64,000 bases of DNA from Vogesella urethralis (GTDB lineage Bacteria > Pseudomonadota > Gammaproteobacteria > Burkholderiales > Chromobacteriaceae), in assembly GCF_007644045.2 (NCBI RefSeq), contig NZ_VMDW02000087.1, forward strand, positions 62,001 through 126,000, in the 5' to 3' direction. The notes beneath the pieces are model-generated. The model worked only from the letters and a program-made list of their open reading frames with translations. It was not told the origin of the DNA and ran no database searches. The position numbers were made by a program, and so were the translations under genes. Positions within the stretch are counted from its first letter, which is position 1. Every line of letters begins with the position of its first letter. This document shows, piece by piece, positions 1 through 64,000 of the stretch.

Positions 1-611
1 AAGGCCAGCAGGTGCGGCAGGTGGCTGACGGTGGCAAACACCGCGTCGTGCTCGGCGGCGCTCATCTCGTAGACACGGGCACCACAAGCCTGCCACAACT
101 CGCGCACCAGCACGGCAGCGGCGGGGCGGGTTTCCGGCAGCGGCGTCACCACGATGCGGCGGTTGTCGTACAGGCCGTACTGCGCGGCGGCGGCACCGGA
201 CAGGTCGGAGCCGGCAATCGGGTGCGCCGGCACGCAGCCGGCCAGGTGCGCCGGCAGGTGGGCGCGCATCAGCGCCACCACGTCGCTCTTGGTACTGCCG
301 CCGTCGGTTACCACACAGTGCGGCGGCAGGTGCGGCGCGATGTCGGCAAACACGCGCCCCATCTGCCCCACCGGCGTGGCGACCAGCACCACGTCGGCGG
401 CGCGCACCGCTTCTGCGGCGCTGTGGCTGGCTTCGTCGATCACCCCCAGCTCGATGGCACGCTGCAGGTTGGCCGCAGAGCGCCCTACCCCGATCACTTT
501 CGCCACCCGGCCGGCGCGGCGCAAGGCCAGCGCAAACGAGCCGCCAATCAGGCCCACGCCTATCACTACCAGGGTCAATCTGCCCTCACCCGCCTGCATG
601 CTGTTGCCCAT
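1..611 (-). CDS. tyrA: Prephenate dehydrogenase (partial, 3' end outside window)
   Basis: This enzyme oxidatively decarboxylates prephenate to 4-hydroxyphenylpyruvate with NAD(P)+ in cytoplasmic tyrosine synthesis. The translated start shows a dinucleotide-binding loop, VVIGVGLIGGSFALAL, at about residues 15-30. It is followed by VGQMGRVFADIAPHLP, VTDGGSTKS and HPIAGSDLSGAAAA, all typical of TyrA. The reading frame is open to the window edge, so the C-terminal part is missing here. ATG codons at 611 and 599 are in frame; neither has a clear ribosome binding site, and 611 is the longer choice. The identity is firm; the exact start is not. Confidence 0.9.
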   Translation of the reverse strand, partial: MGNSMQAGEGRLTLVVIGVGLIGGSFALALRRAGRVAKVIGVGRSAANLQRAIELGVIDEASHSAAEAVRAADVVLVATPVGQMGRVFADIAPHLPPHCVVTDGGSTKSDVVALMRAHLPAHLAGCVPAHPIAGSDLSGAAAAQYGLYDNRRIVVTPLPETRPAAAVLVRELWQACGARVYEMSAAEHDAVFATVSHLPHLLA

Positions 612-668
612 TGCTGTGTGTCAGAGCCGTTATCATAACCGCATTCCCGCTTGACCAAGAGGTGCATC

Positions 669-938
669 ATGTCTGCTTCGCTGTACATCTATTACCGCAT
701 TGACGGCAATTTTCTGTCTTTTGAGCAATCCGCCAGAAAAATCATGGCGCAAATCGAAGCAGAAATGCAGATAAAGGGCAGATTATTGCAACGTCGCGAC
801 GATGCACACACCTGGATGGAGATCTACGAGCCGGTGGCCGACCCGGCAGCCCTGACAGCGGCACTGGCCCGCGCCGTAGCAGCCGAGGCCTGCTGGCACG
901 GTGTGGCGCGGCACGCCGAATGTTTCACAGAAATTTAA
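669..938 (+). CDS. DUF4936 family protein
   Basis: Small 89-residue cytoplasmic protein resembling the DUF4936 family found mainly in betaproteobacteria. The N-terminal SLYIYYRI and the later WMEIYEPV and CFTE motifs match the pattern I recall for this family; its function is unknown. The start at 669 is preceded by AAGAGG at a six-base spacing, which favours it over an in-frame codon at 651. It is divergent from tyrA, and the chemoreceptor follows after about 70 bases, so its promoter must lie in the short tyrA gap. Confidence 0.75.
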   Translation: MSASLYIYYRIDGNFLSFEQSARKIMAQIEAEMQIKGRLLQRRDDAHTWMEIYEPVADPAALTAALARAVAAEACWHGVARHAECFTEI

Positions 939-1010
939 AAAAAGCGGCTGTTCAATAACCACATTGCAAACAATAGCTTGGCCACCTAGCCTGATACAGG
1001 GAGGTGAGCC

Positions 1011-2630
1011 ATGTACCAACAATTTACCATTCGACAAAAACTGCTTGCCGCATTCGGCGTCATTCTGTTGCTGATGGCCGTGATGGCCGCGTTGGTCATG
1101 CAAAAGCTCAATGTGATCGAACACGATCTGGAAGAGATCGTAGAAGACCTCAGCCCGGAAATGGTGCTGTCGGCCGAGCTGATGCAACTGAGCATGGACA
1201 ACGCATTGCTAGCCCATCGCCGCCACCTGCAGGAAAGCGCGGCGCTACAGCAGCAGATGCAGCAGCACCGCCAGCAAAGCCTGGCCAGCTTGAACAAGCT
1301 GCAGCAGCTGGAACATCAGGAAGCCGGCAAACAGCAATTGCAGCAGCTGCAAACCCTGCTGCAAGCCACACATGACAGCCAGCAACAGTTCGACCGCCTG
1401 CTGGCCAGCCAGGATGCCTCTGCCGGCCAATGGCTGCAAAGCCGGCTGGACCCGCAAACCGAAGCTCTGGTCGTGGCGCTGAAGCAGTTCATCGCCCTGC
1501 AGCGCAACGAGATGACACGGGCGGAGCAAGAAGCCATCAGCAGCTACCACGACGCAGAGTGGACGCAACTGACACTGGGCGCCTTGGCGCTGGCGCTGGG
1601 CACGCTGATCGGCTGGCTGTTTGCCGGCAAATTATCCGGCCACCTCGGCAGCATCGTACGGGAAACCCAGCGCATCGCCGCCGGCGACCTGCGACCACGG
1701 GCCAAACCGCTGCCGGCGGCCAACCGTGACGAAACCCTGCAACTGGCGCACGCCACCGATCGCATGCGGCAACAACTGGCCGACACCCTGGGCAGCATCC
1801 GGCAGTCGTCGTTTGCCGTCAGCGACGCCTCGCACGAGCTGTCCGGCATGTCGGAACAAGTGGCCGTGAGCGTGCAACGCCAGGCCGAAGCCACCAGCGA
1901 AGCCAGCGCCACGCTGGAGGAGCTTACCGTCAGCATCAATCATGTTTCGGATAACGCCGGCGACGCCGCCCGCCAGTCGCAGCAGGCGGGTGAACAGGCC
2001 GAACAAGGCGCTGCCGCCGTACAGGCATCGCAACAGCTGGTGCGCCAGGTTGGCCGCAGCGTGCAGCAGATCGCCAGCGCACTGGGCGAACTGACGCGCG
2101 AGGTGCAGGAAATCGACCGCATCGTCACCGTCATCCGCGAGGTGGCCGACCAGACCAACCTGCTGGCCTTGAACGCCAGCATCGAAGCCGCCCGCGCCGG
2201 TGAAGCCGGCCGCGGCTTTGCCGTGGTGGCCGACGAAGTACGCAAGCTGGCCGAGCGCACCGCCACCGCCACCGGCGACATCACCGGCATGATCGGCCGC
2301 ATCCGTCAGGGCGTAAACGACGTGGAACACCAGATGGGCAGCAGCGAGCAACAAATGGCGCAGGCCGACGAGGCCACCCACGATACCGGCCACACCATCG
2401 AAGCGGCACGGCAGTACAGCCGCGAAGCCGGCAGTTCGGTAGCCGCCATCAGCGAGGCGCTGGGCGAGCAGCGCGACGCCAGCCAGCTGCTGGCACGCAG
2501 CATGGAACAGGTGGCGCAAATGGCCGAGGAAAACAGCGCCACCGTGGAAGAGCTGGCCACCACCTCCAGCCAGCTCAGCGAGCTGGCCGACAGCATGCAG
2601 CAGATGGTGGCGCGCTTTCAGCTGGCCTAG
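1011..2630 (+). CDS. Methyl-accepting chemotaxis protein (four-helix-bundle-like sensor)
   Basis: Inner-membrane chemoreceptor of 539 residues. Transmembrane helices lie at about 11-31 and 186-206. They flank a Gln/Leu-rich, all-helical periplasmic region of about 150 residues that looks like a 4HB-type sensor. A HAMP region follows, then the kinase-control hairpin with the hallmark [18 protein letters not shown] and [18 protein letters not shown] segments around residues 375-415. The ligand cannot be told from sequence. There is no C-terminal CheR-docking pentapeptide. GGGAGGTG before the ATG is a strong ribosome binding site. No che genes are adjacent, so this is an orphan receptor working with a chemotaxis system encoded elsewhere. 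Confidence 0.95.
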
Positions 2631-2660
2631 GAGGGCAACAGGCTGATAGCCGGTCGCTCA

Positions 2661-3464
2661 TCAGCCCGCTGGCAGCGCCTGCTGCAGGCGGGCGGTAAGC
2701 GGCCACGCCTGCCAGGTGTGGCCATCGAGCTGGCGCAGCGGCCAGATGCCGGCCAAGCTGTTGCAGACAAAGGCCTCGTCGGCCGCCAGCAGCTCGGCCG
2801 GCTGCAAACGCTGCTCGGTAACATCGATGCCCAGCTGGCGGGCAGTATCGATGATGCAGGCGCGCTGGGCACCGGACACGCCGCAGCGGTCCAGCTTTGG
2901 CGTGTACAGTTGGCCGTCGCGCACCCAGAACAGGTTGCTCATGGTGCCCTCCACCACCGTGCCGTCGCTGTCCAGCATCAGCCCTTCGGCGATGGCAGGG
3001 TCGTCCCACTCGCTGCGCGCCAGCACGTTTTCCAGCCGGTTCAGGTGCTTGATGCCGGCCAGGCGCGGCTGCAGGCCCAGCCGGGTATCGCACCAGCGCA
3101 CCACAATGCCGTGCTGGGCCCGCTCCGGCGGGTAACCGGCCCAGGTGGCAGCGCTGACGATGCGGGTGGGCTGCACCTGCGCGGGTATGGCGTAGCCACG
3201 CTGGCCGCTGCCCCGCGTCAGCACCACCTTGGCCACCGCACGCGGCAAACCGGCGCAAACGGTGGCGATTTCGGCCAGCAACAGCGCCTGGTCCGGGCAC
3301 GGCAGGCGCAGCGCAGCGCAGTCTGCGGTCAAGCGTTGCCACTGCCAGCGCCACAAGCGCGGCTGGCCCGCCACCACCTCCAGCGTACGGTACAGGCCGT
3401 CGCCGTAGGCGAGGCCGCGATCGGTGGCCGGCAGCAGCTCGGCCTTCACGCCGTTGATCAGCAT
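2661..3464 (-). CDS. pabC: Aminodeoxychorismate lyase
   Basis: PLP-dependent fold-IV enzyme that converts 4-amino-4-deoxychorismate to p-aminobenzoate and pyruvate in folate synthesis. The 267-residue length is normal for PabC. The sequence begins MLINGVKAELLPATDRGLAYGDG; Lys139 in GIKHLNRLENVLAR is the expected PLP lysine. The terminal region carries the EAFVCNSLAGIWP pattern of the family. The start overlaps the upstream acetyltransferase gene by seven bases, indicating translational coupling in a pabB-GNAT-pabC operon. The stop sits inside a hairpin (2641-2647 pairing with 2660-2666) between this gene and the convergent chemoreceptor gene. Confidence 0.95.
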   Translation of the reverse strand: MLINGVKAELLPATDRGLAYGDGLYRTLEVVAGQPRLWRWQWQRLTADCAALRLPCPDQALLLAEIATVCAGLPRAVAKVVLTRGSGQRGYAIPAQVQPTRIVSAATWAGYPPERAQHGIVVRWCDTRLGLQPRLAGIKHLNRLENVLARSEWDDPAIAEGLMLDSDGTVVEGTMSNLFWVRDGQLYTPKLDRCGVSGAQRACIIDTARQLGIDVTEQRLQPAELLAADEAFVCNSLAGIWPLRQLDGHTWQAWPLTARLQQALPAG

Positions 3465-3913
3465 GGCAAGTCCTTGGCGAGGCAAATGGATTCGCTGCGG
3501 CCAACATAGTGGCCATAAGGCGAGATCTCGCGGTAGCCGTGGCCCAGATAGAACTGCACCGCGCGCTGGTTGACGCGGCGGGTGGAAAGCCACACGGCGC
3601 GGTAGCCCAGCCGCTGCGCGTGCTGCTCCAGCGCCGCCAGCAACGCGGCGCCCAGGCCCAGGCTGCCGGGTGCGGCGTACATGCGCTTCAGCTCGGCCAC
3701 GCCGGGCTGCAGCGGGCGCAAGGCACCGCAACCTTGCGCCACCCCGTCGCCATTGCAGGCCAGCAAGAACACCGCGCCGTCGCCACGGACGTCGTCGGCG
3801 TCAAACGAGGCTTGCCCGCTGTTGCCGGTGAGCGCGGCCAAGGTGTCAGACAGCGCGGCCTGCATGGCGACGGCCTGCGGGTGGGCGGGATCGACAGCGG
3901 TAAAGGTATGCAT
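3458..3913 (-). CDS. GNAT family N-acetyltransferase
   Basis: A 151-residue single-domain acetyltransferase of the GNAT fold. The acetyl-CoA-binding region is read from LKRMYAAPGSLGLGAALLAALEQHAQ (about 94-119), followed by the VWLSTRRVNQRAVQFYLGHGYRE segment typical of motif B. The substrate is unknown. It sits between pabB and pabC and overlaps pabC by seven bases, so it is expressed with p-aminobenzoate synthesis; whether it acts on that pathway is not shown. GGAGCG upstream of the ATG at 3913 is a usable ribosome binding site. Confidence 0.88.
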   Translation of the reverse strand: MHTFTAVDPAHPQAVAMQAALSDTLAALTGNSGQASFDADDVRGDGAVFLLACNGDGVAQGCGALRPLQPGVAELKRMYAAPGSLGLGAALLAALEQHAQRLGYRAVWLSTRRVNQRAVQFYLGHGYREISPYGHYVGRSESICLAKDLPC

Positions 3914-3936
3914 CGGCGCTCCTTGCCGTGGCGGGG

Positions 3937-5235
3937 TCAGGCTTGCTCGACGCCCAGCGCGCGCAGCAGGCCACGGGCCTTGTGGCGGGTTTCCTGCAGT
4001 TCGCGTTCCGGGTCGGAGTCGGCCACGATGCCGCCGCCGGCGCGGAAGCGCAGCTGCTGGCCTTGCTGCATGAAGGTACGGATCAGGATGTTCACGTCCA
4101 GCGTGCCGTCGCGGTTGAGGTAGCCCAGGCTGCCGGTGTAGGCACGGCGGGCGCTGTTTTCCAGCTCGCGGATGATCTGCATGGTGCGCACCTTGGGGCA
4201 GCCGGTAATGGTGCCGCCGGGGAACAGCGCACGGAATACTTCTACGGTATCCACGCCGTCACGGATGCGGCCGCGCACGTTGGATTCGATATGGTGCACG
4301 TAGGCGTAGCTGGCCACCGCCATCAGCTCGTTCACCTCCACGCTACCGGGCTGGCAGATGCGGCCCAGGTCGTTGCGTTCGAGGTCGATCAGCATCACGT
4401 GCTCGGCGCGTTCCTTGATGCTGCTGATCAGGCGCTGCTTCAGCGCGGCGTCTTCGGCGGCGTCGGGCGAGCGCGGGTGGGTGCCGGCAATCGGGCGGGT
4501 ATCCACCCAGCCGTCGTGCACGCGCACCAAGCGCTCCGGCGACGAGCTGACGATGTAGGCATCGCCCAGGTCGGCCAGCGCCGAGAACGGCGCCGGGTTG
4601 GCACGGCGCAGCGCGGCAAACAGGTCTACCGGGCGTACGCTGTCGTGCAGCGTGGCACGCCAGCCGCGCGAGATGTTCACCTGGAACACGTCGCCTTCGT
4701 AGATGTAATCCTTCAGCCGCACCACGGCGTCGGTGTACCAGTGCGGCGGGTCTTCTTCCAGCGCCTGCAGCTGTACCGGGTTGGCCGCAAACGCAGGCAC
4801 TGTTTGCAGCGCGGCTTTCAGCTCGGCCAGTTGGCCAGCGGTTTCCGCCATCAGCCAGCAGCGGCCGCTGGCGCGTTCCAGCTGGATGGCGGCCGGAATG
4901 CGGCACAGCGCGGCCAACGGAAAGCTGTCCGGGATAGCGGCCGGCACGCTGGGTTCAAACTCGGACAACAGGTCGTAGCCCAGGTAGACAAACCAGCCGC
5001 CACTGAACGGCAGGCCGTGCGGGTTGGCCACCGCCGCCTCGCGCGGCAGCGCACGTACCGCCTGCAGGAACGCCGCGCCCTCGCCTTCGCCGTAAACGTG
5101 GCGCTGGCCGGGCAGGGCCATCAGGATGTCCCAGCCGATATCGCCGGACGACTGCATCAGGTAAGGGAAACGGGCGCGATCGGCGGCGTGCAAGGCCAGC
5201 AGGTCGGGGGTGGAAGCGAGCAGTTCGTAATGCAT
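3937..5235 (-). CDS. pabB: Aminodeoxychorismate synthase component I
   Basis: Chorismate-utilising enzyme that aminates chorismate to 4-amino-4-deoxychorismate, normally with the PabA glutaminase, which is not in this window. The 432-residue product has the anthranilate synthase component I fold: an N-terminal domain with FSGGWFVYLGYDLLSEFE, then VFQVNISR, SPERLVRV, PIAGTHPR, ERNDLGRIC and FPGGTITGCPKVRTM. The covalent-lysine position of E. coli PabB (PIKGT) is alanine here (PIAGT), as in TrpE and one class of PabB. The pabC neighbour favours PabB over TrpE. I chose the ATG at 5235 (MHYELLA) because the longer frame to 5313 runs through the fabF terminator. Confidence 0.9.
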   Translation of the reverse strand: MHYELLASTPDLLALHAADRARFPYLMQSSGDIGWDILMALPGQRHVYGEGEGAAFLQAVRALPREAAVANPHGLPFSGGWFVYLGYDLLSEFEPSVPAAIPDSFPLAALCRIPAAIQLERASGRCWLMAETAGQLAELKAALQTVPAFAANPVQLQALEEDPPHWYTDAVVRLKDYIYEGDVFQVNISRGWRATLHDSVRPVDLFAALRRANPAPFSALADLGDAYIVSSSPERLVRVHDGWVDTRPIAGTHPRSPDAAEDAALKQRLISSIKERAEHVMLIDLERNDLGRICQPGSVEVNELMAVASYAYVHHIESNVRGRIRDGVDTVEVFRALFPGGTITGCPKVRTMQIIRELENSARRAYTGSLGYLNRDGTLDVNILIRTFMQQGQQLRFRAGGGIVADSDPERELQETRHKARGLLRALGVEQA

Positions 5236-5266
5236 GGGTGGTGGGCGCCGCCATGACGGCAGCCGC

Positions 5267-5303
5267 AAAAGAAAAAGACCGCGCGAGTTTATCGCAGCGG
5301 TCT
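5267..5303 (-). terminator. Intrinsic terminator of fabF
   Basis: A 7-bp stem, AGACCGC (5276-5282) with GCGGTCT (5297-5303), is followed on the minus strand by TTTTTCTTTT. It lies just after the fabF stop codon and before pabB, so it should separate the fatty-acid cluster from the pab genes. Confidence 0.8.
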
Positions 5304-5337
5304 CGGGTGTCAACGTCGCCTGAGCGAGGTGTCGCTT

Positions 5338-6579
5338 TTACACGCGCTTGAACACCAGGGTACCGTTGGTACCGCCAAAGCCGAACGAGTTGGAGATCGC
5401 CACGTCGATCTTCAGGTCGCGCGCGGTGTTGGCGCAGTAGTCCAGGTCGCAACCACCTTCGATGTCCTGCTCGTGCAGGTTGATGGTGGGCGGGGAAACC
5501 TGGTTGTGCACGGCCAGAATGGAGTAGATGGCTTCTACGCCGCCGGCGCCGCCCAGCAGGTGGCCGGTCATCGACTTGGTGGAGTTCACCACCAGTTTCT
5601 TGGCGTGGTCGCCGAAGGCAATCTTCAGCGCGTTGGTTTCGTTGGCGTCACCCAGCGGGGTGGAGGTGCCGTGCGCGTTCACGTACTGCACCTGGTCGGC
5701 GTTCAGGCCGGCGTCGCGCAGCGCGTTCAGCACGCCGCGGGCCGGGCCGTCGGCGTTAGGTGCGGTAATGTGGTGCGCGTCGGAGCTCATGCCGAAACCG
5801 GCCAGCTCGGCGTAAATCTTGGCACCGCGCTTCACGGCGTGTTCGTACTCTTCCAGCACGATCACACCGGCGCCCTCGCCCATCACGAAACCGTCGCGGC
5901 CCTTGTCCCACGGACGGGAGGCGGTAGCCGGGTCATCGTTGCGGGTGGACAGCGCCTTCATGGCAGCAAAGCCGCCAACTGCCAGGCTGCAGATGGTGCT
6001 TTCGGCACCGCCTGCCACCATCACGTCGGCGTCGCCGTACTGGATGATGCGGGCAGCGTCACCGATGCAGTGCGCGCCGGTGGTGCAAGCAGACACGATC
6101 GCATAGCTGGGGCCCTGGTAGCCCTTCAGGATGGATACGTGACCGGAAATCATGTTGATCAGCGAACCCGGAATGAAGAACGGGCCGATCTTGCGGATGC
6201 CGCCTTCGTGGCGGGCCACGCCGGTTTCCTCGATCAGCGGCAGACCGCCGATACCGGAACCGATATTCACGCCCACACGGGTCTTGTCCAGGTCAGCCAC
6301 GTCGTCCAGACCGGCGTCGGCCACGGCTTGCAGCGCGGCGGCGATACCGAAGTGGATGAACTTGTCCATGCGACGCGCATCCTTGGGCGAAATGTACTGG
6401 CTGATGTCAAAATCCTTGACTTCACCAGCCACCTGGCAGGCGATGTCGCTCGCATCAAAGCTGGTAATGGTGCCGATGCCACTCTTGCCGGCCACCAGAT
6501 TGGCCCAGGCAGTGCTGACATCGTTGCCAACCGGGGACACGTGTCCAAGGCCGGTCACTACTACTCTGCGTTTCGACAC
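5338..6579 (-). CDS. fabF: Beta-ketoacyl-ACP synthase II
   Basis: Condensing enzyme that elongates acyl-ACP with malonyl-ACP in type II fatty acid synthesis. At 413 residues it is full length. The catalytic triad is intact: Cys165 in SACTTGAH, His303 in NAHGTSTP and His340 in [13 protein letters not shown]. The start is a GTG at 6579 preceded by GGAGA at suitable distance. It is last in the yceD-rpmF-plsX-fabHDG-acpP-fabF cluster, the same order as in E. coli. A terminator-like hairpin lies between acpP and fabF and a second sits directly before the fabF ribosome binding site, so fabF expression may be set separately from acpP. Confidence 0.97.
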
Positions 6580-6593
6580 AGGGTATCTCCGTG

Positions 6594-6613
6594 AAAAAAG
6601 GGAGCGGGCTCCC
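6594..6613 (-). promoter_or_regulatory. Terminator-like hairpin in fabF leader
   Basis: On the minus strand GGGAG (6613-6609), a four-base loop, CTCCC (6604-6600) and six T residues (6599-6594) lie immediately before the GGAGA ribosome binding site and GTG start of fabF. The form is that of a short intrinsic terminator. Its position suggests attenuation or a weak barrier to transcription from acpP; this function is inferred. Confidence 0.5.
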
Positions 6614-6699
6614 GATAGTCCTGAATGCGCTCAAACCGGAGCGGTTTGCGGTGGATTCAAATGCATTGAATCAAACGCGCGTTTCAGGGCCACTACAGC

Positions 6700-6741
6700 A
6701 AAAAGACCCCTGCGGGCGAGCAAATGCCACCAGCAGAGGTC
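6700..6741 (-). terminator. Intrinsic terminator after acpP
   Basis: Minus-strand stem GACCTCTGC (6741-6733) pairs with GCAGGGGTC (6713-6705), with one G-U pair, and is followed by five T residues. It lies 20 bases past the acpP stop. Such a site would yield abundant short acpP mRNA with reduced read-through to fabF. Confidence 0.75.
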
Positions 6742-6760
6742 CAGGCAATCCCGGAAAGGA

Positions 6761-7000
6761 TTACTTGTTCAGGTGAGCTGTTACGTAGTCAACAGCCTGC
6801 TTAACGGTGGTGATTTTCTCGGCCTCTTCGTCCGGGATCTCGCACTCGAATTCTTCTTCCAGTGCCATTACCAGCTCGACGGTGTCCAGAGAGTCAGCGC
6901 CCAGATCGTCCACGAAGGAGGAGTCGATTTTGACTTCGGCTTCGTTCACGCCCAGTTGTTCGGCAACGATCTTCTTAACGCGCGCTTCGATGTTTTCCAT
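6761..7000 (-). CDS. acpP: Acyl carrier protein
   Basis: Acidic 79-residue carrier of growing acyl chains for fatty acid and phospholipid synthesis. The phosphopantetheine serine is Ser37 in the GADSLD motif, and the rest ([34 protein letters not shown]) is nearly canonical. The ATG at 7000 is chosen over a longer frame because it matches the family start and has GGG about nine bases upstream. The 193-base gap to fabG holds a run of nine T on the minus strand (7064-7056) after a weak stem, and one copy of the dispersed 9-mer at 7166. It probably contains a separate acpP promoter. Confidence 0.98.
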
Positions 7001-7193
7001 TTGTTTAAACCCTTTACCTTTCTGTGCTCGGGATAACAAAACCCCGCCATTCTACAAAAAAAAACCGGTGTAGCCTACCTGAGCCGGCGATTCTTGCCGA
7101 ATTACCTTGCCGGCAGGCCCTTTGTTACGTTTTATGGCGCCGGAAATGTTGCATCCGGCACCAATGCGGCCAACCCGAAGGCCGGCCTTGTCA

Positions 7194-7931
7194 TCACGGC
7201 ATCAGCATACCGCCATTCACGTGCAGTGTCTGGCCGGTGATGTAGGAAGCCTTGTCGGACGCCAGGAACAGCACGGCGTCGGCGATGTCTTGCGCGTCGC
7301 CCAGACGGCCCAGGGCAATCTGGCCAACCAGCGCGTCACGCTGCTCTTGCGGCAGCGCGCGGGTCATGTCGGTATCGATGAAGCCCGGTGCCACGCAGTT
7401 CACGGTAATGCCGCGGCTGCCTACTTCGCGCGCCATGGACTTGGTAAAGCCCATGATGCCGGCCTTGGCCGCTGCGTAGTTGGTCTGGCCGGCGTTACCC
7501 ATCGCGCCCACCACGGAAGCGATGTTGATGATGCGGCCGCTGCGGGCCTTCATCATGGCGCGCAGCACGGCTTTGGAGGCCTTGAACACCGACTTCAGGT
7601 TGGTGTCCATGATGGCGTCCCAGTCGTCGTCCTTCATGCGCATCAGCAGGCCGTCACGGGTGATGCCGGCGTTGTTCACCAGGATGGCCACGTCGCCGTG
7701 CTCCTTGGCGATGGCGTCGATCAGCGCGTCGATGGCACCGTCTTCACCCACGTTCAGCACCATGCCCACACCGCCCCACTGCGCCAGGCGTTCGCCAATG
7801 GCGGCAGCGCCGGATTCAGACGTGGCAGTACCGATCACCTTGGCGCCGGCGGCGGCCAGGGTATCGGCAATGGCAGCACCAATGCCACGGGACGCGCCAG
7901 TGACCAGCGCTACTTTACCTTGCAAGCTCAT
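7194..7931 (-). CDS. fabG: 3-oxoacyl-ACP reductase
   Basis: NADPH-dependent short-chain dehydrogenase that reduces beta-ketoacyl-ACP in fatty acid elongation. The 245-residue protein shows the TGASRGIG cofactor loop (11-18), NNAG (86-89) and the catalytic Ser139, Tyr152 and Lys156 (NYAAAKAG). The ATG at 7931 is preceded by GGAGAGAAAC, a good ribosome binding site, and yields the usual FabG length. It lies between fabD and acpP as in E. coli. The 46-base fabD-fabG gap is largely filled by a 20-bp perfect palindrome. Confidence 0.97.
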   Translation of the reverse strand: MSLQGKVALVTGASRGIGAAIADTLAAAGAKVIGTATSESGAAAIGERLAQWGGVGMVLNVGEDGAIDALIDAIAKEHGDVAILVNNAGITRDGLLMRMKDDDWDAIMDTNLKSVFKASKAVLRAMMKARSGRIINIASVVGAMGNAGQTNYAAAKAGIMGFTKSMAREVGSRGITVNCVAPGFIDTDMTRALPQEQRDALVGQIALGRLGDAQDIADAVLFLASDKASYITGQTLHVNGGMLMP

Positions 7932-7945
7932 GTTTCTCTCCTGCA

Positions 7946-7965
7946 GTTGGCCGCATGCGGCCAAC
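7946..7965. repeat. Perfect 20-bp palindrome: inverted pair of the dispersed 9-mer
   Basis: GTTGGCCGCA is followed directly by its reverse complement TGCGGCCAAC, between fabD and fabG. The arms are the word repeated throughout the window. Transcribed, it would form a hairpin without a U tract, so it could stabilise mRNA or mildly terminate. Inverted uptake-sequence pairs near gene ends are known in Neisseria. Confidence 0.85.
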
Positions 7966-7977
7966 CAGCTTTGATCG

Positions 7978-8907
7978 TTACGCCAGTTCGGCGCGGGCCG
8001 CGTCCAGCTTGGCGGCGTCGGTCAGCGCGTGGCAGTTGACGTTGCCGTCAATGCGCTTGGCGAGGCCAGCCAGCACCTTGCCCGGGCCGCACTCGGCCAT
8101 CAGCACGATACCGTCGGCAGCCAGTTTCTGGATGGTTTCGGTCCAGCGCACCGGGCAGTACAGCTGACGGGTCAGCGCGTCGCGGATCTGTGCCGCATCG
8201 CTGTAGCTGGCCACGTCGGCGTTATGCAGCACCGGGATCTGCGGGGCCTTGATCTCTACACTGGCCAGCGCTGCGGCCAGACGCTCGGCGGCCGGCTTCA
8301 TCAGCGTGCAGTGCGAGGGCACCGACACCGGCAGCGGCAGCGCACGCTTGGCGCCACGCTCCTTGCACAGGGCCATCGCGCGTTCTACAGCAGCCTTGCT
8401 ACCGGCAATCACCACCTGGCCCGGCGAGTTGAAGTTGACCGGCTCCACCACCTCGCCTTGCGCGGCGTCGGCACACGCGGCACGAATGTCGTCGTCGGAC
8501 AGGTTCAGGATGGCAGCCATGGCGCCTTCGCCGGCCGGTACCGCTTCCTGCATCGCCTGCGCACGCAGGCGCACCAGGCGGATGGCGTCGGCAAAGTCCA
8601 GGCTACCGGCAGCCACCAGGGCGCTGTATTCGCCCAGGCTGTGGCCTGCCACGGCAGCCGGTACCGCGCCACCTTGCGCCAGCCAGGCGCGGTAGGTGGC
8701 CACACCGGCGGCCAGCATCAGCGGCTGGGTGTTGACGGTAGCGTTGATCGCGTCGGCGCTGTCGGCCTGCAGCATGGCCCACAGGTCTTCACCCAGGGCG
8801 GCCGAGGCTTCGTCGAATGTCTGTTTAACCACCGGCAGGTCGGCAAAGCCGTCCATCATGTTGAGGCTTTGCGAGCCCTGACCGGGAAAGAGAAAGGCAA
8901 ACGCCAT
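7978..8907 (-). CDS. fabD: Malonyl-CoA:ACP transacylase
   Basis: Transfers malonyl from CoA to ACP to supply extender units. The 309-residue product starts MAFAFLFPGQGSQ and carries the nucleophile motif GHSLGEYSAL. The catalytic histidine is in SVPSHCTLM, followed by the AECGPGKVLAGL segment. The ATG at 8907 follows AGGAGA at eight bases and fits the family start, whereas the longer frame to 8955 adds an unrelated N-terminus. It is the third enzyme gene in the plsX-fabH-fabD-fabG order. Confidence 0.97.
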   Translation of the reverse strand: MAFAFLFPGQGSQSLNMMDGFADLPVVKQTFDEASAALGEDLWAMLQADSADAINATVNTQPLMLAAGVATYRAWLAQGGAVPAAVAGHSLGEYSALVAAGSLDFADAIRLVRLRAQAMQEAVPAGEGAMAAILNLSDDDIRAACADAAQGEVVEPVNFNSPGQVVIAGSKAAVERAMALCKERGAKRALPLPVSVPSHCTLMKPAAERLAAALASVEIKAPQIPVLHNADVASYSDAAQIRDALTRQLYCPVRWTETIQKLAADGIVLMAECGPGKVLAGLAKRIDGNVNCHALTDAAKLDAARAELA

Positions 8908-9038
8908 TTTGGGGTCTCCTTTTGAAACGGGGGGAATGATGACTGCTTGGCGCAATTAATGCAAAGAAAACACTCAAACGCTCGTATGATCACCGACGTT
9001 CGCCGTGCTTTGCCGACATTCATTGATGAAGCGCAACA

Positions 9039-9068
9039 CGGCTGCCCGGCGATCACGCCAGGCAGCCG
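9039..9068 (-). other. Strong hairpin between fabH and fabD
   Basis: CGGCTGCC-C-GGCG, a four-base loop, then CGCC-A-GGCAGCCG form a 12-bp stem with one mismatch just past the fabH stop codon. There is no T run on either side, so it is more likely a processing or stability element than a strong terminator. The remaining fabH-fabD gap shows nothing else clear. Confidence 0.5.
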
Positions 9069-9075
9069 GCCTCGA

Positions 9076-10035
9076 TCAGAAGCGCAGCAGCAGCGCGCCC
9101 CAGGCAAAACCGCCGCCAATACCTTCCATCAGCACGGTCTGGCCGCGCTGGATCTTGCCCTGGCGCACGGCATGATCGAACGCCAGCGGAATGGACGCCG
9201 CCGAGGTATTGCCCTGCTCCGGCAAGGTGACGATGACTTTGTCCATCGACAGTTGCAGGTGCTTGGCGGTGGCTTCGATGATGCGGATATTGGCCTGGTG
9301 CGGCACCAGCCAGTCCACGCTGTCTTGCGGCACGCCGGCCTCGGCCAGGGTTTTCTCCGCAATGTCGGAGAGCGCCTTCACCGCAAATTTGAACACCGCC
9401 GGGCCATCCATGTGCAGGTAAGGCGTACCTTCCACCTCGCCGTCGATGATTTGCGCTTCGGTCTTCAGGATGTCGCGGTAGCGGCCGTCTGCGGCCAACT
9501 TGGCGTGCAGGATGCCCGGCTCGTCGCTGGCGCCCACCACCACGGCGCCGGCGCCATCGCCAAACAGCACGCAGGTGCGGCGATCATCCCAGTCCAGCAG
9601 GCGGCTCATCACTTCGGCGCCCACCACCAGCACGTTTTTGGCCATGCCGCTCTTGATGTAACCGTTGGCGGTAGCCAGCGCGTACACGAAGCCGGCGCAA
9701 ACGGCCTGCACGTCAAACGCGGGCACGCCCGGAATGCCCAGCTTTTCCTGCAGGATGCTGGCGGTACTGGGGAATACCATATCGGGCGTGGTGGTGGCCA
9801 GGATGATCAGGTCGATATCGCTGGCTTGCAAGCCGGCGCTTTCCAGCGCGCGCTGCGCGGCGAGGTAGGCCAGATCGCTGGTTTTCTGATTATCTGCTGC
9901 GATGTGGCGCGCACGAATGCCAGTGCGAGAGACAATCCACTCGTCACTGGTTTCGATGCGCTCGGCCAGCATCGCATTCGTCATGATGGTGTCCGGCAGA
10001 TAGCTGCCGGTACCGAGAATGCGTGAATAGGTCAT
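9076..10035 (-). CDS. fabH: Beta-ketoacyl-ACP synthase III
   Basis: Starts fatty acid synthesis by condensing acetyl-CoA with malonyl-ACP. The 319-residue protein has the full catalytic set: Cys113 in QAVCAGF, His246 in VPHQAN and Asn276 in EQGNTSA. The C-terminal [15 protein letters not shown] closes the fold as usual. The ATG at 10035 lies nine bases after the plsX stop, so plsX and fabH are cotranscribed. One copy of the dispersed 9-mer lies inside the gene at 9491. Confidence 0.97.
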
Positions 10036-10044
10036 GAGCTAACT

Positions 10045-11079
10045 TTAAGCTTCAGACTCGGAACGCTTGAGATGTTGTAGTTGGGAAGCGACCCGGTCTG
10101 CGATGTGACCAATCACATTGGCGCGGACTTCCTCGCAAGCCTGCTCCAATGCAATACGGAATCCCAGCGCGTCGGTGCCGCCGTGGCTTTTCACCACAAT
10201 CCCCCGCAGGCCCAGAAAACTGGCGCCGTTGTAGTTACGGGGATCAACACGGGCCTTGAACCGCTTGAGCACCGGCATGGCCGCCAGGGCGCACAGCTTG
10301 GTCCACCACGTGCTGGCAAACTCTTCGCGCAGGAAGGTAGCAATCATGTGCGCCAGCCCCTCGGATGCTTTCAGCGCAACGTTGCCGGTAAAACCGTCGC
10401 AGACTACCACATCCACTGTCGATTTGAAGATGTCGTTGCCTTCGACGTTACCGTGAAAATTGAGACCGGACTCGCGCAGCAGCTCGGCTGCGCGCTTGAT
10501 GGAATCTGTACCCTTGATATCTTCCGAGCCGATGTTCAGCAGGCCCACCGTCGGGTTGGGCTTGTGCGTCAGACTGGAAGCCAGTTCGGAACCCATGATG
10601 CCGAATTGCACCAGCTGCTCTGGCGAGCATTCGACGTTAGCGCCCAAGTCCAGCACGCAGGTGCTGCCCTTGATGCCTGGCATCATCTTGGCGATGGCCG
10701 GACGGTCGATACCGGGGATGGTTTTAAGAACAAACTTGGCAGTGGCCATCAGCGCACCGGTGTTACCGGCGGAAACGGCAGCCTGGGCTTGACCTTCTTT
10801 GACGAGGTTAATCGCCACCCGCATTGACGAGTCTTTCTTGTTCTTCAACGCCAGCTGCGGCGATTCGTCCATGCCAACCACTTCGGTTGCATGATGAACG
10901 CGCACGCGCGAGCGCAAAGACGCGGGAAGGTCGCTCAGTTCGGCTTCGATGGCCGCACTGTCGCCTACCAGAATCAGAGCAATGTCGGGAATGTCTTGGA
11001 GGAAACGGATAGATGCCGGGACGGTGACCTTGAGGCCAACGTCACCGCCCATTGCATCGACCGCTACGGTGATAGTCAT
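10045..11079 (-). CDS. plsX: Phosphate acyltransferase
   Basis: Makes acyl-phosphate from acyl-ACP for the PlsY route to phospholipids. The 344-residue protein shows AVDAMGGD at the start, [27 protein letters not shown] and the C-terminal [18 protein letters not shown], all PlsX signatures. The ATG at 11079 is chosen; a TTG immediately upstream (11082) is possible. No strong ribosome binding site is visible. It follows rpmF and precedes fabH, as in the conserved enterobacterial and betaproteobacterial cluster. Confidence 0.96.
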
Positions 11080-11140
11080 CAACGTGAAACGGTAGTCTAC
11101 CTACCTGTAGTTATGAAGGTAAGGATGAAGCGGGAGCGAA

Positions 11141-11320
11141 TTACTCGCCCTTGGCCTTCACAACCTGGCGGCCACGGTAGAAGCCGTTCGGGCTGATGTG
11201 GTGACGCAGGTGGGTTTCACCGGTGGTCGGCTCTTTAGCGAGCGACGGAGCGGTCAGAAAATCGTGTGCGCGGTGCATGCCACGTTTGGACGGGGACTTT
11301 TTGTTCTGTTGAACAGCCAT
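11141..11320 (-). CDS. rpmF: 50S ribosomal protein L32
   Basis: A 59-residue basic ribosomal protein. The translation begins [20 protein letters not shown] and ends with [17 protein letters not shown], typical of the proteobacterial L32 form. AGGAG lies eight bases before the ATG at 11320. It sits 30 bases after yceD and upstream of plsX, the standard coupling of a ribosomal protein with lipid synthesis genes. Confidence 0.96.
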
Positions 11321-11350
11321 GGTCGACTCCTAAGAAATACAAGTAAAAGT

Positions 11351-11851
11351 TCAGGACCCGGATTTCTTAAGCGTTGCCAGTACCGCAAAAGGGTTCGGCT
11401 TGTCAGCCTTGGCGCGCTCTAGATGCTCCGTACCGCAATCGTCGTGTTTCGCCGACAGCGGCAAGCCCATAATGATTTCGTCTTCGATCAGCGCGGTCAC
11501 GTCGAATGTTTCTTCGGCCAAGATGGCGTCCAGTTCGTCGTCGGCGTCTACGGCGGCTTCGAGCTTCTCTTCGCTGACAAACAGCGTGATCACCCCTTCG
11601 CTCACCAGCGTCTGCGGCATGGCCGCCAGACAACGCTGACAATTCACCTCGACATCGGCTTCCACGCGGTAACGCAACGACGGACGCCGCAAGCGGTCAG
11701 TAAAACCACTTACGGTGTAACGGGCTGCGCCGGCCGTGGTAGCCAGCACCTCGTGCACGCGTACATCCATTGCCGCAATGGTGCGCTCGCCTTCCAGCGA
11801 AGCACCGTCGCGGGCAAACGCGAGCGGATCAATCAAAATCGGGTTAGACAT
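11351..11851 (-). CDS. yceD: DUF177 protein YceD (23S rRNA accumulation protein)
   Basis: A 166-residue DUF177 family protein. The E. coli homologue is linked to 23S rRNA accumulation. The sequence has the conserved VEADVEVNCQRCLAAM core (paired Cys) and an acidic region with EETFDVTALIEDEIIMGLPL, then a HDDCG motif near the C-terminus. The ATG at 11851 matches the family start (MSNPILIDPLAFAR); a GTG at 11857 would add two residues. It is first in the fatty-acid cluster. A good promoter lies so close that the mRNA would have a very short leader. Confidence 0.92.
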   Translation of the reverse strand: MSNPILIDPLAFARDGASLEGERTIAAMDVRVHEVLATTAGAARYTVSGFTDRLRRPSLRYRVEADVEVNCQRCLAAMPQTLVSEGVITLFVSEEKLEAAVDADDELDAILAEETFDVTALIEDEIIMGLPLSAKHDDCGTEHLERAKADKPNPFAVLATLKKSGS

Positions 11852-11862
11852 AAACACCAGAT

Positions 11863-11890
11863 GATATAATCGCCACCACTATTTTGTCAA
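11863..11890 (-). promoter_or_regulatory. Sigma70-type promoter for yceD-rpmF-plsX-fab
   Basis: On the minus strand a consensus TTGACA (11890-11885) and TATATC (11868-11863) are separated by 16 bases. Transcription would begin only about five bases before the yceD ATG at 11851. A TATAAT on the plus strand overlaps it (11865-11870) and could serve maf. Confidence 0.65.
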
Positions 11891-11972
11891 AGCAATCAGG
11901 ACTTAACCCGCAACCCACTGCCGGCAGCCGTTGCGAATGCGCCCGGCCGCCGCCCCATCTGGCGTACCCACC

Positions 11973-12551
11973 ATGCAGATTGTGCTTGCTTCTACCTCGC
12001 CCTACCGCCGCGACATCGTGGCGCGCCTGGGCCTGCCCCTCATTACTGCCGCCCCCGTGTGCGACGAAACGCCGCTGCCGGACGAAACCGCGCTGCAAAC
12101 CGCCGTGCGTCTGGCACGCACCAAGGCCATGTCGCTGGCTAGCCAATACCCGGACGCGCTGATCATCGGCGGCGACCAGGTGGCCCTGCTGGACGGCCGC
12201 CAGATCGGCAAGCCCGGCAGCTTTGAAAACGGCGTGAAGATGCTGCAATGGATGAGCGGCCGCACCGTAGTGTTCCACTCAGCGTTGGCGCTGTACAACA
12301 GCCGCAGCGGCCAGCTGCAAGAAGATGTCGGCATCACCAAGGTGACACTGCGCACCCTCACCGAGCAGCAGATCCGCAACTACCTCAGCCGCGAGCCGGA
12401 TGCACTGCACTGCGCCGGCAGTGCCAAGAGCGAAACCCTGGGTGGTGCGCTGATGCAAAAAGTGGAGGCCGACGACCCCAACTCGCTGATCGGTGTACCG
12501 CTGTTCGCGCTGGTGACCATGTTGCAAAACGAAGGCGTGGAGATTCTGTAA
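11973..12551 (+). CDS. yceF: Maf/YceF-type nucleotide pyrophosphatase
   Basis: A 192-residue Maf-family nucleoside triphosphate pyrophosphatase. Homologues of the YceF group hydrolyse 7-methyl-GTP and related modified nucleotides. The start MQIVLASTSPYRRDIVARLGLP gives the conserved SxxR substrate loop, followed by GGDQVA and the GKPGSFENG segment. It is divergent from yceD, as yceF is in E. coli, which supports the YceF assignment. The ATG at 11973 is chosen over 11931 because the extra residues are not family-like. The stop codon overlaps the next start (TAATG), so the two genes are translationally coupled. Confidence 0.92.
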   Translation: MQIVLASTSPYRRDIVARLGLPLITAAPVCDETPLPDETALQTAVRLARTKAMSLASQYPDALIIGGDQVALLDGRQIGKPGSFENGVKMLQWMSGRTVVFHSALALYNSRSGQLQEDVGITKVTLRTLTEQQIRNYLSREPDALHCAGSAKSETLGGALMQKVEADDPNSLIGVPLFALVTMLQNEGVEIL

Positions 12552-13252
12552 TGGCCGGCACCCTGTACCTGATCCCCACCCCGCTGGGCGATGGCGACAC
12601 GCCGTGGCTGCCGGAAGGCGAACGCGCCCGCGTCACCCACCTCACCCACTTTGTGGTGGAAGCCGAAAAAACCGCGCGCAAACACCTGAAGCAGCTGGGC
12701 GTCACTACACCCATCCGTGAACTGGTGATGCACACACTAAACGAGCACACCAAGCCGGCCGACGTGGCCGCGCTGCTGGCACCGTTGGCCGCAGGGCAAG
12801 ACCTGGGCCTGGTATCCGAAGCCGGCTGCCCGGCGGTCGCCGACCCCGGCGCCCAGCTGGTGGCGCTGGCCCACGAAAAAGGCTACCGCGTCGAGCCGCT
12901 GATCGGCCCGTCGTCCATCCTGCTGGCGATGATGGCCAGTGGCGCCAACGGCCAGTGCTTTGCCTTCCACGGTTACCTGCCGGTGGATGCCGCCGAGCGT
13001 GCCAAGGCCATCAAGGCACTGGAGCTGCGCTCGAAGCAAAACAACGAAACGCAGCTGTTCATCGAAACGCCGTACCGCAACAACGCGCTGCTGCAACAGC
13101 TGCGCGAAACACTGGCCGGCAGCACCCGCCTGTGCGTAGCGGCAGACCTGACCGCACCGACGCAAACCATCGTCAGCCGTCTGGTAAAAGACTGGCCGCG
13201 CGAAGCGCCGGACTTTCACAAGCGCCCGGCCATCTTCGTTATTCACGCCTGA
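12551..13252 (+). CDS. SAM-dependent methyltransferase (RsmI-like tetrapyrrole methylase fold)
   Basis: A 233-residue protein of the tetrapyrrole methylase superfamily, related to RsmI, which 2'-O-methylates C1402 of 16S rRNA. It shows LYLIPTPLGDGD at the N-terminus, GLVSEAGCPAVADPGAQLV around residues 90-110, LIGPSSILLAMMASG and FIETPYRN. It is about 50 residues shorter than RsmI and lacks its C-terminal extension. The N-terminal PTPLGDGD also differs from PTPIGNLGD, so it is probably a paralogue with an unassigned target. It is coupled to maf by a one-base overlap. Confidence 0.85.
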   Translation: MAGTLYLIPTPLGDGDTPWLPEGERARVTHLTHFVVEAEKTARKHLKQLGVTTPIRELVMHTLNEHTKPADVAALLAPLAAGQDLGLVSEAGCPAVADPGAQLVALAHEKGYRVEPLIGPSSILLAMMASGANGQCFAFHGYLPVDAAERAKAIKALELRSKQNNETQLFIETPYRNNALLQQLRETLAGSTRLCVAADLTAPTQTIVSRLVKDWPREAPDFHKRPAIFVIHA

Positions 13253-13259
13253 GCACACA

Positions 13260-13292
13260 CCACCGTGCAGCACGCCAGACGCTGCACGGTGG
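13260..13292 (+). terminator. Perfect 12-bp hairpin after the methyltransferase gene
   Basis: CCACCGTGCAGC (13260-13271) and GCTGCACGGTGG (13281-13292) form a perfect stem with a nine-base loop, eight bases after the stop codon. It lacks a T run, so it may end transcription with Rho help or protect the 3' end. Confidence 0.55.
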
Positions 13293-13359
13293 CACAAGCA
13301 GACCGCAGGCAAGCTATGATGAAACGATTGTATAACCGGTTTGCATCTGCCTGCCCGCC

Positions 13360-14262
13360 ATGCCCGACACCCTGCACCGCCATCTTCTGCCCAAACTGCA
13401 GCAGCTGTACCAGCACAGCGAGCTGCTGGTGGCGTTGTTCGATAGCAGCGATACGCTGCGTTACGCCAACCCGGCCTTTCGCCGCACCTATCACCTGGCC
13501 AAGAACAGTTACCCCAGCTGGGTACAGCTGATGCGCGACAACTATGCCAACGGCACCGGCACCGTCATCCAGACCGACAATTTCGACAACTGGCTGAGCT
13601 CGGCGCTGAGCCGGCGCGGCAAGCAGGCTTACCGCATACTGGAAACCGACCTGCACGACGGGCGCTGGCTACTGATGACCGAAACGGTGGACGAGACCGG
13701 CTGGATGCTGTGCACTGCCGTGGATATCAGCCAGTTGGCCACCCGCGGACGCAGCCTGCGCGCGGCACGCGATCAGGCACTACGCGCAGCCAGCACCGAT
13801 GCGCTCACAGGCCTGAGCAATCGCCGCCATATCCTGGCCCTGCTGGAGGCTCTGCTACCCAAAACCGGCCAGCACTGCATCGCCATCGTGGATATCGACC
13901 ACTTCAAACACGTCAACGACCACTACGGCCACCCGTTCGGCGACCTGGTACTGGTGGACTTCGCCCGTCACCTGCAAGGCCAGCTGCGGCGCAGCGACGG
14001 GGTTGGCCGCCTGGGCGGCGAAGAGTTCATGCTGATCCTGCCGGATACAGCGCTGCCGCAAGCCAGCCTGGTGCTGGGCAACCTGCTGGCCAGCCTGCAA
14101 CTGCCGCGTCACATTGGCGAGCAGGTAGCGTTCCGCTACCAGTTTTCCGGCGGCATCACCCGCTTGTTGCCAGATGACACCGTACAAAGTGCCTATCACC
14201 GCGCCGACCAGGCGCTCTACAGCGCCAAGCAAGGCGGCCGCAACCGCGTCGAGCTGGGCTGA
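13360..14262 (+). CDS. Diguanylate cyclase with PAS-like sensor (GGEEF)
   Basis: Cytoplasmic enzyme of 300 residues that should make cyclic di-GMP from two GTP. Residues 15-125 form a PAS-like region (LVALFDSSDTLRYANPAFRR through GWMLCTAVDISQ). A short coiled linker follows, then a GGDEF domain starting at DALTGLSNRR. The active-site motif is GGEEF at 219-223. An RRSD inhibitory site (210-213) is placed five residues upstream, so product inhibition is expected. No membrane helix or EAL domain is present. A -10-like TATAAC lies about 25 bases upstream. It is convergent with the DUF2520 gene. Confidence 0.93.
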   Translation: MPDTLHRHLLPKLQQLYQHSELLVALFDSSDTLRYANPAFRRTYHLAKNSYPSWVQLMRDNYANGTGTVIQTDNFDNWLSSALSRRGKQAYRILETDLHDGRWLLMTETVDETGWMLCTAVDISQLATRGRSLRAARDQALRAASTDALTGLSNRRHILALLEALLPKTGQHCIAIVDIDHFKHVNDHYGHPFGDLVLVDFARHLQGQLRRSDGVGRLGGEEFMLILPDTALPQASLVLGNLLASLQLPRHIGEQVAFRYQFSGGITRLLPDDTVQSAYHRADQALYSAKQGGRNRVELG

Positions 14263-14271
14263 CGCCCGGCC

Positions 14272-15132
14272 TCATGCGGCCGGCTGGCGCAAAGCGCGAG
14301 CTACCGCAGCCTGCCGCTCGTCATCCAGCCGCCCCGCCGCCAGCACCAGCGTCGCTTCGCCCAGCGCGCAGTACAAGGCATCTTCCGCCGCCGTCATTAC
14401 CGCACGGTGTCGTACCAGGGTACCCGCATCGCCGCGCACAATCGGCCCGGTCAGTGCCGCTGCCGGCCCCAACGCCAGACTGTTGGCCAACGTTTTCTGC
14501 ATCAAGTCGCCAATTACCGCCTGTGCCTGCTCGGGCACCATGCCTGCCGTGGCAGACAGCTGCAGCGCCAGCTGGTGCACGGTCACCAGATAATTGGACG
14601 CCACCGCCAGCGCCGCGTGGTAGGCCGCCTTGCCGCCCGGCGCCAACAGGAAAGGTTGGCCGCCAATGGCGCGTGCCAACGCCTGCAACGGGGCAAACGC
14701 CCGCGTATCGCCCTCCAGCGCGCAGCGGGTACCGGCAAAAGCCTGTACCGACCGCGCCGGGTCGGCAAACGAGAACGCCGGGTGCAAGCTGGCACAGTAC
14801 AGCCCCTGCGCGGCAAGCGGGGCCAGCAACGCCGCTTCGCCGGCACCACTGGCGTGAAACACCACCTGCCCCGGCTGCAAGCGGCCAACCTTGGCCAGAG
14901 CCGTTGCCACACTGGCGATGTCACCATCCGGCACCGCCAGCAAGGTCAGCGCCGCCGGCGCCACCTGATGCAAGGCGGTATGCGGCTTGCCGCCCCCGAT
15001 AAAGGCGCACGCTGCCTCGGCAGCCGCCACACTGCGGCACAGCACGCTGCCAATGCCATAGCCGGCCTGCTGCGCCAGCCAGCCCAGCGTTTGCCCCAGG
15101 CGACCGGCGCCGATAATGTTCAATGTCTGCAT
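14272..15132 (-). CDS. Rossmann-fold DUF2520 protein
   Basis: A 286-residue protein with an N-terminal NAD(P)-binding domain (LNIIGAGRLGQTLGWLAQQAG, residues 4-24) and a C-terminal all-helical DUF2520 region (SLHPAFSFADP; AAYHAALAVASNYLVTV). The fold resembles ketopantoate and pyrroline-carboxylate reductases, but the substrate is unknown. The ATG at 15132 has AAAGG upstream and starts at the Rossmann strand; the longer frame to 15219 adds low-complexity sequence. It is divergent from lemA with an 86-base gap. Confidence 0.87.
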   Translation of the reverse strand: MQTLNIIGAGRLGQTLGWLAQQAGYGIGSVLCRSVAAAEAACAFIGGGKPHTALHQVAPAALTLLAVPDGDIASVATALAKVGRLQPGQVVFHASGAGEAALLAPLAAQGLYCASLHPAFSFADPARSVQAFAGTRCALEGDTRAFAPLQALARAIGGQPFLLAPGGKAAYHAALAVASNYLVTVHQLALQLSATAGMVPEQAQAVIGDLMQKTLANSLALGPAAALTGPIVRGDAGTLVRHRAVMTAAEDALYCALGEATLVLAAGRLDDERQAAVARALRQPAA

Positions 15133-15218
15133 GGTTGCCTTTCTTGACATCCCCCCGCCCCGCCGCCACGATGAGCCGGCGCGGCCCACGCCGCCGCCCG
15201 CTTGCGAAAGGGAAAGCA

Positions 15219-15788
15219 ATGCCGATGTTTCTGTTCATGGCCGCGCTGGCCGTCCTGTTTTTCTACGGGGTAATGCTCTACAACAGCCTGGTGCGGCTGA
15301 AGCACGAGGTCACCCGCTGCTGGGCCAATATCGACGTTCTGCTGAAACAGCGCCACGACGAGCTGCCCAAGCTGGTAGACGTCTGTCGCCACTACAGCCA
15401 ATTTGAACAAGACACCCTGACGCGGGTGATGGAAGCCCGCGCCATGCTGTCGGAAGCGGCGCGCAGCGCCAACGTTGGCCGCATCGGCGAACTGGAAGGC
15501 CAGCTGCGTAGCCTGACCGGCCAGATTTTTGCTGTAGCAGAAGCCTACCCCGAACTGCAAGCCGACGCCCAGTTCAGCCACCTGGCGCAGCGCATCACCC
15601 AGCTGGAAGACGGCATCGCCGACCGGCGCGAACTGTATAACGAAGCCGTGAACCTGAACAACGTGCGCATCGAGCAGTTTCCCGACGTGATCGTCGCCAG
15701 CCTGTTCAGCTTCCGCCCGGCCAAGCCGCTGCGTTTTGCCGACAGCGACAAGCGCGATGTGGATATCGGCGCCCTTTTCCAGCGCTAG
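15219..15788 (+). CDS. lemA: LemA family membrane protein
   Basis: A 189-residue protein with one N-terminal membrane helix (about 3-22) and a helical body of the LemA fold. Typical segments are YNSLVRLKHEVTRCWANIDVLLKQRHDELPKLV, EARAMLSEA, AEAYPELQADAQFSHLAQRI and ELYNEAVNLNNVRIEQFP. The function of LemA is unsettled. GGGAAAG precedes the ATG at 15219. The next gene begins inside its 3' end (32-base overlap), so both products are made together, a pairing of LemA with a GIDE-like protein seen elsewhere. Confidence 0.92.
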   Translation: MPMFLFMAALAVLFFYGVMLYNSLVRLKHEVTRCWANIDVLLKQRHDELPKLVDVCRHYSQFEQDTLTRVMEARAMLSEAARSANVGRIGELEGQLRSLTGQIFAVAEAYPELQADAQFSHLAQRITQLEDGIADRRELYNEAVNLNNVRIEQFPDVIVASLFSFRPAKPLRFADSDKRDVDIGALFQR

Positions 15789-16659
15789 CCGCCTGGCCAC
15801 AGGCTGGGCCGGCCTGCTGCTGTATCTGCCCGCCTGGCCACTGTGGCTGGCGAGCGCCGATACCTGGCCGCCAGCCGTGCCGCTTGCCGTCGCTGCGCTG
15901 GCACTGTGGCAATGGTGGCGCCAGCACCGTCGCTACCGTTTCGTGGCCGACACCCCCACCGGCCGCTGCCATAGCCCGGTACAAGGTTACGGCGAGTACC
16001 ACGGCCAGGCCCGCGCCTGCGGCGGCCAACCTTTGCTCACCCCCTACGGCCAGATGCGCTGCGTGTGGTACCACGCCAGCCGCCAACCACGCGACGACCG
16101 CCACGGCCATATCCGCAGCCGCCAGCACCTGGTCAGCGACAGTGCGTTCCTGCTGGCAGACGCGCGCGGCCAACTGGTGATCGAACCCGCCGGCGCGCTG
16201 GTGGAAACCCGGCACCACCGCCAGTGGCAGGACGCGCAATACCACTACCGCGAAAGCTGGCTGGCCGACGGCGACCCGCTGTACGCACTGGGCAGCCTGG
16301 TTACCCTGGCCGGCGCACCCGACCGCCAGGCCTGGCGTGACGACCTGCAACTGCTGTTGAACGACTGGAAAGCCGATCAGGCCGCGCTGCTGCAACGCTT
16401 CGACCGCGATGGCAACGGCGCGCTGGACGCCGACGAATGGGAAGCCGCACGCCAGGCCGCCGCACACAGCATCCACCGCCAGCACCGCGAGCTGGCCGCC
16501 ACCCCACCCTGCCACCATCTGCAAAAACCGGCAGGTGGCCGCCCCTTCCTGCTGAGCTGGCGCACACCCGCTGCCCTGGCGCAGCGGCTGCGGCGGCTGG
16601 CCTGGAGCCACGCCGCCGTAGCCGTGCTGGCCGGCTACTGGCTGGCGCGGCTGGCTTAA
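15757..16659 (+). CDS. LemA-linked membrane protein with GIDE-like domain and EF-hand
   Basis: A 300-residue protein with two N-terminal hydrophobic segments (about 15-35 and 38-55) and one C-terminal segment. The central part (TPTGRCHSPVQGYGEYHGQARACGGQPLL, then WYHASRQP) resembles the GIDE domain known from E3 ligase MUL1 and from bacterial proteins next to lemA. No RING domain is present. At about 216-227 DRDGNGALDADE is a complete EF-hand loop, suggesting calcium binding. The ATG at 15757 lies inside lemA; a TTG at 15736 is an alternative. The stop overlaps the convergent aminotransferase end by four bases. Confidence 0.8.
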   Translation: MWISAPFSSASRLATGWAGLLLYLPAWPLWLASADTWPPAVPLAVAALALWQWWRQHRRYRFVADTPTGRCHSPVQGYGEYHGQARACGGQPLLTPYGQMRCVWYHASRQPRDDRHGHIRSRQHLVSDSAFLLADARGQLVIEPAGALVETRHHRQWQDAQYHYRESWLADGDPLYALGSLVTLAGAPDRQAWRDDLQLLLNDWKADQAALLQRFDRDGNGALDADEWEAARQAAAHSIHRQHRELAATPPCHHLQKPAGGRPFLLSWRTPAALAQRLRRLAWSHAAVAVLAGYWLARLA

Positions 16660-17813
16660 CGCCGCGGCAAGGTAGCGATGCGCGCCACCGCCTCTGCCAA
16701 GCGTTCTACCCCGGTGGTGTACGCCACCCGCACGTAACGACCGGCCTGATGGGCACCAAAATCCGCCCCCGGCGTAATCGCCACCTGCACCTCGTCCAGC
16801 ACGCGCTGACAATAAGCAAAGCTATCGTCGGTCACCGCTGACACGTCGGCATACACATAAAATGCCCCGTCCGGCTGCGCCGGCACACGCCAGCCCAGCT
16901 GTGGCAGCGCCTGCAGCAGATAATCGCGGCGGCGGCCAAACTCGGCGCGGCGCGCCTCCAGCTCGGCCAGCACCGCTGGCTGGAATGCGGCCAACGCCGC
17001 GTACTGCGCTGCCGCCGGCGCACATAGAAACAGGTTCTGCGCCAGCCGCAACGCCGCTTCCACATACGCATCCGGCACCACCAGCCAGCCCAGGCGCCAG
17101 CCGGTCATCTGGAAATACTTGGAGAAACTGTTGATCACGAAGGCGTCGTCCGCCAGCGCCAGCGCGCTGAACGGCGCTTGCCCGTAGCAAAGGCCCTGGT
17201 AAATCTCGTCCACAATCAGCGCCCCGCCGCGGGTGCGGCACACGGTGGCCAACGCCGCCACCTCGTCCGCCGTCAGCATGGTGCCGGTAGGGTTGGCCGG
17301 CGTCGCCACCATCGCCGCCACGGTATTGGCCTGCCAGTGCGCGTCGGCATCGGCCGCCAGCAACTGGAAGCGGCTGGCCGCATCCACCGCCACCGCCTGC
17401 GGCTGGCCGCCCAGCAGGCTGACAAAATGGCGGTTGCACGGGTAGGTAGGGTCTGCCATCAACACGCCATCGCCCTCGTCCACCAGCAAGGACAGCGCAA
17501 TCTGCAAGGCCCCGGACGCACCGGGGGTTACGATGATGCGCTGCGGCGCCACCGTCACGCCAAACTGGCTGGCGTAATACCCGGCAATCGCCTCGCGCAA
17601 TTGCGGCAAGCCCTGCGCCGCTGTATAGAAGGTGTGCCCGGCGGCCAACGCGGCCCGGCCGGCATCCACAATCGCCTGCGGCGTGGCGAAATCCGGCTCG
17701 CCGATTTCAAGGTGGATCACGTCATGCCCGGCGGCCTGCAAGGCACGGGCTTTTTCCAGGATGGCCATCACCTGAAACGGGGCGATGGCATCCAGCCGTC
17801 TGGAGAGTTTCAC
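16656..17813 (-). CDS. Class I/II pyridoxal-phosphate aminotransferase
   Basis: Fold-type I aminotransferase of 385 residues. It shows LEIGEPDFATP (substrate entry), TPGASGALQIAL, the ATPANPTG asparagine (about 174), VDEIYQGL, the PLP lysine at about 232 in NSFSKYFQMTGWRLGW, and the carboxylate-binding arginine in GRYVRVAYT. The substrate is not evident; alanine or aspartate/aromatic-type donors are possible. The GTG at 17813 has AGGGA nine bases upstream and gives the usual length; the longer frame to 17885 has no good start signal. Confidence 0.9.
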   Translation of the reverse strand: MKLSRRLDAIAPFQVMAILEKARALQAAGHDVIHLEIGEPDFATPQAIVDAGRAALAAGHTFYTAAQGLPQLREAIAGYYASQFGVTVAPQRIIVTPGASGALQIALSLLVDEGDGVLMADPTYPCNRHFVSLLGGQPQAVAVDAASRFQLLAADADAHWQANTVAAMVATPANPTGTMLTADEVAALATVCRTRGGALIVDEIYQGLCYGQAPFSALALADDAFVINSFSKYFQMTGWRLGWLVVPDAYVEAALRLAQNLFLCAPAAAQYAALAAFQPAVLAELEARRAEFGRRRDYLLQALPQLGWRVPAQPDGAFYVYADVSAVTDDSFAYCQRVLDEVQVAITPGADFGAHQAGRYVRVAYTTGVERLAEAVARIATLPRR

Positions 17814-17922
17814 TGCTGCTGTCCCTTTGCTTGTGCGGGCCTGTACGGCCTCTATCGAACTGGCAGTATGCCGCAGCCACCGCACAGTCGGCAGGCTTGA
17901 TAAAAAAATGCATGCACAGCTG

Positions 17923-17951
17923 TTGACAGCCGCAATAAGCCTACCTATACT
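17923..17951 (+). promoter_or_regulatory. Near-consensus sigma70 promoter of tRNA-Ser
   Basis: TTGACA at 17923-17928 and TATACT at 17946-17951 are separated by exactly 17 bases. Transcription would start about ten bases before the tRNA 5' end. It is among the best promoter matches in the window. Confidence 0.88.
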
Positions 17952-17968
17952 TCGCAGCCTACTGAGTC

Positions 17969-18058
<90 letters not shown>

Positions 18059-18070
18059 GTACACACAGCT

Positions 18071-18102
18071 AAGCCCTTGAGAAATCAAGGGCTTTTTTGT
18101 TT
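18071..18102 (+). terminator. Intrinsic terminator of tRNA-Ser
   Basis: AAGCCCTTGA (18071-18080), loop GAAA, then TCAAGGGCTT (18085-18094) running into six T residues. A perfect 10-bp stem with a tetraloop. Confidence 0.92.
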
Positions 18103-18291
18103 TGTACTGCGGCCAACCCGGCGCTTCTCCTGCACGCCCGTCCCCCGCCCCCTTGGCAAACTCACGCACGGCGGGTTGCCACCAGCCGCAGCCCAGGCAG
18201 CCGACTCCGGCAAGCAGCGCACGGCTATCCCCGGTTGACACGCTCCGGCAGAGCTGCCACCCTTCCCGCCTCGTTTTTTAGGGGAACCACC

Positions 18292-18768
18292 ATGAAAATC
18301 ACCCAGAACTGCGCCGTTACCGTGCGCATGAAAGTCACCGACAGCCAAGGCAATGTATACGACGACGGCAAACAGCCGGTGTCCTACCTGCACGGCGATT
18401 ACGACAACCTGTTCCCCAAGCTGGAAGCCGCCCTGGAAGGCCAGGAAGCCGGCTTTGACACCGTGGTGCAGCTGGCCAGCGCCGATGCTTTCGGCGAGCG
18501 CGACGAAGCACTGGTTACCACCATGCCGAAGGCCGACTTCCCGCCCGGTATCAAGGTAGGCGGCCAGATCCGCCGCATGGGCCCGGATGGCGAGCCGCGT
18601 TACTACTTCGTTACCAAGATCAAGGGCCCGACCGTGCTGCTGGACGGCAACCACCCGCTGTGCGGCAAGTCGCTGCGCTTTGCCATCAAGGTACTGGACG
18701 TGCGCGCTGCCACCGAAGAAGAAATCGCCCACCAGCACGTTCACGGCGAACACGGTCACCAGCACTAA
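18292..18768 (+). CDS. slyD: SlyD-type FKBP peptidyl-prolyl isomerase
   Basis: A 158-residue cytoplasmic proline isomerase and chaperone. The FKBP half-domain starts MKITQNCAVTVRMKVTDSQGNV and includes the YLHGDYDNLFPKLEAALEG loop. It is interrupted by the insert-in-flap region (about 65-120) and closes with DGNHPLCGKSLRFAIKVLDVRAAT. The tail HQHVHGEHGHQH is a short His-rich metal-binding end, shorter than in E. coli SlyD, where it supplies nickel for hydrogenase. GGGGA precedes the ATG. It is a single-gene unit closed by a strong terminator. Confidence 0.93.
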   Translation: MKITQNCAVTVRMKVTDSQGNVYDDGKQPVSYLHGDYDNLFPKLEAALEGQEAGFDTVVQLASADAFGERDEALVTTMPKADFPPGIKVGGQIRRMGPDGEPRYYFVTKIKGPTVLLDGNHPLCGKSLRFAIKVLDVRAATEEEIAHQHVHGEHGHQH

Positions 18769-18787
18769 GCTGCCCGTCTGCCAGCGT

Positions 18788-18821
18788 ACCAAGCCCTCCC
18801 CTCGCGGAGGGCTTGGTTTTT
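18788..18821 (+). terminator. Intrinsic terminator of slyD
   Basis: ACCAAGCCCTCC (18788-18799), a six-base loop, then GGAGGGCTTGGT (18806-18817) followed by further T residues. A perfect 12-bp stem 20 bases past the stop. Confidence 0.9.
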
Positions 18822-19125
18822 ACCACCGCGCCCCGTAACGTACCGTGGGCAGTCATCAGGCCATATGGCCCCTGGCTGTGATGTTCTACCCGACCGGTAC
18901 TGCGATGCCATGCCCGTCAAGCGCCAGCAGCCACATAGAACGCAGCTGCAAGATCGGGTAACTCAGCAGCATGCCCATGCTGGCCTCCTTCACCATTGCC
19001 AGCACACGGTTGTCGGTGCAGTCTTGGCAGGGCGTTATCGAAACCTGCACCAGTAATACGCCGCTGCTGCGGCAGGCCTTTGCGGCCAACCCTTGCGCCT
19101 GACTGCTTGCTGAAGGAGATCTGCC
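18822..19125. other. 304-base gap before the secreted hydrolase gene
   Basis: No recognisable gene is seen. A minus-strand open frame (stop at 18886) has an unusually non-shadow-like C-terminal stretch (VLLVQVSITPCQDCTD onward), but no start with a ribosome binding site and no family match, so it is left unannotated. One copy of the dispersed 9-mer lies at 19082. AAGGAGAT at the right end is the ribosome binding site of the next gene. Confidence 0.4.
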
Positions 19126-19917
19126 GTGCCGACACCCCCTGCCCGCCTGTGGCTGCTTGGCTGCCTGCTGTGGCTGTCCAGCCTGACGGCACTGGCCGCC
19201 GGCGACGTGCTGCACATCGCCACCCGCCCCGGCGTGCAGCACAGCCTGCTGTGGTGGCCGGCCCCCGCCGCCCGCGCCACCGTATTGCTGTTTCCCGGCG
19301 GCAACGGCGGCTTTGGCCGGGTGGCCGATGGCGTGCCGGATGGCGACAACTTCCTGGTACGTGCCGCGCCGCTACTGGTGGCGCAAGGTCTGAACGTGGC
19401 CATCTTCGGCCGCCCCGACGACGGCAGCGGTCTGGGCTACGAAGCACGCATCGACGCGCCGCACCTGGCCGATATCAGCGCGGTGCTGGCCGAAGTACGC
19501 CGCCGTGCGGGCCAGACGCCGTGGCTGGTAGGCACCAGCCGCGGCACGCTGTCGGCCACCGCCGCTGCCATCGCGCTGCAAACGCAGGTGGCCGGGCTGA
19601 TCCTGTCGTCCAGTGTGGTTGGCCGCACCAAACCGGGCGCCGTCCCCACGCAAGACCTGGCCGCCATCCGGCTGCCGGTATTGCTGATTCATCACCGCCG
19701 CGATGCTTGCCCGGTGTGCCACCCCGCCGACGTGCCGGCGCTGCTGGCCCAATTCAGCCAGGCCAGCGACAAGCAACTGCAGTGGCTGGACGGCGGCGGC
19801 CCGCCACACGGAAAGGCGTGCGGTGCCTGGCACTGGCACGGCTACAACGGCATCGAAGCCGAGGCAGTCGCCGCGATGGCAGGCTGGATTCGCGCCCACC
19901 CTGTGCCGGCACTCTGA
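19126..19917 (+). CDS. Secreted alpha/beta hydrolase
   Basis: A 263-residue protein with a signal peptide (about 1-25, ending TALAAG), so it is probably periplasmic. It has an alpha/beta hydrolase fold with LLFPGGNGGFG as oxyanion region, nucleophile Ser138 in GTSRG, probable acid Asp193 in HHRRDACPVCH and His238 in AWHWHGY. The DACPVCH segment adds two cysteines that may form a disulphide. The substrate is unknown. GTG at 19126 follows AAGGAGAT at a good distance. It stands alone between slyD and the convergent TRAP operon. Confidence 0.82.
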   Translation: MPTPPARLWLLGCLLWLSSLTALAAGDVLHIATRPGVQHSLLWWPAPAARATVLLFPGGNGGFGRVADGVPDGDNFLVRAAPLLVAQGLNVAIFGRPDDGSGLGYEARIDAPHLADISAVLAEVRRRAGQTPWLVGTSRGTLSATAAAIALQTQVAGLILSSSVVGRTKPGAVPTQDLAAIRLPVLLIHHRRDACPVCHPADVPALLAQFSQASDKQLQWLDGGGPPHGKACGAWHWHGYNGIEAEAVAAMAGWIRAHPVPAL

Positions 19918-19944
19918 CCACCACCTGCGGCGGCGCCTATCCAT

Positions 19945-19969
19945 GAAAAAACCCGCGCCAGGCGCGGGT
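19945..19969 (-). terminator. Intrinsic terminator of the TRAP operon
   Basis: Minus-strand ACCCGCGC (19969-19962), three-base loop, GCGCGGGT (19958-19951), then six T residues counting the stem end. It lies 37 bases past the dctM stop. The plus-strand side has no T run, so it serves dctM rather than the hydrolase gene. Confidence 0.85.
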
Positions 19970-20005
19970 AAAGGCAAGGGCACGGCCCGAGCGGAGGATG
20001 CGTTG

Positions 20006-21289
20006 CTACATCATACCCAGCGTTCTGGGTAGCCACAGCGAGATGGCCGGTACGTAGGTGACCAGCACCAGGAACACGAGCATGGTAAGCAGCCACGGCC
20101 ATACCGCGATGGTGAGCTCGGTAATGCCCATCTTGGTAATGCCGGACGCCACGTACAGGTTCAGGCCCACCGGCGGGTGACACATGCCTACTTCCATGTT
20201 CACCACAATCAGGATGCCGAAGTGCACCGGGTCGATGCCCAACGCGATGGCCACCGGAAACAGGATGGGGGCAAAGATCAGCACGATGGACGACGGCTCC
20301 ATCACGTTGCCGGCCAGCAGCAGAATGACGTTTACCACCAGCAGGAAGGCTATCGGGCCCAGGCCGGCGTCGATCAGCCAGCTGGCCATGGCCTGCGGCA
20401 CGCCTTCGCTGGTCATCAGGAACGAGAACAACACCGCGTTGGTAATGATGTACAGCAGCATCGACGACATGCTGGCCGAGTCCAGCAGCACCTTCGGCAC
20501 CTGCTTCAGCGTCATGTCTTTGTAGATGAACACCGCCACGATGAAGGCGTACACCGCCGACATGGCAGCCGCCTCGGTGGGGGTAAAGATACCGCTGTAA
20601 ATACCGCCAATCACCAGCACGATAAGCGACAAACCCCAGAAGCTTTCGCGCAGCGCCTGCATGCGCAGGGCAAAGCTGGCCTTGGGCAGGCGCGGGTAAC
20701 CGAACTTGCGGGCACGATACCAGGTGGTCAGGCCCAGCAAGGTAGCCAGCATCAGGCCCGGAATCACACCGGCCATGAACAGCTGCCCCACCGAGGTATT
20801 GGTGGCCACCGAGTACATCACCATGGCGATGGACGGTGGAATCAGGATGCCCAGCGCGCCCGAGGTGGTGATCACGCCTGCGCCGAAGCGCGGCGGAAAG
20901 CCCTGCTTCACCATGGCCGGCAGCAGGATGGAACCGATGGCCACCACGCAAGCCGGGCTGGAGCCGGAGACGGCAGCAAACAGCGCGCAAGCCAGTACGC
21001 CGGCCAGGCCCAGGCCGCCGTGCCAGTGGCCCACCATGCTGGTGGCAAAATTGATCATCCGCCGCGCCACCCCACCGTGGGTGAGGAAGTTACCCGCCAG
21101 AATGAAAAACGGGATGGCCATGATTTCGAACTTCTCGATACCGGTAAACAGCTTCAGCGCCACCGACTCGATAGGTACATCTGTCATGGTAAACAGGAAG
21201 GTCAGGACGGTGAGGCCCAGCGAAATGGAAATCGGCATGCCGGTGAGCATCAGCGTAATCAGCAAGCCAAAGATAATCAGGGTGCTCAT
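20006..21289 (-). CDS. dctM: TRAP transporter large permease (DctM)
   Basis: Large membrane subunit of a tripartite ATP-independent transporter, which imports organic acids using an ion gradient. The 427-residue protein has about 11-12 membrane segments and the DctM signatures FFILAGNFL, AVSGSSPACVVAIGSILLPAM, GALGILIPPSIAMVMY, GIFTPTEAAAMSAVYAF and GMCHPPVGLNLYVASG. Its ATG overlaps the dctQ stop by one base. The binding-protein gene upstream carries a frameshift, so this transporter may lack its receptor. Confidence 0.95.
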   Translation of the reverse strand: MSTLIIFGLLITLMLTGMPISISLGLTVLTFLFTMTDVPIESVALKLFTGIEKFEIMAIPFFILAGNFLTHGGVARRMINFATSMVGHWHGGLGLAGVLACALFAAVSGSSPACVVAIGSILLPAMVKQGFPPRFGAGVITTSGALGILIPPSIAMVMYSVATNTSVGQLFMAGVIPGLMLATLLGLTTWYRARKFGYPRLPKASFALRMQALRESFWGLSLIVLVIGGIYSGIFTPTEAAAMSAVYAFIVAVFIYKDMTLKQVPKVLLDSASMSSMLLYIITNAVLFSFLMTSEGVPQAMASWLIDAGLGPIAFLLVVNVILLLAGNVMEPSSIVLIFAPILFPVAIALGIDPVHFGILIVVNMEVGMCHPPVGLNLYVASGITKMGITELTIAVWPWLLTMLVFLVLVTYVPAISLWLPRTLGMM

Positions 21290-21897
21290 CAGTGTGTTCC
21301 TCCGCGCTTCACGTCTTGCGGATGCAGGTTGTCGTCCATCGCGTACCAGTTACTGTTTTCGGCCACGTCATCCATGCCTTCCACGTGGGTATGGTCGTGC
21401 TTGGGCAAGGCACCGGTCTTGAGGAAGCCGACGGTCACTTGCAGGAAGCGGAAGCACATCAGGTAGGAGCCCAGCGGCACGGCCAGGTACACCAACCACA
21501 TCGGGATTTCAAGGTCTACCGATGTCTGGTCGGTATGGGCGATCTCCCACACAAAACCGGCACCCAGCGTGCCGACAATGCCGGTAAACAGCGCACCGGA
21601 CAGCAGGCCGATGACAATGAAGCGGCCCCGGTTACGGTCGGACAGCTTGTTGATCAGCACGTCCACTCCAACGTGGATGCCGGTACGCACGCCGTAGGCC
21701 GCGCCGAATTTGGCCATCCACACAAACAGGTAGATGGTGAGCTCTTGCGCCCAGCTCAGATGGATGCCGGACAGCAGAGGGTTGAGCCAGGCAGTGCCGC
21801 TACCGTAACGGTGCAGCACTGCCACAAAAGTGATGAGCGTGGCGGCGCCCATCAGAATGGCAATCAGCCATTCTTCCAGATGATCCAGGAATTTCAC
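21289..21897 (-). CDS. dctQ: TRAP transporter small permease (DctQ)
   Basis: Small membrane subunit of the TRAP transporter, 202 residues with four predicted helices (about 10-32, 47-68, 92-115, 132-150). SWAQELTIYLFVWMAKFGAAYGVRTG is the conserved DctQ segment. The C-terminal 40 residues are hydrophilic and longer than usual, ending HPQDVKRGGTH. It lies 57 bases after the dctP reading frame and is translationally coupled to dctM. Confidence 0.93.
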   Translation of the reverse strand: MKFLDHLEEWLIAILMGAATLITFVAVLHRYGSGTAWLNPLLSGIHLSWAQELTIYLFVWMAKFGAAYGVRTGIHVGVDVLINKLSDRNRGRFIVIGLLSGALFTGIVGTLGAGFVWEIAHTDQTSVDLEIPMWLVYLAVPLGSYLMCFRFLQVTVGFLKTGALPKHDHTHVEGMDDVAENSNWYAMDDNLHPQDVKRGGTH

Positions 21898-21954
21898 GAC
21901 GACCTCGCAGGGAGCAGGAGACAGCGGGCAGCACGGCCACCCGCCGCAAAGGAC

Positions 21955-22943
21955 TTACTTGGCGATGGCGCTACGCACCGCATTGATGGTGGCCATACCG
22001 ATGCGCGGCGCAATATCGTTGAACGCCGGCTGCATGGCTTTCACCCATTCGGCTTTTTCTGCCGCGCTGGGCACGTACACCTGGGTCTTGCCGCTGGCCT
22101 TGATGCGCTCGTACGCCAGATTGGTGTCCTTTTCGGCCATCTGGTCGTTGTAGACGGTGGCATCACGCATCGCGCCTTCCAGCGTAGTGCGGATGTCCGG
22201 CGGCAGCTTGTCCCAGAACGGCTTGTTCACCACCACGGCGTAACCGCTGTAAGAGTGGCGGGTATCCACCACGTACTTCTGTACCTCGTACTGCTTCTGC
22301 GTGTACAGGTTGGACACATTGCCGTCGGCGCCATCCACCACGCCGGTCTGCATCGCCTGGTATACCTCGGACAAGGCCATGGTCTGCGGCAAGGCCCCTA
22401 CCGACTGAATGATGGCCTGGTTCACCTTGGACGAATTGATGCGGATCTTCTGGCCTTTGATATCGGCACCTTCAGCGGCTTGTTGGCGCTGAAGACGCGG
22501 AAGCCGTTATCCCAGAACGCCAGCCCTTTGATGCCGCGGCTTTCCAGCTTCTGCATCAGGCTAGCCCCTACTGGGCCACGGGTCACCTTGTGTACCTGGT
22601 CTTCGTTCATGAACACGTAGGGCATGTCGAAAACCTCGAATTCCTTGAAACCCATCGGGCCGAATTTGCTGGTAGTGGGCGCCAGCATCTGCACCGACCC
22701 CATCTGCAGCGCCTCCAGCTCTTCCTTGTCTTTGTACAGCTGGCTGTTGGGGTAAATCTGGATCTTCACCTGGCCCTTGGTACGTTCTTCCACCAGTTTC
22801 TTGAAATACTCGGCGGCCTGCCCTTTGGGGGTATCGACAGCCACCACGTGGCTGAACTTGATCACGATGGGCTCTGCCGCCAGCACCGCTTGCGAACCCA
22901 GCAGCAAGGTCGCCATGACGAGGGGGGTAGTCAGTTTTTTCAT
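21955..22943 (-). pseudogene. dctP: TRAP transporter substrate-binding protein (DctP), frameshifted
   Basis: Periplasmic receptor gene of the TRAP system. The first part (22943 to about 22466) encodes a signal peptide ending VLAAE, then IKFSHVVAVDTPKGQAAEYF, NSQLYKDKEEL, SKFGPMGFKEFEVFDMPYVF and SANKPLKVP. The frame then shifts: the next residues expected (DIKGQKIRINSSKVNQ) are encoded in another frame, which continues to a normal C-terminus (SEVYQAMQTGVVDGADGN...). The span is 989 bases, one short of a 330-codon gene, so one base (or four) was lost near 22465-22468. The rest looks intact, suggesting a recent mutation or a sequence error. Confidence 0.88.
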
Positions 22944-23055
22944 GGTGGTGTCTCTCCGTTTTGTGTTTGCCTTGCAGCGTAAGCGGTTGCCAGCTGCTTG
23001 TGCTGCATTGTGGTGGCGTGTTTTTGTTTTGTTAAATGCATTGTTTTTTATGATT

Positions 23056-23079
23056 ATTGATAAAAACTGATCAATACCA
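23056..23079. promoter_or_regulatory. Operator-like box 1 (dctP/lysR intergenic)
   Basis: ATTGAT, eight bases, then ATCAATACCA. The hexamers form an inverted repeat, in an AT-rich stretch between the divergent dctP and lysR genes. The same arrangement recurs at 24119-24142 before the PrpF-like gene. A LysR-family dimer site fits (inference). Confidence 0.6.
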
Positions 23080-23222
23080 CGTCAAAAAAAATGGCCACCG
23101 CGTTCGGTGGCCAACACAAGGGAGTACTTGCTGCTGTACTGCCGGAGCAGACAACAGCCAGTGTGCAAAGGCCGCACACGGTAGTAAAGTAAATTTATCT
23201 GCCAGATTATTGAGCCAAACGC

Positions 23223-24119
23223 ATGAAAATCGACACCATAGGCGTACAGGCCTTCATCGCCATCGCCGAAAGCGGCAGCTTCCAGACCGCAGCCGAAAGC
23301 CTGTTCCTGTCGCAGGCCGGCATTACCCGCCGTCTGCAAAACCTGGAAGACTACCTGGGGGTAAAGCTGATCGAGCGCACCACGCGTTCGGTGGCGCTGA
23401 CCCGGGTTGGTGAAGAGTTCCTGCCACACGCCAAGCGTTTGCTGGGCGAGCTGGCCGGCTCGCTGAGCGAAATTCGCGACACCGGCCGCCTCAAGCGCGG
23501 CAGTGTCACCATCGCCTGCGTACCCACCGTGGGCGTGCGCTTTCTGCCGCGCATCATCCAGGCCTACTCGGCGCAGTACCCCGACAACCACATCAAGATC
23601 CTGGACCACACCTCGGCCGGTGTTTCCAGCGCCGTGCTGCAGCGCGAAGCCGAGTTCGGCATCACCATTGCCGGCAGCCACCACGCCGAGCTGCTGGGTG
23701 TACCGCTGATCGAGGACGAATTCGTGCTGGTCTGCCGCGACGACCACCCGTTGGCCGCCTTGCCCGAACTGCAGTGGCGCCACCTGGAACCCTACCCGCT
23801 GATTTCCATCGGCCAGTTCAGCGGCAACCGCCCCTTGCTGGACCGTGCGCTGGAAGAAAACCAGGTGACGCTGCAGTCGCTATACGAAGTACAACGCGTG
23901 TCCACCGCGCTGGGGCTGGTGGCAGAGGGCGTCGGCGCCGCGGTATTGCCGGGGCTGGCCCTGCAACGCGACGCCTACCCGCACATCCGCGTGATGCGGC
24001 TGCAAAACCCGGTGGTATCGCGCGGGCTGGTGCTGATTACCCGCAAGACCGCCGAGCTGTCACCGGCTGCGCAGGCACTGTACGAGATGGTGAAAGCCTA
24101 TGCGGACCAAGCGCAATAA
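23223..24119 (+). CDS. LysR family transcriptional regulator (TRAP/PrpF-linked)
   Basis: A 298-residue LysR regulator. The winged-helix DNA-binding domain occupies about 1-60 (FIAIAESGSFQTAAESLFLSQAGITRRLQNLE). The effector domain (about 92-295) includes the SVTIACVPTVGVRFLPRII and AEGVGAAVLPGLAL segments. It is divergent from the TRAP operon and upstream of a PrpF/GalD-like gene. Matching ATTGAW-N8-ATCAATACCA boxes flank it, so it probably controls both units in response to the transported acid. The start ATG at 23223 fits the family N-terminus. Confidence 0.92.
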   Translation: MKIDTIGVQAFIAIAESGSFQTAAESLFLSQAGITRRLQNLEDYLGVKLIERTTRSVALTRVGEEFLPHAKRLLGELAGSLSEIRDTGRLKRGSVTIACVPTVGVRFLPRIIQAYSAQYPDNHIKILDHTSAGVSSAVLQREAEFGITIAGSHHAELLGVPLIEDEFVLVCRDDHPLAALPELQWRHLEPYPLISIGQFSGNRPLLDRALEENQVTLQSLYEVQRVSTALGLVAEGVGAAVLPGLALQRDAYPHIRVMRLQNPVVSRGLVLITRKTAELSPAAQALYEMVKAYADQAQ

Positions 24120-24142
24120 TTGAATAAAGCGCATCAATACCA
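24119..24142. promoter_or_regulatory. Operator-like box 2 (before the PrpF-like gene)
   Basis: ATTGAA, eight bases, then ATCAATACCA, beginning at the last base of the lysR stop codon and about 80 bases before the isomerase gene. Spacing and the 10-base right half are identical to box 1 at 23056-23079. Confidence 0.6.
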
Positions 24143-24219
24143 GAAATAAATTCATTTCTCTTGCGGCGTGGCAGTGCCGAGAATGCCCGGTAAATGAACC
24201 GTCTACCGAGGTAACAGCC

Positions 24220-25308
24220 ATGTTGATCCCCATCCCCTGCGTCGTGATGCGCGGCGGCACGTCCAAAGGCCCGTTCTTCCTGCAAAGCGACTTGCCGCAG
24301 GATGAAGCGCGCCGCAACCAGGTGCTGCTGGCGGTAATGGGTTCGCCCGACCGCCGCCAGATCGACGGCCTGGGCGGTGGCGATTCGCTGTCCAGCAAGG
24401 TGGTGATGGTGTCGGCGTCCAGCCGGCCAGGCATCGACGTGGAATACCTGTTTGCGCAGGTGTCGGTAGACAGCGCCACCGTGGACACCTCGCCCAACTG
24501 CGGCAACATGCTGGCCGGCGTAGCACCGTTTGCGCTGGAGCACGGCCTGGTGGCGGCCGACAAACCGCACACCGCGGTGCGCATCTACAACCAGAACACC
24601 GGCAAGGTGGTGGAGGCCATCGTGCAGACGCCGGGTGGCAAAGTGAACTACGAGGGCGAGGTGCACATTGATGGCGTGCCCGGTAGCGGCGCGCCCATCC
24701 TGCTGAACTTCATGGACGCCGCCGGCGCCAAGACCGGCAAGCTGATGCCCACCGGTCAGGCTATCGACGTCATCGACGGTGTGGAAGTGTCTTGCGTGGA
24801 TTTTTCCACCCCCATCGTGTTCATTGCCGCCAGCGCGCTAGGCAAACGCGGCGACGAAAGCAAGGCCGAGCTGGACGCCGACAGCGCGCTGCTGGCCCGT
24901 ATCGAAACGCTGCGCCGCGCTGCCGCACTGCGCATGGGGCTGGGCGATGTCAGCGATAAAGTACTGCCGAAGGTGGTACTGCTGTCGCCGCCGACGGCGG
25001 GCGGCCAGATCTGCTCGCGCTACTTCGTGCCATGGAACTGCCACGCTGCGCATGCGGTCACCGGCGCCCTCTGCGTGGCCGCCGCCTGCCACATCCCCGG
25101 CACGCTGGCACACCGCCTGGCCCGGCTGGACCCGGCTGCACCGCAGCACGTCACCATCGAACACCCTAGCGGCCAACTGCATACCCAAGTAACGCAAGCC
25201 GGCACCGACGCCGAAGGTTGGCCGCACATCAGCAAAGCCGGCGTGGTGCGCACCGCGCGCCCGCTGGTGGCCGGCGTCACCTACGTGCCGGGTAGCCTGT
25301 GGCAGTAA
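24220..25308 (+). CDS. PrpF/GalD family isomerase (4-oxalomesaconate tautomerase-like)
   Basis: A 362-residue protein of the PrpF family, diaminopimelate-epimerase fold. Members include PrpF (aconitate isomerase in the methylcitrate cycle) and GalD (4-oxalomesaconate tautomerase in gallate breakdown). Diagnostic segments are PCVVMRGGTSKGPFFLQSDLP at the N-terminus, DGLGGGDSLSSKVVMVS, TSPNCGNMLAGVAPFALE and GQICSRYFVPWNCHAAHAVTGA. Link to a TRAP transporter and LysR regulator suggests catabolism of an imported di- or tricarboxylate; the exact substrate is not set by sequence. A ribosome binding site GAGGTAACAGCC precedes the ATG. Confidence 0.85.
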   Translation: MLIPIPCVVMRGGTSKGPFFLQSDLPQDEARRNQVLLAVMGSPDRRQIDGLGGGDSLSSKVVMVSASSRPGIDVEYLFAQVSVDSATVDTSPNCGNMLAGVAPFALEHGLVAADKPHTAVRIYNQNTGKVVEAIVQTPGGKVNYEGEVHIDGVPGSGAPILLNFMDAAGAKTGKLMPTGQAIDVIDGVEVSCVDFSTPIVFIAASALGKRGDESKAELDADSALLARIETLRRAAALRMGLGDVSDKVLPKVVLLSPPTAGGQICSRYFVPWNCHAAHAVTGALCVAAACHIPGTLAHRLARLDPAAPQHVTIEHPSGQLHTQVTQAGTDAEGWPHISKAGVVRTARPLVAGVTYVPGSLWQ

Positions 25309-25604
25309 GCGCCCAAGCCTCAGGGCTGTACGCGGTCAGTCTCGGCTGCGATGGCGTCGCGTAGCGTTGAATCATAGACAGCAGGTGGTATTACCAGGCT
25401 GACCACAAAAGAAAACCCGCCATGGGGTAGCGGGTGTGGCGCAAGGCGGCCGAATGATGGAGACAACACGAGGAGAGATCCTCGCTTTCAGCCTAGAAGA
25501 CGATTTGCTGCAACGCAACATGAAATTGACGCGCGACGGGCCCTGACAGAAACTTCTGGCCGCCGTTGCCACTCCATGCCGCTTTACCCGGCCCGAACAT
25601 CACC
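25309..25604. other. Intergenic region between PrpF-like gene and lipoprotein hydrolase
   Basis: No convincing gene. It contains a minus-strand ACCCGC...GCGGGT stem followed by TTTTCTTTT (about 25410-25436) that looks like a terminator but has no obvious minus-strand gene to serve. A small CGAGGA-GAGA-TCCTCG hairpin lies near 25470-25486. A promoter for the downstream lipoprotein gene must lie here but is not clear. Confidence 0.4.
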
Positions 25605-26795
25605 ATGAGAATCGCCCTGCCCCTGTTGCTGGCGCTGGCCGTCAGCGCCTGCAGCCAGACCCGCGCCCCAGACGCCCTGCCGCCGCTGGGCCAGGCCGAC
25701 TTTGCCAGCTACCAGCAGCAAACCCGGCACTGGCTACAGCAGCATCGCCGGTTTGTGACCGCCACACCGCAGGACGAGCTGGCCTACAACAGCCCGCAGC
25801 AATGGCAAGCCAAAGGCCCGGCGCGCGGTGCAGTGCTACTGGTGCACGGGCTGGGCGATTCGCCTTACTCGTTCAATGATCTGGGGCCGGCACTGGCCGA
25901 GTCCGGTTACCTGGTACGCAGCGTGTTGTTGCCCGGCCACGGCAGCAAACCGGCCGACCTGATGGCAGCGCAATACGAAGACTGGCAAACGCTGGTAGCG
26001 CAACAGACCGCGCTGCTGCAGCGCGAGGGCCTGCCGGTGTATCTGGGCGGCTTCTCCACCGGCGCCAACCTGGTGATGCTGCAGGCGATGGCCGAACCAC
26101 GCGTGGCCGGCGTGCTGCTATTTTCACCGGCGTTCAAGTCAGATAGCAGCATCGACTGGCTGGCACCGTGGGTGGCACCGCTGAAACCGTGGCTGCGGCA
26201 GCCGGACGAGGGCGTACAGCAAACGGCGGTACGCTACCTGAACGTGCCCACCAATGGCTTTGGCCTGTTTTACCGCAGCAGCAGCGCCGTACTGTCGGCG
26301 CTGGCGGCCAGACCCTACGACAAACCGGCGTTCATGGTGCTGGCAGAGCGTGACTCGGTAGTAGACGTCGGCGAGGCACGCCGCCTGTTCCAGCAGCGCT
26401 TTACCCATCCGGCCAGCCGCCTGGTGTGGTACGGCCGGCAAGCCGGCAACGGGCAGGACCCGCGCCAGTTATGGCAAAGCGACTACCTGCCGCAGCAACG
26501 CATCAGCCAGTTTTCGCACATGAGCGTACTGTTCTCGCCGGCTAACCCCTTGTATGGCCAAAAGGGTAGCCTGCGCATGTGCCGTAACGGCCAGGAGGAC
26601 GCCGAGGTAGCCGCCTGCCAGCGCGGCGCCACCGTGTGGTACAGCGACTGGGGCTACCGCGAACCGGGCAAGGTGCACGCCCGCCTCACCTTCAACCCCT
26701 ACTTCGACTGGCAGCTGGGCGTGGCGCGCAGCGTGCTGCAAGCGGGCCTGAGCGGGACTCAGCCCGTGGCGGCCGCTTCGTCCAGCAGCCACTGA
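25605..26795 (+). CDS. Lipoprotein alpha/beta hydrolase
   Basis: A 396-residue envelope hydrolase. The N-terminus MRIALPLLLALAVSACSQ is a lipoprotein signal with lipobox VSAC, so mature Cys16 would be acylated. The fold shows VLLVHGLGDSPYSF (oxyanion loop), GHGSKPADL and the nucleophile elbow GGFSTGANL (Ser near 151). The acid is probably in VLAERDSVVD and the histidine in QFSHMSVLFS. It resembles lysophospholipase/monoacylglycerol-lipase-type hydrolases; the substrate is unknown. The ATG at 25605 is chosen because it starts the signal peptide. Its 3' end overlaps the convergent LysR gene by 37 bases. Confidence 0.82.
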   Translation: MRIALPLLLALAVSACSQTRAPDALPPLGQADFASYQQQTRHWLQQHRRFVTATPQDELAYNSPQQWQAKGPARGAVLLVHGLGDSPYSFNDLGPALAESGYLVRSVLLPGHGSKPADLMAAQYEDWQTLVAQQTALLQREGLPVYLGGFSTGANLVMLQAMAEPRVAGVLLFSPAFKSDSSIDWLAPWVAPLKPWLRQPDEGVQQTAVRYLNVPTNGFGLFYRSSSAVLSALAARPYDKPAFMVLAERDSVVDVGEARRLFQQRFTHPASRLVWYGRQAGNGQDPRQLWQSDYLPQQRISQFSHMSVLFSPANPLYGQKGSLRMCRNGQEDAEVAACQRGATVWYSDWGYREPGKVHARLTFNPYFDWQLGVARSVLQAGLSGTQPVAAASSSSH

Positions 26796-27652
26796 TACAG
26801 CTGCCTCACCAGCGGCGAGCGGGTGTCGCCGGCGGCACGGGCTATCCACCATGGCTGCCCGGCCTGCACCGGGTAACCGGCCACCGCCTGCAAACGGCCG
26901 CCGGCCAGCGCGTCGGCCACCTGCCAGCGCGATAGCCAGGCCACGCCCAGGCCGCGCTCGGCGGCGTCCTGCAGCAGGCGGGGGTCGTCCAGGATCAGGC
27001 TGCGGCGCCAGCCGGCCAGCAGCGCCGGCAGGGCCTCGTGGCCGCTGCCGGCCGTCAGTGCCCGCTCCAGGCACAGCAAGCTGGCGTGGGCGGCGTGCTC
27101 GGCCGGCGGCAAACCGGCCAGCCGCTGCGCCAGCGCCGGGCTGGCCACCAGCAGCTGCTCGTCCTGCAACCACGGCTGCTCCAGCAGGCCTGGCTGCTGC
27201 AGCGGCCGCGCCACAATATTGATATCCACATCCAGCTCGTCCACATAGCGCGCCGTCTCATCGGTAGACAGCAACGGACACACACCCGGCAGCGCCTGCT
27301 GCAGTGCGGCCAACCTGGGCAACAGCCAGCCCTGCTGCAGCGGCGCCGGGCACACCAGCACCACCAGGCCGGGGTCGAGGTAGGTGCCGATGCGCGCCAG
27401 CCCGCTCTTCAGCGCGTCCAACGACAGCTGCACGCTGCGCAACAGTACCTCGCCCGCCACCGTCAGCTCCACTCCGCGCCCGACGCGGCTGAACAGCGGC
27501 TGCCCCAGCTGCGCCTCCAGTTGCTGCACCTGATGGCTGATGGCCGACTGCGACAGGCACAGCTCGTCGGCAGCGCGGGAAAAGCTGCCCAGCCGGGCAG
27601 CGGCCTCAAAGCCGGCCAGCAGGCGCAGCGAGGGAATGCGTGGCGTATTCAT
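26759..27652 (-). CDS. LysR family regulator next to agmatine genes
   Basis: A 297-residue LysR regulator of the GcvA-like group. The helix-turn-helix is FEAAARLGSFSRAADELCLSQSAISHQVQQLEAQL (about 16-50), and the effector domain ends with DTRSPLVRQLYQWLLDEA. The ATG at 27652 is chosen over 27679 because it begins the usual short arm MNTPRIPSLRL. It is divergent from aguA with a 94-base gap, the classic layout for a LysR activator of the agmatine/putrescine operon. The effector is likely a polyamine intermediate (inference). Its tail overlaps the hydrolase gene by 37 bases. Confidence 0.9.
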   Translation of the reverse strand: MNTPRIPSLRLLAGFEAAARLGSFSRAADELCLSQSAISHQVQQLEAQLGQPLFSRVGRGVELTVAGEVLLRSVQLSLDALKSGLARIGTYLDPGLVVLVCPAPLQQGWLLPRLAALQQALPGVCPLLSTDETARYVDELDVDINIVARPLQQPGLLEQPWLQDEQLLVASPALAQRLAGLPPAEHAAHASLLCLERALTAGSGHEALPALLAGWRRSLILDDPRLLQDAAERGLGVAWLSRWQVADALAGGRLQAVAGYPVQAGQPWWIARAAGDTRSPLVRQLYQWLLDEAAATG

Positions 27653-27746
27653 ATGAGAAAACCTGTTCAATACCGGCAAAAAACATCAATTTTTCTAAAG
27701 TCATGCTAGCGCCACAATACGCCCATCACAACAGGAGGCAAAGCAG

Positions 27747-28778
27747 ATGGGACGTTTTGATGCACGCGTACAGGGCTACCGCATGCCCGCCGAATGGGAA
27801 ACCCAGCACACCACCTGGCTGGGCTGGCCGATGCTGGCCGACCGCGAAGAACTATGGGGCGAGCACTATGCCCAGGTGGTAGCCGAGTTTGCGCTGACCG
27901 CGCGCACCATTGCCCGCTACCAGCGCTGCGTGGTGACCGCGCACCACAGCCTGGCGGCGCAGGCGCGCGAACTGTGCGGCCCGACGGTGACGGTGCTGCC
28001 GGTAGCGGCCGAAGACAACTGGGTACGCGACTGCGGCCCCATCTTCTTGCAAGGCAAGGGCGGGCAGTTGGCCGCCGCGGCGTTCCGCTTCAACGCCTGG
28101 GGCAACAAGTACCAGCCGTACGACGGCTGCCAGCAGCTGGCGCAGGACATCGCCCGCCACGCCGGCGCCACGCTGTTCAACAGCGACATGATTCTGGAAG
28201 GCGGCTCGTTCTACGTAGACGGCGAAGGCACGCTGCTCACCACCGAAAGCTGCCTGCTGCACCCCAACCGCAACCCGGGCATGCGCCGCGCCGACATCGA
28301 AGAAGAGCTGGGCCGCATGCTGGGCATCCGCAAGGTGATCTGGCTGCCGGGCAACCCGATGGAGGTGGAAACCAACGGCCATGTGGACGGCATCGCCTCC
28401 TTCGTGGCACCGGGCCGCGTGCTGTGCCAGGGCGCCACACCGGACCAGGGCGACTACTACTACATCCTGCGCGAAAACCGCCGCGCGCTGGAACTGGCCA
28501 CCGACGCCCGCGGCCGCGCGTTCAGCTTTCTGGAACTGCCGTCGCCCGAGGTGACCCAGCGTTACGACAGTGAACGCTACTGCGACTGCTACGCCAACTA
28601 CATCCTGGTCAACGGCGCGGTGATCAGCACCGCCTTCGGCGTGGCCGAAGACGACGCCGCCCGCGCGGTCTTCGCCCAGGCCTTCCCCGACCGTGAAGTC
28701 GTGCTGCTGCCGGTGACCGCCATTTCCATCGGCGGCGGCAGCCTGCACTGCTCCACCCAGCAACAGCCGGCCGTCTGA
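27747..28778 (+). CDS. aguA: Agmatine deiminase (cytoplasmic)
   Basis: Hydrolyses agmatine to N-carbamoylputrescine and ammonia. The 343-residue protein is of the bacterial PAD (PAD_porph) family: TTWLGWPMLADREELWG near the N-terminus, NWVRDCGP, FRFNAWGNKY, ILEGGSFYVDGEG and TTESCLLHPNRNP. The catalytic His and Asp lie in TNGHVDGIASF and the nucleophile is Cys335 in GGSLHCSTQQQP. No export signal. AGGAGG stands nine bases before the ATG. First gene of an aguA-aguB-potF operon, 34 bases before aguB. Confidence 0.95.
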   Translation: MGRFDARVQGYRMPAEWETQHTTWLGWPMLADREELWGEHYAQVVAEFALTARTIARYQRCVVTAHHSLAAQARELCGPTVTVLPVAAEDNWVRDCGPIFLQGKGGQLAAAAFRFNAWGNKYQPYDGCQQLAQDIARHAGATLFNSDMILEGGSFYVDGEGTLLTTESCLLHPNRNPGMRRADIEEELGRMLGIRKVIWLPGNPMEVETNGHVDGIASFVAPGRVLCQGATPDQGDYYYILRENRRALELATDARGRAFSFLELPSPEVTQRYDSERYCDCYANYILVNGAVISTAFGVAEDDAARAVFAQAFPDREVVLLPVTAISIGGGSLHCSTQQQPAV

Positions 28779-28812
28779 GCCTGGCGCTACACAACGCAGC
28801 AAGGAGAACACC

Positions 28813-29736
28813 ATGAGCCGTACCCTTACCGTCGCCGCCGTCCAGATGGCCTCCGGCAGCTGGCAAGCAGAACACAATATGGACCGCGCCGAGCGGCTGA
28901 TCCGCCAGGCCGCCGCCGCCGGCGCCCAGCTGGTGCTGTGCCCGGAACTGTTCATGCAGCCCTACTTCTGCATCGACCAGCACGTCGATCACCTGCAGCT
29001 GGCGCAGCCGTTCGAAGGCCACCCCGGCATTGCCCGCTTTGCCCGCCTTGCCGGCGAGCTGGGCGTGGTCATCCCCATCGGCTTTTTCGAGCGTGCCGGC
29101 AACGCCGCCTACAACAGCATTGCCGTGGCCGACAGCGACGGCCGCGTGCTGGGCGTGTACCGCAAGACGCATATTCCGGACGGGCCGGGCTACACCGAAA
29201 AGTTCTACTTCACCCCCGGTGACACCGGCTTCAAGGTGTGGGACACCCGCGTCGGCAAGATCGGCATCGGCATCTGCTGGGACCAGTGGTACCCGGAAAC
29301 CGCGCGCAGCCTGGCGCTGATGGGCGCCGAAGTGCTGTGCTTCCCCACCATCATCGGCAGCGAGCCGTTCAGCGCCGATTATGATTCGTCCGGCCACTGG
29401 CAGCGCACCATGCAGGGCCACGCCGCGGCCAACATGCTGCCGCTGGTGGCGGCCAACCGTATCGGCAGCGAAACCGGCATCGGCAACGGCAACCCGCGCC
29501 AGCAGGGGCTGACCGCCACCTTCTACGGCAGCAGCTTCATCGCCGACCACACCGGCTGCAAGGTGCAGGAAGCCGGCCGCAGCGAGGAAACCATCCTGCT
29601 GCACCGCTTCGACCTGGACGCCATCCGCGCCGAGCGCCAAAGCTGGGGCTTCTTCCGCGACCGCCGCCCCGAGATGTACCGCACGCTGCTCACCAGCGAC
29701 GGCGTCACCTCCTGCTATCAGGGAGCCCGCGCATGA
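28813..29736 (+). CDS. aguB: N-carbamoylputrescine amidase
   Basis: Nitrilase-superfamily enzyme that hydrolyses N-carbamoylputrescine to putrescine, CO2 and ammonia. The 307-residue product has the Glu-Lys-Cys triad: Glu in LCPELFMQPYF (about 45), Lys in VYRKTHIPDGPGY (about 121) and Cys in GIGICWDQWYPE (about 158). The PGYTEKFYFTPGDTGF and WQRTMQGHAAANMLP segments mark the AguB subgroup. AAGGAG precedes the ATG. Together with aguA it completes conversion of agmatine to putrescine. It overlaps the PotF-like gene by four bases. Confidence 0.96.
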   Translation: MSRTLTVAAVQMASGSWQAEHNMDRAERLIRQAAAAGAQLVLCPELFMQPYFCIDQHVDHLQLAQPFEGHPGIARFARLAGELGVVIPIGFFERAGNAAYNSIAVADSDGRVLGVYRKTHIPDGPGYTEKFYFTPGDTGFKVWDTRVGKIGIGICWDQWYPETARSLALMGAEVLCFPTIIGSEPFSADYDSSGHWQRTMQGHAAANMLPLVAANRIGSETGIGNGNPRQQGLTATFYGSSFIADHTGCKVQEAGRSEETILLHRFDLDAIRAERQSWGFFRDRRPEMYRTLLTSDGVTSCYQGARA

Positions 29737-30827
29737 GCCCGCGCCGCCACCTGCAGGCCACCGCCCTGGCGCTGGCCTGCGCCGGCAGCCACGCCGCCGA
29801 AGAGAAAATCCTGTACCTGTTCAACTGGGCCGACTACTTCGCCCCCGACACCCTCAGCCAGTTTGAAAAGGAAACCGGCATCAAGGTGCGGCTGGACGTG
29901 TACGACAGCGACGAAACGCTGCAAGCCAAGCTGCTCACCGGCGACAGCGGCTACGACGTGGTATGGCCCAGCAACGACTTCATGGCCAAGCAGATCCAGG
30001 CCGGCGTGTACCGCCCGCTGGACAAAAGCAAGCTGCCCAACCTGAAGTACCTGGACCCGCGGCTGATGAACATCATCGCCCAGTCCGACCCCGGCCACCG
30101 CTACGGAGTGCCTTACATGTGGGGCACCGTGGGCGTGGGTTACGACAAGGTCAAAGTGGAAAAACTGCTGGGCAAAGCCCCCGCCAACAGCATGGACCTG
30201 CTGTTCGACCCCGCCACCAGCAGCAAGTTGGCCGCAGGCGGCTGCCGCATCGGCGTGCAGGATTCGGCCAGCGCCATGCTGCCGCTGGCGCTGCGCTACA
30301 TCGGCCGCGACCCGGTAAACCCGGTGAAAGCCGACTTTGACGCCGCGCTGGCCATGCTGAAAAAAGTACGCAAAAACATCAGCCTGTTTGTCGGCTCGCC
30401 CAACGCCAGCGAGCTGATCAGCGGCGAGCTGTGCGTGTTTACCGGCTACTCCGGCGCCATCAACCTGGCCACCGAGAAAGTACGCGAACAGGGCGGCAAG
30501 CGCAGCATCGTGTACGACATCCCCAGCATGGGCAGCCTGATGTGGTTCGACGGCATGCTGATCCCCAAAACCGCGCGCCACCCCGACAACGCCCACGCCT
30601 TCATCAACTACATCCTGCGCCCCGACGTGGTGGCCAAGATCAGCAACGCCACCCGCTACGCCAACGCCAACCTGGGTGCACTGAAACTGATGGACCGCAC
30701 GCTGGTAGGCAACCCCGCCATTTACCTCAGCGACGAGCGCAAGAAAACGCTGTTCCTGCAAAAAGTGCAAAGCAGCGACACCACGCGGCTGGAAGGCCGC
30801 ACCTGGATGAGCTTCAAAAAAGGCTGA
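29733..30827 (+). CDS. PotF-like polyamine-binding periplasmic protein
   Basis: A 364-residue substrate-binding protein of the spermidine/putrescine ABC family. After a short signal peptide (about 1-21, ending SHAAE) it runs ILYLFNWADYFAPDTLSQFEKETGIKV, YDVVWPSNDFMAKQI, GVYRPLDKSKLPNLKYLDP and FINYILRPDVVAKISN, closely following E. coli PotF. No permease or ATPase gene is nearby, so it must use components encoded elsewhere or act as a sensor. Translation is coupled to aguB by an ATGA overlap. Substrates could include putrescine, agmatine or N-carbamoylputrescine made outside the cytoplasm. Confidence 0.92.
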   Translation: MSPRRHLQATALALACAGSHAAEEKILYLFNWADYFAPDTLSQFEKETGIKVRLDVYDSDETLQAKLLTGDSGYDVVWPSNDFMAKQIQAGVYRPLDKSKLPNLKYLDPRLMNIIAQSDPGHRYGVPYMWGTVGVGYDKVKVEKLLGKAPANSMDLLFDPATSSKLAAGGCRIGVQDSASAMLPLALRYIGRDPVNPVKADFDAALAMLKKVRKNISLFVGSPNASELISGELCVFTGYSGAINLATEKVREQGGKRSIVYDIPSMGSLMWFDGMLIPKTARHPDNAHAFINYILRPDVVAKISNATRYANANLGALKLMDRTLVGNPAIYLSDERKKTLFLQKVQSSDTTRLEGRTWMSFKKG

Positions 30828-30869
30828 TCCTTACTACCCCTCCCGGCCACAAACCGGGGGGCGTTCCCC

Positions 30870-32057
30870 ATGAGACATACCATGCATAACAGAAGACAGT
30901 TCCTACAGCTGGGCAGCATCGCCCTCGCCACATTGGGCAGCAGCTTGCTGGCCGGCTGCGGGGGCGGCGGTGGCAGCGGTGGCGGCGGTGGCGGTGGCAC
31001 ACCGACATCAACGGGCAACACCATCAATACCGGTACCAGCGGCAACACCAGCAACGGCATCAGCTGGACCATGCGCGACGAAGCCGACCCGCACGCCGCC
31101 ACCTGGATGGCCTTTACCGGCAGCAGTGCCATCTGGGCGACCGACCTGCCCGATGTCCAGCAGGCACTGGCGCGCATTGCCAACGCCATCGTGCCCTACG
31201 AGCCGGTAAAAATGCTGGTACGCCCCGCCGACAAAGCGCGCGCCGCGCAGCTGTGCGATGCCCGCGTTACCTTGCTCGAAGCCGAATTCGACGACCTGTG
31301 GGTGCGCGATACCGGCAGTGTGTTCGTGATCGGCAGCAATGGCGAGAAGGGTGCCGTCGATTTCAACTTCAACGGCTGGGGCAACAAGCAGGCCCACGCC
31401 AACGACAAGAAAGTGGCCAGCTTCATGGCCAGCCAGAGTGGCGCCACCCGCCTGAGCAGCAGCTTGGTGCTGGAAGGCGGCGGTATCGAGGTAGACGGCA
31501 AAAGCACCGCCATCATCACCGAGAGCTGCGTGCTCAACAGCAACCGCAACCCCGGCGTCAGCAAAGCCGCCTGCGAGGCCGAGCTCAAACGCCTGCTGGG
31601 TATCCGCAAGGTCATCTGGCTGCCCGGCATCGCCGGCCGCGACATTACCGACGGCCATACCGACTTTTACGCCCGCTTTACCAGCCCCGGCGTGGTGGTA
31701 GCAGGCTACGACGGCGACCCGGCTTCCTACGACCACACGGTAACCCAACAACACCTGGCCATCCTGCGGGCCGCCACCGACGCCAGCGGCAAAGCGCTGA
31801 CCGTACACGTGTTGAACGCCCCCGCCACCCACCGCCGGCCGGCCAACAAGGACTTTGCTGCCGGTTACATCAATTTTTACGTCTGCAACGGTGCCGTGAT
31901 CATGCCGCAGTTTGGCGACACCACCGCCGATGCCGCCGCCCGCAGCAAGCTGCAAGAGCTTTACCCGGGGCGCAGCGTCATCACGCTGGACATCGACGCC
32001 ATCGCCGCCGGCGGTGGGGGCATCCACTGCACCACCCAGCAAGAACCCCGTTACTGA
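30870..32057 (+). CDS. Exported agmatine-deiminase-like enzyme 1 (predicted lipoprotein)
   Basis: A 395-residue PAD-family protein with a twin-arginine-like start (NRRQFLQLG) and lipobox LLAGC, giving acylated Cys30. A glycine-rich linker (31-43) and a Thr/Ser/Gly/Asn spacer follow, so the enzyme domain hangs from the membrane. The domain keeps all family motifs: DEADPHAATWMAF, DDLWVRDTG, FNFNGWGNKQ, VLEGGGIEVDG, ITESCVLNSNRNP, RDITDGHTDFYARF, and nucleophile Cys387 in GGGGIHCTTQQEP. It is first of three tandem exported paralogues downstream of the PotF-like gene. ATG 30870 or 30882 are both possible. Confidence 0.88.
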   Translation: MRHTMHNRRQFLQLGSIALATLGSSLLAGCGGGGGSGGGGGGGTPTSTGNTINTGTSGNTSNGISWTMRDEADPHAATWMAFTGSSAIWATDLPDVQQALARIANAIVPYEPVKMLVRPADKARAAQLCDARVTLLEAEFDDLWVRDTGSVFVIGSNGEKGAVDFNFNGWGNKQAHANDKKVASFMASQSGATRLSSSLVLEGGGIEVDGKSTAIITESCVLNSNRNPGVSKAACEAELKRLLGIRKVIWLPGIAGRDITDGHTDFYARFTSPGVVVAGYDGDPASYDHTVTQQHLAILRAATDASGKALTVHVLNAPATHRRPANKDFAAGYINFYVCNGAVIMPQFGDTTADAAARSKLQELYPGRSVITLDIDAIAAGGGGIHCTTQQEPRY

Positions 32058-32107
32058 GCACCGCAAGCCACCGACTTGCGCCAAACCTGCCTTACCAAGG
32101 AAACCTG

Positions 32108-33211
32108 ATGAACCGACGACACTTTCTGGGTTACGGCGCCGCCAGCCTGCTGGCCGGCACCCTGGGCGGCAGCGCCTTGCTGGCCGCACCCGCAGCACAC
32201 GCGGCCACCAGCAGCTGGCGCATGCCGGACGAAGGCGAGCCGCACGCCGCCACCTGGCTGGCCTTTGCCGCCAGTGAAGCGATCTGGGGCCGCAAACTGC
32301 TGGCCGGCGCCCGCGACAGCCAGGCACGCATTGCCGAGGCCATTGCCGGCTACGAAACGGTGAACATGCTGGTACGCGAGCAGGACTACGACCTGGCCTA
32401 CCGCCTGTGCGGCGCTGCGGCCAACCTGGTGGTGGCGCCGCTGGACGACCTGTGGCTGCGCGACAGCGGCCCGCTGTTCGTGGAAGACGCCCAGGGCCAG
32501 CGCGCCGCCATCGACTTCAACTTCAACAGCTGGGGCAACAAGCAAACGCACGCCAACGACGCCAGGGTGGCGGCCAGGGTAGCCAGCCATACCCGCACCC
32601 CGCTGCTGCATACCAGACTGGTACTGGAAGGCGGCGGCATAGAAGTGGACGGCGAAGGCAGCGCCATCATCACCGAAAGCTGCGTGCTGAACCGCAACCG
32701 TAACCCCGACGTCAGCAAAGCTGCCTGCGAAGCCGAACTGAAGCGCCTGCTGGGCCTGCAGAAGATCATCTGGCTGCCCGGCATTGCCGGCCGCGACATT
32801 ACCGACGGCCACACCGACTTCTACGCCCGCTTTGCCGGCCCCGGCGTGGTGGTGGTACATAGCGACACCGACCCGGCCTCGTACGACTACGCCGTTACCC
32901 GCCGCCACCTCGAGATCCTGAAAACCGCCACCGATGCCCGTGGCCGCAAGCTGCAGCTTATCGTCCTCCCCGGTGCGCACAGCACGCGGCCACGCTACCG
33001 CAACGCCGACTTTGCCGCCGGCTACGTCAACTTCTATGTGTGCAATCACGCGGTGATCGCGCCACAGTTTGGCGACACCCGCGCCGACCACTACTGCCGC
33101 GACGCACTACGTGACGCCTTCCCCCACCGCGATGTGGTGCAGCTGGACATCGACGCCATCGCCGCCGGCGGCGGCGGGATTCACTGCGTCACCCAACAAC
33201 AACCGGCATAA
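32108..33211 (+). CDS. Exported agmatine-deiminase-like enzyme 2 (Tat signal)
   Basis: A 367-residue paralogue with a Tat-type signal peptide (MNRRHFLGYGAASLLAG..., probable cleavage after AHA at about 33). The mature domain starts SSWRMPDEGEPHAATWLAF and retains DDLWLRDSGP, FNFNSWGNKQTHANDARVA, VLEGGGIEVDGEGS, RDITDGHTDFYARF and the nucleophile Cys360 in GGGGIHCVTQQQP. Export by Tat implies folding in the cytoplasm before transport. The start at 32108 has AAGGAA upstream and lies 50 bases after the previous stop, so the genes are likely cotranscribed. The substrate may be agmatine or another guanidino compound in the periplasm. Confidence 0.88.
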   Translation: MNRRHFLGYGAASLLAGTLGGSALLAAPAAHAATSSWRMPDEGEPHAATWLAFAASEAIWGRKLLAGARDSQARIAEAIAGYETVNMLVREQDYDLAYRLCGAAANLVVAPLDDLWLRDSGPLFVEDAQGQRAAIDFNFNSWGNKQTHANDARVAARVASHTRTPLLHTRLVLEGGGIEVDGEGSAIITESCVLNRNRNPDVSKAACEAELKRLLGLQKIIWLPGIAGRDITDGHTDFYARFAGPGVVVVHSDTDPASYDYAVTRRHLEILKTATDARGRKLQLIVLPGAHSTRPRYRNADFAAGYVNFYVCNHAVIAPQFGDTRADHYCRDALRDAFPHRDVVQLDIDAIAAGGGGIHCVTQQQPA

Positions 33212-33333
33212 GGCCGCCGGCCAGGCCCGCCAGCGGCAGCCTGAGCATGCTGCCGGTATTGGTTAAACCGCCAGCGCTGGCTATGGTAAGAACAGCCTGC
33301 GGCCAACCCTGGCCACCGAAAGAAAGGAACACC

Positions 33334-34416
33334 ATGTTCACACGCCGACACTTTCTCGCCGCCTCCGGCCTGGCCGTGCTGGGTAGCAGCCTGCCCAGGC
33401 CCAGCCAGGCTGCCACGGGCAGCTGGCGCATGCCGGACGAAGGCGAACGCCACAGCGCCACCTGGATGGCCTTTGGCCCCGGCCCCGAGATATGGGAAGA
33501 CCTGCAACGCCCCGCGCAACAAGCACTGGCCCGCATTGCCAACGCCATTGCCGCCTACGAACCGGTGCACATGCTGGTGCGCGAAGCAGACCACGACACC
33601 GCCAGCCGCCTGTGCAACAACAAGGTGCAGCTGATCGTGCAGGACATCGACGACCTGTGGATGCGCGACACCGGGCCGGTGTTCGTAAAAAGCAGCAGCG
33701 GCCAGCTTGCCGGCGTGGACTTCAACTTCAATGGCTGGGGCAACAAGCAGGAACACGCGGCCGACGCCGACGTCGCCGCTTTTGTGTGCGAGCACAGCGG
33801 CGTAGCCCGCTTGCAGACCAAGCTGGTACTGGAAGGCGGTGGCATCGAGGTAGACGGCCAGGGCACCGCCATCATCACCGAAAGCTGCGTGCTCAACCCC
33901 AACCGCAACCCGGGGCTTGGCAAAGCCGCCTGCGAGGCCGAACTCAAGCGCCTGCTGGGCATCGACAAGGTGATCTGGCTGCCCGGCATTGCCGGCCGCG
34001 ACATCACCGACGGCCACACCGATTTCTACGCCCGCTTCACCCAGCCCGGCGTGGTGGTGGCCGGCCTGGAAAACGACCCCAATGCCTACGACTACGCCGT
34101 CACCCGCCGCCACCTGGAGATCCTGAAAAATGCCACCGACGCCCGTGGCCGCAAGCTGAAAGTGATCCCCCTGCCGGCCCCGGCCACCACCCGCCCACGC
34201 TACCGCAACGACGACTTTGCCGCCGGCTACATCAATTTTTACGTGTGCAACGGTGCGGTCATCGCGCCGCAGTTTGGCGATGCGCGCGCCGATCGCCACT
34301 GCCAAGCCGTGCTGCGCGAACAGTTCCCCGGCCGCGACATCGTACAGCTGGACATCGATGCCATCGCCGCCGGCGGTGGCGGCATCCACTGTACGACGCA
34401 ACAACAGCCGGCCTGA
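33334..34416 (+). CDS. Exported agmatine-deiminase-like enzyme 3 (Tat signal)
   Basis: A 360-residue third paralogue, closest to number 2. It has a Tat-type signal MFTRRHFLAASGLAVLG with cleavage likely after SQA (about 28). The body shows DEGERHSATWMAFGPGPEIWEDLQ, DDLWMRDTGPVF, FNFNGWGNKQEHAADADVA, VLEGGGIEVDGQGT, RDITDGHTDFYARF and nucleophile Cys353 in GGGGIHCTTQQQP. GAAAGGAAC precedes the ATG. The 122-base gap from gene 2 holds a copy of the dispersed 9-mer at 33299. A terminator about 95 bases past the stop closes the unit. Confidence 0.88.
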   Translation: MFTRRHFLAASGLAVLGSSLPRPSQAATGSWRMPDEGERHSATWMAFGPGPEIWEDLQRPAQQALARIANAIAAYEPVHMLVREADHDTASRLCNNKVQLIVQDIDDLWMRDTGPVFVKSSSGQLAGVDFNFNGWGNKQEHAADADVAAFVCEHSGVARLQTKLVLEGGGIEVDGQGTAIITESCVLNPNRNPGLGKAACEAELKRLLGIDKVIWLPGIAGRDITDGHTDFYARFTQPGVVVAGLENDPNAYDYAVTRRHLEILKNATDARGRKLKVIPLPAPATTRPRYRNDDFAAGYINFYVCNGAVIAPQFGDARADRHCQAVLREQFPGRDIVQLDIDAIAAGGGGIHCTTQQQPA

Positions 34417-34511
34417 GGCCGCAGGCCAAAGTCAGCAACAGCCAGCCTGCCAGCGACAGCAACGGCAGCACGGGCCAGACAACGCCCCTGCGGCCAACCT
34501 TTCCGCCACCC

Positions 34512-34537
34512 GCCCGGCGCACCAGCCGGGCTTTTTT
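34512..34537 (+). terminator. Intrinsic terminator after the exported deiminase genes
   Basis: GCCCGGC (34512-34518), a six-base loop, GCCGGGC (34525-34531), then six T residues. The T run is followed at once by GGAG and the ATG of the next gene, so it may also act as an attenuator for it. Confidence 0.8.
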
Positions 34538-34547
34538 GGAGCACAGC

Positions 34548-34883
34548 ATGCCCCCACCCGAGCACGAGATGAACCACGACATGAAAGACTTCCGCCAACC
34601 GATGGTGACCTCGCTGGGCATCATCCTCGGCTTCATGCTGAACTTCCTCGGCCAGTGGGCAATACAGGACGACGGCGAAATCGCCGTCACCACTACCGCC
34701 GACACGGTAGTGGCGGTAGGGTTGATTGCAGCCATCGCCATGATGCTGTGGGTACTGTTCCGCCTGCTGAACAACCGCTACCCGCTGCAGCGCGCCGGCC
34801 ACTATTACCACACCACCTTCCGCGTCTACATGCTGGCCATCCTGCTGGCCTTCGGCGCGGTGACGGCGGCGCTGTTCGTGTAA
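34548..34883 (+). CDS. Small membrane protein of unknown function
   Basis: A 111-residue protein with three predicted membrane helices (about 19-38, 49-71 and 91-110) after a charged N-terminus (MPPPEHEMNHDMKDF). I do not recognise the family. GGAG lies seven bases before the ATG at 34548; an in-frame ATG at 34569 is an alternative. It follows a terminator directly, so it is probably not simply part of the deiminase operon, and is convergent with the acyl-CoA synthetase gene. Confidence 0.68.
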   Translation: MPPPEHEMNHDMKDFRQPMVTSLGIILGFMLNFLGQWAIQDDGEIAVTTTADTVVAVGLIAAIAMMLWVLFRLLNNRYPLQRAGHYYHTTFRVYMLAILLAFGAVTAALFV

Positions 34884-34922
34884 AGCCGGCGCACCTGCGG
34901 CCAGCCGCAGGCGATGCCTCGC

Positions 34923-36347
34923 TTAACCCTGGCCGTCTTCGCGCAGTGCCCGGCGCAAAATCTTGCCCACATTGCTCTTGGGCAGGCTGGCGCAGAACAC
35001 GATGCTGCGCGGCCGCTTGTAGGCGGTGAGCTGTTCGCGGCAATAGGCTTGCAGCTGGCTGGCGTCCAGCGTGGCGTCGCGCGGTACCACAAACAGCTTC
35101 ACCGCCTGGCCGGCATGCGCGTCCGGTACGCCGATGCAGGCGCACTCCAGCACGCCGGGGTGCGCCGATACCACCGCCTCCACTTCGCTGGGGTACACGT
35201 TGAAGCCGGACACCAGAATCATGTCCTTCTTGCGGTCCACAATGCGCACATAGCCTTGCGCGTCCATCATGCCGATGTCGCCGCTGCGGAAGAAGCCGTC
35301 GGCGGTCATCACCTGCGCGGTGTCGTCCGGCCGCTGCCAGTAGCCCGCCATCACCTGCGGCCCGCGAATGGCAATTTCGCCACTTTCGCCCGGCGGTAAT
35401 GCCCGGCCGTCGTCGTCGAGAATGGCCACCTCGGTGGACGGCACCGGCAGCCCGATGCTGCCGCTGAAGCCGCGCGCATCGGTACGGTTCAGGGTGGCGG
35501 TGGGCGAGGTTTCCGACAGGCCGTAGCCTTCCAGGATCGGGCAGCCAGTCAACTGCTGCCAGCGCTCGCTCACCGTCTGCTGTACCGCCATGCCGCCGCC
35601 CAGCGCGATGCGCAAGGCCGGGCCGGCCCAGGCGTCGTTCTGCAACACGTTGGCCACGATATTGCGGTGTGTCAGCATAGCCCCTTTGGCCACGCCGGTG
35701 GTGCCGCCGGTGTATTGCAGGAAGGCAAGATCACCAGGCGCCTTCTTTACCGGCTGCAAGCGGCCGCCCTGCCCGGCACGCAGTGCCTGCGGCCAACGTT
35801 GCGCCTGCGGCAGCTCGAAAGGCGGCACCAGCTTGCGCACACGGCGCGCCACCAGATTGACCAGCGGCCCCTTCAGCGGCCCCAGCATGTCGCCGGCGCT
35901 GGCCAGCAGTACGTGCCGCACCCGGGTCTGCGCCAGTACCTGCTGCACGGTTGCTGCAAAGTTTTCCAGCACCACGATGACCTCGGCGCCGCTATCGGCC
36001 AACTGGTGCCGCAACTCGCGGGCGGTATACAGCGGGTTGACGTTGACCACCACCATACCGGCTCGCAGGATCGCGGCCACCGCCACCGGGTACTGCAGCA
36101 CATTGGGCAGCATCACCGCCACGCGCGCACCGGGGGCCAGACCCTGCTGTTGCAGCCACACCGCCAGCTGGCGCGACAGTGCGTCCAGCTCGGCATAGCG
36201 CAAGGTAGCGCCCATGCAGACATAGGCGGGGCGGTCGGCGTAGCGCTGGAAAGCGTCTTCCAGCAAAGCGGTCAGTGACGGATAGCGGTCGGGGTCAATG
36301 TCGGCGGCGACCTCTGGTGGGTAGGCCTGTAGCCAGATCTTCTGCAT
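34923..36347 (-). CDS. fadD: Long-chain acyl-CoA synthetase homologue with internal deletion
   Basis: Adenylate-forming enzyme closely related to FadD, which activates long-chain fatty acids to acyl-CoA. Conserved parts are the P-loop YTGGTTGVAKGAMLTHRN (212-229), LEGYGLSETSP, GYWQRPDDT, RSGDIGMMDAQGYVRIVDRKKDMILVSGFNVYPSEVE and the C-terminal LPKSNVGKILRR lysine motif. It is 474 residues, against about 557 for FadD. Residues 238-243 (DAWAGP) join directly to ALRIALGGGMAVQQ, so about 85 residues are missing in frame, including the LPLYHIF region. It may be inactive or altered. AGGAA precedes the ATG at 36347. Confidence 0.85.
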   Translation of the reverse strand: MQKIWLQAYPPEVAADIDPDRYPSLTALLEDAFQRYADRPAYVCMGATLRYAELDALSRQLAVWLQQQGLAPGARVAVMLPNVLQYPVAVAAILRAGMVVVNVNPLYTARELRHQLADSGAEVIVVLENFAATVQQVLAQTRVRHVLLASAGDMLGPLKGPLVNLVARRVRKLVPPFELPQAQRWPQALRAGQGGRLQPVKKAPGDLAFLQYTGGTTGVAKGAMLTHRNIVANVLQNDAWAGPALRIALGGGMAVQQTVSERWQQLTGCPILEGYGLSETSPTATLNRTDARGFSGSIGLPVPSTEVAILDDDGRALPPGESGEIAIRGPQVMAGYWQRPDDTAQVMTADGFFRSGDIGMMDAQGYVRIVDRKKDMILVSGFNVYPSEVEAVVSAHPGVLECACIGVPDAHAGQAVKLFVVPRDATLDASQLQAYCREQLTAYKRPRSIVFCASLPKSNVGKILRRALREDGQG

Positions 36348-36927
36348 AGGGGGTTCCTCGTGTCGTGGTGCTGCTGTGTGGCCCGCCTTGGCTGGCGGGC
36401 TTGTTATCGTGTGTTGCCGGTTCGCTGCCCGGCAGCGGCTGCAGACGCCTCAGGCTGGCCAGCTGGTGAGTACGGGCGTCGGCAGCCGGGCCGGGCTGCA
36501 GGTCGATGTCGGCCAGCGGCAGGCAGCGCCCGTCGTGGGTGACGGCGGCCAGGCCGGCCACCGGCTGGCCACTGGCACGCTCGTACAGCTGCAGGCGGGC
36601 ACCGTCCGGGTGCGGTGCCCAGGCTTCGCCCCACTGGGTCAGCGCCAGCAGCACCGGGTACAGGGCGCGGCCTTTGTCGGTAAGGGTGTATTCCACCGCG
36701 CGGCCGTCGTCCGGCGCCGGCTGGCGTAGCAGGATGCCGCTGGCGACCAAGCCCTGCAGGCGGGCACTGAGAATGTTGCTGCTGATGTCGAGGTGGCGCT
36801 GGAAGTCGTCAAAACGGTGCATGCCGCAAAAGGCGTTGCGGATAATCAGCAGCGTCCACCACTCGCCGATCAGCTCCAGCGTCTGGGCAATCGGGCAATT
36901 GATGTCGGCAAAGGAGCGCTTGCGCAT
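36295..36927 (-). CDS. HxlR family transcriptional regulator
   Basis: A 210-residue MarR-like regulator of the HxlR group. The winged-helix domain occupies about 11-100: CPIAQTLELIGEWWTLLIIRNAFCGMHRFDDFQRHLDIS, ILSARLQGLVASGIL, then EYTLTDKGRALYPVLLALTQWGEAW. It is about 70-90 residues longer than usual, with a low-complexity tail that overlaps the acyl-CoA synthetase gene by 53 bases. The tail could be a neutral extension after loss of an earlier stop. It is in the same direction as, and directly upstream of, fadD, so it may control it. Confidence 0.85.
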   Translation of the reverse strand: MRKRSFADINCPIAQTLELIGEWWTLLIIRNAFCGMHRFDDFQRHLDISSNILSARLQGLVASGILLRQPAPDDGRAVEYTLTDKGRALYPVLLALTQWGEAWAPHPDGARLQLYERASGQPVAGLAAVTHDGRCLPLADIDLQPGPAADARTHQLASLRRLQPLPGSEPATHDNKPASQGGPHSSTTTRGTPYAEDLATGLPTRGRRRH

Positions 36928-37004
36928 GGGGTAGCCTGTGGCAGAGGAAACGTCAGGCCATCATGCCGTGATTTAGCTTGCATGATAAAAGCCAAATCCC
37001 AAAC

Positions 37005-37028
37005 AAAAAGCCCGCTCGGGCGCGGGCT
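37005..37028 (-). terminator. Intrinsic terminator of the kdp operon
   Basis: On the minus strand AGCCCGC (37028-37022), a six-base loop and GCGGGCT (37015-37009) run into TTTTTGTTTGGG. It lies about 40 bases after the kdpE stop. Confidence 0.85.
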
Positions 37029-37069
37029 GTGGCAAACAGGCGACGGCAGCCGTGTACTCGTCGCAGGTG

Positions 37070-37762
37070 CTAACCCGCCGCCAGCCGGTAGCCGACGCCG
37101 GTTTCGGTCAGCAGGAAACGCGGCTGGGCCGGGTCTTGTTCCAGCTTCTGGCGCAGGTGGGCCATGTAGATGCGCAGGTAGTGGTTGTGCTCCACGTGCG
37201 CCGGGCCCCACACCTCTTTCAGCAGCTGACGGTGGGTCAGCACCTTGCCGCGCTGCGCGATCAGCGCCACCAGCAGCCGGTATTCCAGCTGCGTCAGGTG
37301 CAGCGGCTCGCCGCCACGGCTGACGCTGCGCAGGCCCAGGTCCACCACCACGTCGCCCAGCGTCACCTTGTCGCTTTCGCTGGCGGCGCTGCTGCCGCGG
37401 CGGCGCAGCTGGGCGCGCACGCGGGCTTGCAGCTCGCCGGTGCCGAACGGCTTGGTCAGGTAGTCGTCGGCGCCGGCGTCCAGCGCGGCGATCTTGTCGC
37501 CTTCGTCCACACGGGCCGACAGCACGATCACCGGCACGCTGCTCCAGCTGCGCAGGTCCAGCAGCAGCGCCACGCCGTCGCCGTCGGGCAGGCCCAGGTC
37601 CAGTACCACCAAATCAGGTTTGCGGGTGCCGGCCTCGATCAGGCCGCGTGCCACGCTGTCGGCTTCGTACACGCGATGGCCGTCTTCTTCCAGTGCGGCT
37701 TTGACAAAGCGGCGGATCACCGCCTCGTCCTCGATGACCAGAATGCTGGCGACGTTGTTCAC
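37070..37762 (-). CDS. kdpE: Response regulator KdpE
   Basis: OmpR-type response regulator of 230 residues that activates the kdp operon under potassium limitation or salt stress. The receiver domain has the acidic pair ED (11-12), phosphoacceptor Asp55 in VVLDLGLPDGDG and Lys in LTKPFGTGEL. The C-terminal winged helix includes LTQLEYRLLVALIAQRGKVLTHRQLLKEVWG and VGYRLAAG. It overlaps kdpD by four bases. A KdpE-type site lies upstream of the first gene of the operon (45244-45262), consistent with autoregulation. Confidence 0.96.
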   Translation of the reverse strand: MNNVASILVIEDEAVIRRFVKAALEEDGHRVYEADSVARGLIEAGTRKPDLVVLDLGLPDGDGVALLLDLRSWSSVPVIVLSARVDEGDKIAALDAGADDYLTKPFGTGELQARVRAQLRRRGSSAASESDKVTLGDVVVDLGLRSVSRGGEPLHLTQLEYRLLVALIAQRGKVLTHRQLLKEVWGPAHVEHNHYLRIYMAHLRQKLEQDPAQPRFLLTETGVGYRLAAG

Positions 37763-40404
37763 TGCAGGTTCTCCGGGTCGAAATCCAGCGCCGGCTGCGG
37801 TGCCAGCGGCAGGCTAAGGGTAAAGCAGGCACCGCCGGCCGGCAGGTTGACCGCACTGATGCGGCCGCCGTGCACGTCGGCAATGGTGCGGCAGATGGCC
37901 AGCCCCAGGCCGACGCCGCTGATGGCAGACTCGCGCTCGCCGCGGGTAAAGGCGGTAAACAGCGCGTCGGGGTCGCCCGGCGGCAGGCCGCGGCCCTGGT
38001 CGGCCACGCTCAGCAGGATGTGCTGCGCGCTGGCGCGGGCCGTCAGCGTGATGGTACTGCCGGCGGGGCTGTATTTGAGCGCATTTTCCAGCAGGTTGAC
38101 CAGTAGCCGCTCCAGCAGGATGGGGTCGGTGTACAGCATCGGGCAGTCCAGCGGCGCGTCCACCTGCAGGCGGTGGCTGGCGGTGGCGCCGCCCAGCGCG
38201 GCGATGGCGCTGCCGAACAGCTCTTGCGGCGGCAGCCAGTCGCGGCGCAGCGTTACGCCGCCGGCCTGCAGGCGGGCCATTTCCAGCAGGTTGGTCACCA
38301 GCCGCGAGATGCGCTGGCTTTGCGTTTGCAGCGTGGCGGCCTGCGCCGCGTGCGGCGACGCCTCGCGGGCAAGCTGGCGCTGCAGCGTTTCGGCCTGACC
38401 GGTCAGCGCCGTCAGCGGCGTGCGCAGGTCGTGCGACAGCGCGGCCAACAGCGAATGGCGCAGGCGTTCCGATTCCATCGCCACCAGCGTTTGCTGCGCT
38501 ACGGCAATGTAATGCAGCCGTTCCAGCGTTTGCGCCGCCAGTGCGGCTACTGCCTCGGCCAGGCGGCGGTTGTCGGGTTCAGCCAACGTGGCGGGGTCGG
38601 CCACGCGCAGCACCAGCACGCCGCGGGTGCGCATCGGCGCTTTTAGCGGCAGGTACAGGCACGGCGCGTGTGGCAGCGTGTGGGTAGCCACCCCGGCTGG
38701 GGCGGCATGGTCGTAGCACCAGCGCACGATGGCGGCGTCTTCGTCCAGCGCGTCGCCAGCCTGCGGCTGCAGCGCGCCGTCTTCGTCGTCCGGCGGTAAC
38801 CACAGCCGGATGTTGGCGCCCAGGCTGGCGTGCAAAAAGCGCTGGCTGATTTCGCCCACCTGTTCCGGCAGCAGGGCCACGCCCAGCTCGCGCGCCATCT
38901 CGTACAGCGTGCGGGTGTGCGCCTCGCGCAGGCGTGCCTGCGCGGCGCTGTGGCGCTGGCTGGCCACCAGCTGGCCGGCCACCAGGCCCACAATCAGCAT
39001 CACCGCAAAAGTAATCAGGTACTGCACGTCGGACACCGCAAACGAGAAGTGCGGCTGCACGAAGAAAAAGTCGAACAGCGCCACCGATAGCACCGCGCTC
39101 AGCGCCGCCGGGCCGCGTCCGTATCGCACCGCCACCCACAGCACGCCCAGCAGATAGAACATCACCAGGTTGGTGGGCTCCAGCACGCCGTGCAGCGGGC
39201 TGGCCAGCACGGTGATGGCCACGCACAGCAGGCTGGCCGCCAGCCAGCCACGGCGGCTCAGCGGCCACTGCGGCCAACGTAGCCAGGGCCGCGCGCCGGT
39301 GGCCGGCGCCGGCCCGGACAGCAATAGCAGGTCGAGGTCGGCGGCGTGCTGCTGCAAGGCCTGCTGCAGGCGGCGCCCGGCCAGCGGCGCCGGCATCGCC
39401 AGCAGCGACAGATTATGGCGGCGCGCGTAGTCGGCCAGCAGGCGCGCTGGCGAGCTGCCACTCAACACCAGCGTGGTGGCACCCTGCTCGGCCGCCTGCT
39501 GCAAGGCGGCCAGTGCGGCGGCGCGGGATGCCGCGCTGCTGCGGCCGTCGTCCACCCACACCGCGTGCCAAGCGGCGTCCAGCTGCCGCGCCAGGCGCTG
39601 GCTCTGGCGTACGCTGTCGGCGCCAAAGCGGCCATCCACCAGCAGCAGCAAGCCGTGGCGGGTGGCCCACACCGGCGCCGCCTGCTGCGTGGCGCGCTGC
39701 GCCTTGACCTGGCCATCGACACGGTCGGCCATGCGCCGCAACGCCAGCTCGCGCAGCGCGATGAGGTTGCCTTTGCGGAAGAAGTTGGCCGCCGCGCGCT
39801 CGGCCACCTCGGGCAGGTAAACCTTGCCGGCGGCCAACCTGTGCAGCAGGTCGTCCGGCGGCAGGTCCACCAGCCGCACTTCGTCGGCCTGGTCGAACAC
39901 GTGGTCGGGCACCGTTTCGGCCACTTCCACGCCGGTCACGCGGCTGACGATGTCGCGCAAGCTGTACAGGTGCTGCACGTTCATCGCGCTGTACACGTCG
40001 ATGCCACTGGCCAGCAGCTCTTCCACGTCCTGCCAGCGTTTGGGGTGGCGGCTGCCGGCGGCGTTGCTGTGCGGCAGCTCGTCCACCACCACCAGCGCCG
40101 GGCGGCGCGCCAGGATGGCGTCGATATCCAGCGCCGCCACCGCCTTGCTGCGGTGGTCGAGCTGGCGGCGCGGCAGCACGGCCAGGCCGTGCAGCATGGC
40201 TTCGGTGTCGGCGCGGCCGTGGGTGTCCACCCAGCCCACCAGCACGTCCAGGCCCTGGGCGCGTTTTTCCTGCGCCTCGGCCAGCATGGCGTAGGTTTTG
40301 CCCACGCCGGGCGCGGCACCGAAAAACAGCTTCAGCCGGCCACGCGGGCGCGGCAGGCTGGCCAGCAGGGCGTCGGGGTCGGGGCGACGGTCGGGGTCGG
40401 TCAT
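37759..40404 (-). CDS. kdpD: Sensor histidine kinase KdpD
   Basis: Membrane sensor kinase/phosphatase of 881 residues. The N-terminal KdpD domain has Walker A GAAPGVGKT (29-37) and VVVDELPHSN. A USP-like region follows, then four membrane helices (about 400-500), a GAF-like segment and the kinase core with phosphoacceptor His658 in LSHDLRTPLTAL, ENALKYSPAG and DQGRGLPPGDPD. All essential boxes are present. It overlaps kdpE by four bases and is separated from kdpC by 93 bases containing a 28-base inverted repeat that might lower kdpDE expression relative to the pump genes. Confidence 0.96.
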   Translation of the reverse strand: MTDPDRRPDPDALLASLPRPRGRLKLFFGAAPGVGKTYAMLAEAQEKRAQGLDVLVGWVDTHGRADTEAMLHGLAVLPRRQLDHRSKAVAALDIDAILARRPALVVVDELPHSNAAGSRHPKRWQDVEELLASGIDVYSAMNVQHLYSLRDIVSRVTGVEVAETVPDHVFDQADEVRLVDLPPDDLLHRLAAGKVYLPEVAERAAANFFRKGNLIALRELALRRMADRVDGQVKAQRATQQAAPVWATRHGLLLLVDGRFGADSVRQSQRLARQLDAAWHAVWVDDGRSSAASRAAALAALQQAAEQGATTLVLSGSSPARLLADYARRHNLSLLAMPAPLAGRRLQQALQQHAADLDLLLLSGPAPATGARPWLRWPQWPLSRRGWLAASLLCVAITVLASPLHGVLEPTNLVMFYLLGVLWVAVRYGRGPAALSAVLSVALFDFFFVQPHFSFAVSDVQYLITFAVMLIVGLVAGQLVASQRHSAAQARLREAHTRTLYEMARELGVALLPEQVGEISQRFLHASLGANIRLWLPPDDEDGALQPQAGDALDEDAAIVRWCYDHAAPAGVATHTLPHAPCLYLPLKAPMRTRGVLVLRVADPATLAEPDNRRLAEAVAALAAQTLERLHYIAVAQQTLVAMESERLRHSLLAALSHDLRTPLTALTGQAETLQRQLAREASPHAAQAATLQTQSQRISRLVTNLLEMARLQAGGVTLRRDWLPPQELFGSAIAALGGATASHRLQVDAPLDCPMLYTDPILLERLLVNLLENALKYSPAGSTITLTARASAQHILLSVADQGRGLPPGDPDALFTAFTRGERESAISGVGLGLAICRTIADVHGGRISAVNLPAGGACFTLSLPLAPQPALDFDPENLQ

Positions 40405-40441
40405 GGTTCTGGCTTATCGTGATCGGTTACTGGAAACAGCG

Positions 40442-40469
40442 GCAAGGTTGGCCGCAGGCGGCCAACCTT
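40442..40469. repeat. 28-base inverted repeat made from two copies of the dispersed 9-mer
   Basis: CAAGGTTGGCCGC (40442-40454), AG, then GCGGCCAACCTTG (40457-40469): a perfect 13-bp inverted repeat between kdpC and kdpD. Its core is the window-wide word in both orientations. It would fold into a strong hairpin in mRNA, without a T run. Confidence 0.88.
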
Positions 40470-40497
40470 GTGCGTCACATGGCGCTTGCCGATGGTA

Positions 40498-41115
40498 TCA
40501 GCTGCCGGCCAGCGCCAGGTTCAGCTGCAGCACGTTCACCCGTGCCGTGGCGTCGCTGCCGAACCAGGCCTGCTGCGCCTGCTGGCGTACCAGCTGTTCC
40601 AGCTTGCCGGCGTCCAGCTGGCGTGCGGCGGCTACGCGCGGTACCTGGTACAGCGCGGCGGCCAAGCTGATGTGCGGGTCCAGCCCGCTGGCAGACGCGG
40701 TCACCAGATCGGCCGGTACCGGGCCGGCCGGCAGCGGGCCGGCGGCTTTCAGCGCGGCGATGCGCTCGGCCACCGCCTTGGCCAGCGCCGGGTTGGCCGG
40801 GCCCAGGTTGCTGCCACCGGAGCCGGCGCCATTGTACGGCGTGCTGGCGGTGGCGGACGGGCGGCCCCAGAACTCGCCCGGTTTGCTGAAGGCCTGGCCG
40901 ATCAGCGCCGAACCCACCACGCGGCCTTGCTGTTGCAGCAGCGAACCCTGCGCCTGCGCCGGAAACAGCCACTGCGCCAGGCCGGTAACGGCCAGCGGGT
41001 ACACCAGACCCAGCAGCAGGGTGAGGCCCAGCAACAGGCGGGCGGCGGGCCACCACAGGGCGCTGGCGGCGGGTTTGGCAGCCTGGGTGTCGCTGCCGGA
41101 CAGTACGTGTTGCAT
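40498..41115 (-). CDS. kdpC: Potassium-transporting ATPase subunit KdpC
   Basis: Subunit of the KdpFABC pump that raises potassium affinity and aids assembly. The 205-residue protein has one N-terminal membrane helix (about 23-45: [24 protein letters not shown]). The periplasmic domain carries the family segments [49 protein letters not shown] and the C-terminal [10 protein letters not shown]. It is slightly longer than usual. AAGGAA precedes the ATG at 41115, 24 bases after kdpB. Confidence 0.95.
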
Positions 41116-41139
41116 ACGGTTTCCTTTATAGAAAATGGC

Positions 41140-43278
41140 TTACACCAGCCCCAGCAGGGCCAGCAGCATGTCGATCAGCTTGATGCCGGCAAAGGGCAGC
41201 AGCAGGCCGCCCAGACCGTACACCAACAGGTTGCGGCGCAGCAGCGCCTCGGCGCCCAGCGCGCGGTAGCGCACGCCTTTGAGCGCCAGCGGAATCAGCA
41301 CCACGATGATCAGCGCGTTGAAGATCACCGCCGACAACAGCGCCGACGCCGGGCTGGCCAGCTGCATCACGTTCAGCAAGCCCAGCTGCGGGTAGGTGCC
41401 GGCAAACGCCGCCGGGATGATGGCGAAGTACTTGGCCACGTCGTTGGCCAGGCTGAAGGTGGTCAGCGCGCCGCGCGTCATCAGCATCTGTTTGCCGATT
41501 TCCACTACCTGGATCAGCTTGGTGGGGCTGGAGTCGAGGTCCACCATATTGGCGGCCTCGCGCGCGGCCTGGGTGCCGCTGTTCATCGCCACCGCCACGT
41601 CGGCCTGCGCCAGCGCCGGGGCGTCGTTGGTGCCGTCGCCGGTCATGGCCACCAGTTGGCCGCGCTGCTGGTAATCGCGGATCAGCGCCAGCTTGTTTTC
41701 CGGCGTGGCCTCGGCCAGAAAGTCGTCCACGCCCGCTTCGGCGGCGATGGCGGCGGCGGTCAGGCGGTTGTCGCCGGTCACCATCACCGTCTTGATGCCC
41801 ATCTGCCGCAGCTGGGCAAAGCGCTGCTTGATGCCCGGCTTCACCACGTCTTTCAGTTCCACCACGCCCAGCACGCGGGCGCCTTCGGCCACCACCAGCG
41901 GCGTGCTGCCACGGCTGGCAATGCCGTCCACCTGCTGTTGCAGGGCCGGGCTAAAGCTGCCGCCCAGCTGCAGCACGTGGCGGCGGATGGCGTCGGCCGC
42001 GCCTTTGCGGATCTGGCGCTCGCCCAGGTTGATGCCGGACATGCGCGACTGCGCGGTAAACGGCACAAAGCTGGCGCCGGGCGGTACCAGGCCCTGGTGC
42101 AGCGCCTGTAAGGTGCCCTGCCCCAGTTGGCTTTCGCTCAGCACGCCGTCGTGGTGCGGGGCCACGGCGCGGGTTTGCTGCTGCGCCAGCACCACGATGC
42201 TCTTGCCTTCCGGCGTGTCGTCGGCCAGCGAGGCCAGCCAGGCGGCTTCGGCCAGCGCGGTGGGCGTGCTGCCGGCGGCGGCGATGAAGGCGGCGGCCTG
42301 GCGGTTGCCGAAGGTGATGGTGCCGGTCTTGTCCAGCAGCAGCACGTCCACGTCGCCGGCGGCTTCCACGGCACGGCCGCTGGTGGCGATAACGTTGGCC
42401 GTCATCAGCCGGCTCATGCCGGCCACACCGATGGCCGACAGCAGGCCACCGATGGTGGTGGGGATCAGGCACACCAGCAGCGCCAGCAGTACCGGCAGCG
42501 AGATCACCTCGCCGCTGCCGGCGGCGCCCACGCTGTACACCGAGAACGGCAGCAGCGTCACCGTCACCATCAAAAACACCAGTGTCAGCGCCAGCAACAG
42601 GATGGTGAGCGCAATCTCGTTGGGCGTCTTGCGGCGTTTGGCGCCTTCCACCATCGCGATCATGCGGTCGATGAAGGTTTCACCGGGGTTGACGCTGACG
42701 CGCACCACGATCCAGTCCGACAGCACGCGGGTACCGCCGGTCACCGAGCTGAAGTCGCCGCCCGATTCGCGGATCACCGGGGCCGACTCGCCGGTAATGG
42801 CCGACTCGTCCACGCTGGCAATGCCCTCGATGATCTCGCCGTCGCAGGGGATGAGGTCGGTGTGCTGCACCAGTACCACGTCGTCCTTGCGCAGGTCGCT
42901 GGCGTCCACCACGGTAAAGCCGGCACCGTAGCGGTACGGTGCGGACAGCTTCTTGGCGATGGTGGCTTTTTTCAGGCTTTTGAGGCTGGCGGCCTGGGCG
43001 CGGCTGCGGCCCTCGGCCAATGCCTCGGCAAAGTTGGCAAACAGCACGGTAAACCACAGCCACACGGCAATGCTGCCGGTGAGCCAGGCCGGTGCGTCGC
43101 CCTTGCCCTGCAGTGCCATCACCCACAGTACGCTGCACAGCACGCTGCCCAGGTACACCACGAACATCACCGGGTTTTTCAGCTGCTCGCGCAGCGCCAG
43201 CTTGCGCACGCTGTCGCGCAGCGCCGGCTTCAGCAGTGCCGGGTCGAACAGCGGCAGGCTGGTTTTGTTATCGCTCAT
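41140..43278 (-). CDS. kdpB: Potassium-transporting P-type ATPase KdpB
   Basis: Catalytic P-type ATPase subunit of the Kdp pump, 712 residues. The phosphatase motif TGES is at 162-165, phosphorylated Asp316 is in [10 protein letters not shown], and the hinge is in [31 protein letters not shown] and [12 protein letters not shown]. Membrane helices flank the cytoplasmic domains, and [11 protein letters not shown] marks the KdpB core helix. It is about 30 residues longer than E. coli KdpB. GGAGACC precedes the ATG at 43278, 13 bases after kdpA. Confidence 0.97.
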
Positions 43279-43291
43279 TTTGGTCTCCTGC

Positions 43292-44980
43292 TTAACGCGC
43301 CCAGATCATCAGGTGCTCGGCCACCGGGCCCAGCGCCAGTGCCGGCAGATAGGTCAATGCGCCCACCAGCAGTACGCTGCCGACCAGCAGGCCGATGAAC
43401 AGGCCGCCGTGGGTGGGCATGCTGCCGCTGGTGGTAGCCAGCGTCTTCTTGGCCGCCAGGCTGCCGGCCAGTGCCAGTACCGGCACGATGACGGCAAAGC
43501 GGCCCAGCCACATGGCGATGCCCAGCAGCGCGTTGTAGTACGGGGTGTTGGCAGACAGGCCGGCAAAGGCGCTGCCGTTGTTGTTGGCCGCCGAGCTGAA
43601 CGCGTACAGCACCTCGCTGAAGCCGTGCGCGCCAGGGTTGGCCAGGCCGGCAAGACCGGGCGCCAGCAGCACGCTGGCGGCGGTGCCGGCCAGCACCAGC
43701 GCCGGGGTGGTGAGGATCACCAGCGCCACCATCTTCATGTCGAAAGCCTCGATCTTCTTGCCCAGGTATTCCGGCGTGCGGCCCACCATCAGCCCGGCCA
43801 CGAACACCGCCAGCACGGCAAACACCAGCATGCCGTACAGGCCGGAGCCCACGCCGCCGAACACCACCTCGCCCAGCTGCATCAGCCACATCGGCAGCAT
43901 GCCGCCCAGCGCGGTCAGCGAATCGTGCATGGCGTTCACCGCGCCGCAGCTGGCGGCGGTGGTGACGGTAATGAACAGGCTGCTGGCGGCCATGCCGAAG
44001 CGCACTTCCTTGCCTTCCCAGTTACCACTGCTGCCGTCCACGCCCAGCGCGGCCAACAGCGGGTTGCCCTGGCTTTCGGCTGCCATCACGCCGCTGGCGC
44101 AGGCGATGAAGATCACGCTCATCGCCGCGTACAGCGCCCAGCCCTGGCGACGGTCGCCCGCCAAGCGGCCAAAGGCGTGGGTGAGGCCGGCGGGGATCAG
44201 GAAGATGGCCAGCATCTGCAGCAGGTTGACGAGCTCGGTGGGGTTTTCGAACGGGTGCGCCGAGTTGGCATTGAAGAAGCCGCCGCCGTTAGTGCCCAGC
44301 AGCTTGATGGCTTCCTGCGACGCCACCGGGCCCAGCGCCAGCGTCTGCGCGTGGCCGGCCAGCGCGGTGTAATCGCTATACGCGGCCAAGGTTTGCGGCA
44401 CGCCCTGCTGCACGAACACCAGCGCCAGCAGCAGCGACAGCGGCAGCAGCAGGTAGACCGACACCCGCAACACGTCGGCCCAGAAGTTGCCCAGGTCGGT
44501 GCTTTCGCGGCGGGTAAAGCCGCGCATCAGCGCAAACGCCACTGCGATGCCGGTAGCGGCGGACAGGAAGTTCTGCACCGCCAGGCCGGCCATCTGGGTG
44601 AAATAGCTCATCGTGCTTTCACCGGCGTAGCCCTGCCAGTTGGTATTGGTGACAAAGCTGATAGCGGTATTGAACGCCGAGCCGGCTTCCACCGCGCCCA
44701 TGCCTTGCGGGTTGAACGGCAGCACGCCTTGCAGGCGTTGCAGCGCGTACAGCAGCAGCGCGCCCAGCAGGTTGAACACTAGCACCGCCAGCGCGTACTG
44801 GCGCCAGCCCATGCCGCTATCGCGGATACCGGCCAGCCGCAGCAGTGCGGCGTCCAGGGCTTGCCAGCGCGGGCTCACTTGCCCGGCGGCCAACGGTGCC
44901 AGCCAGGCGCCCATCGGGCGGGCAGACAGTGTCAGCAGCAGCATGAACACCGCCAGCAGGCTGAAGAATTGCAGCATCAT
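43292..44980 (-). CDS. kdpA: Potassium-transporting ATPase subunit KdpA
   Basis: Potassium-channel-like subunit of Kdp, 562 residues with about ten membrane helices. The four filter-like loops are visible: [52 protein letters not shown] and [22 protein letters not shown]. The ATG at 44980 is chosen because GGAGG lies seven bases upstream and it overlaps the kdpF stop (ATGATG). The longer frame to 45127 runs through kdpF. Confidence 0.96.
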
Positions 44981-45069
44981 GGCAGGTCCTCCGCGTGCAG
45001 CAGCGCATGCACCAGCCAGCCGGCCAGCAGCACGGCCAGGATGGCCGCAGTCAGGGTAAGCAGGGTCAT
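44977..45069 (-). CDS. kdpF: Potassium-transporting ATPase small subunit KdpF
   Basis: A 30-residue single-helix membrane peptide, [19 protein letters not shown] followed by [11 protein letters not shown]. The pattern (hydrophobic helix, then [10 protein letters not shown]) matches KdpF, which stabilises the Kdp complex. AGGAGG lies five bases before the ATG at 45069. It overlaps kdpA downstream and the 33-residue gene upstream, so all are translationally coupled. Confidence 0.9.
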
Positions 45070-45167
45070 GACGCCCTCCTGCCGGACAAAGTGTGATAAA
45101 CGCGCAGCAGGCCGACAGTGCTGCCACACAGCAGCACCAGCCCGCCCAGCCAGATCAGATCTTGCAT
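45066..45167 (-). CDS. 33-residue membrane peptide upstream of kdpF
   Basis: Small open frame encoding [20 protein letters not shown] plus [12 protein letters not shown]: one membrane helix with a basic C-terminal tail. GAGG stands six bases before the ATG and the stop overlaps kdpF by four bases (ATGA), so real translation is likely. I do not recognise a named family. It is the first gene of the kdp operon and could be a regulatory or assembly peptide for the pump. Confidence 0.72.
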
Positions 45168-45243
45168 GATTACCTCGATAAGGGGAGCAACACTGCCACT
45201 GTAGGGCGCGCCATCGAAAGATCGTGCTAAATGGTGGCAGCGT

Positions 45244-45262
45244 GGTGTAAACGCGGTATAAA
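45244..45262 (-). promoter_or_regulatory. KdpE-type operator of the kdp operon
   Basis: On the minus strand TTTATA-CCGCG-TTTACACC, about 77 bases before the first kdp start codon. It closely resembles the KdpE-binding sequence upstream of E. coli kdpFABC (TTTATA, T-rich spacer, TTTACACC). The core promoter should lie just downstream, toward 45200. Confidence 0.75.
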
Positions 45263-45266
45263 AATG

Positions 45267-45309
45267 CTGCGACACTTGGCCGCCCCCCCCTGCGACACTA
45301 TGTCGCAGG
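45267..45309. repeat. Three CTGCGACA copies between kdp and the metal-type ABC operon
   Basis: CTGCGACA occurs at 45267-45274 and within 45289-45297; its inverse lies at 45301-45309, giving a 9-bp hairpin with loop CTA (45289-45309). It could be an operator for either divergent unit. A TTATCGATAA palindrome (45325-45334) lies between it and the start of the binding-protein gene. Confidence 0.45.
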
Positions 45310-45366
45310 CGCCGCGGCCAACGTTTATCGATAATCCGGCCTTTCCTTCCGTTGCCGGAGCCCCGC

Positions 45367-46476
45367 ATGTCTGCCTTTAGCCGCCCCCTGTTGCTGGCCA
45401 CCCTGTGCCTGCTGCCCGCTACCTCCCTGCTGGCCAAGCCGGTGAAGTTCACCGACGTCAGCGGCCGCGAAGTCACCGTCGATGCGCCGGCCAAGCGCGT
45501 GGTGCTGGGCTTTCACTTTGAAGAATTCACCGCCATTGCCGGTGCCAAAGCGTGGCAAAACGTAGTGGGCATCAGCAAAACCGGCTGGGCCGGCTGGCGC
45601 GCCGGCAACTGGGCACGCTACGTAGAGGTGATTCCACAGCTGAAAGACATGCCGGACGTGGGCTTTACCGACGACAACAGCTTCAGCGCCGAAAAAGTGA
45701 TCGCGCTGAAACCCGACGTGCTGATCCTGCCGGAGTGGGGTTACAAGGCGCTGGGCCCGGCGGCGCAGCAGCTGAGCGCGGCCGGCATCCCCATCGTGGT
45801 GGTGGACTACAACGCGCAAACGCTGGAACGCCACCTGGCCAGCACCCGCGTGCTGGGCAAGGTGATGGGTAGCGACAAGCGCGCCGAAGAACTGGCCAGC
45901 CTGTACCAGAAGAAATACCAGGACGTGATGGCCCGCATCGCGCGCGCCAAGGCCACCGCCAAGCCCAAGGTGTACGTAGAGCTGGGCCGTGACGGCGCCG
46001 ACACCATCGGCAACACCTACCGCGACACCATGTGGGGTCAGATGCTGGACAACCTGGGCGCCGACAATATCGCCAACGGCCGCATCAGCGCCAACTGGGG
46101 CCCGCTGAACCCGGAAGCCGTACTGGCAGCCAACCCGGATCACGTGATCATCGCCGGCTCGTCGTGGCAGAACCGCCCCAAGGCGGTAAAGCTGGGCTAC
46201 GCCTCGGACGACGCCACCGCCCGCGCCACGCTGCTGCCGTACACCAAGCGCGCCGGCTGGGACACGCTGAAAGCCGTGCAGCAACAGCACGTATACACGC
46301 TGGACCACGGCTTGGCGCGCACGCTGGTGGACTACACCGCCATGCAGTTCATCGCCAAACAGCTGTACCCGGCGCAGTTTGCCGACGTGAACCCGGTGGC
46401 CGAGCTGCGCCAGTTCCACGAGCGCTACCTGCCGGTGAAGTACAGCGGTAGCTGGATGGTGACGCTGAAGCCGTGA
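45367..46476 (+). CDS. ABC transporter substrate-binding protein (FecB/BtuF-like)
   Basis: Periplasmic binding protein of 369 residues for an iron-complex, haem or cobalamin type importer. The signal peptide is about 1-23 (MSAFSRPLLLATLCLLPATSLLA). The body is a two-lobed class III fold: VKFTDVSGREVTVDAPAKRVVL, FSAEKVIALKPDVLIL, AGIPIVVVDYNAQTLERHL, a long connecting helix, and LNPEAVLAANPDHVII. The ATG at 45367 begins the signal peptide. It overlaps the permease gene by four bases. The cargo is not set by sequence. Confidence 0.9.
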   Translation: MSAFSRPLLLATLCLLPATSLLAKPVKFTDVSGREVTVDAPAKRVVLGFHFEEFTAIAGAKAWQNVVGISKTGWAGWRAGNWARYVEVIPQLKDMPDVGFTDDNSFSAEKVIALKPDVLILPEWGYKALGPAAQQLSAAGIPIVVVDYNAQTLERHLASTRVLGKVMGSDKRAEELASLYQKKYQDVMARIARAKATAKPKVYVELGRDGADTIGNTYRDTMWGQMLDNLGADNIANGRISANWGPLNPEAVLAANPDHVIIAGSSWQNRPKAVKLGYASDDATARATLLPYTKRAGWDTLKAVQQQHVYTLDHGLARTLVDYTAMQFIAKQLYPAQFADVNPVAELRQFHERYLPVKYSGSWMVTLKP

Positions 46477-47513
46477 GCACCCTGAGCCTGCCCCTGCCCG
46501 CCGCCCACCGGCTGGCGCCCGCACTGGCCATGCTGTTGCTGATGGCCGGCTTGCTGCTGTTGTCGCTGCTGCTGGACGTGGCCAGCGGCCCGTCAATGCT
46601 GCCGCTGCGCGAAGTCGTCGCCGCGCTGAGCGGTAGCGGCGCCGAGCGCGGCAGCGACGTCATCGTGTGGCAGATCCGCCTGCCGGTGGCGCTGATGGCA
46701 CTGCTGGTAGGCGCCGCGCTGGGCTTGTCCGGGCTGGTGATGCAGACCGTGCTGCACAACCCGCTGGCCAGCAGCTACACGCTGGGCGTGTCGGCTGGCG
46801 CCGGCTTTGGCGCGGCGCTGGTGATCGTGCTGGACAGTGCGCTGCCGCTGCCGGAAACCGTCGCCGTACCGCTGGCGGCGTTCCTGTTTGCCGGTATCGC
46901 CTGCAGCGCGGTGCTGGGCATCGGCCGCGCCAAGGGCGGCCAGGCCGACAGCTACGTGCTGGGCGGCATTGCGCTGCTGTTCCTGTTTCAGGCGCTGCTG
47001 TCGCTGCTGCAATACCTGGCCTCGCCCGAGGCGCTGCAGGCCATCGTGTTCTGGCTGTTCGGCAGCCTGTACAAGGCCAGCTGGCCCAAGCTGGGGCTGG
47101 TAGCGGCCGTGCTGGCGCTGTGCCTGCCGCTGCTGCTGCGCGACGCCTGGCGCTTTACCGCGCTGGGGCTGTCGGACGAGCGGGCGCAAAGCCTGGGCGT
47201 CAACGTGACGGCGCTGCGCTGGCGCGCACTGGCCATCGTGTCGCTGCTCACCGGCGCGGCGGTGGCCTTTGTCGGCACCATCGGCTTTGTCGGGCTGATC
47301 GCGCCGCACATCGCGCGCTTTTTGCTGGGCGAAGACCAGCGCCTGCTGCTGCCCGGCGCCGCGCTGTGCGGCGCGCTGCTGCTGTCGCTGTCGTCGCTGC
47401 TGGGCAAATGGCTGTCTCCGGGGGCGCTGATTCCGATCGGCATCGTCACCGCCGCCGTCGGCGTGCCGTTCTTCCTGCTGCTGGTGATGCGCAGCAAACC
47501 GGGGGCGTGGTAA
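46473..47513 (+). CDS. FecCD-family ABC transporter permease
   Basis: Inner-membrane permease of 346 residues with about ten helices. Family segments include WQIRLPVALMALLVGAALGLSGLVMQTVLHNPLASSYTLGVSAGAGFGAAL and VGTIGFVGLIAPHIARFLLGEDQRLLLPGAALCGALLL. It pairs as a homodimer with the ATPase encoded next. The start is a GTG overlapping the binding-protein stop (GTGA), and its stop overlaps the ATPase start (TAATG). Confidence 0.93.
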   Translation: MSTLSLPLPAAHRLAPALAMLLLMAGLLLLSLLLDVASGPSMLPLREVVAALSGSGAERGSDVIVWQIRLPVALMALLVGAALGLSGLVMQTVLHNPLASSYTLGVSAGAGFGAALVIVLDSALPLPETVAVPLAAFLFAGIACSAVLGIGRAKGGQADSYVLGGIALLFLFQALLSLLQYLASPEALQAIVFWLFGSLYKASWPKLGLVAAVLALCLPLLLRDAWRFTALGLSDERAQSLGVNVTALRWRALAIVSLLTGAAVAFVGTIGFVGLIAPHIARFLLGEDQRLLLPGAALCGALLLSLSSLLGKWLSPGALIPIGIVTAAVGVPFFLLLVMRSKPGAW

Positions 47514-48274
47514 TGCTGCAGGCACAACAACTGAACGTCAGCCTGGGGCGCCAGGCCATCCTGCACGATGTGTCGTTCGAGGCGCGGCCGGGCGAAGTCA
47601 CCGCCCTGCTCGGCCCCAATGGCAGCGGCAAGACCACGCTGCTGAAAACACTGGCAGGCCTGCTGCCGGCACGCGGCCAACTGCAGTGGCAGGGCCAGGC
47701 GCTGCCGCTGCAACGCGGCGGCCAGCTGCACGCGGCCTGCGGCTACCTGCCGCAGGACTGCAGCACGCGCAGCCGGCTCAGCGTGACCGAGGCGGTGCTG
47801 CTGGGGCAGCTGGGGGCCTTGGGCTGGCGCGTCAGCGCCGAACAGCGCGCTGCGGTACAGCAACAGTTGGCCGCACTGGGGCTGGGCGCGCTGGCCGAAC
47901 GCCGACTGTGCGAGCTCAGCGGCGGCCAACGCCAGATGGTGTTTCTGGCACAGGTGCTGCTGCGCCAGCCCGGCCTGTTGCTGCTGGACGAGCCGATCAG
48001 CGCGCTGGACCTGCAACACCAGGTGCAGGTGATGCGCAGCGTGCGCGAGCAAACGCAAGCGCGCCAGCTTACCTGCGTGGTGGTGCTGCACGATTTGAAC
48101 GCCGCGCTGGCCTACGCCGACCGCGTGCTGTTGCTGCAGCACGGCCGGCTACTGGCCGCCGGCCCCGCCCGCGACATCCTTACCCCCGCCGTGCTGGCGC
48201 CGGTATTCGGCGTCGCCATCCACCAGGCACACACCGCCAGCGGCCACAGCGTGCTATGCCCGCATAGCGGCTAG
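47513..48274 (+). CDS. ABC transporter ATP-binding protein (FepC/BtuD-like)
   Basis: A 253-residue ATPase energising the FecCD-type importer. It has Walker A GPNGSGKTTLLKTLAG (35-50), the Q-loop in CGYLPQDCS, signature ELSGGQRQMVFLAQVLL, Walker B GLLLLDEPISALDLQHQ and the switch His in VVLHDLNAALAYADRV. Start and permease stop overlap by one base. Third gene of a binding protein-permease-ATPase operon closed by a hairpin with five T about 30-65 bases downstream. Confidence 0.94.
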   Translation: MLQAQQLNVSLGRQAILHDVSFEARPGEVTALLGPNGSGKTTLLKTLAGLLPARGQLQWQGQALPLQRGGQLHAACGYLPQDCSTRSRLSVTEAVLLGQLGALGWRVSAEQRAAVQQQLAALGLGALAERRLCELSGGQRQMVFLAQVLLRQPGLLLLDEPISALDLQHQVQVMRSVREQTQARQLTCVVVLHDLNAALAYADRVLLLQHGRLLAAGPARDILTPAVLAPVFGVAIHQAHTASGHSVLCPHSG

Positions 48275-48302
48275 CAGCGCGCTGCCCTTCTCCCTCGCCT
48301 AC

Positions 48303-48339
48303 GCCCGGCCTGCCGCTTGCACGCCGGGCTGCTGTTTTT
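48303..48339 (+). terminator. Probable terminator after the FecCD-type operon
   Basis: GCCCGGC (48303-48309) pairs with GCCGGGC (48323-48329), followed after five bases by five T residues (48335-48339). The spacer before the T run makes it weaker than ideal. Confidence 0.55.
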
Positions 48340-48389
48340 GGCGCGCCACGCCGCCTGCTGCGATGCGGCAAACCGCACTTGCCAAACAA

Positions 48390-48408
48390 AATGTTACTGT
48401 ATAGCATT
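48390..48408 (+). promoter_or_regulatory. Zur-like operator before the second ABC importer
   Basis: AATGTTA, five bases (CTGTA), then TAGCATT: an imperfect palindrome with the 7-5-7 form of the proteobacterial Zur consensus (AATGTTA-N5-TAACATT), one mismatch in the arms. It lies about 40 bases before the start codon and covers the -35 side of a likely promoter whose -10 would be GATAAT (48415-48420). Repression by zinc-loaded Zur is inferred. Confidence 0.6.
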
Positions 48409-48446
48409 CCGGCCGATAATAATTCTCGATAAGACTGGAGCCCGCC

Positions 48447-49970
48447 ATGCACCCTCTGCAATCCCGCCTTATTGCCGGCAGCCTGCTGCTGGCTGTCGGC
48501 CTGTCTGCCCAGGCCAAAGCACTGAACCTGATCGGCCCGTGGGAAATCCACAGCCTGGACCCGTCGTCGAGCAGCGGCATTCTGTTTACCCGCTTGCAAG
48601 TGGCCGAAACCCTGGTGGACGCCGATAACGCCGGCACCCTCAAACCCGGCCTGGCCAGCCGCTGGCAAGCCAGCAGCGACCAGCTGAGCTGGCGCTTCAC
48701 GCTGCGCGACGGCGCACGATTTCACGACGGCAGCGCGGTAACGGCGGCCAACGTGGTGGCGGCGCTGGAAAAAGCGCGCAAGAAGCCCGGCATGCTGGAA
48801 AACGCCCCCATCAGCGCCATCCGTGCCGACGGCAAGGACGTGGTGGTGGTGCTGAGCAAACCGTTCGCCCCGCTGCCGGCGGTATTTGCCCACACCCATA
48901 CCCAGGTGCTGGCACCGGCGTCGTACGCCGCCGACGGTAGCGTAAAAAGCATCATCGGCAGCGGCCCGTACCGCATCAGCCAGCTGCAGCAGCCGCAACG
49001 CGTCAGCGTGCAGGCCTTTGCCGGCTGGCAGGGCAAGAAGCCGGCCATTACCGAGGTGGGCTACCAGGCCATCGGCCGCGCCGAAAGCCGCACCCTGATG
49101 GCGGAAAGCGGCCAGGCAGACATCGCCTTCGGCCTGGACCCGGTCAGCATTACGCGGCTGCAAGCCAGCCCGCGCGTCAGCATCGTGTCCGCCACGCTGC
49201 CTCGCGCCATCCAGATCAAGTTCAACGCCGGCCACAAATGGCTGAACACCCCGGCCATGCGCCTGGCCATCAGCCAGAGCCTGAACCGCCAGGCCATTGC
49301 CACCGCGCTGCTGCGCGACCCACAGATGGCGGCCACGCAGCTGTTCCCGCCCAGCATGAAAGCCTGGCACCAGCCGGCGCTGCCGGCGCTGGCCTACCAG
49401 CCCGAGCAAGCCCGCCGCAGCTTTGCCGCGCTGGGCTGGAAGCCGGACGCCGACGGCCAGCTGGTACGCAACGGCGAGAAGCTGGCGCTGACGCTGCGCA
49501 CCTACCCCGACCGCCCCGAGCTGCCGCTGATTGCCACCGCGCTGCAGGAACAGCTGCGCCAGGCCGGCATTGCCGTGCAGGTGAAGGTAGGTAACTCCAG
49601 CGAGATTCCGGCCGGCCACAAGGACGGTACGCTGGAGCTGGCGCTGTACGCGCGCAACTACGCGCTGGTGCCGGACCCGCTGGTCACGCTGCTGGGTGAC
49701 TTCACCGACGACGGCGCCGACTGGGGCGTGATGAAGTGGCAGCACGCCGTGCTGTCGCAACAGTTGGCCGCCCTGGGCCAGGGCGGGCTGAAGCCGGCGC
49801 AGGCCGCCGCCGCGCGGCTGAAAGTGGCCACCATCCTGCAACAGGAGCTGCCGGTGCTGCCGGTAGCTTGGTACCGCCAGAGCGCGGCGGTGAACAAGGC
49901 GCTGCGCGGCGTCAGCCTCGACCCGCAAGAACGCAGCTACCGCCTGAGTGACATGAGCTGGGGCCGCTAA
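48447..49970 (+). CDS. ABC transporter substrate-binding protein (NikA/DppA family)
   Basis: Extracellular family 5 solute-binding protein of 507 residues. A signal peptide (about 1-23, ending SAQAK) is followed by the family segments LKPGLASRWQASSDQLSWRFTLRDGARFHDGSAVTAANVVAAL and SGPYRISQL. Later come LNTPAMRLAISQSLNRQAIATALL and a C-terminal lobe ending LPVAWYRQSAAVNKALRGV. The family binds peptides, nickel chelates or metallophores. With a Zur-like box in its promoter, zinc or a zinc chelate is a reasonable guess. First gene of a four-gene import operon. Confidence 0.88.
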   Translation: MHPLQSRLIAGSLLLAVGLSAQAKALNLIGPWEIHSLDPSSSSGILFTRLQVAETLVDADNAGTLKPGLASRWQASSDQLSWRFTLRDGARFHDGSAVTAANVVAALEKARKKPGMLENAPISAIRADGKDVVVVLSKPFAPLPAVFAHTHTQVLAPASYAADGSVKSIIGSGPYRISQLQQPQRVSVQAFAGWQGKKPAITEVGYQAIGRAESRTLMAESGQADIAFGLDPVSITRLQASPRVSIVSATLPRAIQIKFNAGHKWLNTPAMRLAISQSLNRQAIATALLRDPQMAATQLFPPSMKAWHQPALPALAYQPEQARRSFAALGWKPDADGQLVRNGEKLALTLRTYPDRPELPLIATALQEQLRQAGIAVQVKVGNSSEIPAGHKDGTLELALYARNYALVPDPLVTLLGDFTDDGADWGVMKWQHAVLSQQLAALGQGGLKPAQAAAARLKVATILQQELPVLPVAWYRQSAAVNKALRGVSLDPQERSYRLSDMSWGR

Positions 49971-50933
49971 ATGGCCGCCCTCACGCAACACGGCCTGGCC
50001 CGCGTGCTGGGCCAGCGGCTGGTACAGGCGCTGGTGGTCTCGCTGCTGGTGGCCACGCTGTGCTTTGTGCTGGTGCAGCAGCTGCCGGGTGACATGGCGT
50101 TCCGCATTGCCGCCGGCCGCTACGGCTACGACTACGTAGACGCCGCCGCCGCCGACGCGGTGCGGCAGGAGCTGGGGCTGACGCAACCGGCGTGGCAGCA
50201 GTTTGCCCACTGGCTGCAACAGCTGGCGCACGGCCAGCTGGGGCAATCGCTGGTGACCGGCGGCGCGGTGCTGGAAGAAATCGGCCATCACCTGGGCGCT
50301 ACGCTGCAGCTGGCCGCCGCCAGCGTGGCGCTGGCTTTGGCGCTGGGCCTGCCACTGGGGCTGGCCAGCGGCCTGCGGCCCGGCGGCTGGGCCGACCGCC
50401 TGACCCTGCTGGCGAGCGTAGCGCTGCGGGCGCTGCCGCCGTTCCTGCTGGGCCTGATGCTGATGCTGGGTTTATCGGTACAGCTGGGCTGGGTGCCGGC
50501 CGCCGGCCACGGTGAGGATGGCAACCTGTTGCTGCCGGCGCTGACGCTGGGGCTGGGCCTGTGCGGCCTCACCGCGCGCATCGTGCGCGACAGCGTGCTG
50601 GCGGTGGTGCAGTCCGACTACTACCGCTTTGCGCTCACCAAAGGCCTGTCGCCGTGGCGGGCGTTCTGGCGCCACGGCCTGCGCAATATCGGCGTCACCG
50701 TGGTGGCCTACGCCGGCGTGCAGCTGGTGCTGCTGATCGAAGGCGTGGTGGTGGTGGAAAGCCTGTTTGCCTGGCCCGGCATCGGCCACGCGCTGGTGCA
50801 CGCCGTGTTCTGGCGCGACGTCCCGATGATCCAGGGCTGCACCCTGCTGCTGGCCTGGCTGTTCGTGCTGCTCAATACCCTCACCGACCTGTTATGCCTG
50901 GCCATCGACCCGCGTGGCCCGGCGGAGCCGTAA
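49971..50933 (+). CDS. ABC transporter permease (DppB/NikB family)
   Basis: First inner-membrane permease of the importer, 320 residues with about six helices. The N-terminal VLGQRLVQALVVSLLVATLCFVLVQQLPGD is the typical DppB opening. The EAA loop is LSPWRAFWRHGLRNIGVTV, followed by VVVESLFAWPGIGHALVHAVFWRDVPMIQG. The ATG directly follows the stop of the binding-protein gene, indicating coupling. Confidence 0.92.
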   Translation: MAALTQHGLARVLGQRLVQALVVSLLVATLCFVLVQQLPGDMAFRIAAGRYGYDYVDAAAADAVRQELGLTQPAWQQFAHWLQQLAHGQLGQSLVTGGAVLEEIGHHLGATLQLAAASVALALALGLPLGLASGLRPGGWADRLTLLASVALRALPPFLLGLMLMLGLSVQLGWVPAAGHGEDGNLLLPALTLGLGLCGLTARIVRDSVLAVVQSDYYRFALTKGLSPWRAFWRHGLRNIGVTVVAYAGVQLVLLIEGVVVVESLFAWPGIGHALVHAVFWRDVPMIQGCTLLLAWLFVLLNTLTDLLCLAIDPRGPAEP

Positions 50934-51731
50934 ATGACTTACCTTGCCTTGTTACCCTGGCACCGCCGCTTGGCCTGGCTGCTGCTGGGGCTGATCGTCC
51001 TGCTGGCCGTGGCCGGACCCTGGCTATGGCCGGACCCGGCACGCCAGGACCTGATGCAGTTTCTGGCCAGCCCCAGCCTGGCCGAGCCGCTGGGCCGCGA
51101 CCAGCTGGGCCGCAGCGTAATGGCGCGCGTGGCCAGCGCCACCCGGCTGTCGCTGGGGTTGGCCGCGCTGTGCGTGCTGAGCGCCGCGCTGCTGGGTTGC
51201 CTGCTGGGCGTGCTGTCCGCCTGGCGCGGCGGCATCACCGACACCGTACTGCGCGGCGTGGCCGACGGCGTGCTGGCGCTGCCGGGGCTGCTGATCGTGC
51301 TGATTTTTTCCGCCATGGCCAAGGGCGGCTTTGTCACCCTGTACCTGGGGCTGGCGCTGGCGCAATGGGTGGAATACTTCCGCATGACACGGGCGCGCAG
51401 CCGGCTGGTACTGGCCAGCCAGCACGTGGAAGCCTCGCGCCTGCTGGGCTTTGGCCCCGGGTATATCGTGCGTCGCCACCTGTGGCCGGAGCTGGCGCCC
51501 ATGCTGCTAACCATGGCCAGCTTCGGCATGGCCACCGCCATCCTGGCGCTGTCCACGCTGGGCTATGTCGGCGTCGGCCTGCAACCGCCGGCGGCCGAGC
51601 TGGGCCTGATGATGACTGAGGCCTTGCCGCATTACAGCGAAGCACCGCGGCTGGTGCTGGCCCCGGTGGCCGTGCTGGCGCTGACCTTGGCCGCACTGGT
51701 GTTGCTGCGCCCGCTGGAGGTGAAACGATGA
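50934..51731 (+). CDS. ABC transporter permease (DppC/NikC family)
   Basis: Second permease, 265 residues with about five to six helices. It shows PLGRDQLGRSVMARVASATRLSLGLA near the N-terminus, the EAA loop ASQHVEASRLLGFGPGYIVRRHLWPELAPML, and STLGYVGVGLQPPAAELGLMM. It abuts the DppB-like gene and overlaps the ATPase gene by four bases. Confidence 0.92.
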   Translation: MTYLALLPWHRRLAWLLLGLIVLLAVAGPWLWPDPARQDLMQFLASPSLAEPLGRDQLGRSVMARVASATRLSLGLAALCVLSAALLGCLLGVLSAWRGGITDTVLRGVADGVLALPGLLIVLIFSAMAKGGFVTLYLGLALAQWVEYFRMTRARSRLVLASQHVEASRLLGFGPGYIVRRHLWPELAPMLLTMASFGMATAILALSTLGYVGVGLQPPAAELGLMMTEALPHYSEAPRLVLAPVAVLALTLAALVLLRPLEVKR

Positions 51732-53101
51732 CCAGCCTGCATCTGGACGGCGTGGCCGTCTACCAGCAACAACACTGCCTGCTGCAGCCGCTGGACCTCA
51801 CCCTGTACCCAGGCGAGGCACTGACCGTGCTGGGCGAAAGCGGCTCCGGCAAATCGCTGCTGGCACACGCCATCATGGGCACCCTGCCCGCCGGCCTGCG
51901 CGCCAGTGGCCAGCTGCGCCAGGGTAGCCAACTGTGGCCGCTGGCCGATGCGGCCAACCGCCGCGCACTGTGGGGCGAACAGCTGGCCATCCTGCCGCAA
52001 GAGCCGGCCACCGCGCTGGACCCCACCATGCGGGTACTGCCGCAGGTGGCGGAAGGCTGGCGTGGCGAAGCCGGCAGCGCCCAGGCCGAGGCGCGCGGCC
52101 AACTCGCGCGCCTCGGCCTGCAAGCGGCGCAGCGCCATTACCCGCACCAGCTGTCGGGTGGCATGGCGCAGCGGGTGGCGTTTGCTGCCGCCACGCTAGG
52201 CGGCGCCGGCTTGCTGCTGGCCGACGAACCCAGCAAGGGGCTGGACAACCGCGCCTGCGCCACGCTGGCGCAGCTGCTGCAACAGCATCTGGCCGACGGT
52301 CGCTGCCTGCTGACCATCACCCACGACATCACGCTTGCACGCACGCTGGGCGGCCAGGTGCTGGTGATGCGCGGTGGCGAGGTGGTGGAGCAAGGCCCGG
52401 CCAGCCGGGTATTGCAGCAGCCGCAGCACCCGTACACGCAACAGCTGTTGGCCGCCGAGCCGCAAGCGTGGCCTGCTATCGCACACCCGGCGCCGGGCGA
52501 CTGGCTGCTGCAGGGCCGCAGCCTCAGCAAGGCCTACGGCAGCCAAACGCTGTTTCGCGACGTGGACATCGATATTGCCGCCGGCGAGCGCGTGGCCCTG
52601 CTGGCCGACAGCGGTGCCGGCAAAAGCACGCTGGGCAACATCCTGCTGGGGCTGACCCGTGCCGACCACGGCAGCGTGCGCTACCGCGACGGCTTGCCGC
52701 GCACCGCGTGGCAAAAGCTGTACCAGGACCCGGTGCAGGCGTTTGCGCCGCACGTGACGCTGCACACCGCGCTGCACGACGTGCTGAAGCACTGCGGCCA
52801 ACCTGTCGCCAACCTGGAAACGCTGCTGCACCGGCTGCGCTTGTCGCCCGGCCTGCTGGCGCGCAAGCCGTCGCAGGTGTCGGGCGGCGAGCTGCAACGG
52901 CTGGCGCTGATCCGCACCCTGCTGCTGCAGCCGGCGCTGCTGTTTGCCGACGAACCCACTTCGCGGCTGGACCCGCTCACCCAGCAGGACACCGTGCACT
53001 GCCTGCTGGACGAACTGGCGCGCATCGGCTGCGCGCTGCTGCTGGTCACCCACGACCACGCGCTGGCCAGCCGCGCCACCGCACGCCAGCTGCGGCTGTA
53101 A
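51728..53101 (+). CDS. Fused double ABC ATPase (DppD-DppF type)
   Basis: One 457-residue polypeptide carrying two nucleotide-binding domains that are often separate proteins. Domain 1 (about 1-235) has Walker A GESGSGKS, signature LSGGMAQR and Walker B LLLADEPSKGLD. Domain 2 (about 258-457) has DSGAGKSTLGNILLG, VSGGELQRLALIRTLLLQPALLFADEPTSRLD. Both look competent, although the first Walker B ends DEPS. It powers the permease pair in front. A weak terminator follows about 20 bases after the stop. Confidence 0.92.
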   Translation: MTSLHLDGVAVYQQQHCLLQPLDLTLYPGEALTVLGESGSGKSLLAHAIMGTLPAGLRASGQLRQGSQLWPLADAANRRALWGEQLAILPQEPATALDPTMRVLPQVAEGWRGEAGSAQAEARGQLARLGLQAAQRHYPHQLSGGMAQRVAFAAATLGGAGLLLADEPSKGLDNRACATLAQLLQQHLADGRCLLTITHDITLARTLGGQVLVMRGGEVVEQGPASRVLQQPQHPYTQQLLAAEPQAWPAIAHPAPGDWLLQGRSLSKAYGSQTLFRDVDIDIAAGERVALLADSGAGKSTLGNILLGLTRADHGSVRYRDGLPRTAWQKLYQDPVQAFAPHVTLHTALHDVLKHCGQPVANLETLLHRLRLSPGLLARKPSQVSGGELQRLALIRTLLLQPALLFADEPTSRLDPLTQQDTVHCLLDELARIGCALLLVTHDHALASRATARQLRL

Positions 53102-53119
53102 CCACGTACACCTGCCTTC

Positions 53120-53152
53120 AAGCCCCGCCTGCCCTTCGCAGCGCGGGGCTTA
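53120..53152 (+). terminator. Terminator of the NikA/Dpp-type operon
   Basis: AAGCCCCGC (53120-53128) pairs with GCGGGGCTT (53143-53151), followed by the T-rich ATTACTT. The T run is imperfect. Confidence 0.65.
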
Positions 53153-53338
53153 TTACTTGGCGCGATCGCAACGTTAGCAGTTAGCCTGCAATATTTTTCA
53201 TTACTTGTTATTATTCAACCGGCTTATTTGATACAAAACAACACAAGCAATAAGGTTTTACCCTCCCACACACCCACCCGGGGCGACACGCCGCCAGATA
53301 CAGGCGCCGGCCGCCCCTTGTCATTGATGAGGCACCGA

Positions 53339-55225
53339 ATGTCACTGAAACAGCGACTGATGCTATTTGTGGCCATCCTGCTGGCCATTGCCATTGCCGT
53401 GCTGGCTGCGCTGGCTTACCAGCGCATGCGCGTAGAAATCGTCCGCGGCGTCGAACAAGAACTGAACGCTGCCATCGCCGGTAACCGTGAGGCGCTGGGC
53501 CGCTGGGTTGGCCAACGCGCCGACGCCATCCGCGCCACCGCAGGCCGGCTGGGCAAAGAAGACGCCAGCGCGCCGTACGCCAGCCTGGAGCAAGGCAAAG
53601 CCGCCGGCGGTTTCGACCAGATTTTTGCCGGCTACGAAGACAAAGCCATGCATTACGACGACCCCAATCGCCCGCCCAAGCCCGGCTATGACCCCACCGC
53701 CCGCCCGTGGTACAAGCTGGCCAGCGAAAAGCGCAGCGTGGTGCTGACCCAGCCCTACATGTTTGCCAGCCCGGCCAAACTGGGCGTCACCCTGGCCAGC
53801 CCCATCCTGCGTGACGGCCAGCTGGTTGGTGTCGCCGGCGGCGACATCGTGCTGGAAGGCCTGATCGCCGTGGTAAAAGGCATCAAGCTGCGCGGCGACG
53901 GTTACGCCTTCCTTGCCACTCGCGACGGCCATATCGTGGTGCACCCGGCCGACGGCAGCACGCTGAAACCGGTGAGCGACGTGATGCCGGGCTTTGACGG
54001 CAGCCTGCTTACCGCTGCCGGCACCACGCCGCAGCTGCACGAAGTGGATATCGACGGCAAGACGTACTATGCCGAGCTGGCGCCGGTAGACGGCACCGAC
54101 TGGGTGCTGGGTACCGTGGCTGAAAAAGACATTCTGCTGGCACCGCTGAGCCAGATGCTGATCACGCTGGTACTGGCCGGCCTGGCGGTAGCCGTGGCCG
54201 CCACCCTGCTGGCCAACGTGGCGCTGAACCGCCTGCTGGCCAACCTGGTGCGCCTGCGTGACGCGCTGCTGGACGTCGCCAGCGGCCAGGGCGACCTCAC
54301 CCACCAGCTGCAGATCGACAGCCGCGACGAAATCGGCCAGACCGCGCAGGCGTTCAACCGCTTCATCGGTAGCCTGCGCCAGATGTTCCTGGAAGTACGC
54401 GAGCACACCGTGTCGCTGAACGGCGGCATTGACGACCTGAACGGCATTACCCGCCAGCTGGCGCGCGATTCGCAGCAGCAGGCCGACGCCTCCAGCGCCA
54501 CCGCCGCCACCATCGAGCAGATCACCGTCAGCATCAACCACATCGCCAGCAATGCCGGCAGCGCCGAAGAATCGGTAGTGCAGACCGGCCAGACCTCGCG
54601 CCAGTCGGCGCAATCGGTGGGCGAACTGGCCGACAGCATCGAAGGCATTGCCTGTGCCGTGGGCGAGCTGGCCACCACGCTGGGCGGGCTGGGACAGCGC
54701 TCTGCCGAGATGGACCAGATCATCAACGTGATCAAGGACATTGCCGACCAGACCAACCTGCTGGCGCTGAACGCCGCCATCGAAGCCGCCCGCGCCGGCG
54801 AAATGGGCCGCGGCTTTGCCGTGGTGGCCGACGAGGTACGCAAGCTGGCCGAGCGCACGTCCAAGGCCACGGTGGAGATCGGCCAGCTGATCCACGCCAC
54901 GCACGAAGACGTGAGTTCGGCGCTGGCCAATATGAACAGCACGCAGCAGTCGGTGCAGTCCGGCGTTGGCGCGTCGCGCCAGGTGGCCACCGAGATTGCC
55001 GGCATCGAGCAGGAAGTGGGCCGCGTGGTACTGACCATCCGCGACATTGCCGACGCTACCCGCGAGCAATCGATCGCCACCACCGAAATGGCCCGCGCCG
55101 CCGAGGTGGCCAACCACATGGCCATCGAAACCGACCAGGCTGTGCAGAACGCCACCCGTACCGTGGACGACCTGCACCAGCTGTCCAACCACCTGCACGG
55201 CATGGTGTCGCGCTTCCGTCTGTAA
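53339..55225 (+). CDS. Methyl-accepting chemotaxis protein with dCACHE sensor
   Basis: Chemoreceptor of 628 residues. A membrane helix at about 7-28 leads to a large periplasmic dCACHE domain (about 30-270), a second helix at about 275-300 and HAMP ([26 protein letters not shown]). The signalling hairpin follows, with [45 protein letters not shown]. The sensor shows [12 protein letters not shown], then LTQPYMF and VAGGDI. That is the Y-R-W-Y...Y...D pattern described for amino-acid-binding dCACHE receptors, so an amino acid ligand is plausible. The ATG at 53339 has GAGG upstream; the longer frame to 53228 adds a proline-rich, non-family leader. Confidence 0.93.
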
Positions 55226-55245
55226 GCGCTGCCTACTGCACACGC

Positions 55246-55289
55246 AAAAAGCCCAAGGCCGCAGCGCAAGCTGCGGCCTTGGGCTTTTT
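55246..55289. terminator. Bidirectional terminator between chemoreceptor and LysR genes
   Basis: AAAAAGCCCAAGGCCGCAGC (55246-55265), loop GCAA, then its perfect complement (55270-55289) ending in five T. The 20-bp stem has A and T runs on opposite sides, so it can end transcription from both convergent genes. Confidence 0.93.
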
Positions 55290-55311
55290 CCGCCTGCGGC
55301 CAACCTTGCCG

Positions 55312-56193
55312 CTAGGCGCCGCCCTCGTCTTCCAGCCAGGCGCAGAATTCGGCGCATAGCGGGTCTTCCGCCAGCGCCAGCGGTACCACCCACGAATAAC
55401 CGCGAACCCGCACCGCCGGGCCGGGCAGCGCAATCTGCAGTTTGCCGCTGGCCAGCAGCTCGTCTATCACCGGCCTGGGCCCCAGCGTGATGCCCATGCC
55501 GTCCACCGCCGCCTGCAACGCCAGATAGTAGTGATCGAAATGCTGGTTGGCCGCAGGCTGCAAACCGGGTACACCGGCAGCCGCCAGCCAGCGCTCCCAC
55601 GCCACCGGCCGTGTTTCCGAGTGCAGCAGCGTGTGCTGTGCCAGCGCGGCAGCATCCGGCAACGGCTGGCGTGCCAGCAAGGCCGGGCTGGCCACCGGCA
55701 GCTCGTGCTCCGTCAGGAAGATGTTGGACACAAAACCTGGCCAGTGGTCGTTGCCACGACGGATGGCGATGTCGAAATCGGCGTTCTGGTTGTTGATGAT
55801 GGCGTCTGAGGTGGCCAGCCGCAGCTCTACTTCCGGGTGGCGGCGCTGGAACTGCGTCAGCCGGGGCAGCAGCCAGTGCATGGCCAGCGTGGGGGCGGCG
55901 TTGATGCGCAGCAGCCTGGGTTTCTGGCTTGTGAGTTTTTCGGTGGCATTGGCAATGCTGTCGAACGCGGCTTGCACCACCGGCAAGTACTGGCGGCCGG
56001 CGTCGGTCAGCCGCAGGCGGCGGCCAAGCCGTTCGAACAGTGCCACGCCCAGCCATTCCTCCAGCAGCGCCACCTGCCGGCTGACGGCACTATGGGTAAC
56101 GTGCAGCTGGGCGGCGGCAGCGGTCAGGCTTTGGTAGCGGGCGGCCATTTCAAAAGCGCGCAGCGCGTTGAGCGGCGGGAGCTTGCGGTTCAT
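55312..56193 (-). CDS. LysR family regulator (GcvA-like)
   Basis: A 293-residue LysR regulator. The DNA-binding region is LNALRAFEMAARYQSLTAAAAQLHVTHSAVSRQVALLEEWLG (about 8-49). The effector domain has LLRINAAPTLAMHWLLPRLTQFQRRHPEVELRL and FDIAIRRGNDHWPG, typical of the GcvA/AmpR group. The ATG at 56193 (MNRKLPPL) is chosen over 56214. It is divergent from the chrA pair, which it may control. A dispersed 9-mer lies inside the gene at 55546. Confidence 0.9.
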   Translation of the reverse strand: MNRKLPPLNALRAFEMAARYQSLTAAAAQLHVTHSAVSRQVALLEEWLGVALFERLGRRLRLTDAGRQYLPVVQAAFDSIANATEKLTSQKPRLLRINAAPTLAMHWLLPRLTQFQRRHPEVELRLATSDAIINNQNADFDIAIRRGNDHWPGFVSNIFLTEHELPVASPALLARQPLPDAAALAQHTLLHSETRPVAWERWLAAAGVPGLQPAANQHFDHYYLALQAAVDGMGITLGPRPVIDELLASGKLQIALPGPAVRVRGYSWVVPLALAEDPLCAEFCAWLEDEGGA

Positions 56194-56270
56194 GTTTGTG
56201 AGAATAACGCACAAGTAAAGCCAGAAAAAGCCGTTTGTGCCAGCCGCACGGCGGGCTTAGGCTACCGGGT

Positions 56271-56822
56271 ATGGATACCCTGATCATTCCCGACAAGAAA
56301 GCGCTGTTCGGCGGCTTTTTCCTCATCGGCCTCAGCGGCTTCGGCGGCGTGCTGCCGCAGGCGCAGCACCAGCTGGTACAACGCCGGCGCTGGCTGAACG
56401 ACGCCGAGTTTGCCGAGCTGCTGGCGCTGGGCCAGGTACTGCCCGGCCCCAATATCGTCAATATGGCGGTGGCGATCGGCAGCCGCTTTCACGGCGCGCA
56501 AGGCGCACTGCTGGCGGTGGCCGGCCTGCTGCTGGCGCCGCTGGCGCTGATCCTGTTGCTGGCCACGCTATACCAGCATTACCAGCAGGCGCCATGGCTG
56601 CAACAGCTGCTGGCCGGGCTGGCACCGGCCGGCATCGGCCTGCTGCTGGGCATGGTACTGAAGCTGGCAGCCCGCTTGCCGCGCCACTGGCGGCCGTGGG
56701 CACTGGCGGGGCTGACCTTCGCGGCAGTAGCGGTGGTGCAGCTGCCGCTATGGCTGGTGCTGCTGGTACTGGCGCCGCTGGCCGTGGGGCTGGCGTGGCG
56801 TTTCCCGCAGGAGGGGCACTGA
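56271..56822 (+). CDS. chrA: Chromate transporter family protein, first half (ChrA)
   Basis: A 183-residue membrane protein matching one half of ChrA, in the short-chain pair arrangement. The characteristic FFLIGLSGFGGVLPQAQHQLVQRRRWLNDAEFAELLALGQVLPGPNIVNMAVAIGSRFHG corresponds to the conserved GGxxP and PGPN motifs. About five helices follow. ChrA exports chromate; substrate specificity is not certain for every member. The next gene encodes the second half, one base after this stop. It is divergent from a LysR regulator. Confidence 0.88.
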   Translation: MDTLIIPDKKALFGGFFLIGLSGFGGVLPQAQHQLVQRRRWLNDAEFAELLALGQVLPGPNIVNMAVAIGSRFHGAQGALLAVAGLLLAPLALILLLATLYQHYQQAPWLQQLLAGLAPAGIGLLLGMVLKLAARLPRHWRPWALAGLTFAAVAVVQLPLWLVLLVLAPLAVGLAWRFPQEGH

Positions 56823-56823
56823 C

Positions 56824-57339
56824 ATGCTGATCTTCCTGTTTCTGATGTTTGTGCAGTTTTCGCTGCTGGCGGTGGGCGGCGCCAATGCCATCGTGCCCGA
56901 GCTACACCGCGTGGTGGTGACCGAGCTACGCTGGATGAGCGGCCAGGAATTCGCGGCGCTGTTTGCGCTGGCGCAGGCGGCACCGGGGCCGAACGTGCTG
57001 GTGGTGAGCCTGGTGGGCTGGAAGGTAGCCGGCGTGCCCGGCGCCATCGTCAGCCTGATCGGCATTTGCCTGCCGTCGTCGCTGCTCAGCTTCTGGGTGG
57101 CCCGCTGGTGGCAGCAGGCACGCGGCAGCCGGCTGACCACCGCCATCAACAGCGGGTTGGCGCCGCTGACGGTGGGGCTGATCGGCGCCGGTGTAGCGAT
57201 GATGGCCAGCAGCCACCCGCCGTCCCTGAGCGGTGGTGCGCTGCTGGCAGGCTGCGCGCTGCTGAGCTGGCGCACGCGGCTGAACCCGCTGTGGCTGCTG
57301 GCGGCAGGCGCCGCAGCCGGCTTGGGCGGGCTGGTGTAA
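56824..57339 (+). CDS. chrA: Chromate transporter family protein, second half (ChrA)
   Basis: A 171-residue partner of the preceding protein. FVQFSLLAVGGANAIVPELHRVVVTELRWMSGQEFAALFALAQAAPGPNVLVVSLVGWKVAG repeats the conserved ChrA half-motif. Short-chain ChrA pairs are thought to work as heterodimers of opposite membrane orientation. The ATG lies one base after the upstream stop, so the two are translationally coupled. Confidence 0.88.
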   Translation: MLIFLFLMFVQFSLLAVGGANAIVPELHRVVVTELRWMSGQEFAALFALAQAAPGPNVLVVSLVGWKVAGVPGAIVSLIGICLPSSLLSFWVARWWQQARGSRLTTAINSGLAPLTVGLIGAGVAMMASSHPPSLSGGALLAGCALLSWRTRLNPLWLLAAGAAAGLGGLV

Positions 57340-57437
57340 GCCCGCCGCCGATAGCGCCGCATTAAACGGGCAACAAGACAACTTTGCGATAAAACTTGCT
57401 ATAGAATTGCCGGCCTTTTCCCGCTGTTGTTGCCTGC

Positions 57438-58217
57438 ATGAAAAAGCCGCTTGCCCTGTTGCCCCTGCTTGTCGCCCTGGTTTACGCCGCCGCCGATCAC
57501 TTCCAGACGCCTGCCGCCCCTGCTGCGGCCAACCCGGTACCCAGCGGCCCGCAAGTGGCCACCCGTTTTGCCGATTGCCCGCAGCTGTTCTACCGCAACA
57601 CGCCCCCGGCCATCGCCGCCAGCCTGCAGCACGCCCGTGTGCGCGAGCTGTGCTTTGACGATTTTGCCGTGCTGCACGACGGCGACACCCGCACTCCGCT
57701 GTTTGCCGCCGAAAAGCTGTCGGCGCGCAGCCTGGCCGACGCCGACGAAAAGCGCACCGACCGCTTCTACGAGGAGGCGCGTCTGCGCAGCAGCGAGCGC
57801 GCCACGCTGGCCGACTACCGTGGCAGCGGCTACGACCGCGGCCATATGGCGGCAGCGGCACAACGCACCACGCCCGAGGCGATGGCGCAAAGCTTCAGCC
57901 TGGCCAATATGGTGCCGCAGGTGCCGGAAAATAACCGTGGCGTGTGGGCACGCGCGGTAGAAGCAGCCACCCGCAAGTACGTGCAACGTACCCGCGGCGA
58001 GGTGTACGTGTTTACCGGCCCCTACTTCGACCCGCAGCAAGCGCCGCGCTACGCCGGCAAGGTGCGGGTGCCGGACGCGCTGTACAAGCTGGTGTACGAC
58101 CCGGCTGCCGGCAAATCATGGGTGTACTGGACCGCCAACGCCGACGTGGCCAAGCCGCAAATGCTGGCCTACGACGAGCTGGTACGCCGCACCGGCATCC
58201 GCTTCCTGCCGCAGTAA
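57438..58217 (+). CDS. Secreted DNA/RNA non-specific endonuclease (NUC1 family)
   Basis: A 259-residue nuclease of the Serratia-nuclease/EndoG (beta-beta-alpha metal) fold. A signal peptide (about 1-18, MKKPLALLPLLVALVYAA) sends it to the periplasm or outside. The catalytic motif is YDRGHMAAAA (His in DRGH), with the metal asparagine in SFSLANMVPQVPENNRGVW. The C-terminal core includes VYVFTGPYF and VPDALYKLVYDP. It is a stand-alone gene; TATAGAAT about 30 bases upstream may be its -10. Likely roles are nutrient scavenging from DNA or processing of extracellular DNA. Confidence 0.9.
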   Translation: MKKPLALLPLLVALVYAAADHFQTPAAPAAANPVPSGPQVATRFADCPQLFYRNTPPAIAASLQHARVRELCFDDFAVLHDGDTRTPLFAAEKLSARSLADADEKRTDRFYEEARLRSSERATLADYRGSGYDRGHMAAAAQRTTPEAMAQSFSLANMVPQVPENNRGVWARAVEAATRKYVQRTRGEVYVFTGPYFDPQQAPRYAGKVRVPDALYKLVYDPAAGKSWVYWTANADVAKPQMLAYDELVRRTGIRFLPQ

Positions 58218-58336
58218 GCCGCGCCCAGGCGCCAGAGTTGGCCGCGACACGCCATTTTGTCCACGCTTTGTACTGGACAAAATAGGCAGCCGTTTCTAAG
58301 ATCAGGGCAGTCACTCCTGCTGCCCGGTCTGCCATC

Positions 58337-58798
58337 ATGACTTCCGATACTGCCCCCGCTAGCTTGCCCGCCCCCGCCGCCTGGCTGGGTTATGGCGGTG
58401 CCCTGCCTTTCGTTAGCCTGGCCGCGCTGTGCTGGCTGGTGGCCGGCCACGCCGGCTTCTGGTTCGGCCTGCTACTGGTTTACGGCGCCGTGATCCTGTC
58501 GTTTGTCGGCGCGCTGCACTGGGGCTTTGCCATGACGCTGCCGGGGCTGGACGCTGCCCGTCGCAGCCGTATGATGGCGTGGAGCGTGGTGCCGGCGCTG
58601 CTGGCCTGGCCGGCCGTACTGCTACCGGCGGCGCCGGGCGTGGCCACGCTGCTGCTGGGCTATCTGCTGCACTACCTGCAAGACTGGCGCCTGTGCCGCG
58701 ACGTGGACCTGCCCAGCTGGTACCTGCCGCTGCGCCGCCACCTCAGCCTGGCCGCCGGCTTCAGCCTGCTGGCCGGCGTGCTGGCATTGCAGGCCTGA
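58337..58798 (+). CDS. DUF3429 family membrane protein
   Basis: A 153-residue protein with four to five membrane helices. WLGYGGALPFVSLAALCWL near the N-terminus and SFVGALHWGFAM in the middle match the DUF3429 pattern; function is unknown. It is followed after three bases by another small membrane protein gene, then a UbiB-like kinase gene. The three probably form an operon. Confidence 0.8.
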   Translation: MTSDTAPASLPAPAAWLGYGGALPFVSLAALCWLVAGHAGFWFGLLLVYGAVILSFVGALHWGFAMTLPGLDAARRSRMMAWSVVPALLAWPAVLLPAAPGVATLLLGYLLHYLQDWRLCRDVDLPSWYLPLRRHLSLAAGFSLLAGVLALQA

Positions 58799-58801
58799 AC
58801 C

Positions 58802-59164
58802 ATGAGCCGCTACTTCAACAAACTGGCCGGTTTCAGCCGCAGCCCGGCCGGGCTGGAAAGCCGGCTGCTGGCGCTGGCACCACGCTGCCTGGTGTACGGC
58901 ACGCTGCTGCTGGCAAGCCCGCTGTGCCTGTGGCGGCTGCAAGTGTGGCTGTGGCCGGGCAGCCTCAGCCCGCAACAAAGCGCCATGGTGGATATCCTGG
59001 CCATCAGCTGGCTGATCCTGCTGTGGACGGTGGTATTTACCGTGGCGCTGGGCGCGTGGATTGTGCGCATCATGAAAGGCCCGGCCTACGTAGCCGACGC
59101 CTACCCGCTGGCCGACCACCCGCGCCCCGGCAGCCAACCCGCCCTGCCCCCACCGCATGACTGA
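58802..59164 (+). CDS. Small membrane protein of unknown function
   Basis: A 120-residue protein with two predicted helices (about 27-48 and 62-90). A conserved-looking segment IVRIMKGPAYVADAYPLADHPRPG precedes a proline-rich tail. The KGPAYVADAYPL stretch resembles short uncharacterised proteobacterial proteins, but I cannot assign a function. It overlaps the downstream UbiB-like gene by eight bases. Confidence 0.7.
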   Translation: MSRYFNKLAGFSRSPAGLESRLLALAPRCLVYGTLLLASPLCLWRLQVWLWPGSLSPQQSAMVDILAISWLILLWTVVFTVALGAWIVRIMKGPAYVADAYPLADHPRPGSQPALPPPHD

Positions 59165-60473
59165 CAACGCCAAATCCCGCCCGGTACCGGTTGGCCGCCT
59201 GTCGCGGCTGGCGCGCCTTGGCAGCCTGGCAGGCGGCATTGCCGGCGGCATGGTGGCCGAAGGCGCGCGCCGGCTGGCCAGCGGCCAACGCCCGCAATGG
59301 CAAGATCTGCTGCTGACGCCGGCCAACGCCGCCCGCTTTGCCCACCAGCTGTCGCAAATGCGCGGCGCGGCGATGAAGATGGGCCAGTTGCTGTCGATGG
59401 ACGCCGGCGACCTGGTGCCGCCCGCGCTGCGCGACATCCTGGCCACGCTGCGCGAAGACGCGCACACCATGCCGCTAAGCCAGCTGGCTGACGTGCTGGA
59501 GCAGGAATGGGGCGACGACTGGCAAACGCGCTTCAAACGCTTTTCCTTCCAGCCGGTGGCCGCTGCCTCCATCGGCCAGGTGCACCGCGCCGAGCTGGCC
59601 AGCGGCGAAACGCTGGCCATCAAGGTGCAGTACCCCGGCGTGGCGCGCAGCATCGACAGCGATGTAGATAATGTGGCCAGCCTGCTACGGCTGAGCGGCC
59701 TGCTGCCGCCGGGTTTCGACCTCGACACCCTGCTGACCGAAGCCAAGCGCCAGCTGCACCAGGAGGCCGACTACCAGCAGGAAGCGGCCAACCTGCAGCA
59801 CTACCGCCAGCTGCTGGCCGGTAACGCCGACCTGTTGCTGCCGCAAGCCGTACCCGAGCTGTGCACGCCGCGCATCCTGGCGATGGATTTCATCGACAGC
59901 GTGCCGATCACCACGCTGCAACAGGCGCCACAAGCCGAGCGCGACCGCATCGCCACCCTGCTGTTCGACCTGCTGCTGCGCGAGATCTTCGACTTTGCCT
60001 GCCTGCAAAGCGACCCCAACTTTGCCAACTACCGCTACCAGCCGGCCAGCGGCCAGCTGGTGCTGCTGGATTTCGGCGCCACGCGCCGGCTGGGTGCCGA
60101 CAACGTGCAGCACTACCGCCGCCTGCTGTTGGCCGCACAGGCGCAAGACCGGCAGGCGCTGGGCGAGGCGGCCACCGCATTGGGCTACTTTCCGCAGCAG
60201 GTGTCGGCCCGCCATTACGACGAGGTGATGGCCATTTTCCTGCTGGCCTGCGAGCCGCTGCGCCACACCGGCGCTTACGACTTCGGCAGCAGTACGCTAG
60301 CGGCCCGCATGCGCGACGCCGGCTGGGCCATGCGCCACGAGCGCGACGCCTGGCACACGCCGCCGGTAGACGCGCTATTCCTGCACCGCAAGGTGGCCGG
60401 GCTGTACCTGTTGGCCGCACGGTTACAAGCACGAGTGGATATTGCCGCGCTGTTTGCCCGCTACGCTGGCTGA
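59157..60473 (+). CDS. AarF/UbiB/ABC1-type atypical kinase
   Basis: A 438-residue member of the UbiB/COQ8 family. The signature KxGQ motif is in RGAAMKMGQLLSMDAGDLVP (about 70-89), followed by PVAAASIGQVHRAEL (Ala-rich loop in place of a P-loop), the lysine in LAIKVQYPGV, EADYQQEAAN, and a catalytic loop ending LQSDPNFANYRY with metal Asp in LLDFGATRRLG. It lacks the C-terminal membrane helices of UbiB, so it is probably a soluble paralogue. Roles in quinone or lipid homeostasis are inferred from the family. It overlaps the preceding small gene by eight bases. Confidence 0.87.
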   Translation: MTDNAKSRPVPVGRLSRLARLGSLAGGIAGGMVAEGARRLASGQRPQWQDLLLTPANAARFAHQLSQMRGAAMKMGQLLSMDAGDLVPPALRDILATLREDAHTMPLSQLADVLEQEWGDDWQTRFKRFSFQPVAAASIGQVHRAELASGETLAIKVQYPGVARSIDSDVDNVASLLRLSGLLPPGFDLDTLLTEAKRQLHQEADYQQEAANLQHYRQLLAGNADLLLPQAVPELCTPRILAMDFIDSVPITTLQQAPQAERDRIATLLFDLLLREIFDFACLQSDPNFANYRYQPASGQLVLLDFGATRRLGADNVQHYRRLLLAAQAQDRQALGEAATALGYFPQQVSARHYDEVMAIFLLACEPLRHTGAYDFGSSTLAARMRDAGWAMRHERDAWHTPPVDALFLHRKVAGLYLLAARLQARVDIAALFARYAG

Positions 60474-60544
60474 CTCACGCCGGCTGACTGGCGCAGCGTC
60501 GGGCGGCTTGTCCATAATGCAGACAGCCGCCCACGGAGCCCGCC

Positions 60545-60961
60545 ATGCCGGACCTTGCCACCGCCCTCAGCCTGCGCCACCACTGCCCGCCAGCCCTGTG
60601 CAATTGCGGGCTGGCAGCGCTTGTGGCCAACCCGCAAGCCGACTTGCGTGTGCTGCGGCTGACGCAGGCGGAAGAGAAAAAGCTGATTGCCCACATCGAC
60701 GCCATCGACAGCTACCCGCAGCTGCTGCGCGTGGGCGAACGGCTGCAACAGCAACTGGGGCTGACGCTGCAGCTGGCGCCCGGCCCCAACGAAGTGCGCA
60801 CCGTGCGCGGCATCGTGGTACAGCTGGCCGCCCACCCCGGCCTGTGCCGCAAGACGCGGCAGAACGTGGCGGCGGCGGTGCGGCGCTGCCTGGAGCGCCA
60901 CCCGTCGCTCTGCTACCAGCTGCTGGACAGCCACGACCTGCTGGGCGGCGGCTTCCTGTAA
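60545..60961 (+). CDS. Hypothetical cytoplasmic protein
   Basis: A 138-residue soluble protein with no recognised domain. It begins MPDLATALSLRHHCPPALCN and contains three Cys near the N-terminus and at CRKTRQN, then RRCLERHPSLCYQLLDSHDLLGGGFL. Its frame and composition fit local coding. It lies 70 bases after the UbiB-like gene and is convergent with the YddA-type transporter gene. The start at 60545 has no strong ribosome binding site. Confidence 0.6.
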   Translation: MPDLATALSLRHHCPPALCNCGLAALVANPQADLRVLRLTQAEEKKLIAHIDAIDSYPQLLRVGERLQQQLGLTLQLAPGPNEVRTVRGIVVQLAAHPGLCRKTRQNVAAAVRRCLERHPSLCYQLLDSHDLLGGGFL

Positions 60962-60989
60962 CCCGGCCGCCGCGCAAGGCCCGCCAGCG

Positions 60990-62708
60990 CTACAGCACCA
61001 GGCTGCGGCCAACCCTGGGCGCCGGCGCCAACGCTGCGCCCTCGTCATGGCGCGCCAGCGCCACCACCTCGTCAAACAACACGTGCAGCACCGGCTGGTG
61101 CGTCACCGCCAGTACCGTGCTGCCCGGCAAGGCCTGGCGCAGCGCGCGCAGGCAGTGCAAGGCCGAGGCTTCGTCCAGCTGGTTGGTGGCTTCGTCCAGA
61201 ATCAGCAGCGACGGTTGCTGCAGCATGGCGCGCAGCAAGGACACGCGTTGCTGTTCGCCGCCGGACAACACCCGCCCCCAATCTGCTACCTCGTGCAGAC
61301 GGCCGGCCAAGGCCGCCAGCCCCACCGCGGCCAGGCCGTCGCGCAGTTCCGGCTCCGGGTACGGTTGCAGCGCCGGGTAGCTCAGCAGCTGCGCCAGGCT
61401 GCTACGGAACAGATACGGCTGCTGCGGCAGGATCAGCACGTCGTGCTGCAGGCTGTGGCTGCCCTGGTAAAACGGCCAGATGCCGGCCAAGGTGCGGATC
61501 AACGTGGATTTGCCCAGCCCGCTGGGGCCGTCCAGGCGCACCCACTGCGCGGCAGCAACGCAATGGCTGAGCGGCTGCAGCATCGGGCGGCCATCCGGGT
61601 AGCACACTTGCAGCTGCTGCAGCTGCAAGCCGGCGGCGGGTGTGGTGGTGGTGGCCGCCGGCGGTGCCAGCTGGCGCGCGCTGTCCAGGCTGCTGACAAA
61701 CTGGTGCAAACGCTGCACTGACGCCGACCAGCGCGCCAGCTCGTCGTAGGCACGTACAAACCAGCTCAGCGCATTGCTCACCTGCATAAAAGCGGAGTTC
61801 ACCTGCATCAGCCCGCCCAGCGTCAGCGACTTGGACAAAAACGCCGGCAGCGCGGCAAACAGCGGCACCATGCTGTTGATGTAGTTGTAGCTGGTGCTGA
61901 ACAGGCCCAGGTTGCGCTCGCGCTGCATCATGCGGTACCAGTTGGCCGCCACGCCGGCAAAGTCGTCGGCCACGTGGCGCCGCGCCCACGGCTCGCCGCC
62001 GTACAGCGCAATCTGCTCGGCGTGTTCGCGCTGGTGGCGCAGCGTGCTGCGCAGGTCGGCCTCGCGCTGTTGCTGCTGCACGTTCAACCGCGTCAGTTCA
62101 TTGCCGATCCAGTGCGTCAGCAGCGCACCGAACAGCGCGTAACCCAGCGCAAACCACAGCAGGTAGCCGGGCACCACCAGTTGGCCGTCGCCCCACGGCA
62201 GCGTCAGGTTGCTGGACAGCTGCCACAGGATGAACACGAACGACAGCAGCTTGGCCACCGCCGACACCAGCGAGCGCAACAGGTCGATGCTGTCGGTCAC
62301 CAGCAGGTTCACGTCTTCGGCAATGCGCTGGTCGGGGTTGTCCGGCTCGCCGTGCAGGCCCAGGCGGTAAAAGGCGCGCTCGGCCAGCCAGGCGTCTACC
62401 AGCTGGCGCGTCATCGCTTCGCGCCAGCGCAGGATCAGCAGCTTGCGCACCCAGTCAAGCGCCACCGCCACCACCACGGCGGCGCTGATCAGCAGGCAGT
62501 AACGGCCCAGCAGCGGGTAGATGCGCGGTGTATCCAGCGCGCCCAGCGCGTCGTAGAAGTCCTTGTTCCAGAAATTGAGCCAGACATTCATCTGCACCAG
62601 GATCAGGCCCATGCCGAGGATGGCCAGCAACAGCAGCCAGGCCAGCCAGTTGTGGCGCGAGCGCCAGTACGGGGCGGCCAGTTGCCAGAATTGACGCAGG
62701 GTATTCAA
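60990..62708 (-). CDS. YddA/SbmA-type ABC transporter (permease-ATPase fusion)
   Basis: A 572-residue half-transporter with an SbmA/BacA-like membrane domain. The N-terminal part has about six helices and segments VWLNFWNKDFYDALGALD, WREAMTRQLVDAWLAERAFYRLGLHGEPDNPDQRIAEDV and LFSTSYNYINSMVPLFAALPAFLSKSLTLGGLMQ. The ATPase has Walker A DGPSGLGKSTLIRTLAG, signature LSGGEQQRVSLLRAMLQQP and Walker B LLILDEATNQLD. The start is a TTG at 62708 with GGAGA upstream, overlapping the stop of the M16 protease gene. Pairing with an M16 protease matches the pqqL-yddA and fusC-fusD arrangement. Confidence 0.88.
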   Translation of the reverse strand: MNTLRQFWQLAAPYWRSRHNWLAWLLLLAILGMGLILVQMNVWLNFWNKDFYDALGALDTPRIYPLLGRYCLLISAAVVVAVALDWVRKLLILRWREAMTRQLVDAWLAERAFYRLGLHGEPDNPDQRIAEDVNLLVTDSIDLLRSLVSAVAKLLSFVFILWQLSSNLTLPWGDGQLVVPGYLLWFALGYALFGALLTHWIGNELTRLNVQQQQREADLRSTLRHQREHAEQIALYGGEPWARRHVADDFAGVAANWYRMMQRERNLGLFSTSYNYINSMVPLFAALPAFLSKSLTLGGLMQVNSAFMQVSNALSWFVRAYDELARWSASVQRLHQFVSSLDSARQLAPPAATTTTPAAGLQLQQLQVCYPDGRPMLQPLSHCVAAAQWVRLDGPSGLGKSTLIRTLAGIWPFYQGSHSLQHDVLILPQQPYLFRSSLAQLLSYPALQPYPEPELRDGLAAVGLAALAGRLHEVADWGRVLSGGEQQRVSLLRAMLQQPSLLILDEATNQLDEASALHCLRALRQALPGSTVLAVTHQPVLHVLFDEVVALARHDEGAALAPAPRVGRSLVL

Positions 62709-64000
62709 GGTTGGGTCTCCATCAGTTTGGGGTCGGGCAGGGTCAGCAACAGGGCCAGGTTGCGGTCCAGCTGCAGCCCGCTGGCCAGCGCGCGCACGCT
62801 GGCCGCGTCCAGCGTGGCGGCCAGGTCGGCGCTACGGCTCAGGTAACGGGTGTCGCCGTCGTGGCGGATGCTCAGTTGCAGGCGGTTGAAGCGGCTGTCG
62901 TCGTCCGCCTGGCGGGCGGCGGCTTGTTGCCGGCCATACTCCAGCGCCGTTTGCAGATTGGCGTCGTCCAGCACCGCTGCCGGCTGCGCCAGGATGGCGC
63001 GTACGCGCAGCAGCAGCTCGTCCAGCCGTGCCGGGTCGGTACTGAACTGCCATTCGCTTTCCAGACGGTCGGTATCGGGGTTGAGCTTCAGGCTGAACTG
63101 CACGCTGTACACGCCGGCCGCTTCTTCGCGCAGCGAACGGCGCATGGCGGCGTGCAGCGCCCGCCCCAGCGTGGCCACCTGCAGCGCACGCTCGCCCTGC
63201 CACGCCATCGGCACGCTGCCGTAGGCCTGCACCCGCGCTACCGGTTCGCGCGCGATGGCGTGCCGGCTTTCAAAAAAGCCCGGCCGCGGCAACAGCGCGC
63301 TGGCGGTGACGGCGTTTGCGCGGCGCGGTATCGGCGCCAGGTAACGGTTGGCCGCGGCCAGCACGTCGGCCTCGCGGGCGTCGCCGCTGAGGTAGTGGGT
63401 AACCGGGCGCGCCACCAGCTGCTGCCACAGCGCCAGCAAGGCAGCCGGGGTCTGGCGGCGCAGCTCGGCCGGGGTCGGTGCCTGGTCGGCGGCGGTCAGC
63501 GGGTAGCGCAGCTTGCCCAGCGCGGCGTAGGCCTGGCTGGCGGCGCTGCTGTCGCGGCCCAGGCTGTTTTGCTGCAGGCGCAGCAGCGCCGGGTCGATGC
63601 CGGCGTGCAACTGGCGCGTCTGGTAGTAGTGCCACAACGTGGCCAGCTTGTCGGCGGGAACGCTGGCGCTTTGCGTCAGGCGCTGGGTGGTTTGCGCTTG
63701 CGACAGCCCCAGGCTCTGGTGTTGCTCCCAGCGGCGCAGCTGGGCGGCTTGCCAGCCGGCCGGGCCGCTGGCGGCGGCCAACTGGGCGGCCAGTTGCCAC
63801 TGCCAGCCAGTCGCGCCCGGCAGCCGGTAGCCGGCGCCCGATTCCGCCACGTAGCGCAGCTTGCCGTCCTGGTTGGCGCGGTACTGCCACACCAGGCGGT
63901 CGCCGTTGGCCAACTGCCACATCGCCACTTGCTGCGCCTCGTCGCGCCACAGCAGCGTGCTGCTGGCGGCCGGCAGCGCCGGCGGCAGTTCGGGCAGCGG
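62705..64000 (-). CDS. M16 family zinc protease (PqqL-like), partial C-terminal part
   Basis: About 430 residues of a larger insulinase-family protease; the N-terminus with the HxxEH site lies beyond the window. The visible part contains an M16 C-terminal domain: PVTHYLSGDAREADVLAAANRYLAPIPR, ALHAAMRRSLREEAAGVYSVQFSLKLNPDTDRLESEWQF and a final EYGRQQAAARQADDDSRF...LLLTLPDPKLMETQP. The end overlaps the YddA-type transporter gene by four bases, so the two are translationally coupled. In E. coli and Pectobacterium such proteases process proteins taken up by a TonB receptor for iron. Confidence 0.85.
   Translation of the reverse strand, partial: PLPELPPALPAASSTLLWRDEAQQVAMWQLANGDRLVWQYRANQDGKLRYVAESGAGYRLPGATGWQWQLAAQLAAASGPAGWQAAQLRRWEQHQSLGLSQAQTTQRLTQSASVPADKLATLWHYYQTRQLHAGIDPALLRLQQNSLGRDSSAASQAYAALGKLRYPLTAADQAPTPAELRRQTPAALLALWQQLVARPVTHYLSGDAREADVLAAANRYLAPIPRRANAVTASALLPRPGFFESRHAIAREPVARVQAYGSVPMAWQGERALQVATLGRALHAAMRRSLREEAAGVYSVQFSLKLNPDTDRLESEWQFSTDPARLDELLLRVRAILAQPAAVLDDANLQTALEYGRQQAAARQADDDSRFNRLQLSIRHDGDTRYLSRSADLAATLDAASVRALASGLQLDRNLALLLTLPDPKLMETQP

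Follow-up and report, generated by a model that had tools for sequence, protein, structure and literature searches.

The closest described counterparts of the repeat reported here are the DNA uptake sequences (DUS) of the Neisseriaceae. Laribacter, Lutiella, Pseudogulbenkiania and two Chromobacterium genomes, which we take to belong today to the Chromobacteriaceae, have been surveyed for such sequences. The sections of Frye et al. (2013; PMC3630211) drawn on here distinguish eight neisserial dialects, all sharing CTG, describe DUS only with this CTG core in the Neisseriaceae, and report no obvious DUS in the genomes just named. The present repeat was found in a 64,000-nucleotide stretch of Vogesella urethralis (Chromobacteriaceae), referred to below as the window, and an earlier note had proposed it as a candidate DNA uptake sequence with a new core. 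Our analysis supports this proposal: the excess is genus-wide, is not driven by codon use and comes without leading-strand bias. Judging from sequence comparisons, GCGGCCAAC, in full about TGCGGCCAACCTT, is very probably the Vogesella DUS and one of at least three chromobacterial dialects with the core CGGCCAAC. The best reading would be a second DUS family, outside the Neisseriaceae and with a new core.

The window was found to contain exactly 68 matches to GCGGCCAAC, 40 on the plus and 28 on the minus strand, spanning 468 to 63782 (Table 1), as the earlier note had estimated. In 100 dinucleotide-shuffled versions of the window the mean count was 2.7 and the largest 7. When all 9-mers with at least 8 occurrences were ranked by z-score under an order-5 Markov model, GCGGCCAAC came first (68 observed, 14.5 expected), and the leading 10-mer under the same model was TGCGGCCAAC (32 observed, 2.9 expected). 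The claim that copies are often extended holds for 12 of the 68, which read CTGCGGCCAACC where 0.4 were expected, and a copy previously placed at 60411 is real and starts at 60410. Called genes hold 54 of the 68 copies. CTG occurs in the 5' flank of 18 of the 68 copies, and in that of 66 of the 268 TGCGGCCAA sites of genome G001. Both inverted pairs that had been noticed are present in the window and are listed in the table.

Table 1. Copies of the uptake-like word GCGGCCAAC and inverted word pairs in the window.
Feature	Position	Strand	Remark
GCGGCCAAC	468..476	-	exact match
GCGGCCAAC	1716..1724	+	exact match
GCGGCCAAC	2049..2057	-	exact match
GCGGCCAAC	3497..3505	+	exact match
GCGGCCAAC	4780..4788	-	exact match
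GCGGCCAAC	4910..4918	+	exact match
GCGGCCAAC	7166..7174	+	exact match
inverted word pair	7946..7965		7946-7954 minus, 7957-7965 plus, 2-base gap
GCGGCCAAC	9491..9499	+	exact match
GCGGCCAAC	12784..12792	-	exact match
GCGGCCAAC	14002..14010	-	exact match
GCGGCCAAC	14655..14663	-	exact match
GCGGCCAAC	14881..14889	+	exact match
GCGGCCAAC	15474..15482	-	exact match
GCGGCCAAC	16022..16030	+	exact match
GCGGCCAAC	16166..16174	+	exact match
GCGGCCAAC	16987..16995	+	exact match
GCGGCCAAC	17641..17649	+	exact match
GCGGCCAAC	18109..18117	+	exact match
GCGGCCAAC	19082..19090	+	exact match
GCGGCCAAC	19618..19626	-	exact match
GCGGCCAAC	23750..23758	-	exact match
GCGGCCAAC	25169..25177	+	exact match
GCGGCCAAC	25217..25225	-	exact match
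GCGGCCAAC	27306..27314	+	exact match
GCGGCCAAC	28067..28075	-	exact match
GCGGCCAAC	29425..29433	+	exact match
GCGGCCAAC	29449..29457	+	exact match
GCGGCCAAC	30227..30235	-	exact match
GCGGCCAAC	32417..32425	+	exact match
GCGGCCAAC	33299..33307	+	exact match
GCGGCCAAC	34490..34498	+	exact match
GCGGCCAAC	35789..35797	+	exact match
GCGGCCAAC	38441..38449	+	exact match
GCGGCCAAC	39270..39278	+	exact match
GCGGCCAAC	39784..39792	-	exact match
GCGGCCAAC	39830..39838	+	exact match
inverted word pair	40447..40466		40447-40455 minus, 40458-40466 plus, 2-base gap
GCGGCCAAC	41655..41663	-	exact match
GCGGCCAAC	43583..43591	-	exact match
GCGGCCAAC	44049..44057	+	exact match
GCGGCCAAC	44886..44894	+	exact match
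GCGGCCAAC	45314..45322	+	exact match
GCGGCCAAC	47673..47681	+	exact match
GCGGCCAAC	47866..47874	-	exact match
GCGGCCAAC	47922..47930	+	exact match
GCGGCCAAC	48744..48752	+	exact match
GCGGCCAAC	49763..49771	-	exact match
GCGGCCAAC	51158..51166	-	exact match
GCGGCCAAC	51950..51958	+	exact match
GCGGCCAAC	52095..52103	+	exact match
GCGGCCAAC	52447..52455	-	exact match
GCGGCCAAC	52794..52802	+	exact match
GCGGCCAAC	55296..55304	+	exact match
GCGGCCAAC	55546..55554	-	exact match
GCGGCCAAC	57525..57533	+	exact match
GCGGCCAAC	58237..58245	-	exact match
GCGGCCAAC	59190..59198	-	exact match
GCGGCCAAC	59281..59289	+	exact match
GCGGCCAAC	59784..59792	+	exact match
GCGGCCAAC	60128..60136	-	exact match
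GCGGCCAAC	60410..60418	-	exact match
GCGGCCAAC	61005..61013	+	exact match
GCGGCCAAC	61941..61949	-	exact match
GCGGCCAAC	63347..63355	-	exact match
GCGGCCAAC	63774..63782	+	exact match

The excess is not limited to the window. The genome of origin carries 3,461 copies of GCGGCCAAC (1,716 plus, 1,745 minus) compared with 86 of the reversed word (44 and 42), and all 13 Vogesella genomes contain 2,312–3,490 copies each. When the rest of the family was compared with Vogesella using the 9-mer and the pattern YKCGGCCAAC, 48 genomes from nine other genera were found to have 57–313 copies of GCGGCCAAC, and none reached the Vogesella level. The word combines what characterizes the DUS class, namely strong over-representation on both strands, genome-wide and beyond codon use. 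Alignment with congeners showed 58 of 120 words kept, a sum over nine loci in which a single window word can be counted up to nine times, versus 26–37% of random 9-mers with seven G+C; word sites show modest conservation with turnover.

Related words occur in neighboring genera. The dialects with the common core CGGCCAAC are TGCGGCCAAC in Vogesella, CTCGGCCAAC in the Crenobacter-like group g4 (1,940 and 1,590 copies), and TTCGGCCAAC in Pseudogulbenkiania and three other genera (183–2,168 copies in eight genomes, from g2, g3, g5, g10 and one from g6). In each of the six dialect genomes sampled, the genome's own dialect word was the leading 10-mer by de novo counting. The new core is borne out in that CGGCCAAC does not contain the CTG found in the neisserial words and recurs in the dialects of six other groups (g2, g3, g4, g5, g10 and one g6 genome). 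Dialects track phylogenetic groups except in g6, where one of ten genomes (G017) has the word and the other nine are without it. De novo counting found no comparable word in the word-less genomes G030, G035 and G028. The same procedure returned an unrelated repeat in G019.

A predicted minor pilin of the type of neisserial ComP, the receptor for uptake sequences, is encoded in the word-bearing genomes, and word-less genomes carry divergent homologues too. In sequence searches run in both directions the candidates matched ComP better than they matched other pilins. The pilin of the genome of origin has as its first PDB match a ComP, 2nba (6e-7 over 37 residues), the top three PDB matches of the Pseudogulbenkiania candidate are three ComP entries (best 4.5e-13), and a control search with a paralogue had PilE as its first match and gave no ComP hit up to an E-value of 1. 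With a profile built from ten neisserial ComPs, the candidate outscored every other pilin recovered in each of the 13 word-bearing genomes tested, and all 23 candidates scored higher with this profile than with one built from the neisserial paralogues; with profile A2, the best match was a ComP-like pilin in 11 of 11 f44 genomes. The pilin of the genome of origin also passes the threshold of the Pfam ComP_DUS family (PF16732; 35.8 bits, cut-off 27.3). That family is unspecific: a PilE paralogue reaches 80.5 bits and homologues from word-less genomes reach 47 bits, both above our candidate, so the relation to ComP rests on the profile comparisons, the PDB hits and a signature residue. PF11773, tried as a ComP family, is actually ComGE, and nothing passed its cut-off.

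A ComP-like pilin, which the earlier note had suggested looking for, is present and tracks the word in part, but word-bearing and word-less genomes are not told apart by the neisserial profile. A Lys or Arg after [FY] and before a WPxLP stretch was found in 22 of 23 word-bearing genomes and in none of 27 readable word-less homologues, three of which (G026, G049 and G058; 41–44 bits) may not be orthologues. The exception, G017, bears the word and has Thr instead of Lys. The motif was looked for in 29 of 38 word-less genomes and was readable in all but two of them, the sample leaving aside G019, G020, G028, G033, G036, G037, G039, G050 and G057; in G038 a different pilin outscores the chosen one with the neisserial profile. 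With a Vogesella profile the 23 word-bearing genomes took the first ranks of 61 (87.7 vs 84.6 bits at the boundary), whereas with the neisserial ComP profile the two groups overlapped (word-bearing 60.5–114.3 bits, word-less 33.1–84.6), so the clean ranking rests on the Vogesella-based profile and partly reflects descent. On a quick unrooted tree with long branches, built without 14 genomes (weak hits, near-duplicates) and without neisserial rows shorter than 115 residues or scoring less than 50 bits, the word label needs only about three changes. The top-scoring sequences of G224 and G147 lie apart from the ten ComPs, and the tree places the chromobacterial pilins no more clearly with ComP than with the neisserial paralogues. 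For neisserial ComP, DUS binding is ascribed to an electropositive stripe. Net charge of the pilin was rejected as a marker, there being no clear difference between groups: the candidates are not consistently basic (−4 to +6), and one comparison of 30 rows was made without counting G000 and G010. As regards natural competence, pilins are present and the ComEC domain was detected in 59 of 61 genomes, G000 included, but not in two of the 13 Vogesella genomes, G002 (330 contigs) and G008 (88% complete). Since word-less genera have full-length, divergent pilin homologues and ComEC as well, the presence of these genes does not predict the word.

The most serious alternative accepts a DUS and assigns its reading to another pilin, either the GspH-like partner in Vogesella or a second pilin beside PilA, with the ComP homologue merely a minor pilus subunit. 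Genomes encode several pilins (15 were recovered in G000), in G000, G001 and G004 a gene for a GspH-like pilin adjoins the ComP-like gene, ComP-like homologues persist in word-less genera, and the candidates' cysteine pattern is unlike that of neisserial ComP (two cysteines in the soluble part of 21 of 23 candidates and three in two, whereas 11 of the 12 neisserial top hits have four). The distribution of the ComP-like signature residue runs against this arrangement, which we regard as rather unlikely.

Far less probable is a Chi-like recombination hotspot, read by RecBCD/AddAB in the Chromobacteriaceae. Chi sites are abundant asymmetric words, as here, and the present word is likewise short and lies mostly within called genes of the window. 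Chi sites are strand-biased, however, and the Vogesella word lacks strand polarity: 140 copies are leading and 155 lagging when strand is assigned by GC skew, so the leading-strand bias that the earlier note considered is absent, and the genome-wide counts are equally balanced. In addition, the word is denser outside called genes of G001 than within them (1.12 vs 0.62 per kb), although such intergenic densities include missed genes because the simple gene caller spans 78–88% of bases; inverted pairs are enriched (24 inverted vs 2 direct within 40 bases, 16 of the 24 not inside one called gene); and close genera differ by dialects and losses. A chromosome-organization motif of the KOPS, matS or Noc type would fit dispersal throughout all 13 Vogesella genomes, but it is made highly improbable by the missing polarity, the spread over 20 stretches around the G001 chromosome (6 to 21 copies in each) and the dialect differences among close genera.

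Codon choice also follows the word. As the earlier note had argued, the TTG leucine codon is preferred within it: at TTG/CTG-GCC-GC in called window genes, TTG was used in 18 of 23 cases after G, where the word is complete, and in 4 of 16 otherwise, and 400 kb of a congener gave 44 of 96 versus 4 of 55. Synonymous-codon shuffling of the window left a 6.5-fold excess of the 9-mer and a 15-fold excess of the 10-mer, so codon and dipeptide use, which the earlier note had allowed for, does not account for the word. It is also sharp, with 259 copies of TGCGGCCAAC in 400 kb and 21 of its best one-mismatch neighbor. Least credible of all is a by-product of codon or dipeptide use or a copy-paste element (REP/MITE), for although word-less relatives show a weak 9-mer excess (12 vs 8.1 in synonymous shuffles of G035, a ratio of 1.5; up to 313 copies in G058), G001 exceeds its synonymous shuffles 8.6-fold in the 9-mer and 31-fold in the 10-mer, and base preference stops about three bases past the word, further flanks having none of note.

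For the word as a DUS, we propose that in natural transformation free double-stranded DNA would be bound at the word by a ComP-related minor pilin in the type IV pilus, that pilus retraction would draw it into the periplasm, and that ComEC would pass one strand to the cytoplasm. The word would spread through the genome because word-bearing DNA would be preferentially taken up and recombined, a form of uptake-driven biased gene conversion that would leave copies in either orientation, inside genes and outside them, with codon choice paying the cost. We lean, with some reserve, towards a ComP–DUS system older than the divergence of Neisseriaceae and Chromobacteriaceae, in which the word was wholly rewritten between the families (CTG in one core, CGGCCAAC in the other) while the receptor stayed orthologous, giving at least three dialects within Chromobacteriaceae, with losses in g7, g8, g9 and most of g6 and the signature residue gone from the word-less homologues read. 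The word variants and a matching pilus protein in neighboring genera suggest a second, previously unread "password" for the uptake of self-DNA. A second dialect family with related pilins in word-bearing and word-less relatives is a natural experiment on how pilins read DNA, and informs how uptake codes change and how environmental bacteria partition DNA exchange. Vogesella is culturable and thus a testable host.

The USS of the Pasteurellaceae is an unrelated word in a distant host group. It resembles the present word, as far as our source describes it, in being a short genome-wide word for self-recognition in uptake, and the portion of PMC12616744 used here gives its receptor, ComN, only as predicted. 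For the neisserial system, the positive control GCCGTCTGAA reached 1,863–4,285 copies in 8 of 11 f44 genomes and 2–14 copies in 13 Chromobacteriaceae genomes of the same draw. That the words of the two families share a sequence origin is unsupported, since their longest shared run of 5 bases was reached in 2,166 of 20,000 shuffles. The role of the disulfides of neisserial ComP is treated in PMC12061091, at least in the part consulted; that protein has two disulfides and four cysteines, whereas the chromobacterial candidates have two or three cysteines. The Vogesella word further differs from neisserial DUS in its family and in its core CGGCCAAC, CTG arising only in the 5' flank of some copies. 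Like them it is 10–12 bases long and similarly abundant, lies on both strands, inside genes as well as between them, forms inverted pairs, varies in dialects along phylogenetic lines and is accompanied by a candidate pilin of the ComP type.

The window contains 68 copies of the 9-mer GCGGCCAAC, 40 on the + strand and 28 on the - strand, in agreement with the estimate in an earlier note, whereas 100 dinucleotide shuffles of the window gave a mean of 2.7 copies and a maximum of 7. Its z-score under an order-5 Markov model is the top value of all window 9-mers with at least 8 occurrences, and TGCGGCCAAC ranks first in the same way among the 10-mers. The word is also not limited to the window. The V. 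urethralis genome (4.03 Mb, 157 contigs) carries 3,461 copies (1,716 and 1,745 by strand; reversed-word control, 44 and 42), and when 101 whole genomes were counted, all 13 from Vogesella were found to be rich in it (2,312-3,490 copies each), with 57-313 copies in 48 genomes from nine further genera of Chromobacteriaceae and 2-187 in 40 genomes from other families. Among loci on contigs retrieved with a window protein, the nine nearest to the window (L039-L047, six of them named Vogesella; best-segment identity 83-97%) carry the word at 0.72-1.38 per kb, and the remaining 71 (L048-L118) at most 0.14.

Within genes, the DNA word itself is favored, as indicated by synonymous shuffling and by leucine codon choice. 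Called genes in 400 kb of a closed Vogesella genome (G001) contain 194 copies of GCGGCCAAC versus 22.4 after synonymous-codon shuffling (8.6-fold) and 162 copies of TGCGGCCAAC versus 5.3 (31-fold), so codon and dipeptide use does not explain the count. The corresponding values for window genes were 54 versus 8.3 and 23 versus 1.5, and those for a word-less relative (G035) 12 versus 8.1. The suspected preference for the TTG leucine codon was also borne out: where leucine (TTG or CTG) precedes GCC-GC, the window uses TTG in 18 of 23 cases if the base ahead of it makes the word complete and in 4 of 16 if it does not (44 of 96 and 4 of 55 in G001). In-gene orientation is about equal (98 sense and 96 antisense in G001; 25 and 29 in the window), and word density is higher outside than inside called genes (1.12 versus 0.62 per kb in G001; 1.71 versus 0.96 in the window). 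The motif is sharp, with 259 copies of TGCGGCCAAC in 400 kb and 21 of its most frequent one-mismatch neighbor. A weak preference for C-T-T continues 3' of the word. The first T of TGCGGCCAAC is looser in the window (32 of 68).

A Chi-like site or a chromosome-organization motif had been raised as alternatives. On the G001 chromosome, 140 copies are oriented like the G-rich (leading) strand and 155 in the opposite sense; there is no leading-strand bias. Among 363 words from G001 samples and the window, 24 inverted pairs but only 2 direct pairs lie within 40 bases of each other, and 16 of the 24 do not fall within a single called gene; both inverted pairs expected in the window were located. In lacking polarity and forming inverted pairs, the Vogesella word behaves as uptake sequences generally do and differs from Chi and from segregation motifs.

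Inverted word pairs and the sole tRNA gene found in the window
Feature	Position	Strand	Remark
Inverted word pair	7946-7965	both	2-base gap
tRNA-Ser (cga) gene	17969-18058		only tRNA gene found
Inverted word pair	40447-40466	both	2-base gap

The proposal of a new core holds across genera: the Vogesella word TGCGGCCAACCTT, the CTCGGCCAAC dialect of a Crenobacter-like genus (g4), and the TTCGGCCAAC dialect of Pseudogulbenkiania and other genera have CGGCCAAC in common and are told apart by the two bases preceding it. De novo counting returned CTCGGCCAAC as the top 10-mer of one g4 genome (G024). It is present 1,940 times there and 1,590 times in the g4 genome G015, with at most 165 copies in any of the remaining 59 family genomes; a named Crenobacter luteus locus has 13 copies in 21 kb and a Crenobacter caeni locus one. 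The same kind of count put TTCGGCCAAC first among the 10-mers of G013, G014, G016, G017, and G021. Its copies number 1,104, 893, and 183 in genus g2, 2,168 and 579 in g3, 1,245 in g5, 1,851 in g10, and 1,368 in G017, the only g6 genome rich in it; no other genome of g6 (nine) or of g7, g8, and g9 (29 together) exceeds 62. Vogesella, g4, and the eight TTCGGCCAAC genomes are referred to as word-bearing (23 of 61 family genomes), the weakest being G029, which is 84% complete and has 183 copies against 11 of the control. Across the order (399 genomes, families numbered to f51), YKCGGCCAAC was found 1,304-3,107 times in the word-bearing Chromobacteriaceae drawn and at most 223 times elsewhere.

Several genomes showed individual features. 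In 200 kb of G017 (L359-L368), TTCGGCCAAC (65 copies) is accompanied by a second enriched word, TTCGGCAAAC (32 copies, against 2.3 expected); this genome may combine two dialects or have a receptor of relaxed specificity. The 579 TTCGGCCAAC copies in G023, versus 2,168 in its g3 congener G014, and the 92 and 85 copies of CTCGGCCAAC in G027 and G036 of g8, versus 15-67 in other word-less genomes, are possible decaying relics. G019 (L159-L168) carries a dispersed repeat around TAGGGTGCATTCGCGTAG, whose 9- and 10-mers each number 12-24 per 200 kb and which bears no relation to the uptake-like words.

Counts of the neisserial DNA uptake sequence (DUS) GCCGTCTGAA in family f44, which we took as Neisseriaceae because the word is abundant there, served as a positive control: 8 of 11 genomes have 1,863-4,285 copies and the remaining three 247, 4, and 2. 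Thirteen Chromobacteriaceae genomes from the same draw have 2-14. One f44 genome (G224, L391) encodes a ComP-like pilin with RYKKNSTTWPDLP but just two cysteines in its soluble part; GCCGTCTGAA and YKCGGCCAAC each occur 4 times in this genome, which may use another word.

The earlier note also called for a search for comP-like and competence genes. ComEC domains were detected in 59 of 61 genomes. A pilin N-terminus profile had 17 matches in the V. urethralis genome, and a candidate for the counterpart of ComP, the minor pilin that serves as neisserial DUS receptor, was found on contig C46 (L262), adjoining a GspH-like pilin gene. It exceeds the Pfam ComP_DUS cut-off, an unspecific measure given the 80.5 bits of a PilE paralogue from this genome and the 47 bits of two word-less homologues. 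The candidate's PDB matches began with 2nba (6e-7), followed by a geopilin chain and then the ComP entries 2m3k and 5hz7, with about 40 residues aligned. The PilE paralogue matched PilE structures, with no ComP among its PDB matches up to E = 1, and the first matches of the Pseudogulbenkiania homologue were the three ComP entries. A profile built from four Vogesella sequences (A1) ranked the 23 word-bearing genomes (244.8 to 87.7 bits) above all 38 word-less ones (at most 84.6). A signature of [FY] then Lys/Arg ahead of a WPxLP stretch occurs in 22 of the 23 (G017 has Thr) and in none of 27 readable homologues from the 29 word-less genomes examined (naive Fisher p 3e-13, computed on related genomes). 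On the 11 f44 genomes, chromobacterial profile A2 had a ComP-like pilin as top match every time, at least 22 bits over the next-best distinct pilin, and 10 of these 11 pilins have [FY]K. When the search was reversed with a profile built from ten neisserial ComPs, the candidate was the best pilin recovered in each of the 13 word-bearing genomes tested. Each of the 23 candidates also scores 9-33 bits lower when seven neisserial paralogues make up the profile. However, the neisserial ComP profile does not separate word-bearing from word-less genomes, because word-less homologues reach 84.6 bits, above most Vogesella. A quick tree places the chromobacterial sequences together in a single group, and the word label needs about three changes on this tree. 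Neisserial ComP has four cysteines while the candidates have two or three, and unlike ComP they show no consistent positive charge. The assignment of a receptor is less certain than the word itself.

The GspH-like pilin (L262:1747-2325) is encoded just before the ComP-like gene, with counterparts in L211, L213, and L222. Vogesella GspH-like pilins have a common C.AN[LF]K.NLD.QGC stretch, and the protein is a possible partner of the candidate receptor.

Frye et al. (2013; PMC3630211) describe eight DUS dialects, all with CTG, and report no obvious DUS in the genomes of Laribacter hongkongensis, Lutiella nitroferrum 2002, Pseudogulbenkiania sp. NH8B, and two Chromobacterium; TTCGGCCAAC may be among the over-represented 10-mers tabulated there. 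A 2025 paper (PMC12061091) still gives eight dialects and a conserved CTG core, and PMC11316581 treats Neisseriaceae dialects. Within the open-licence literature, we found no record of the chromobacterial word family and no paper on a Vogesella uptake sequence, papers linking Vogesella with natural transformation were off topic by their titles, and Frye et al. was the only match for uptake sequences in Pseudogulbenkiania; CGGCCAAC turned up in work on uptake sequences only inside a primer.

Abundance, dialects, and a ComP-related pilin support the word as a candidate uptake sequence with a new core. The chromobacterial words most likely constitute a separate DUS family, one that lies outside the Neisseriaceae, where DUS have been described. 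The proposed system is of the same kind as that of the Neisseriaceae, including a ComP-related receptor candidate, but it is built on the core CGGCCAAC where neisserial DUS have CTG.
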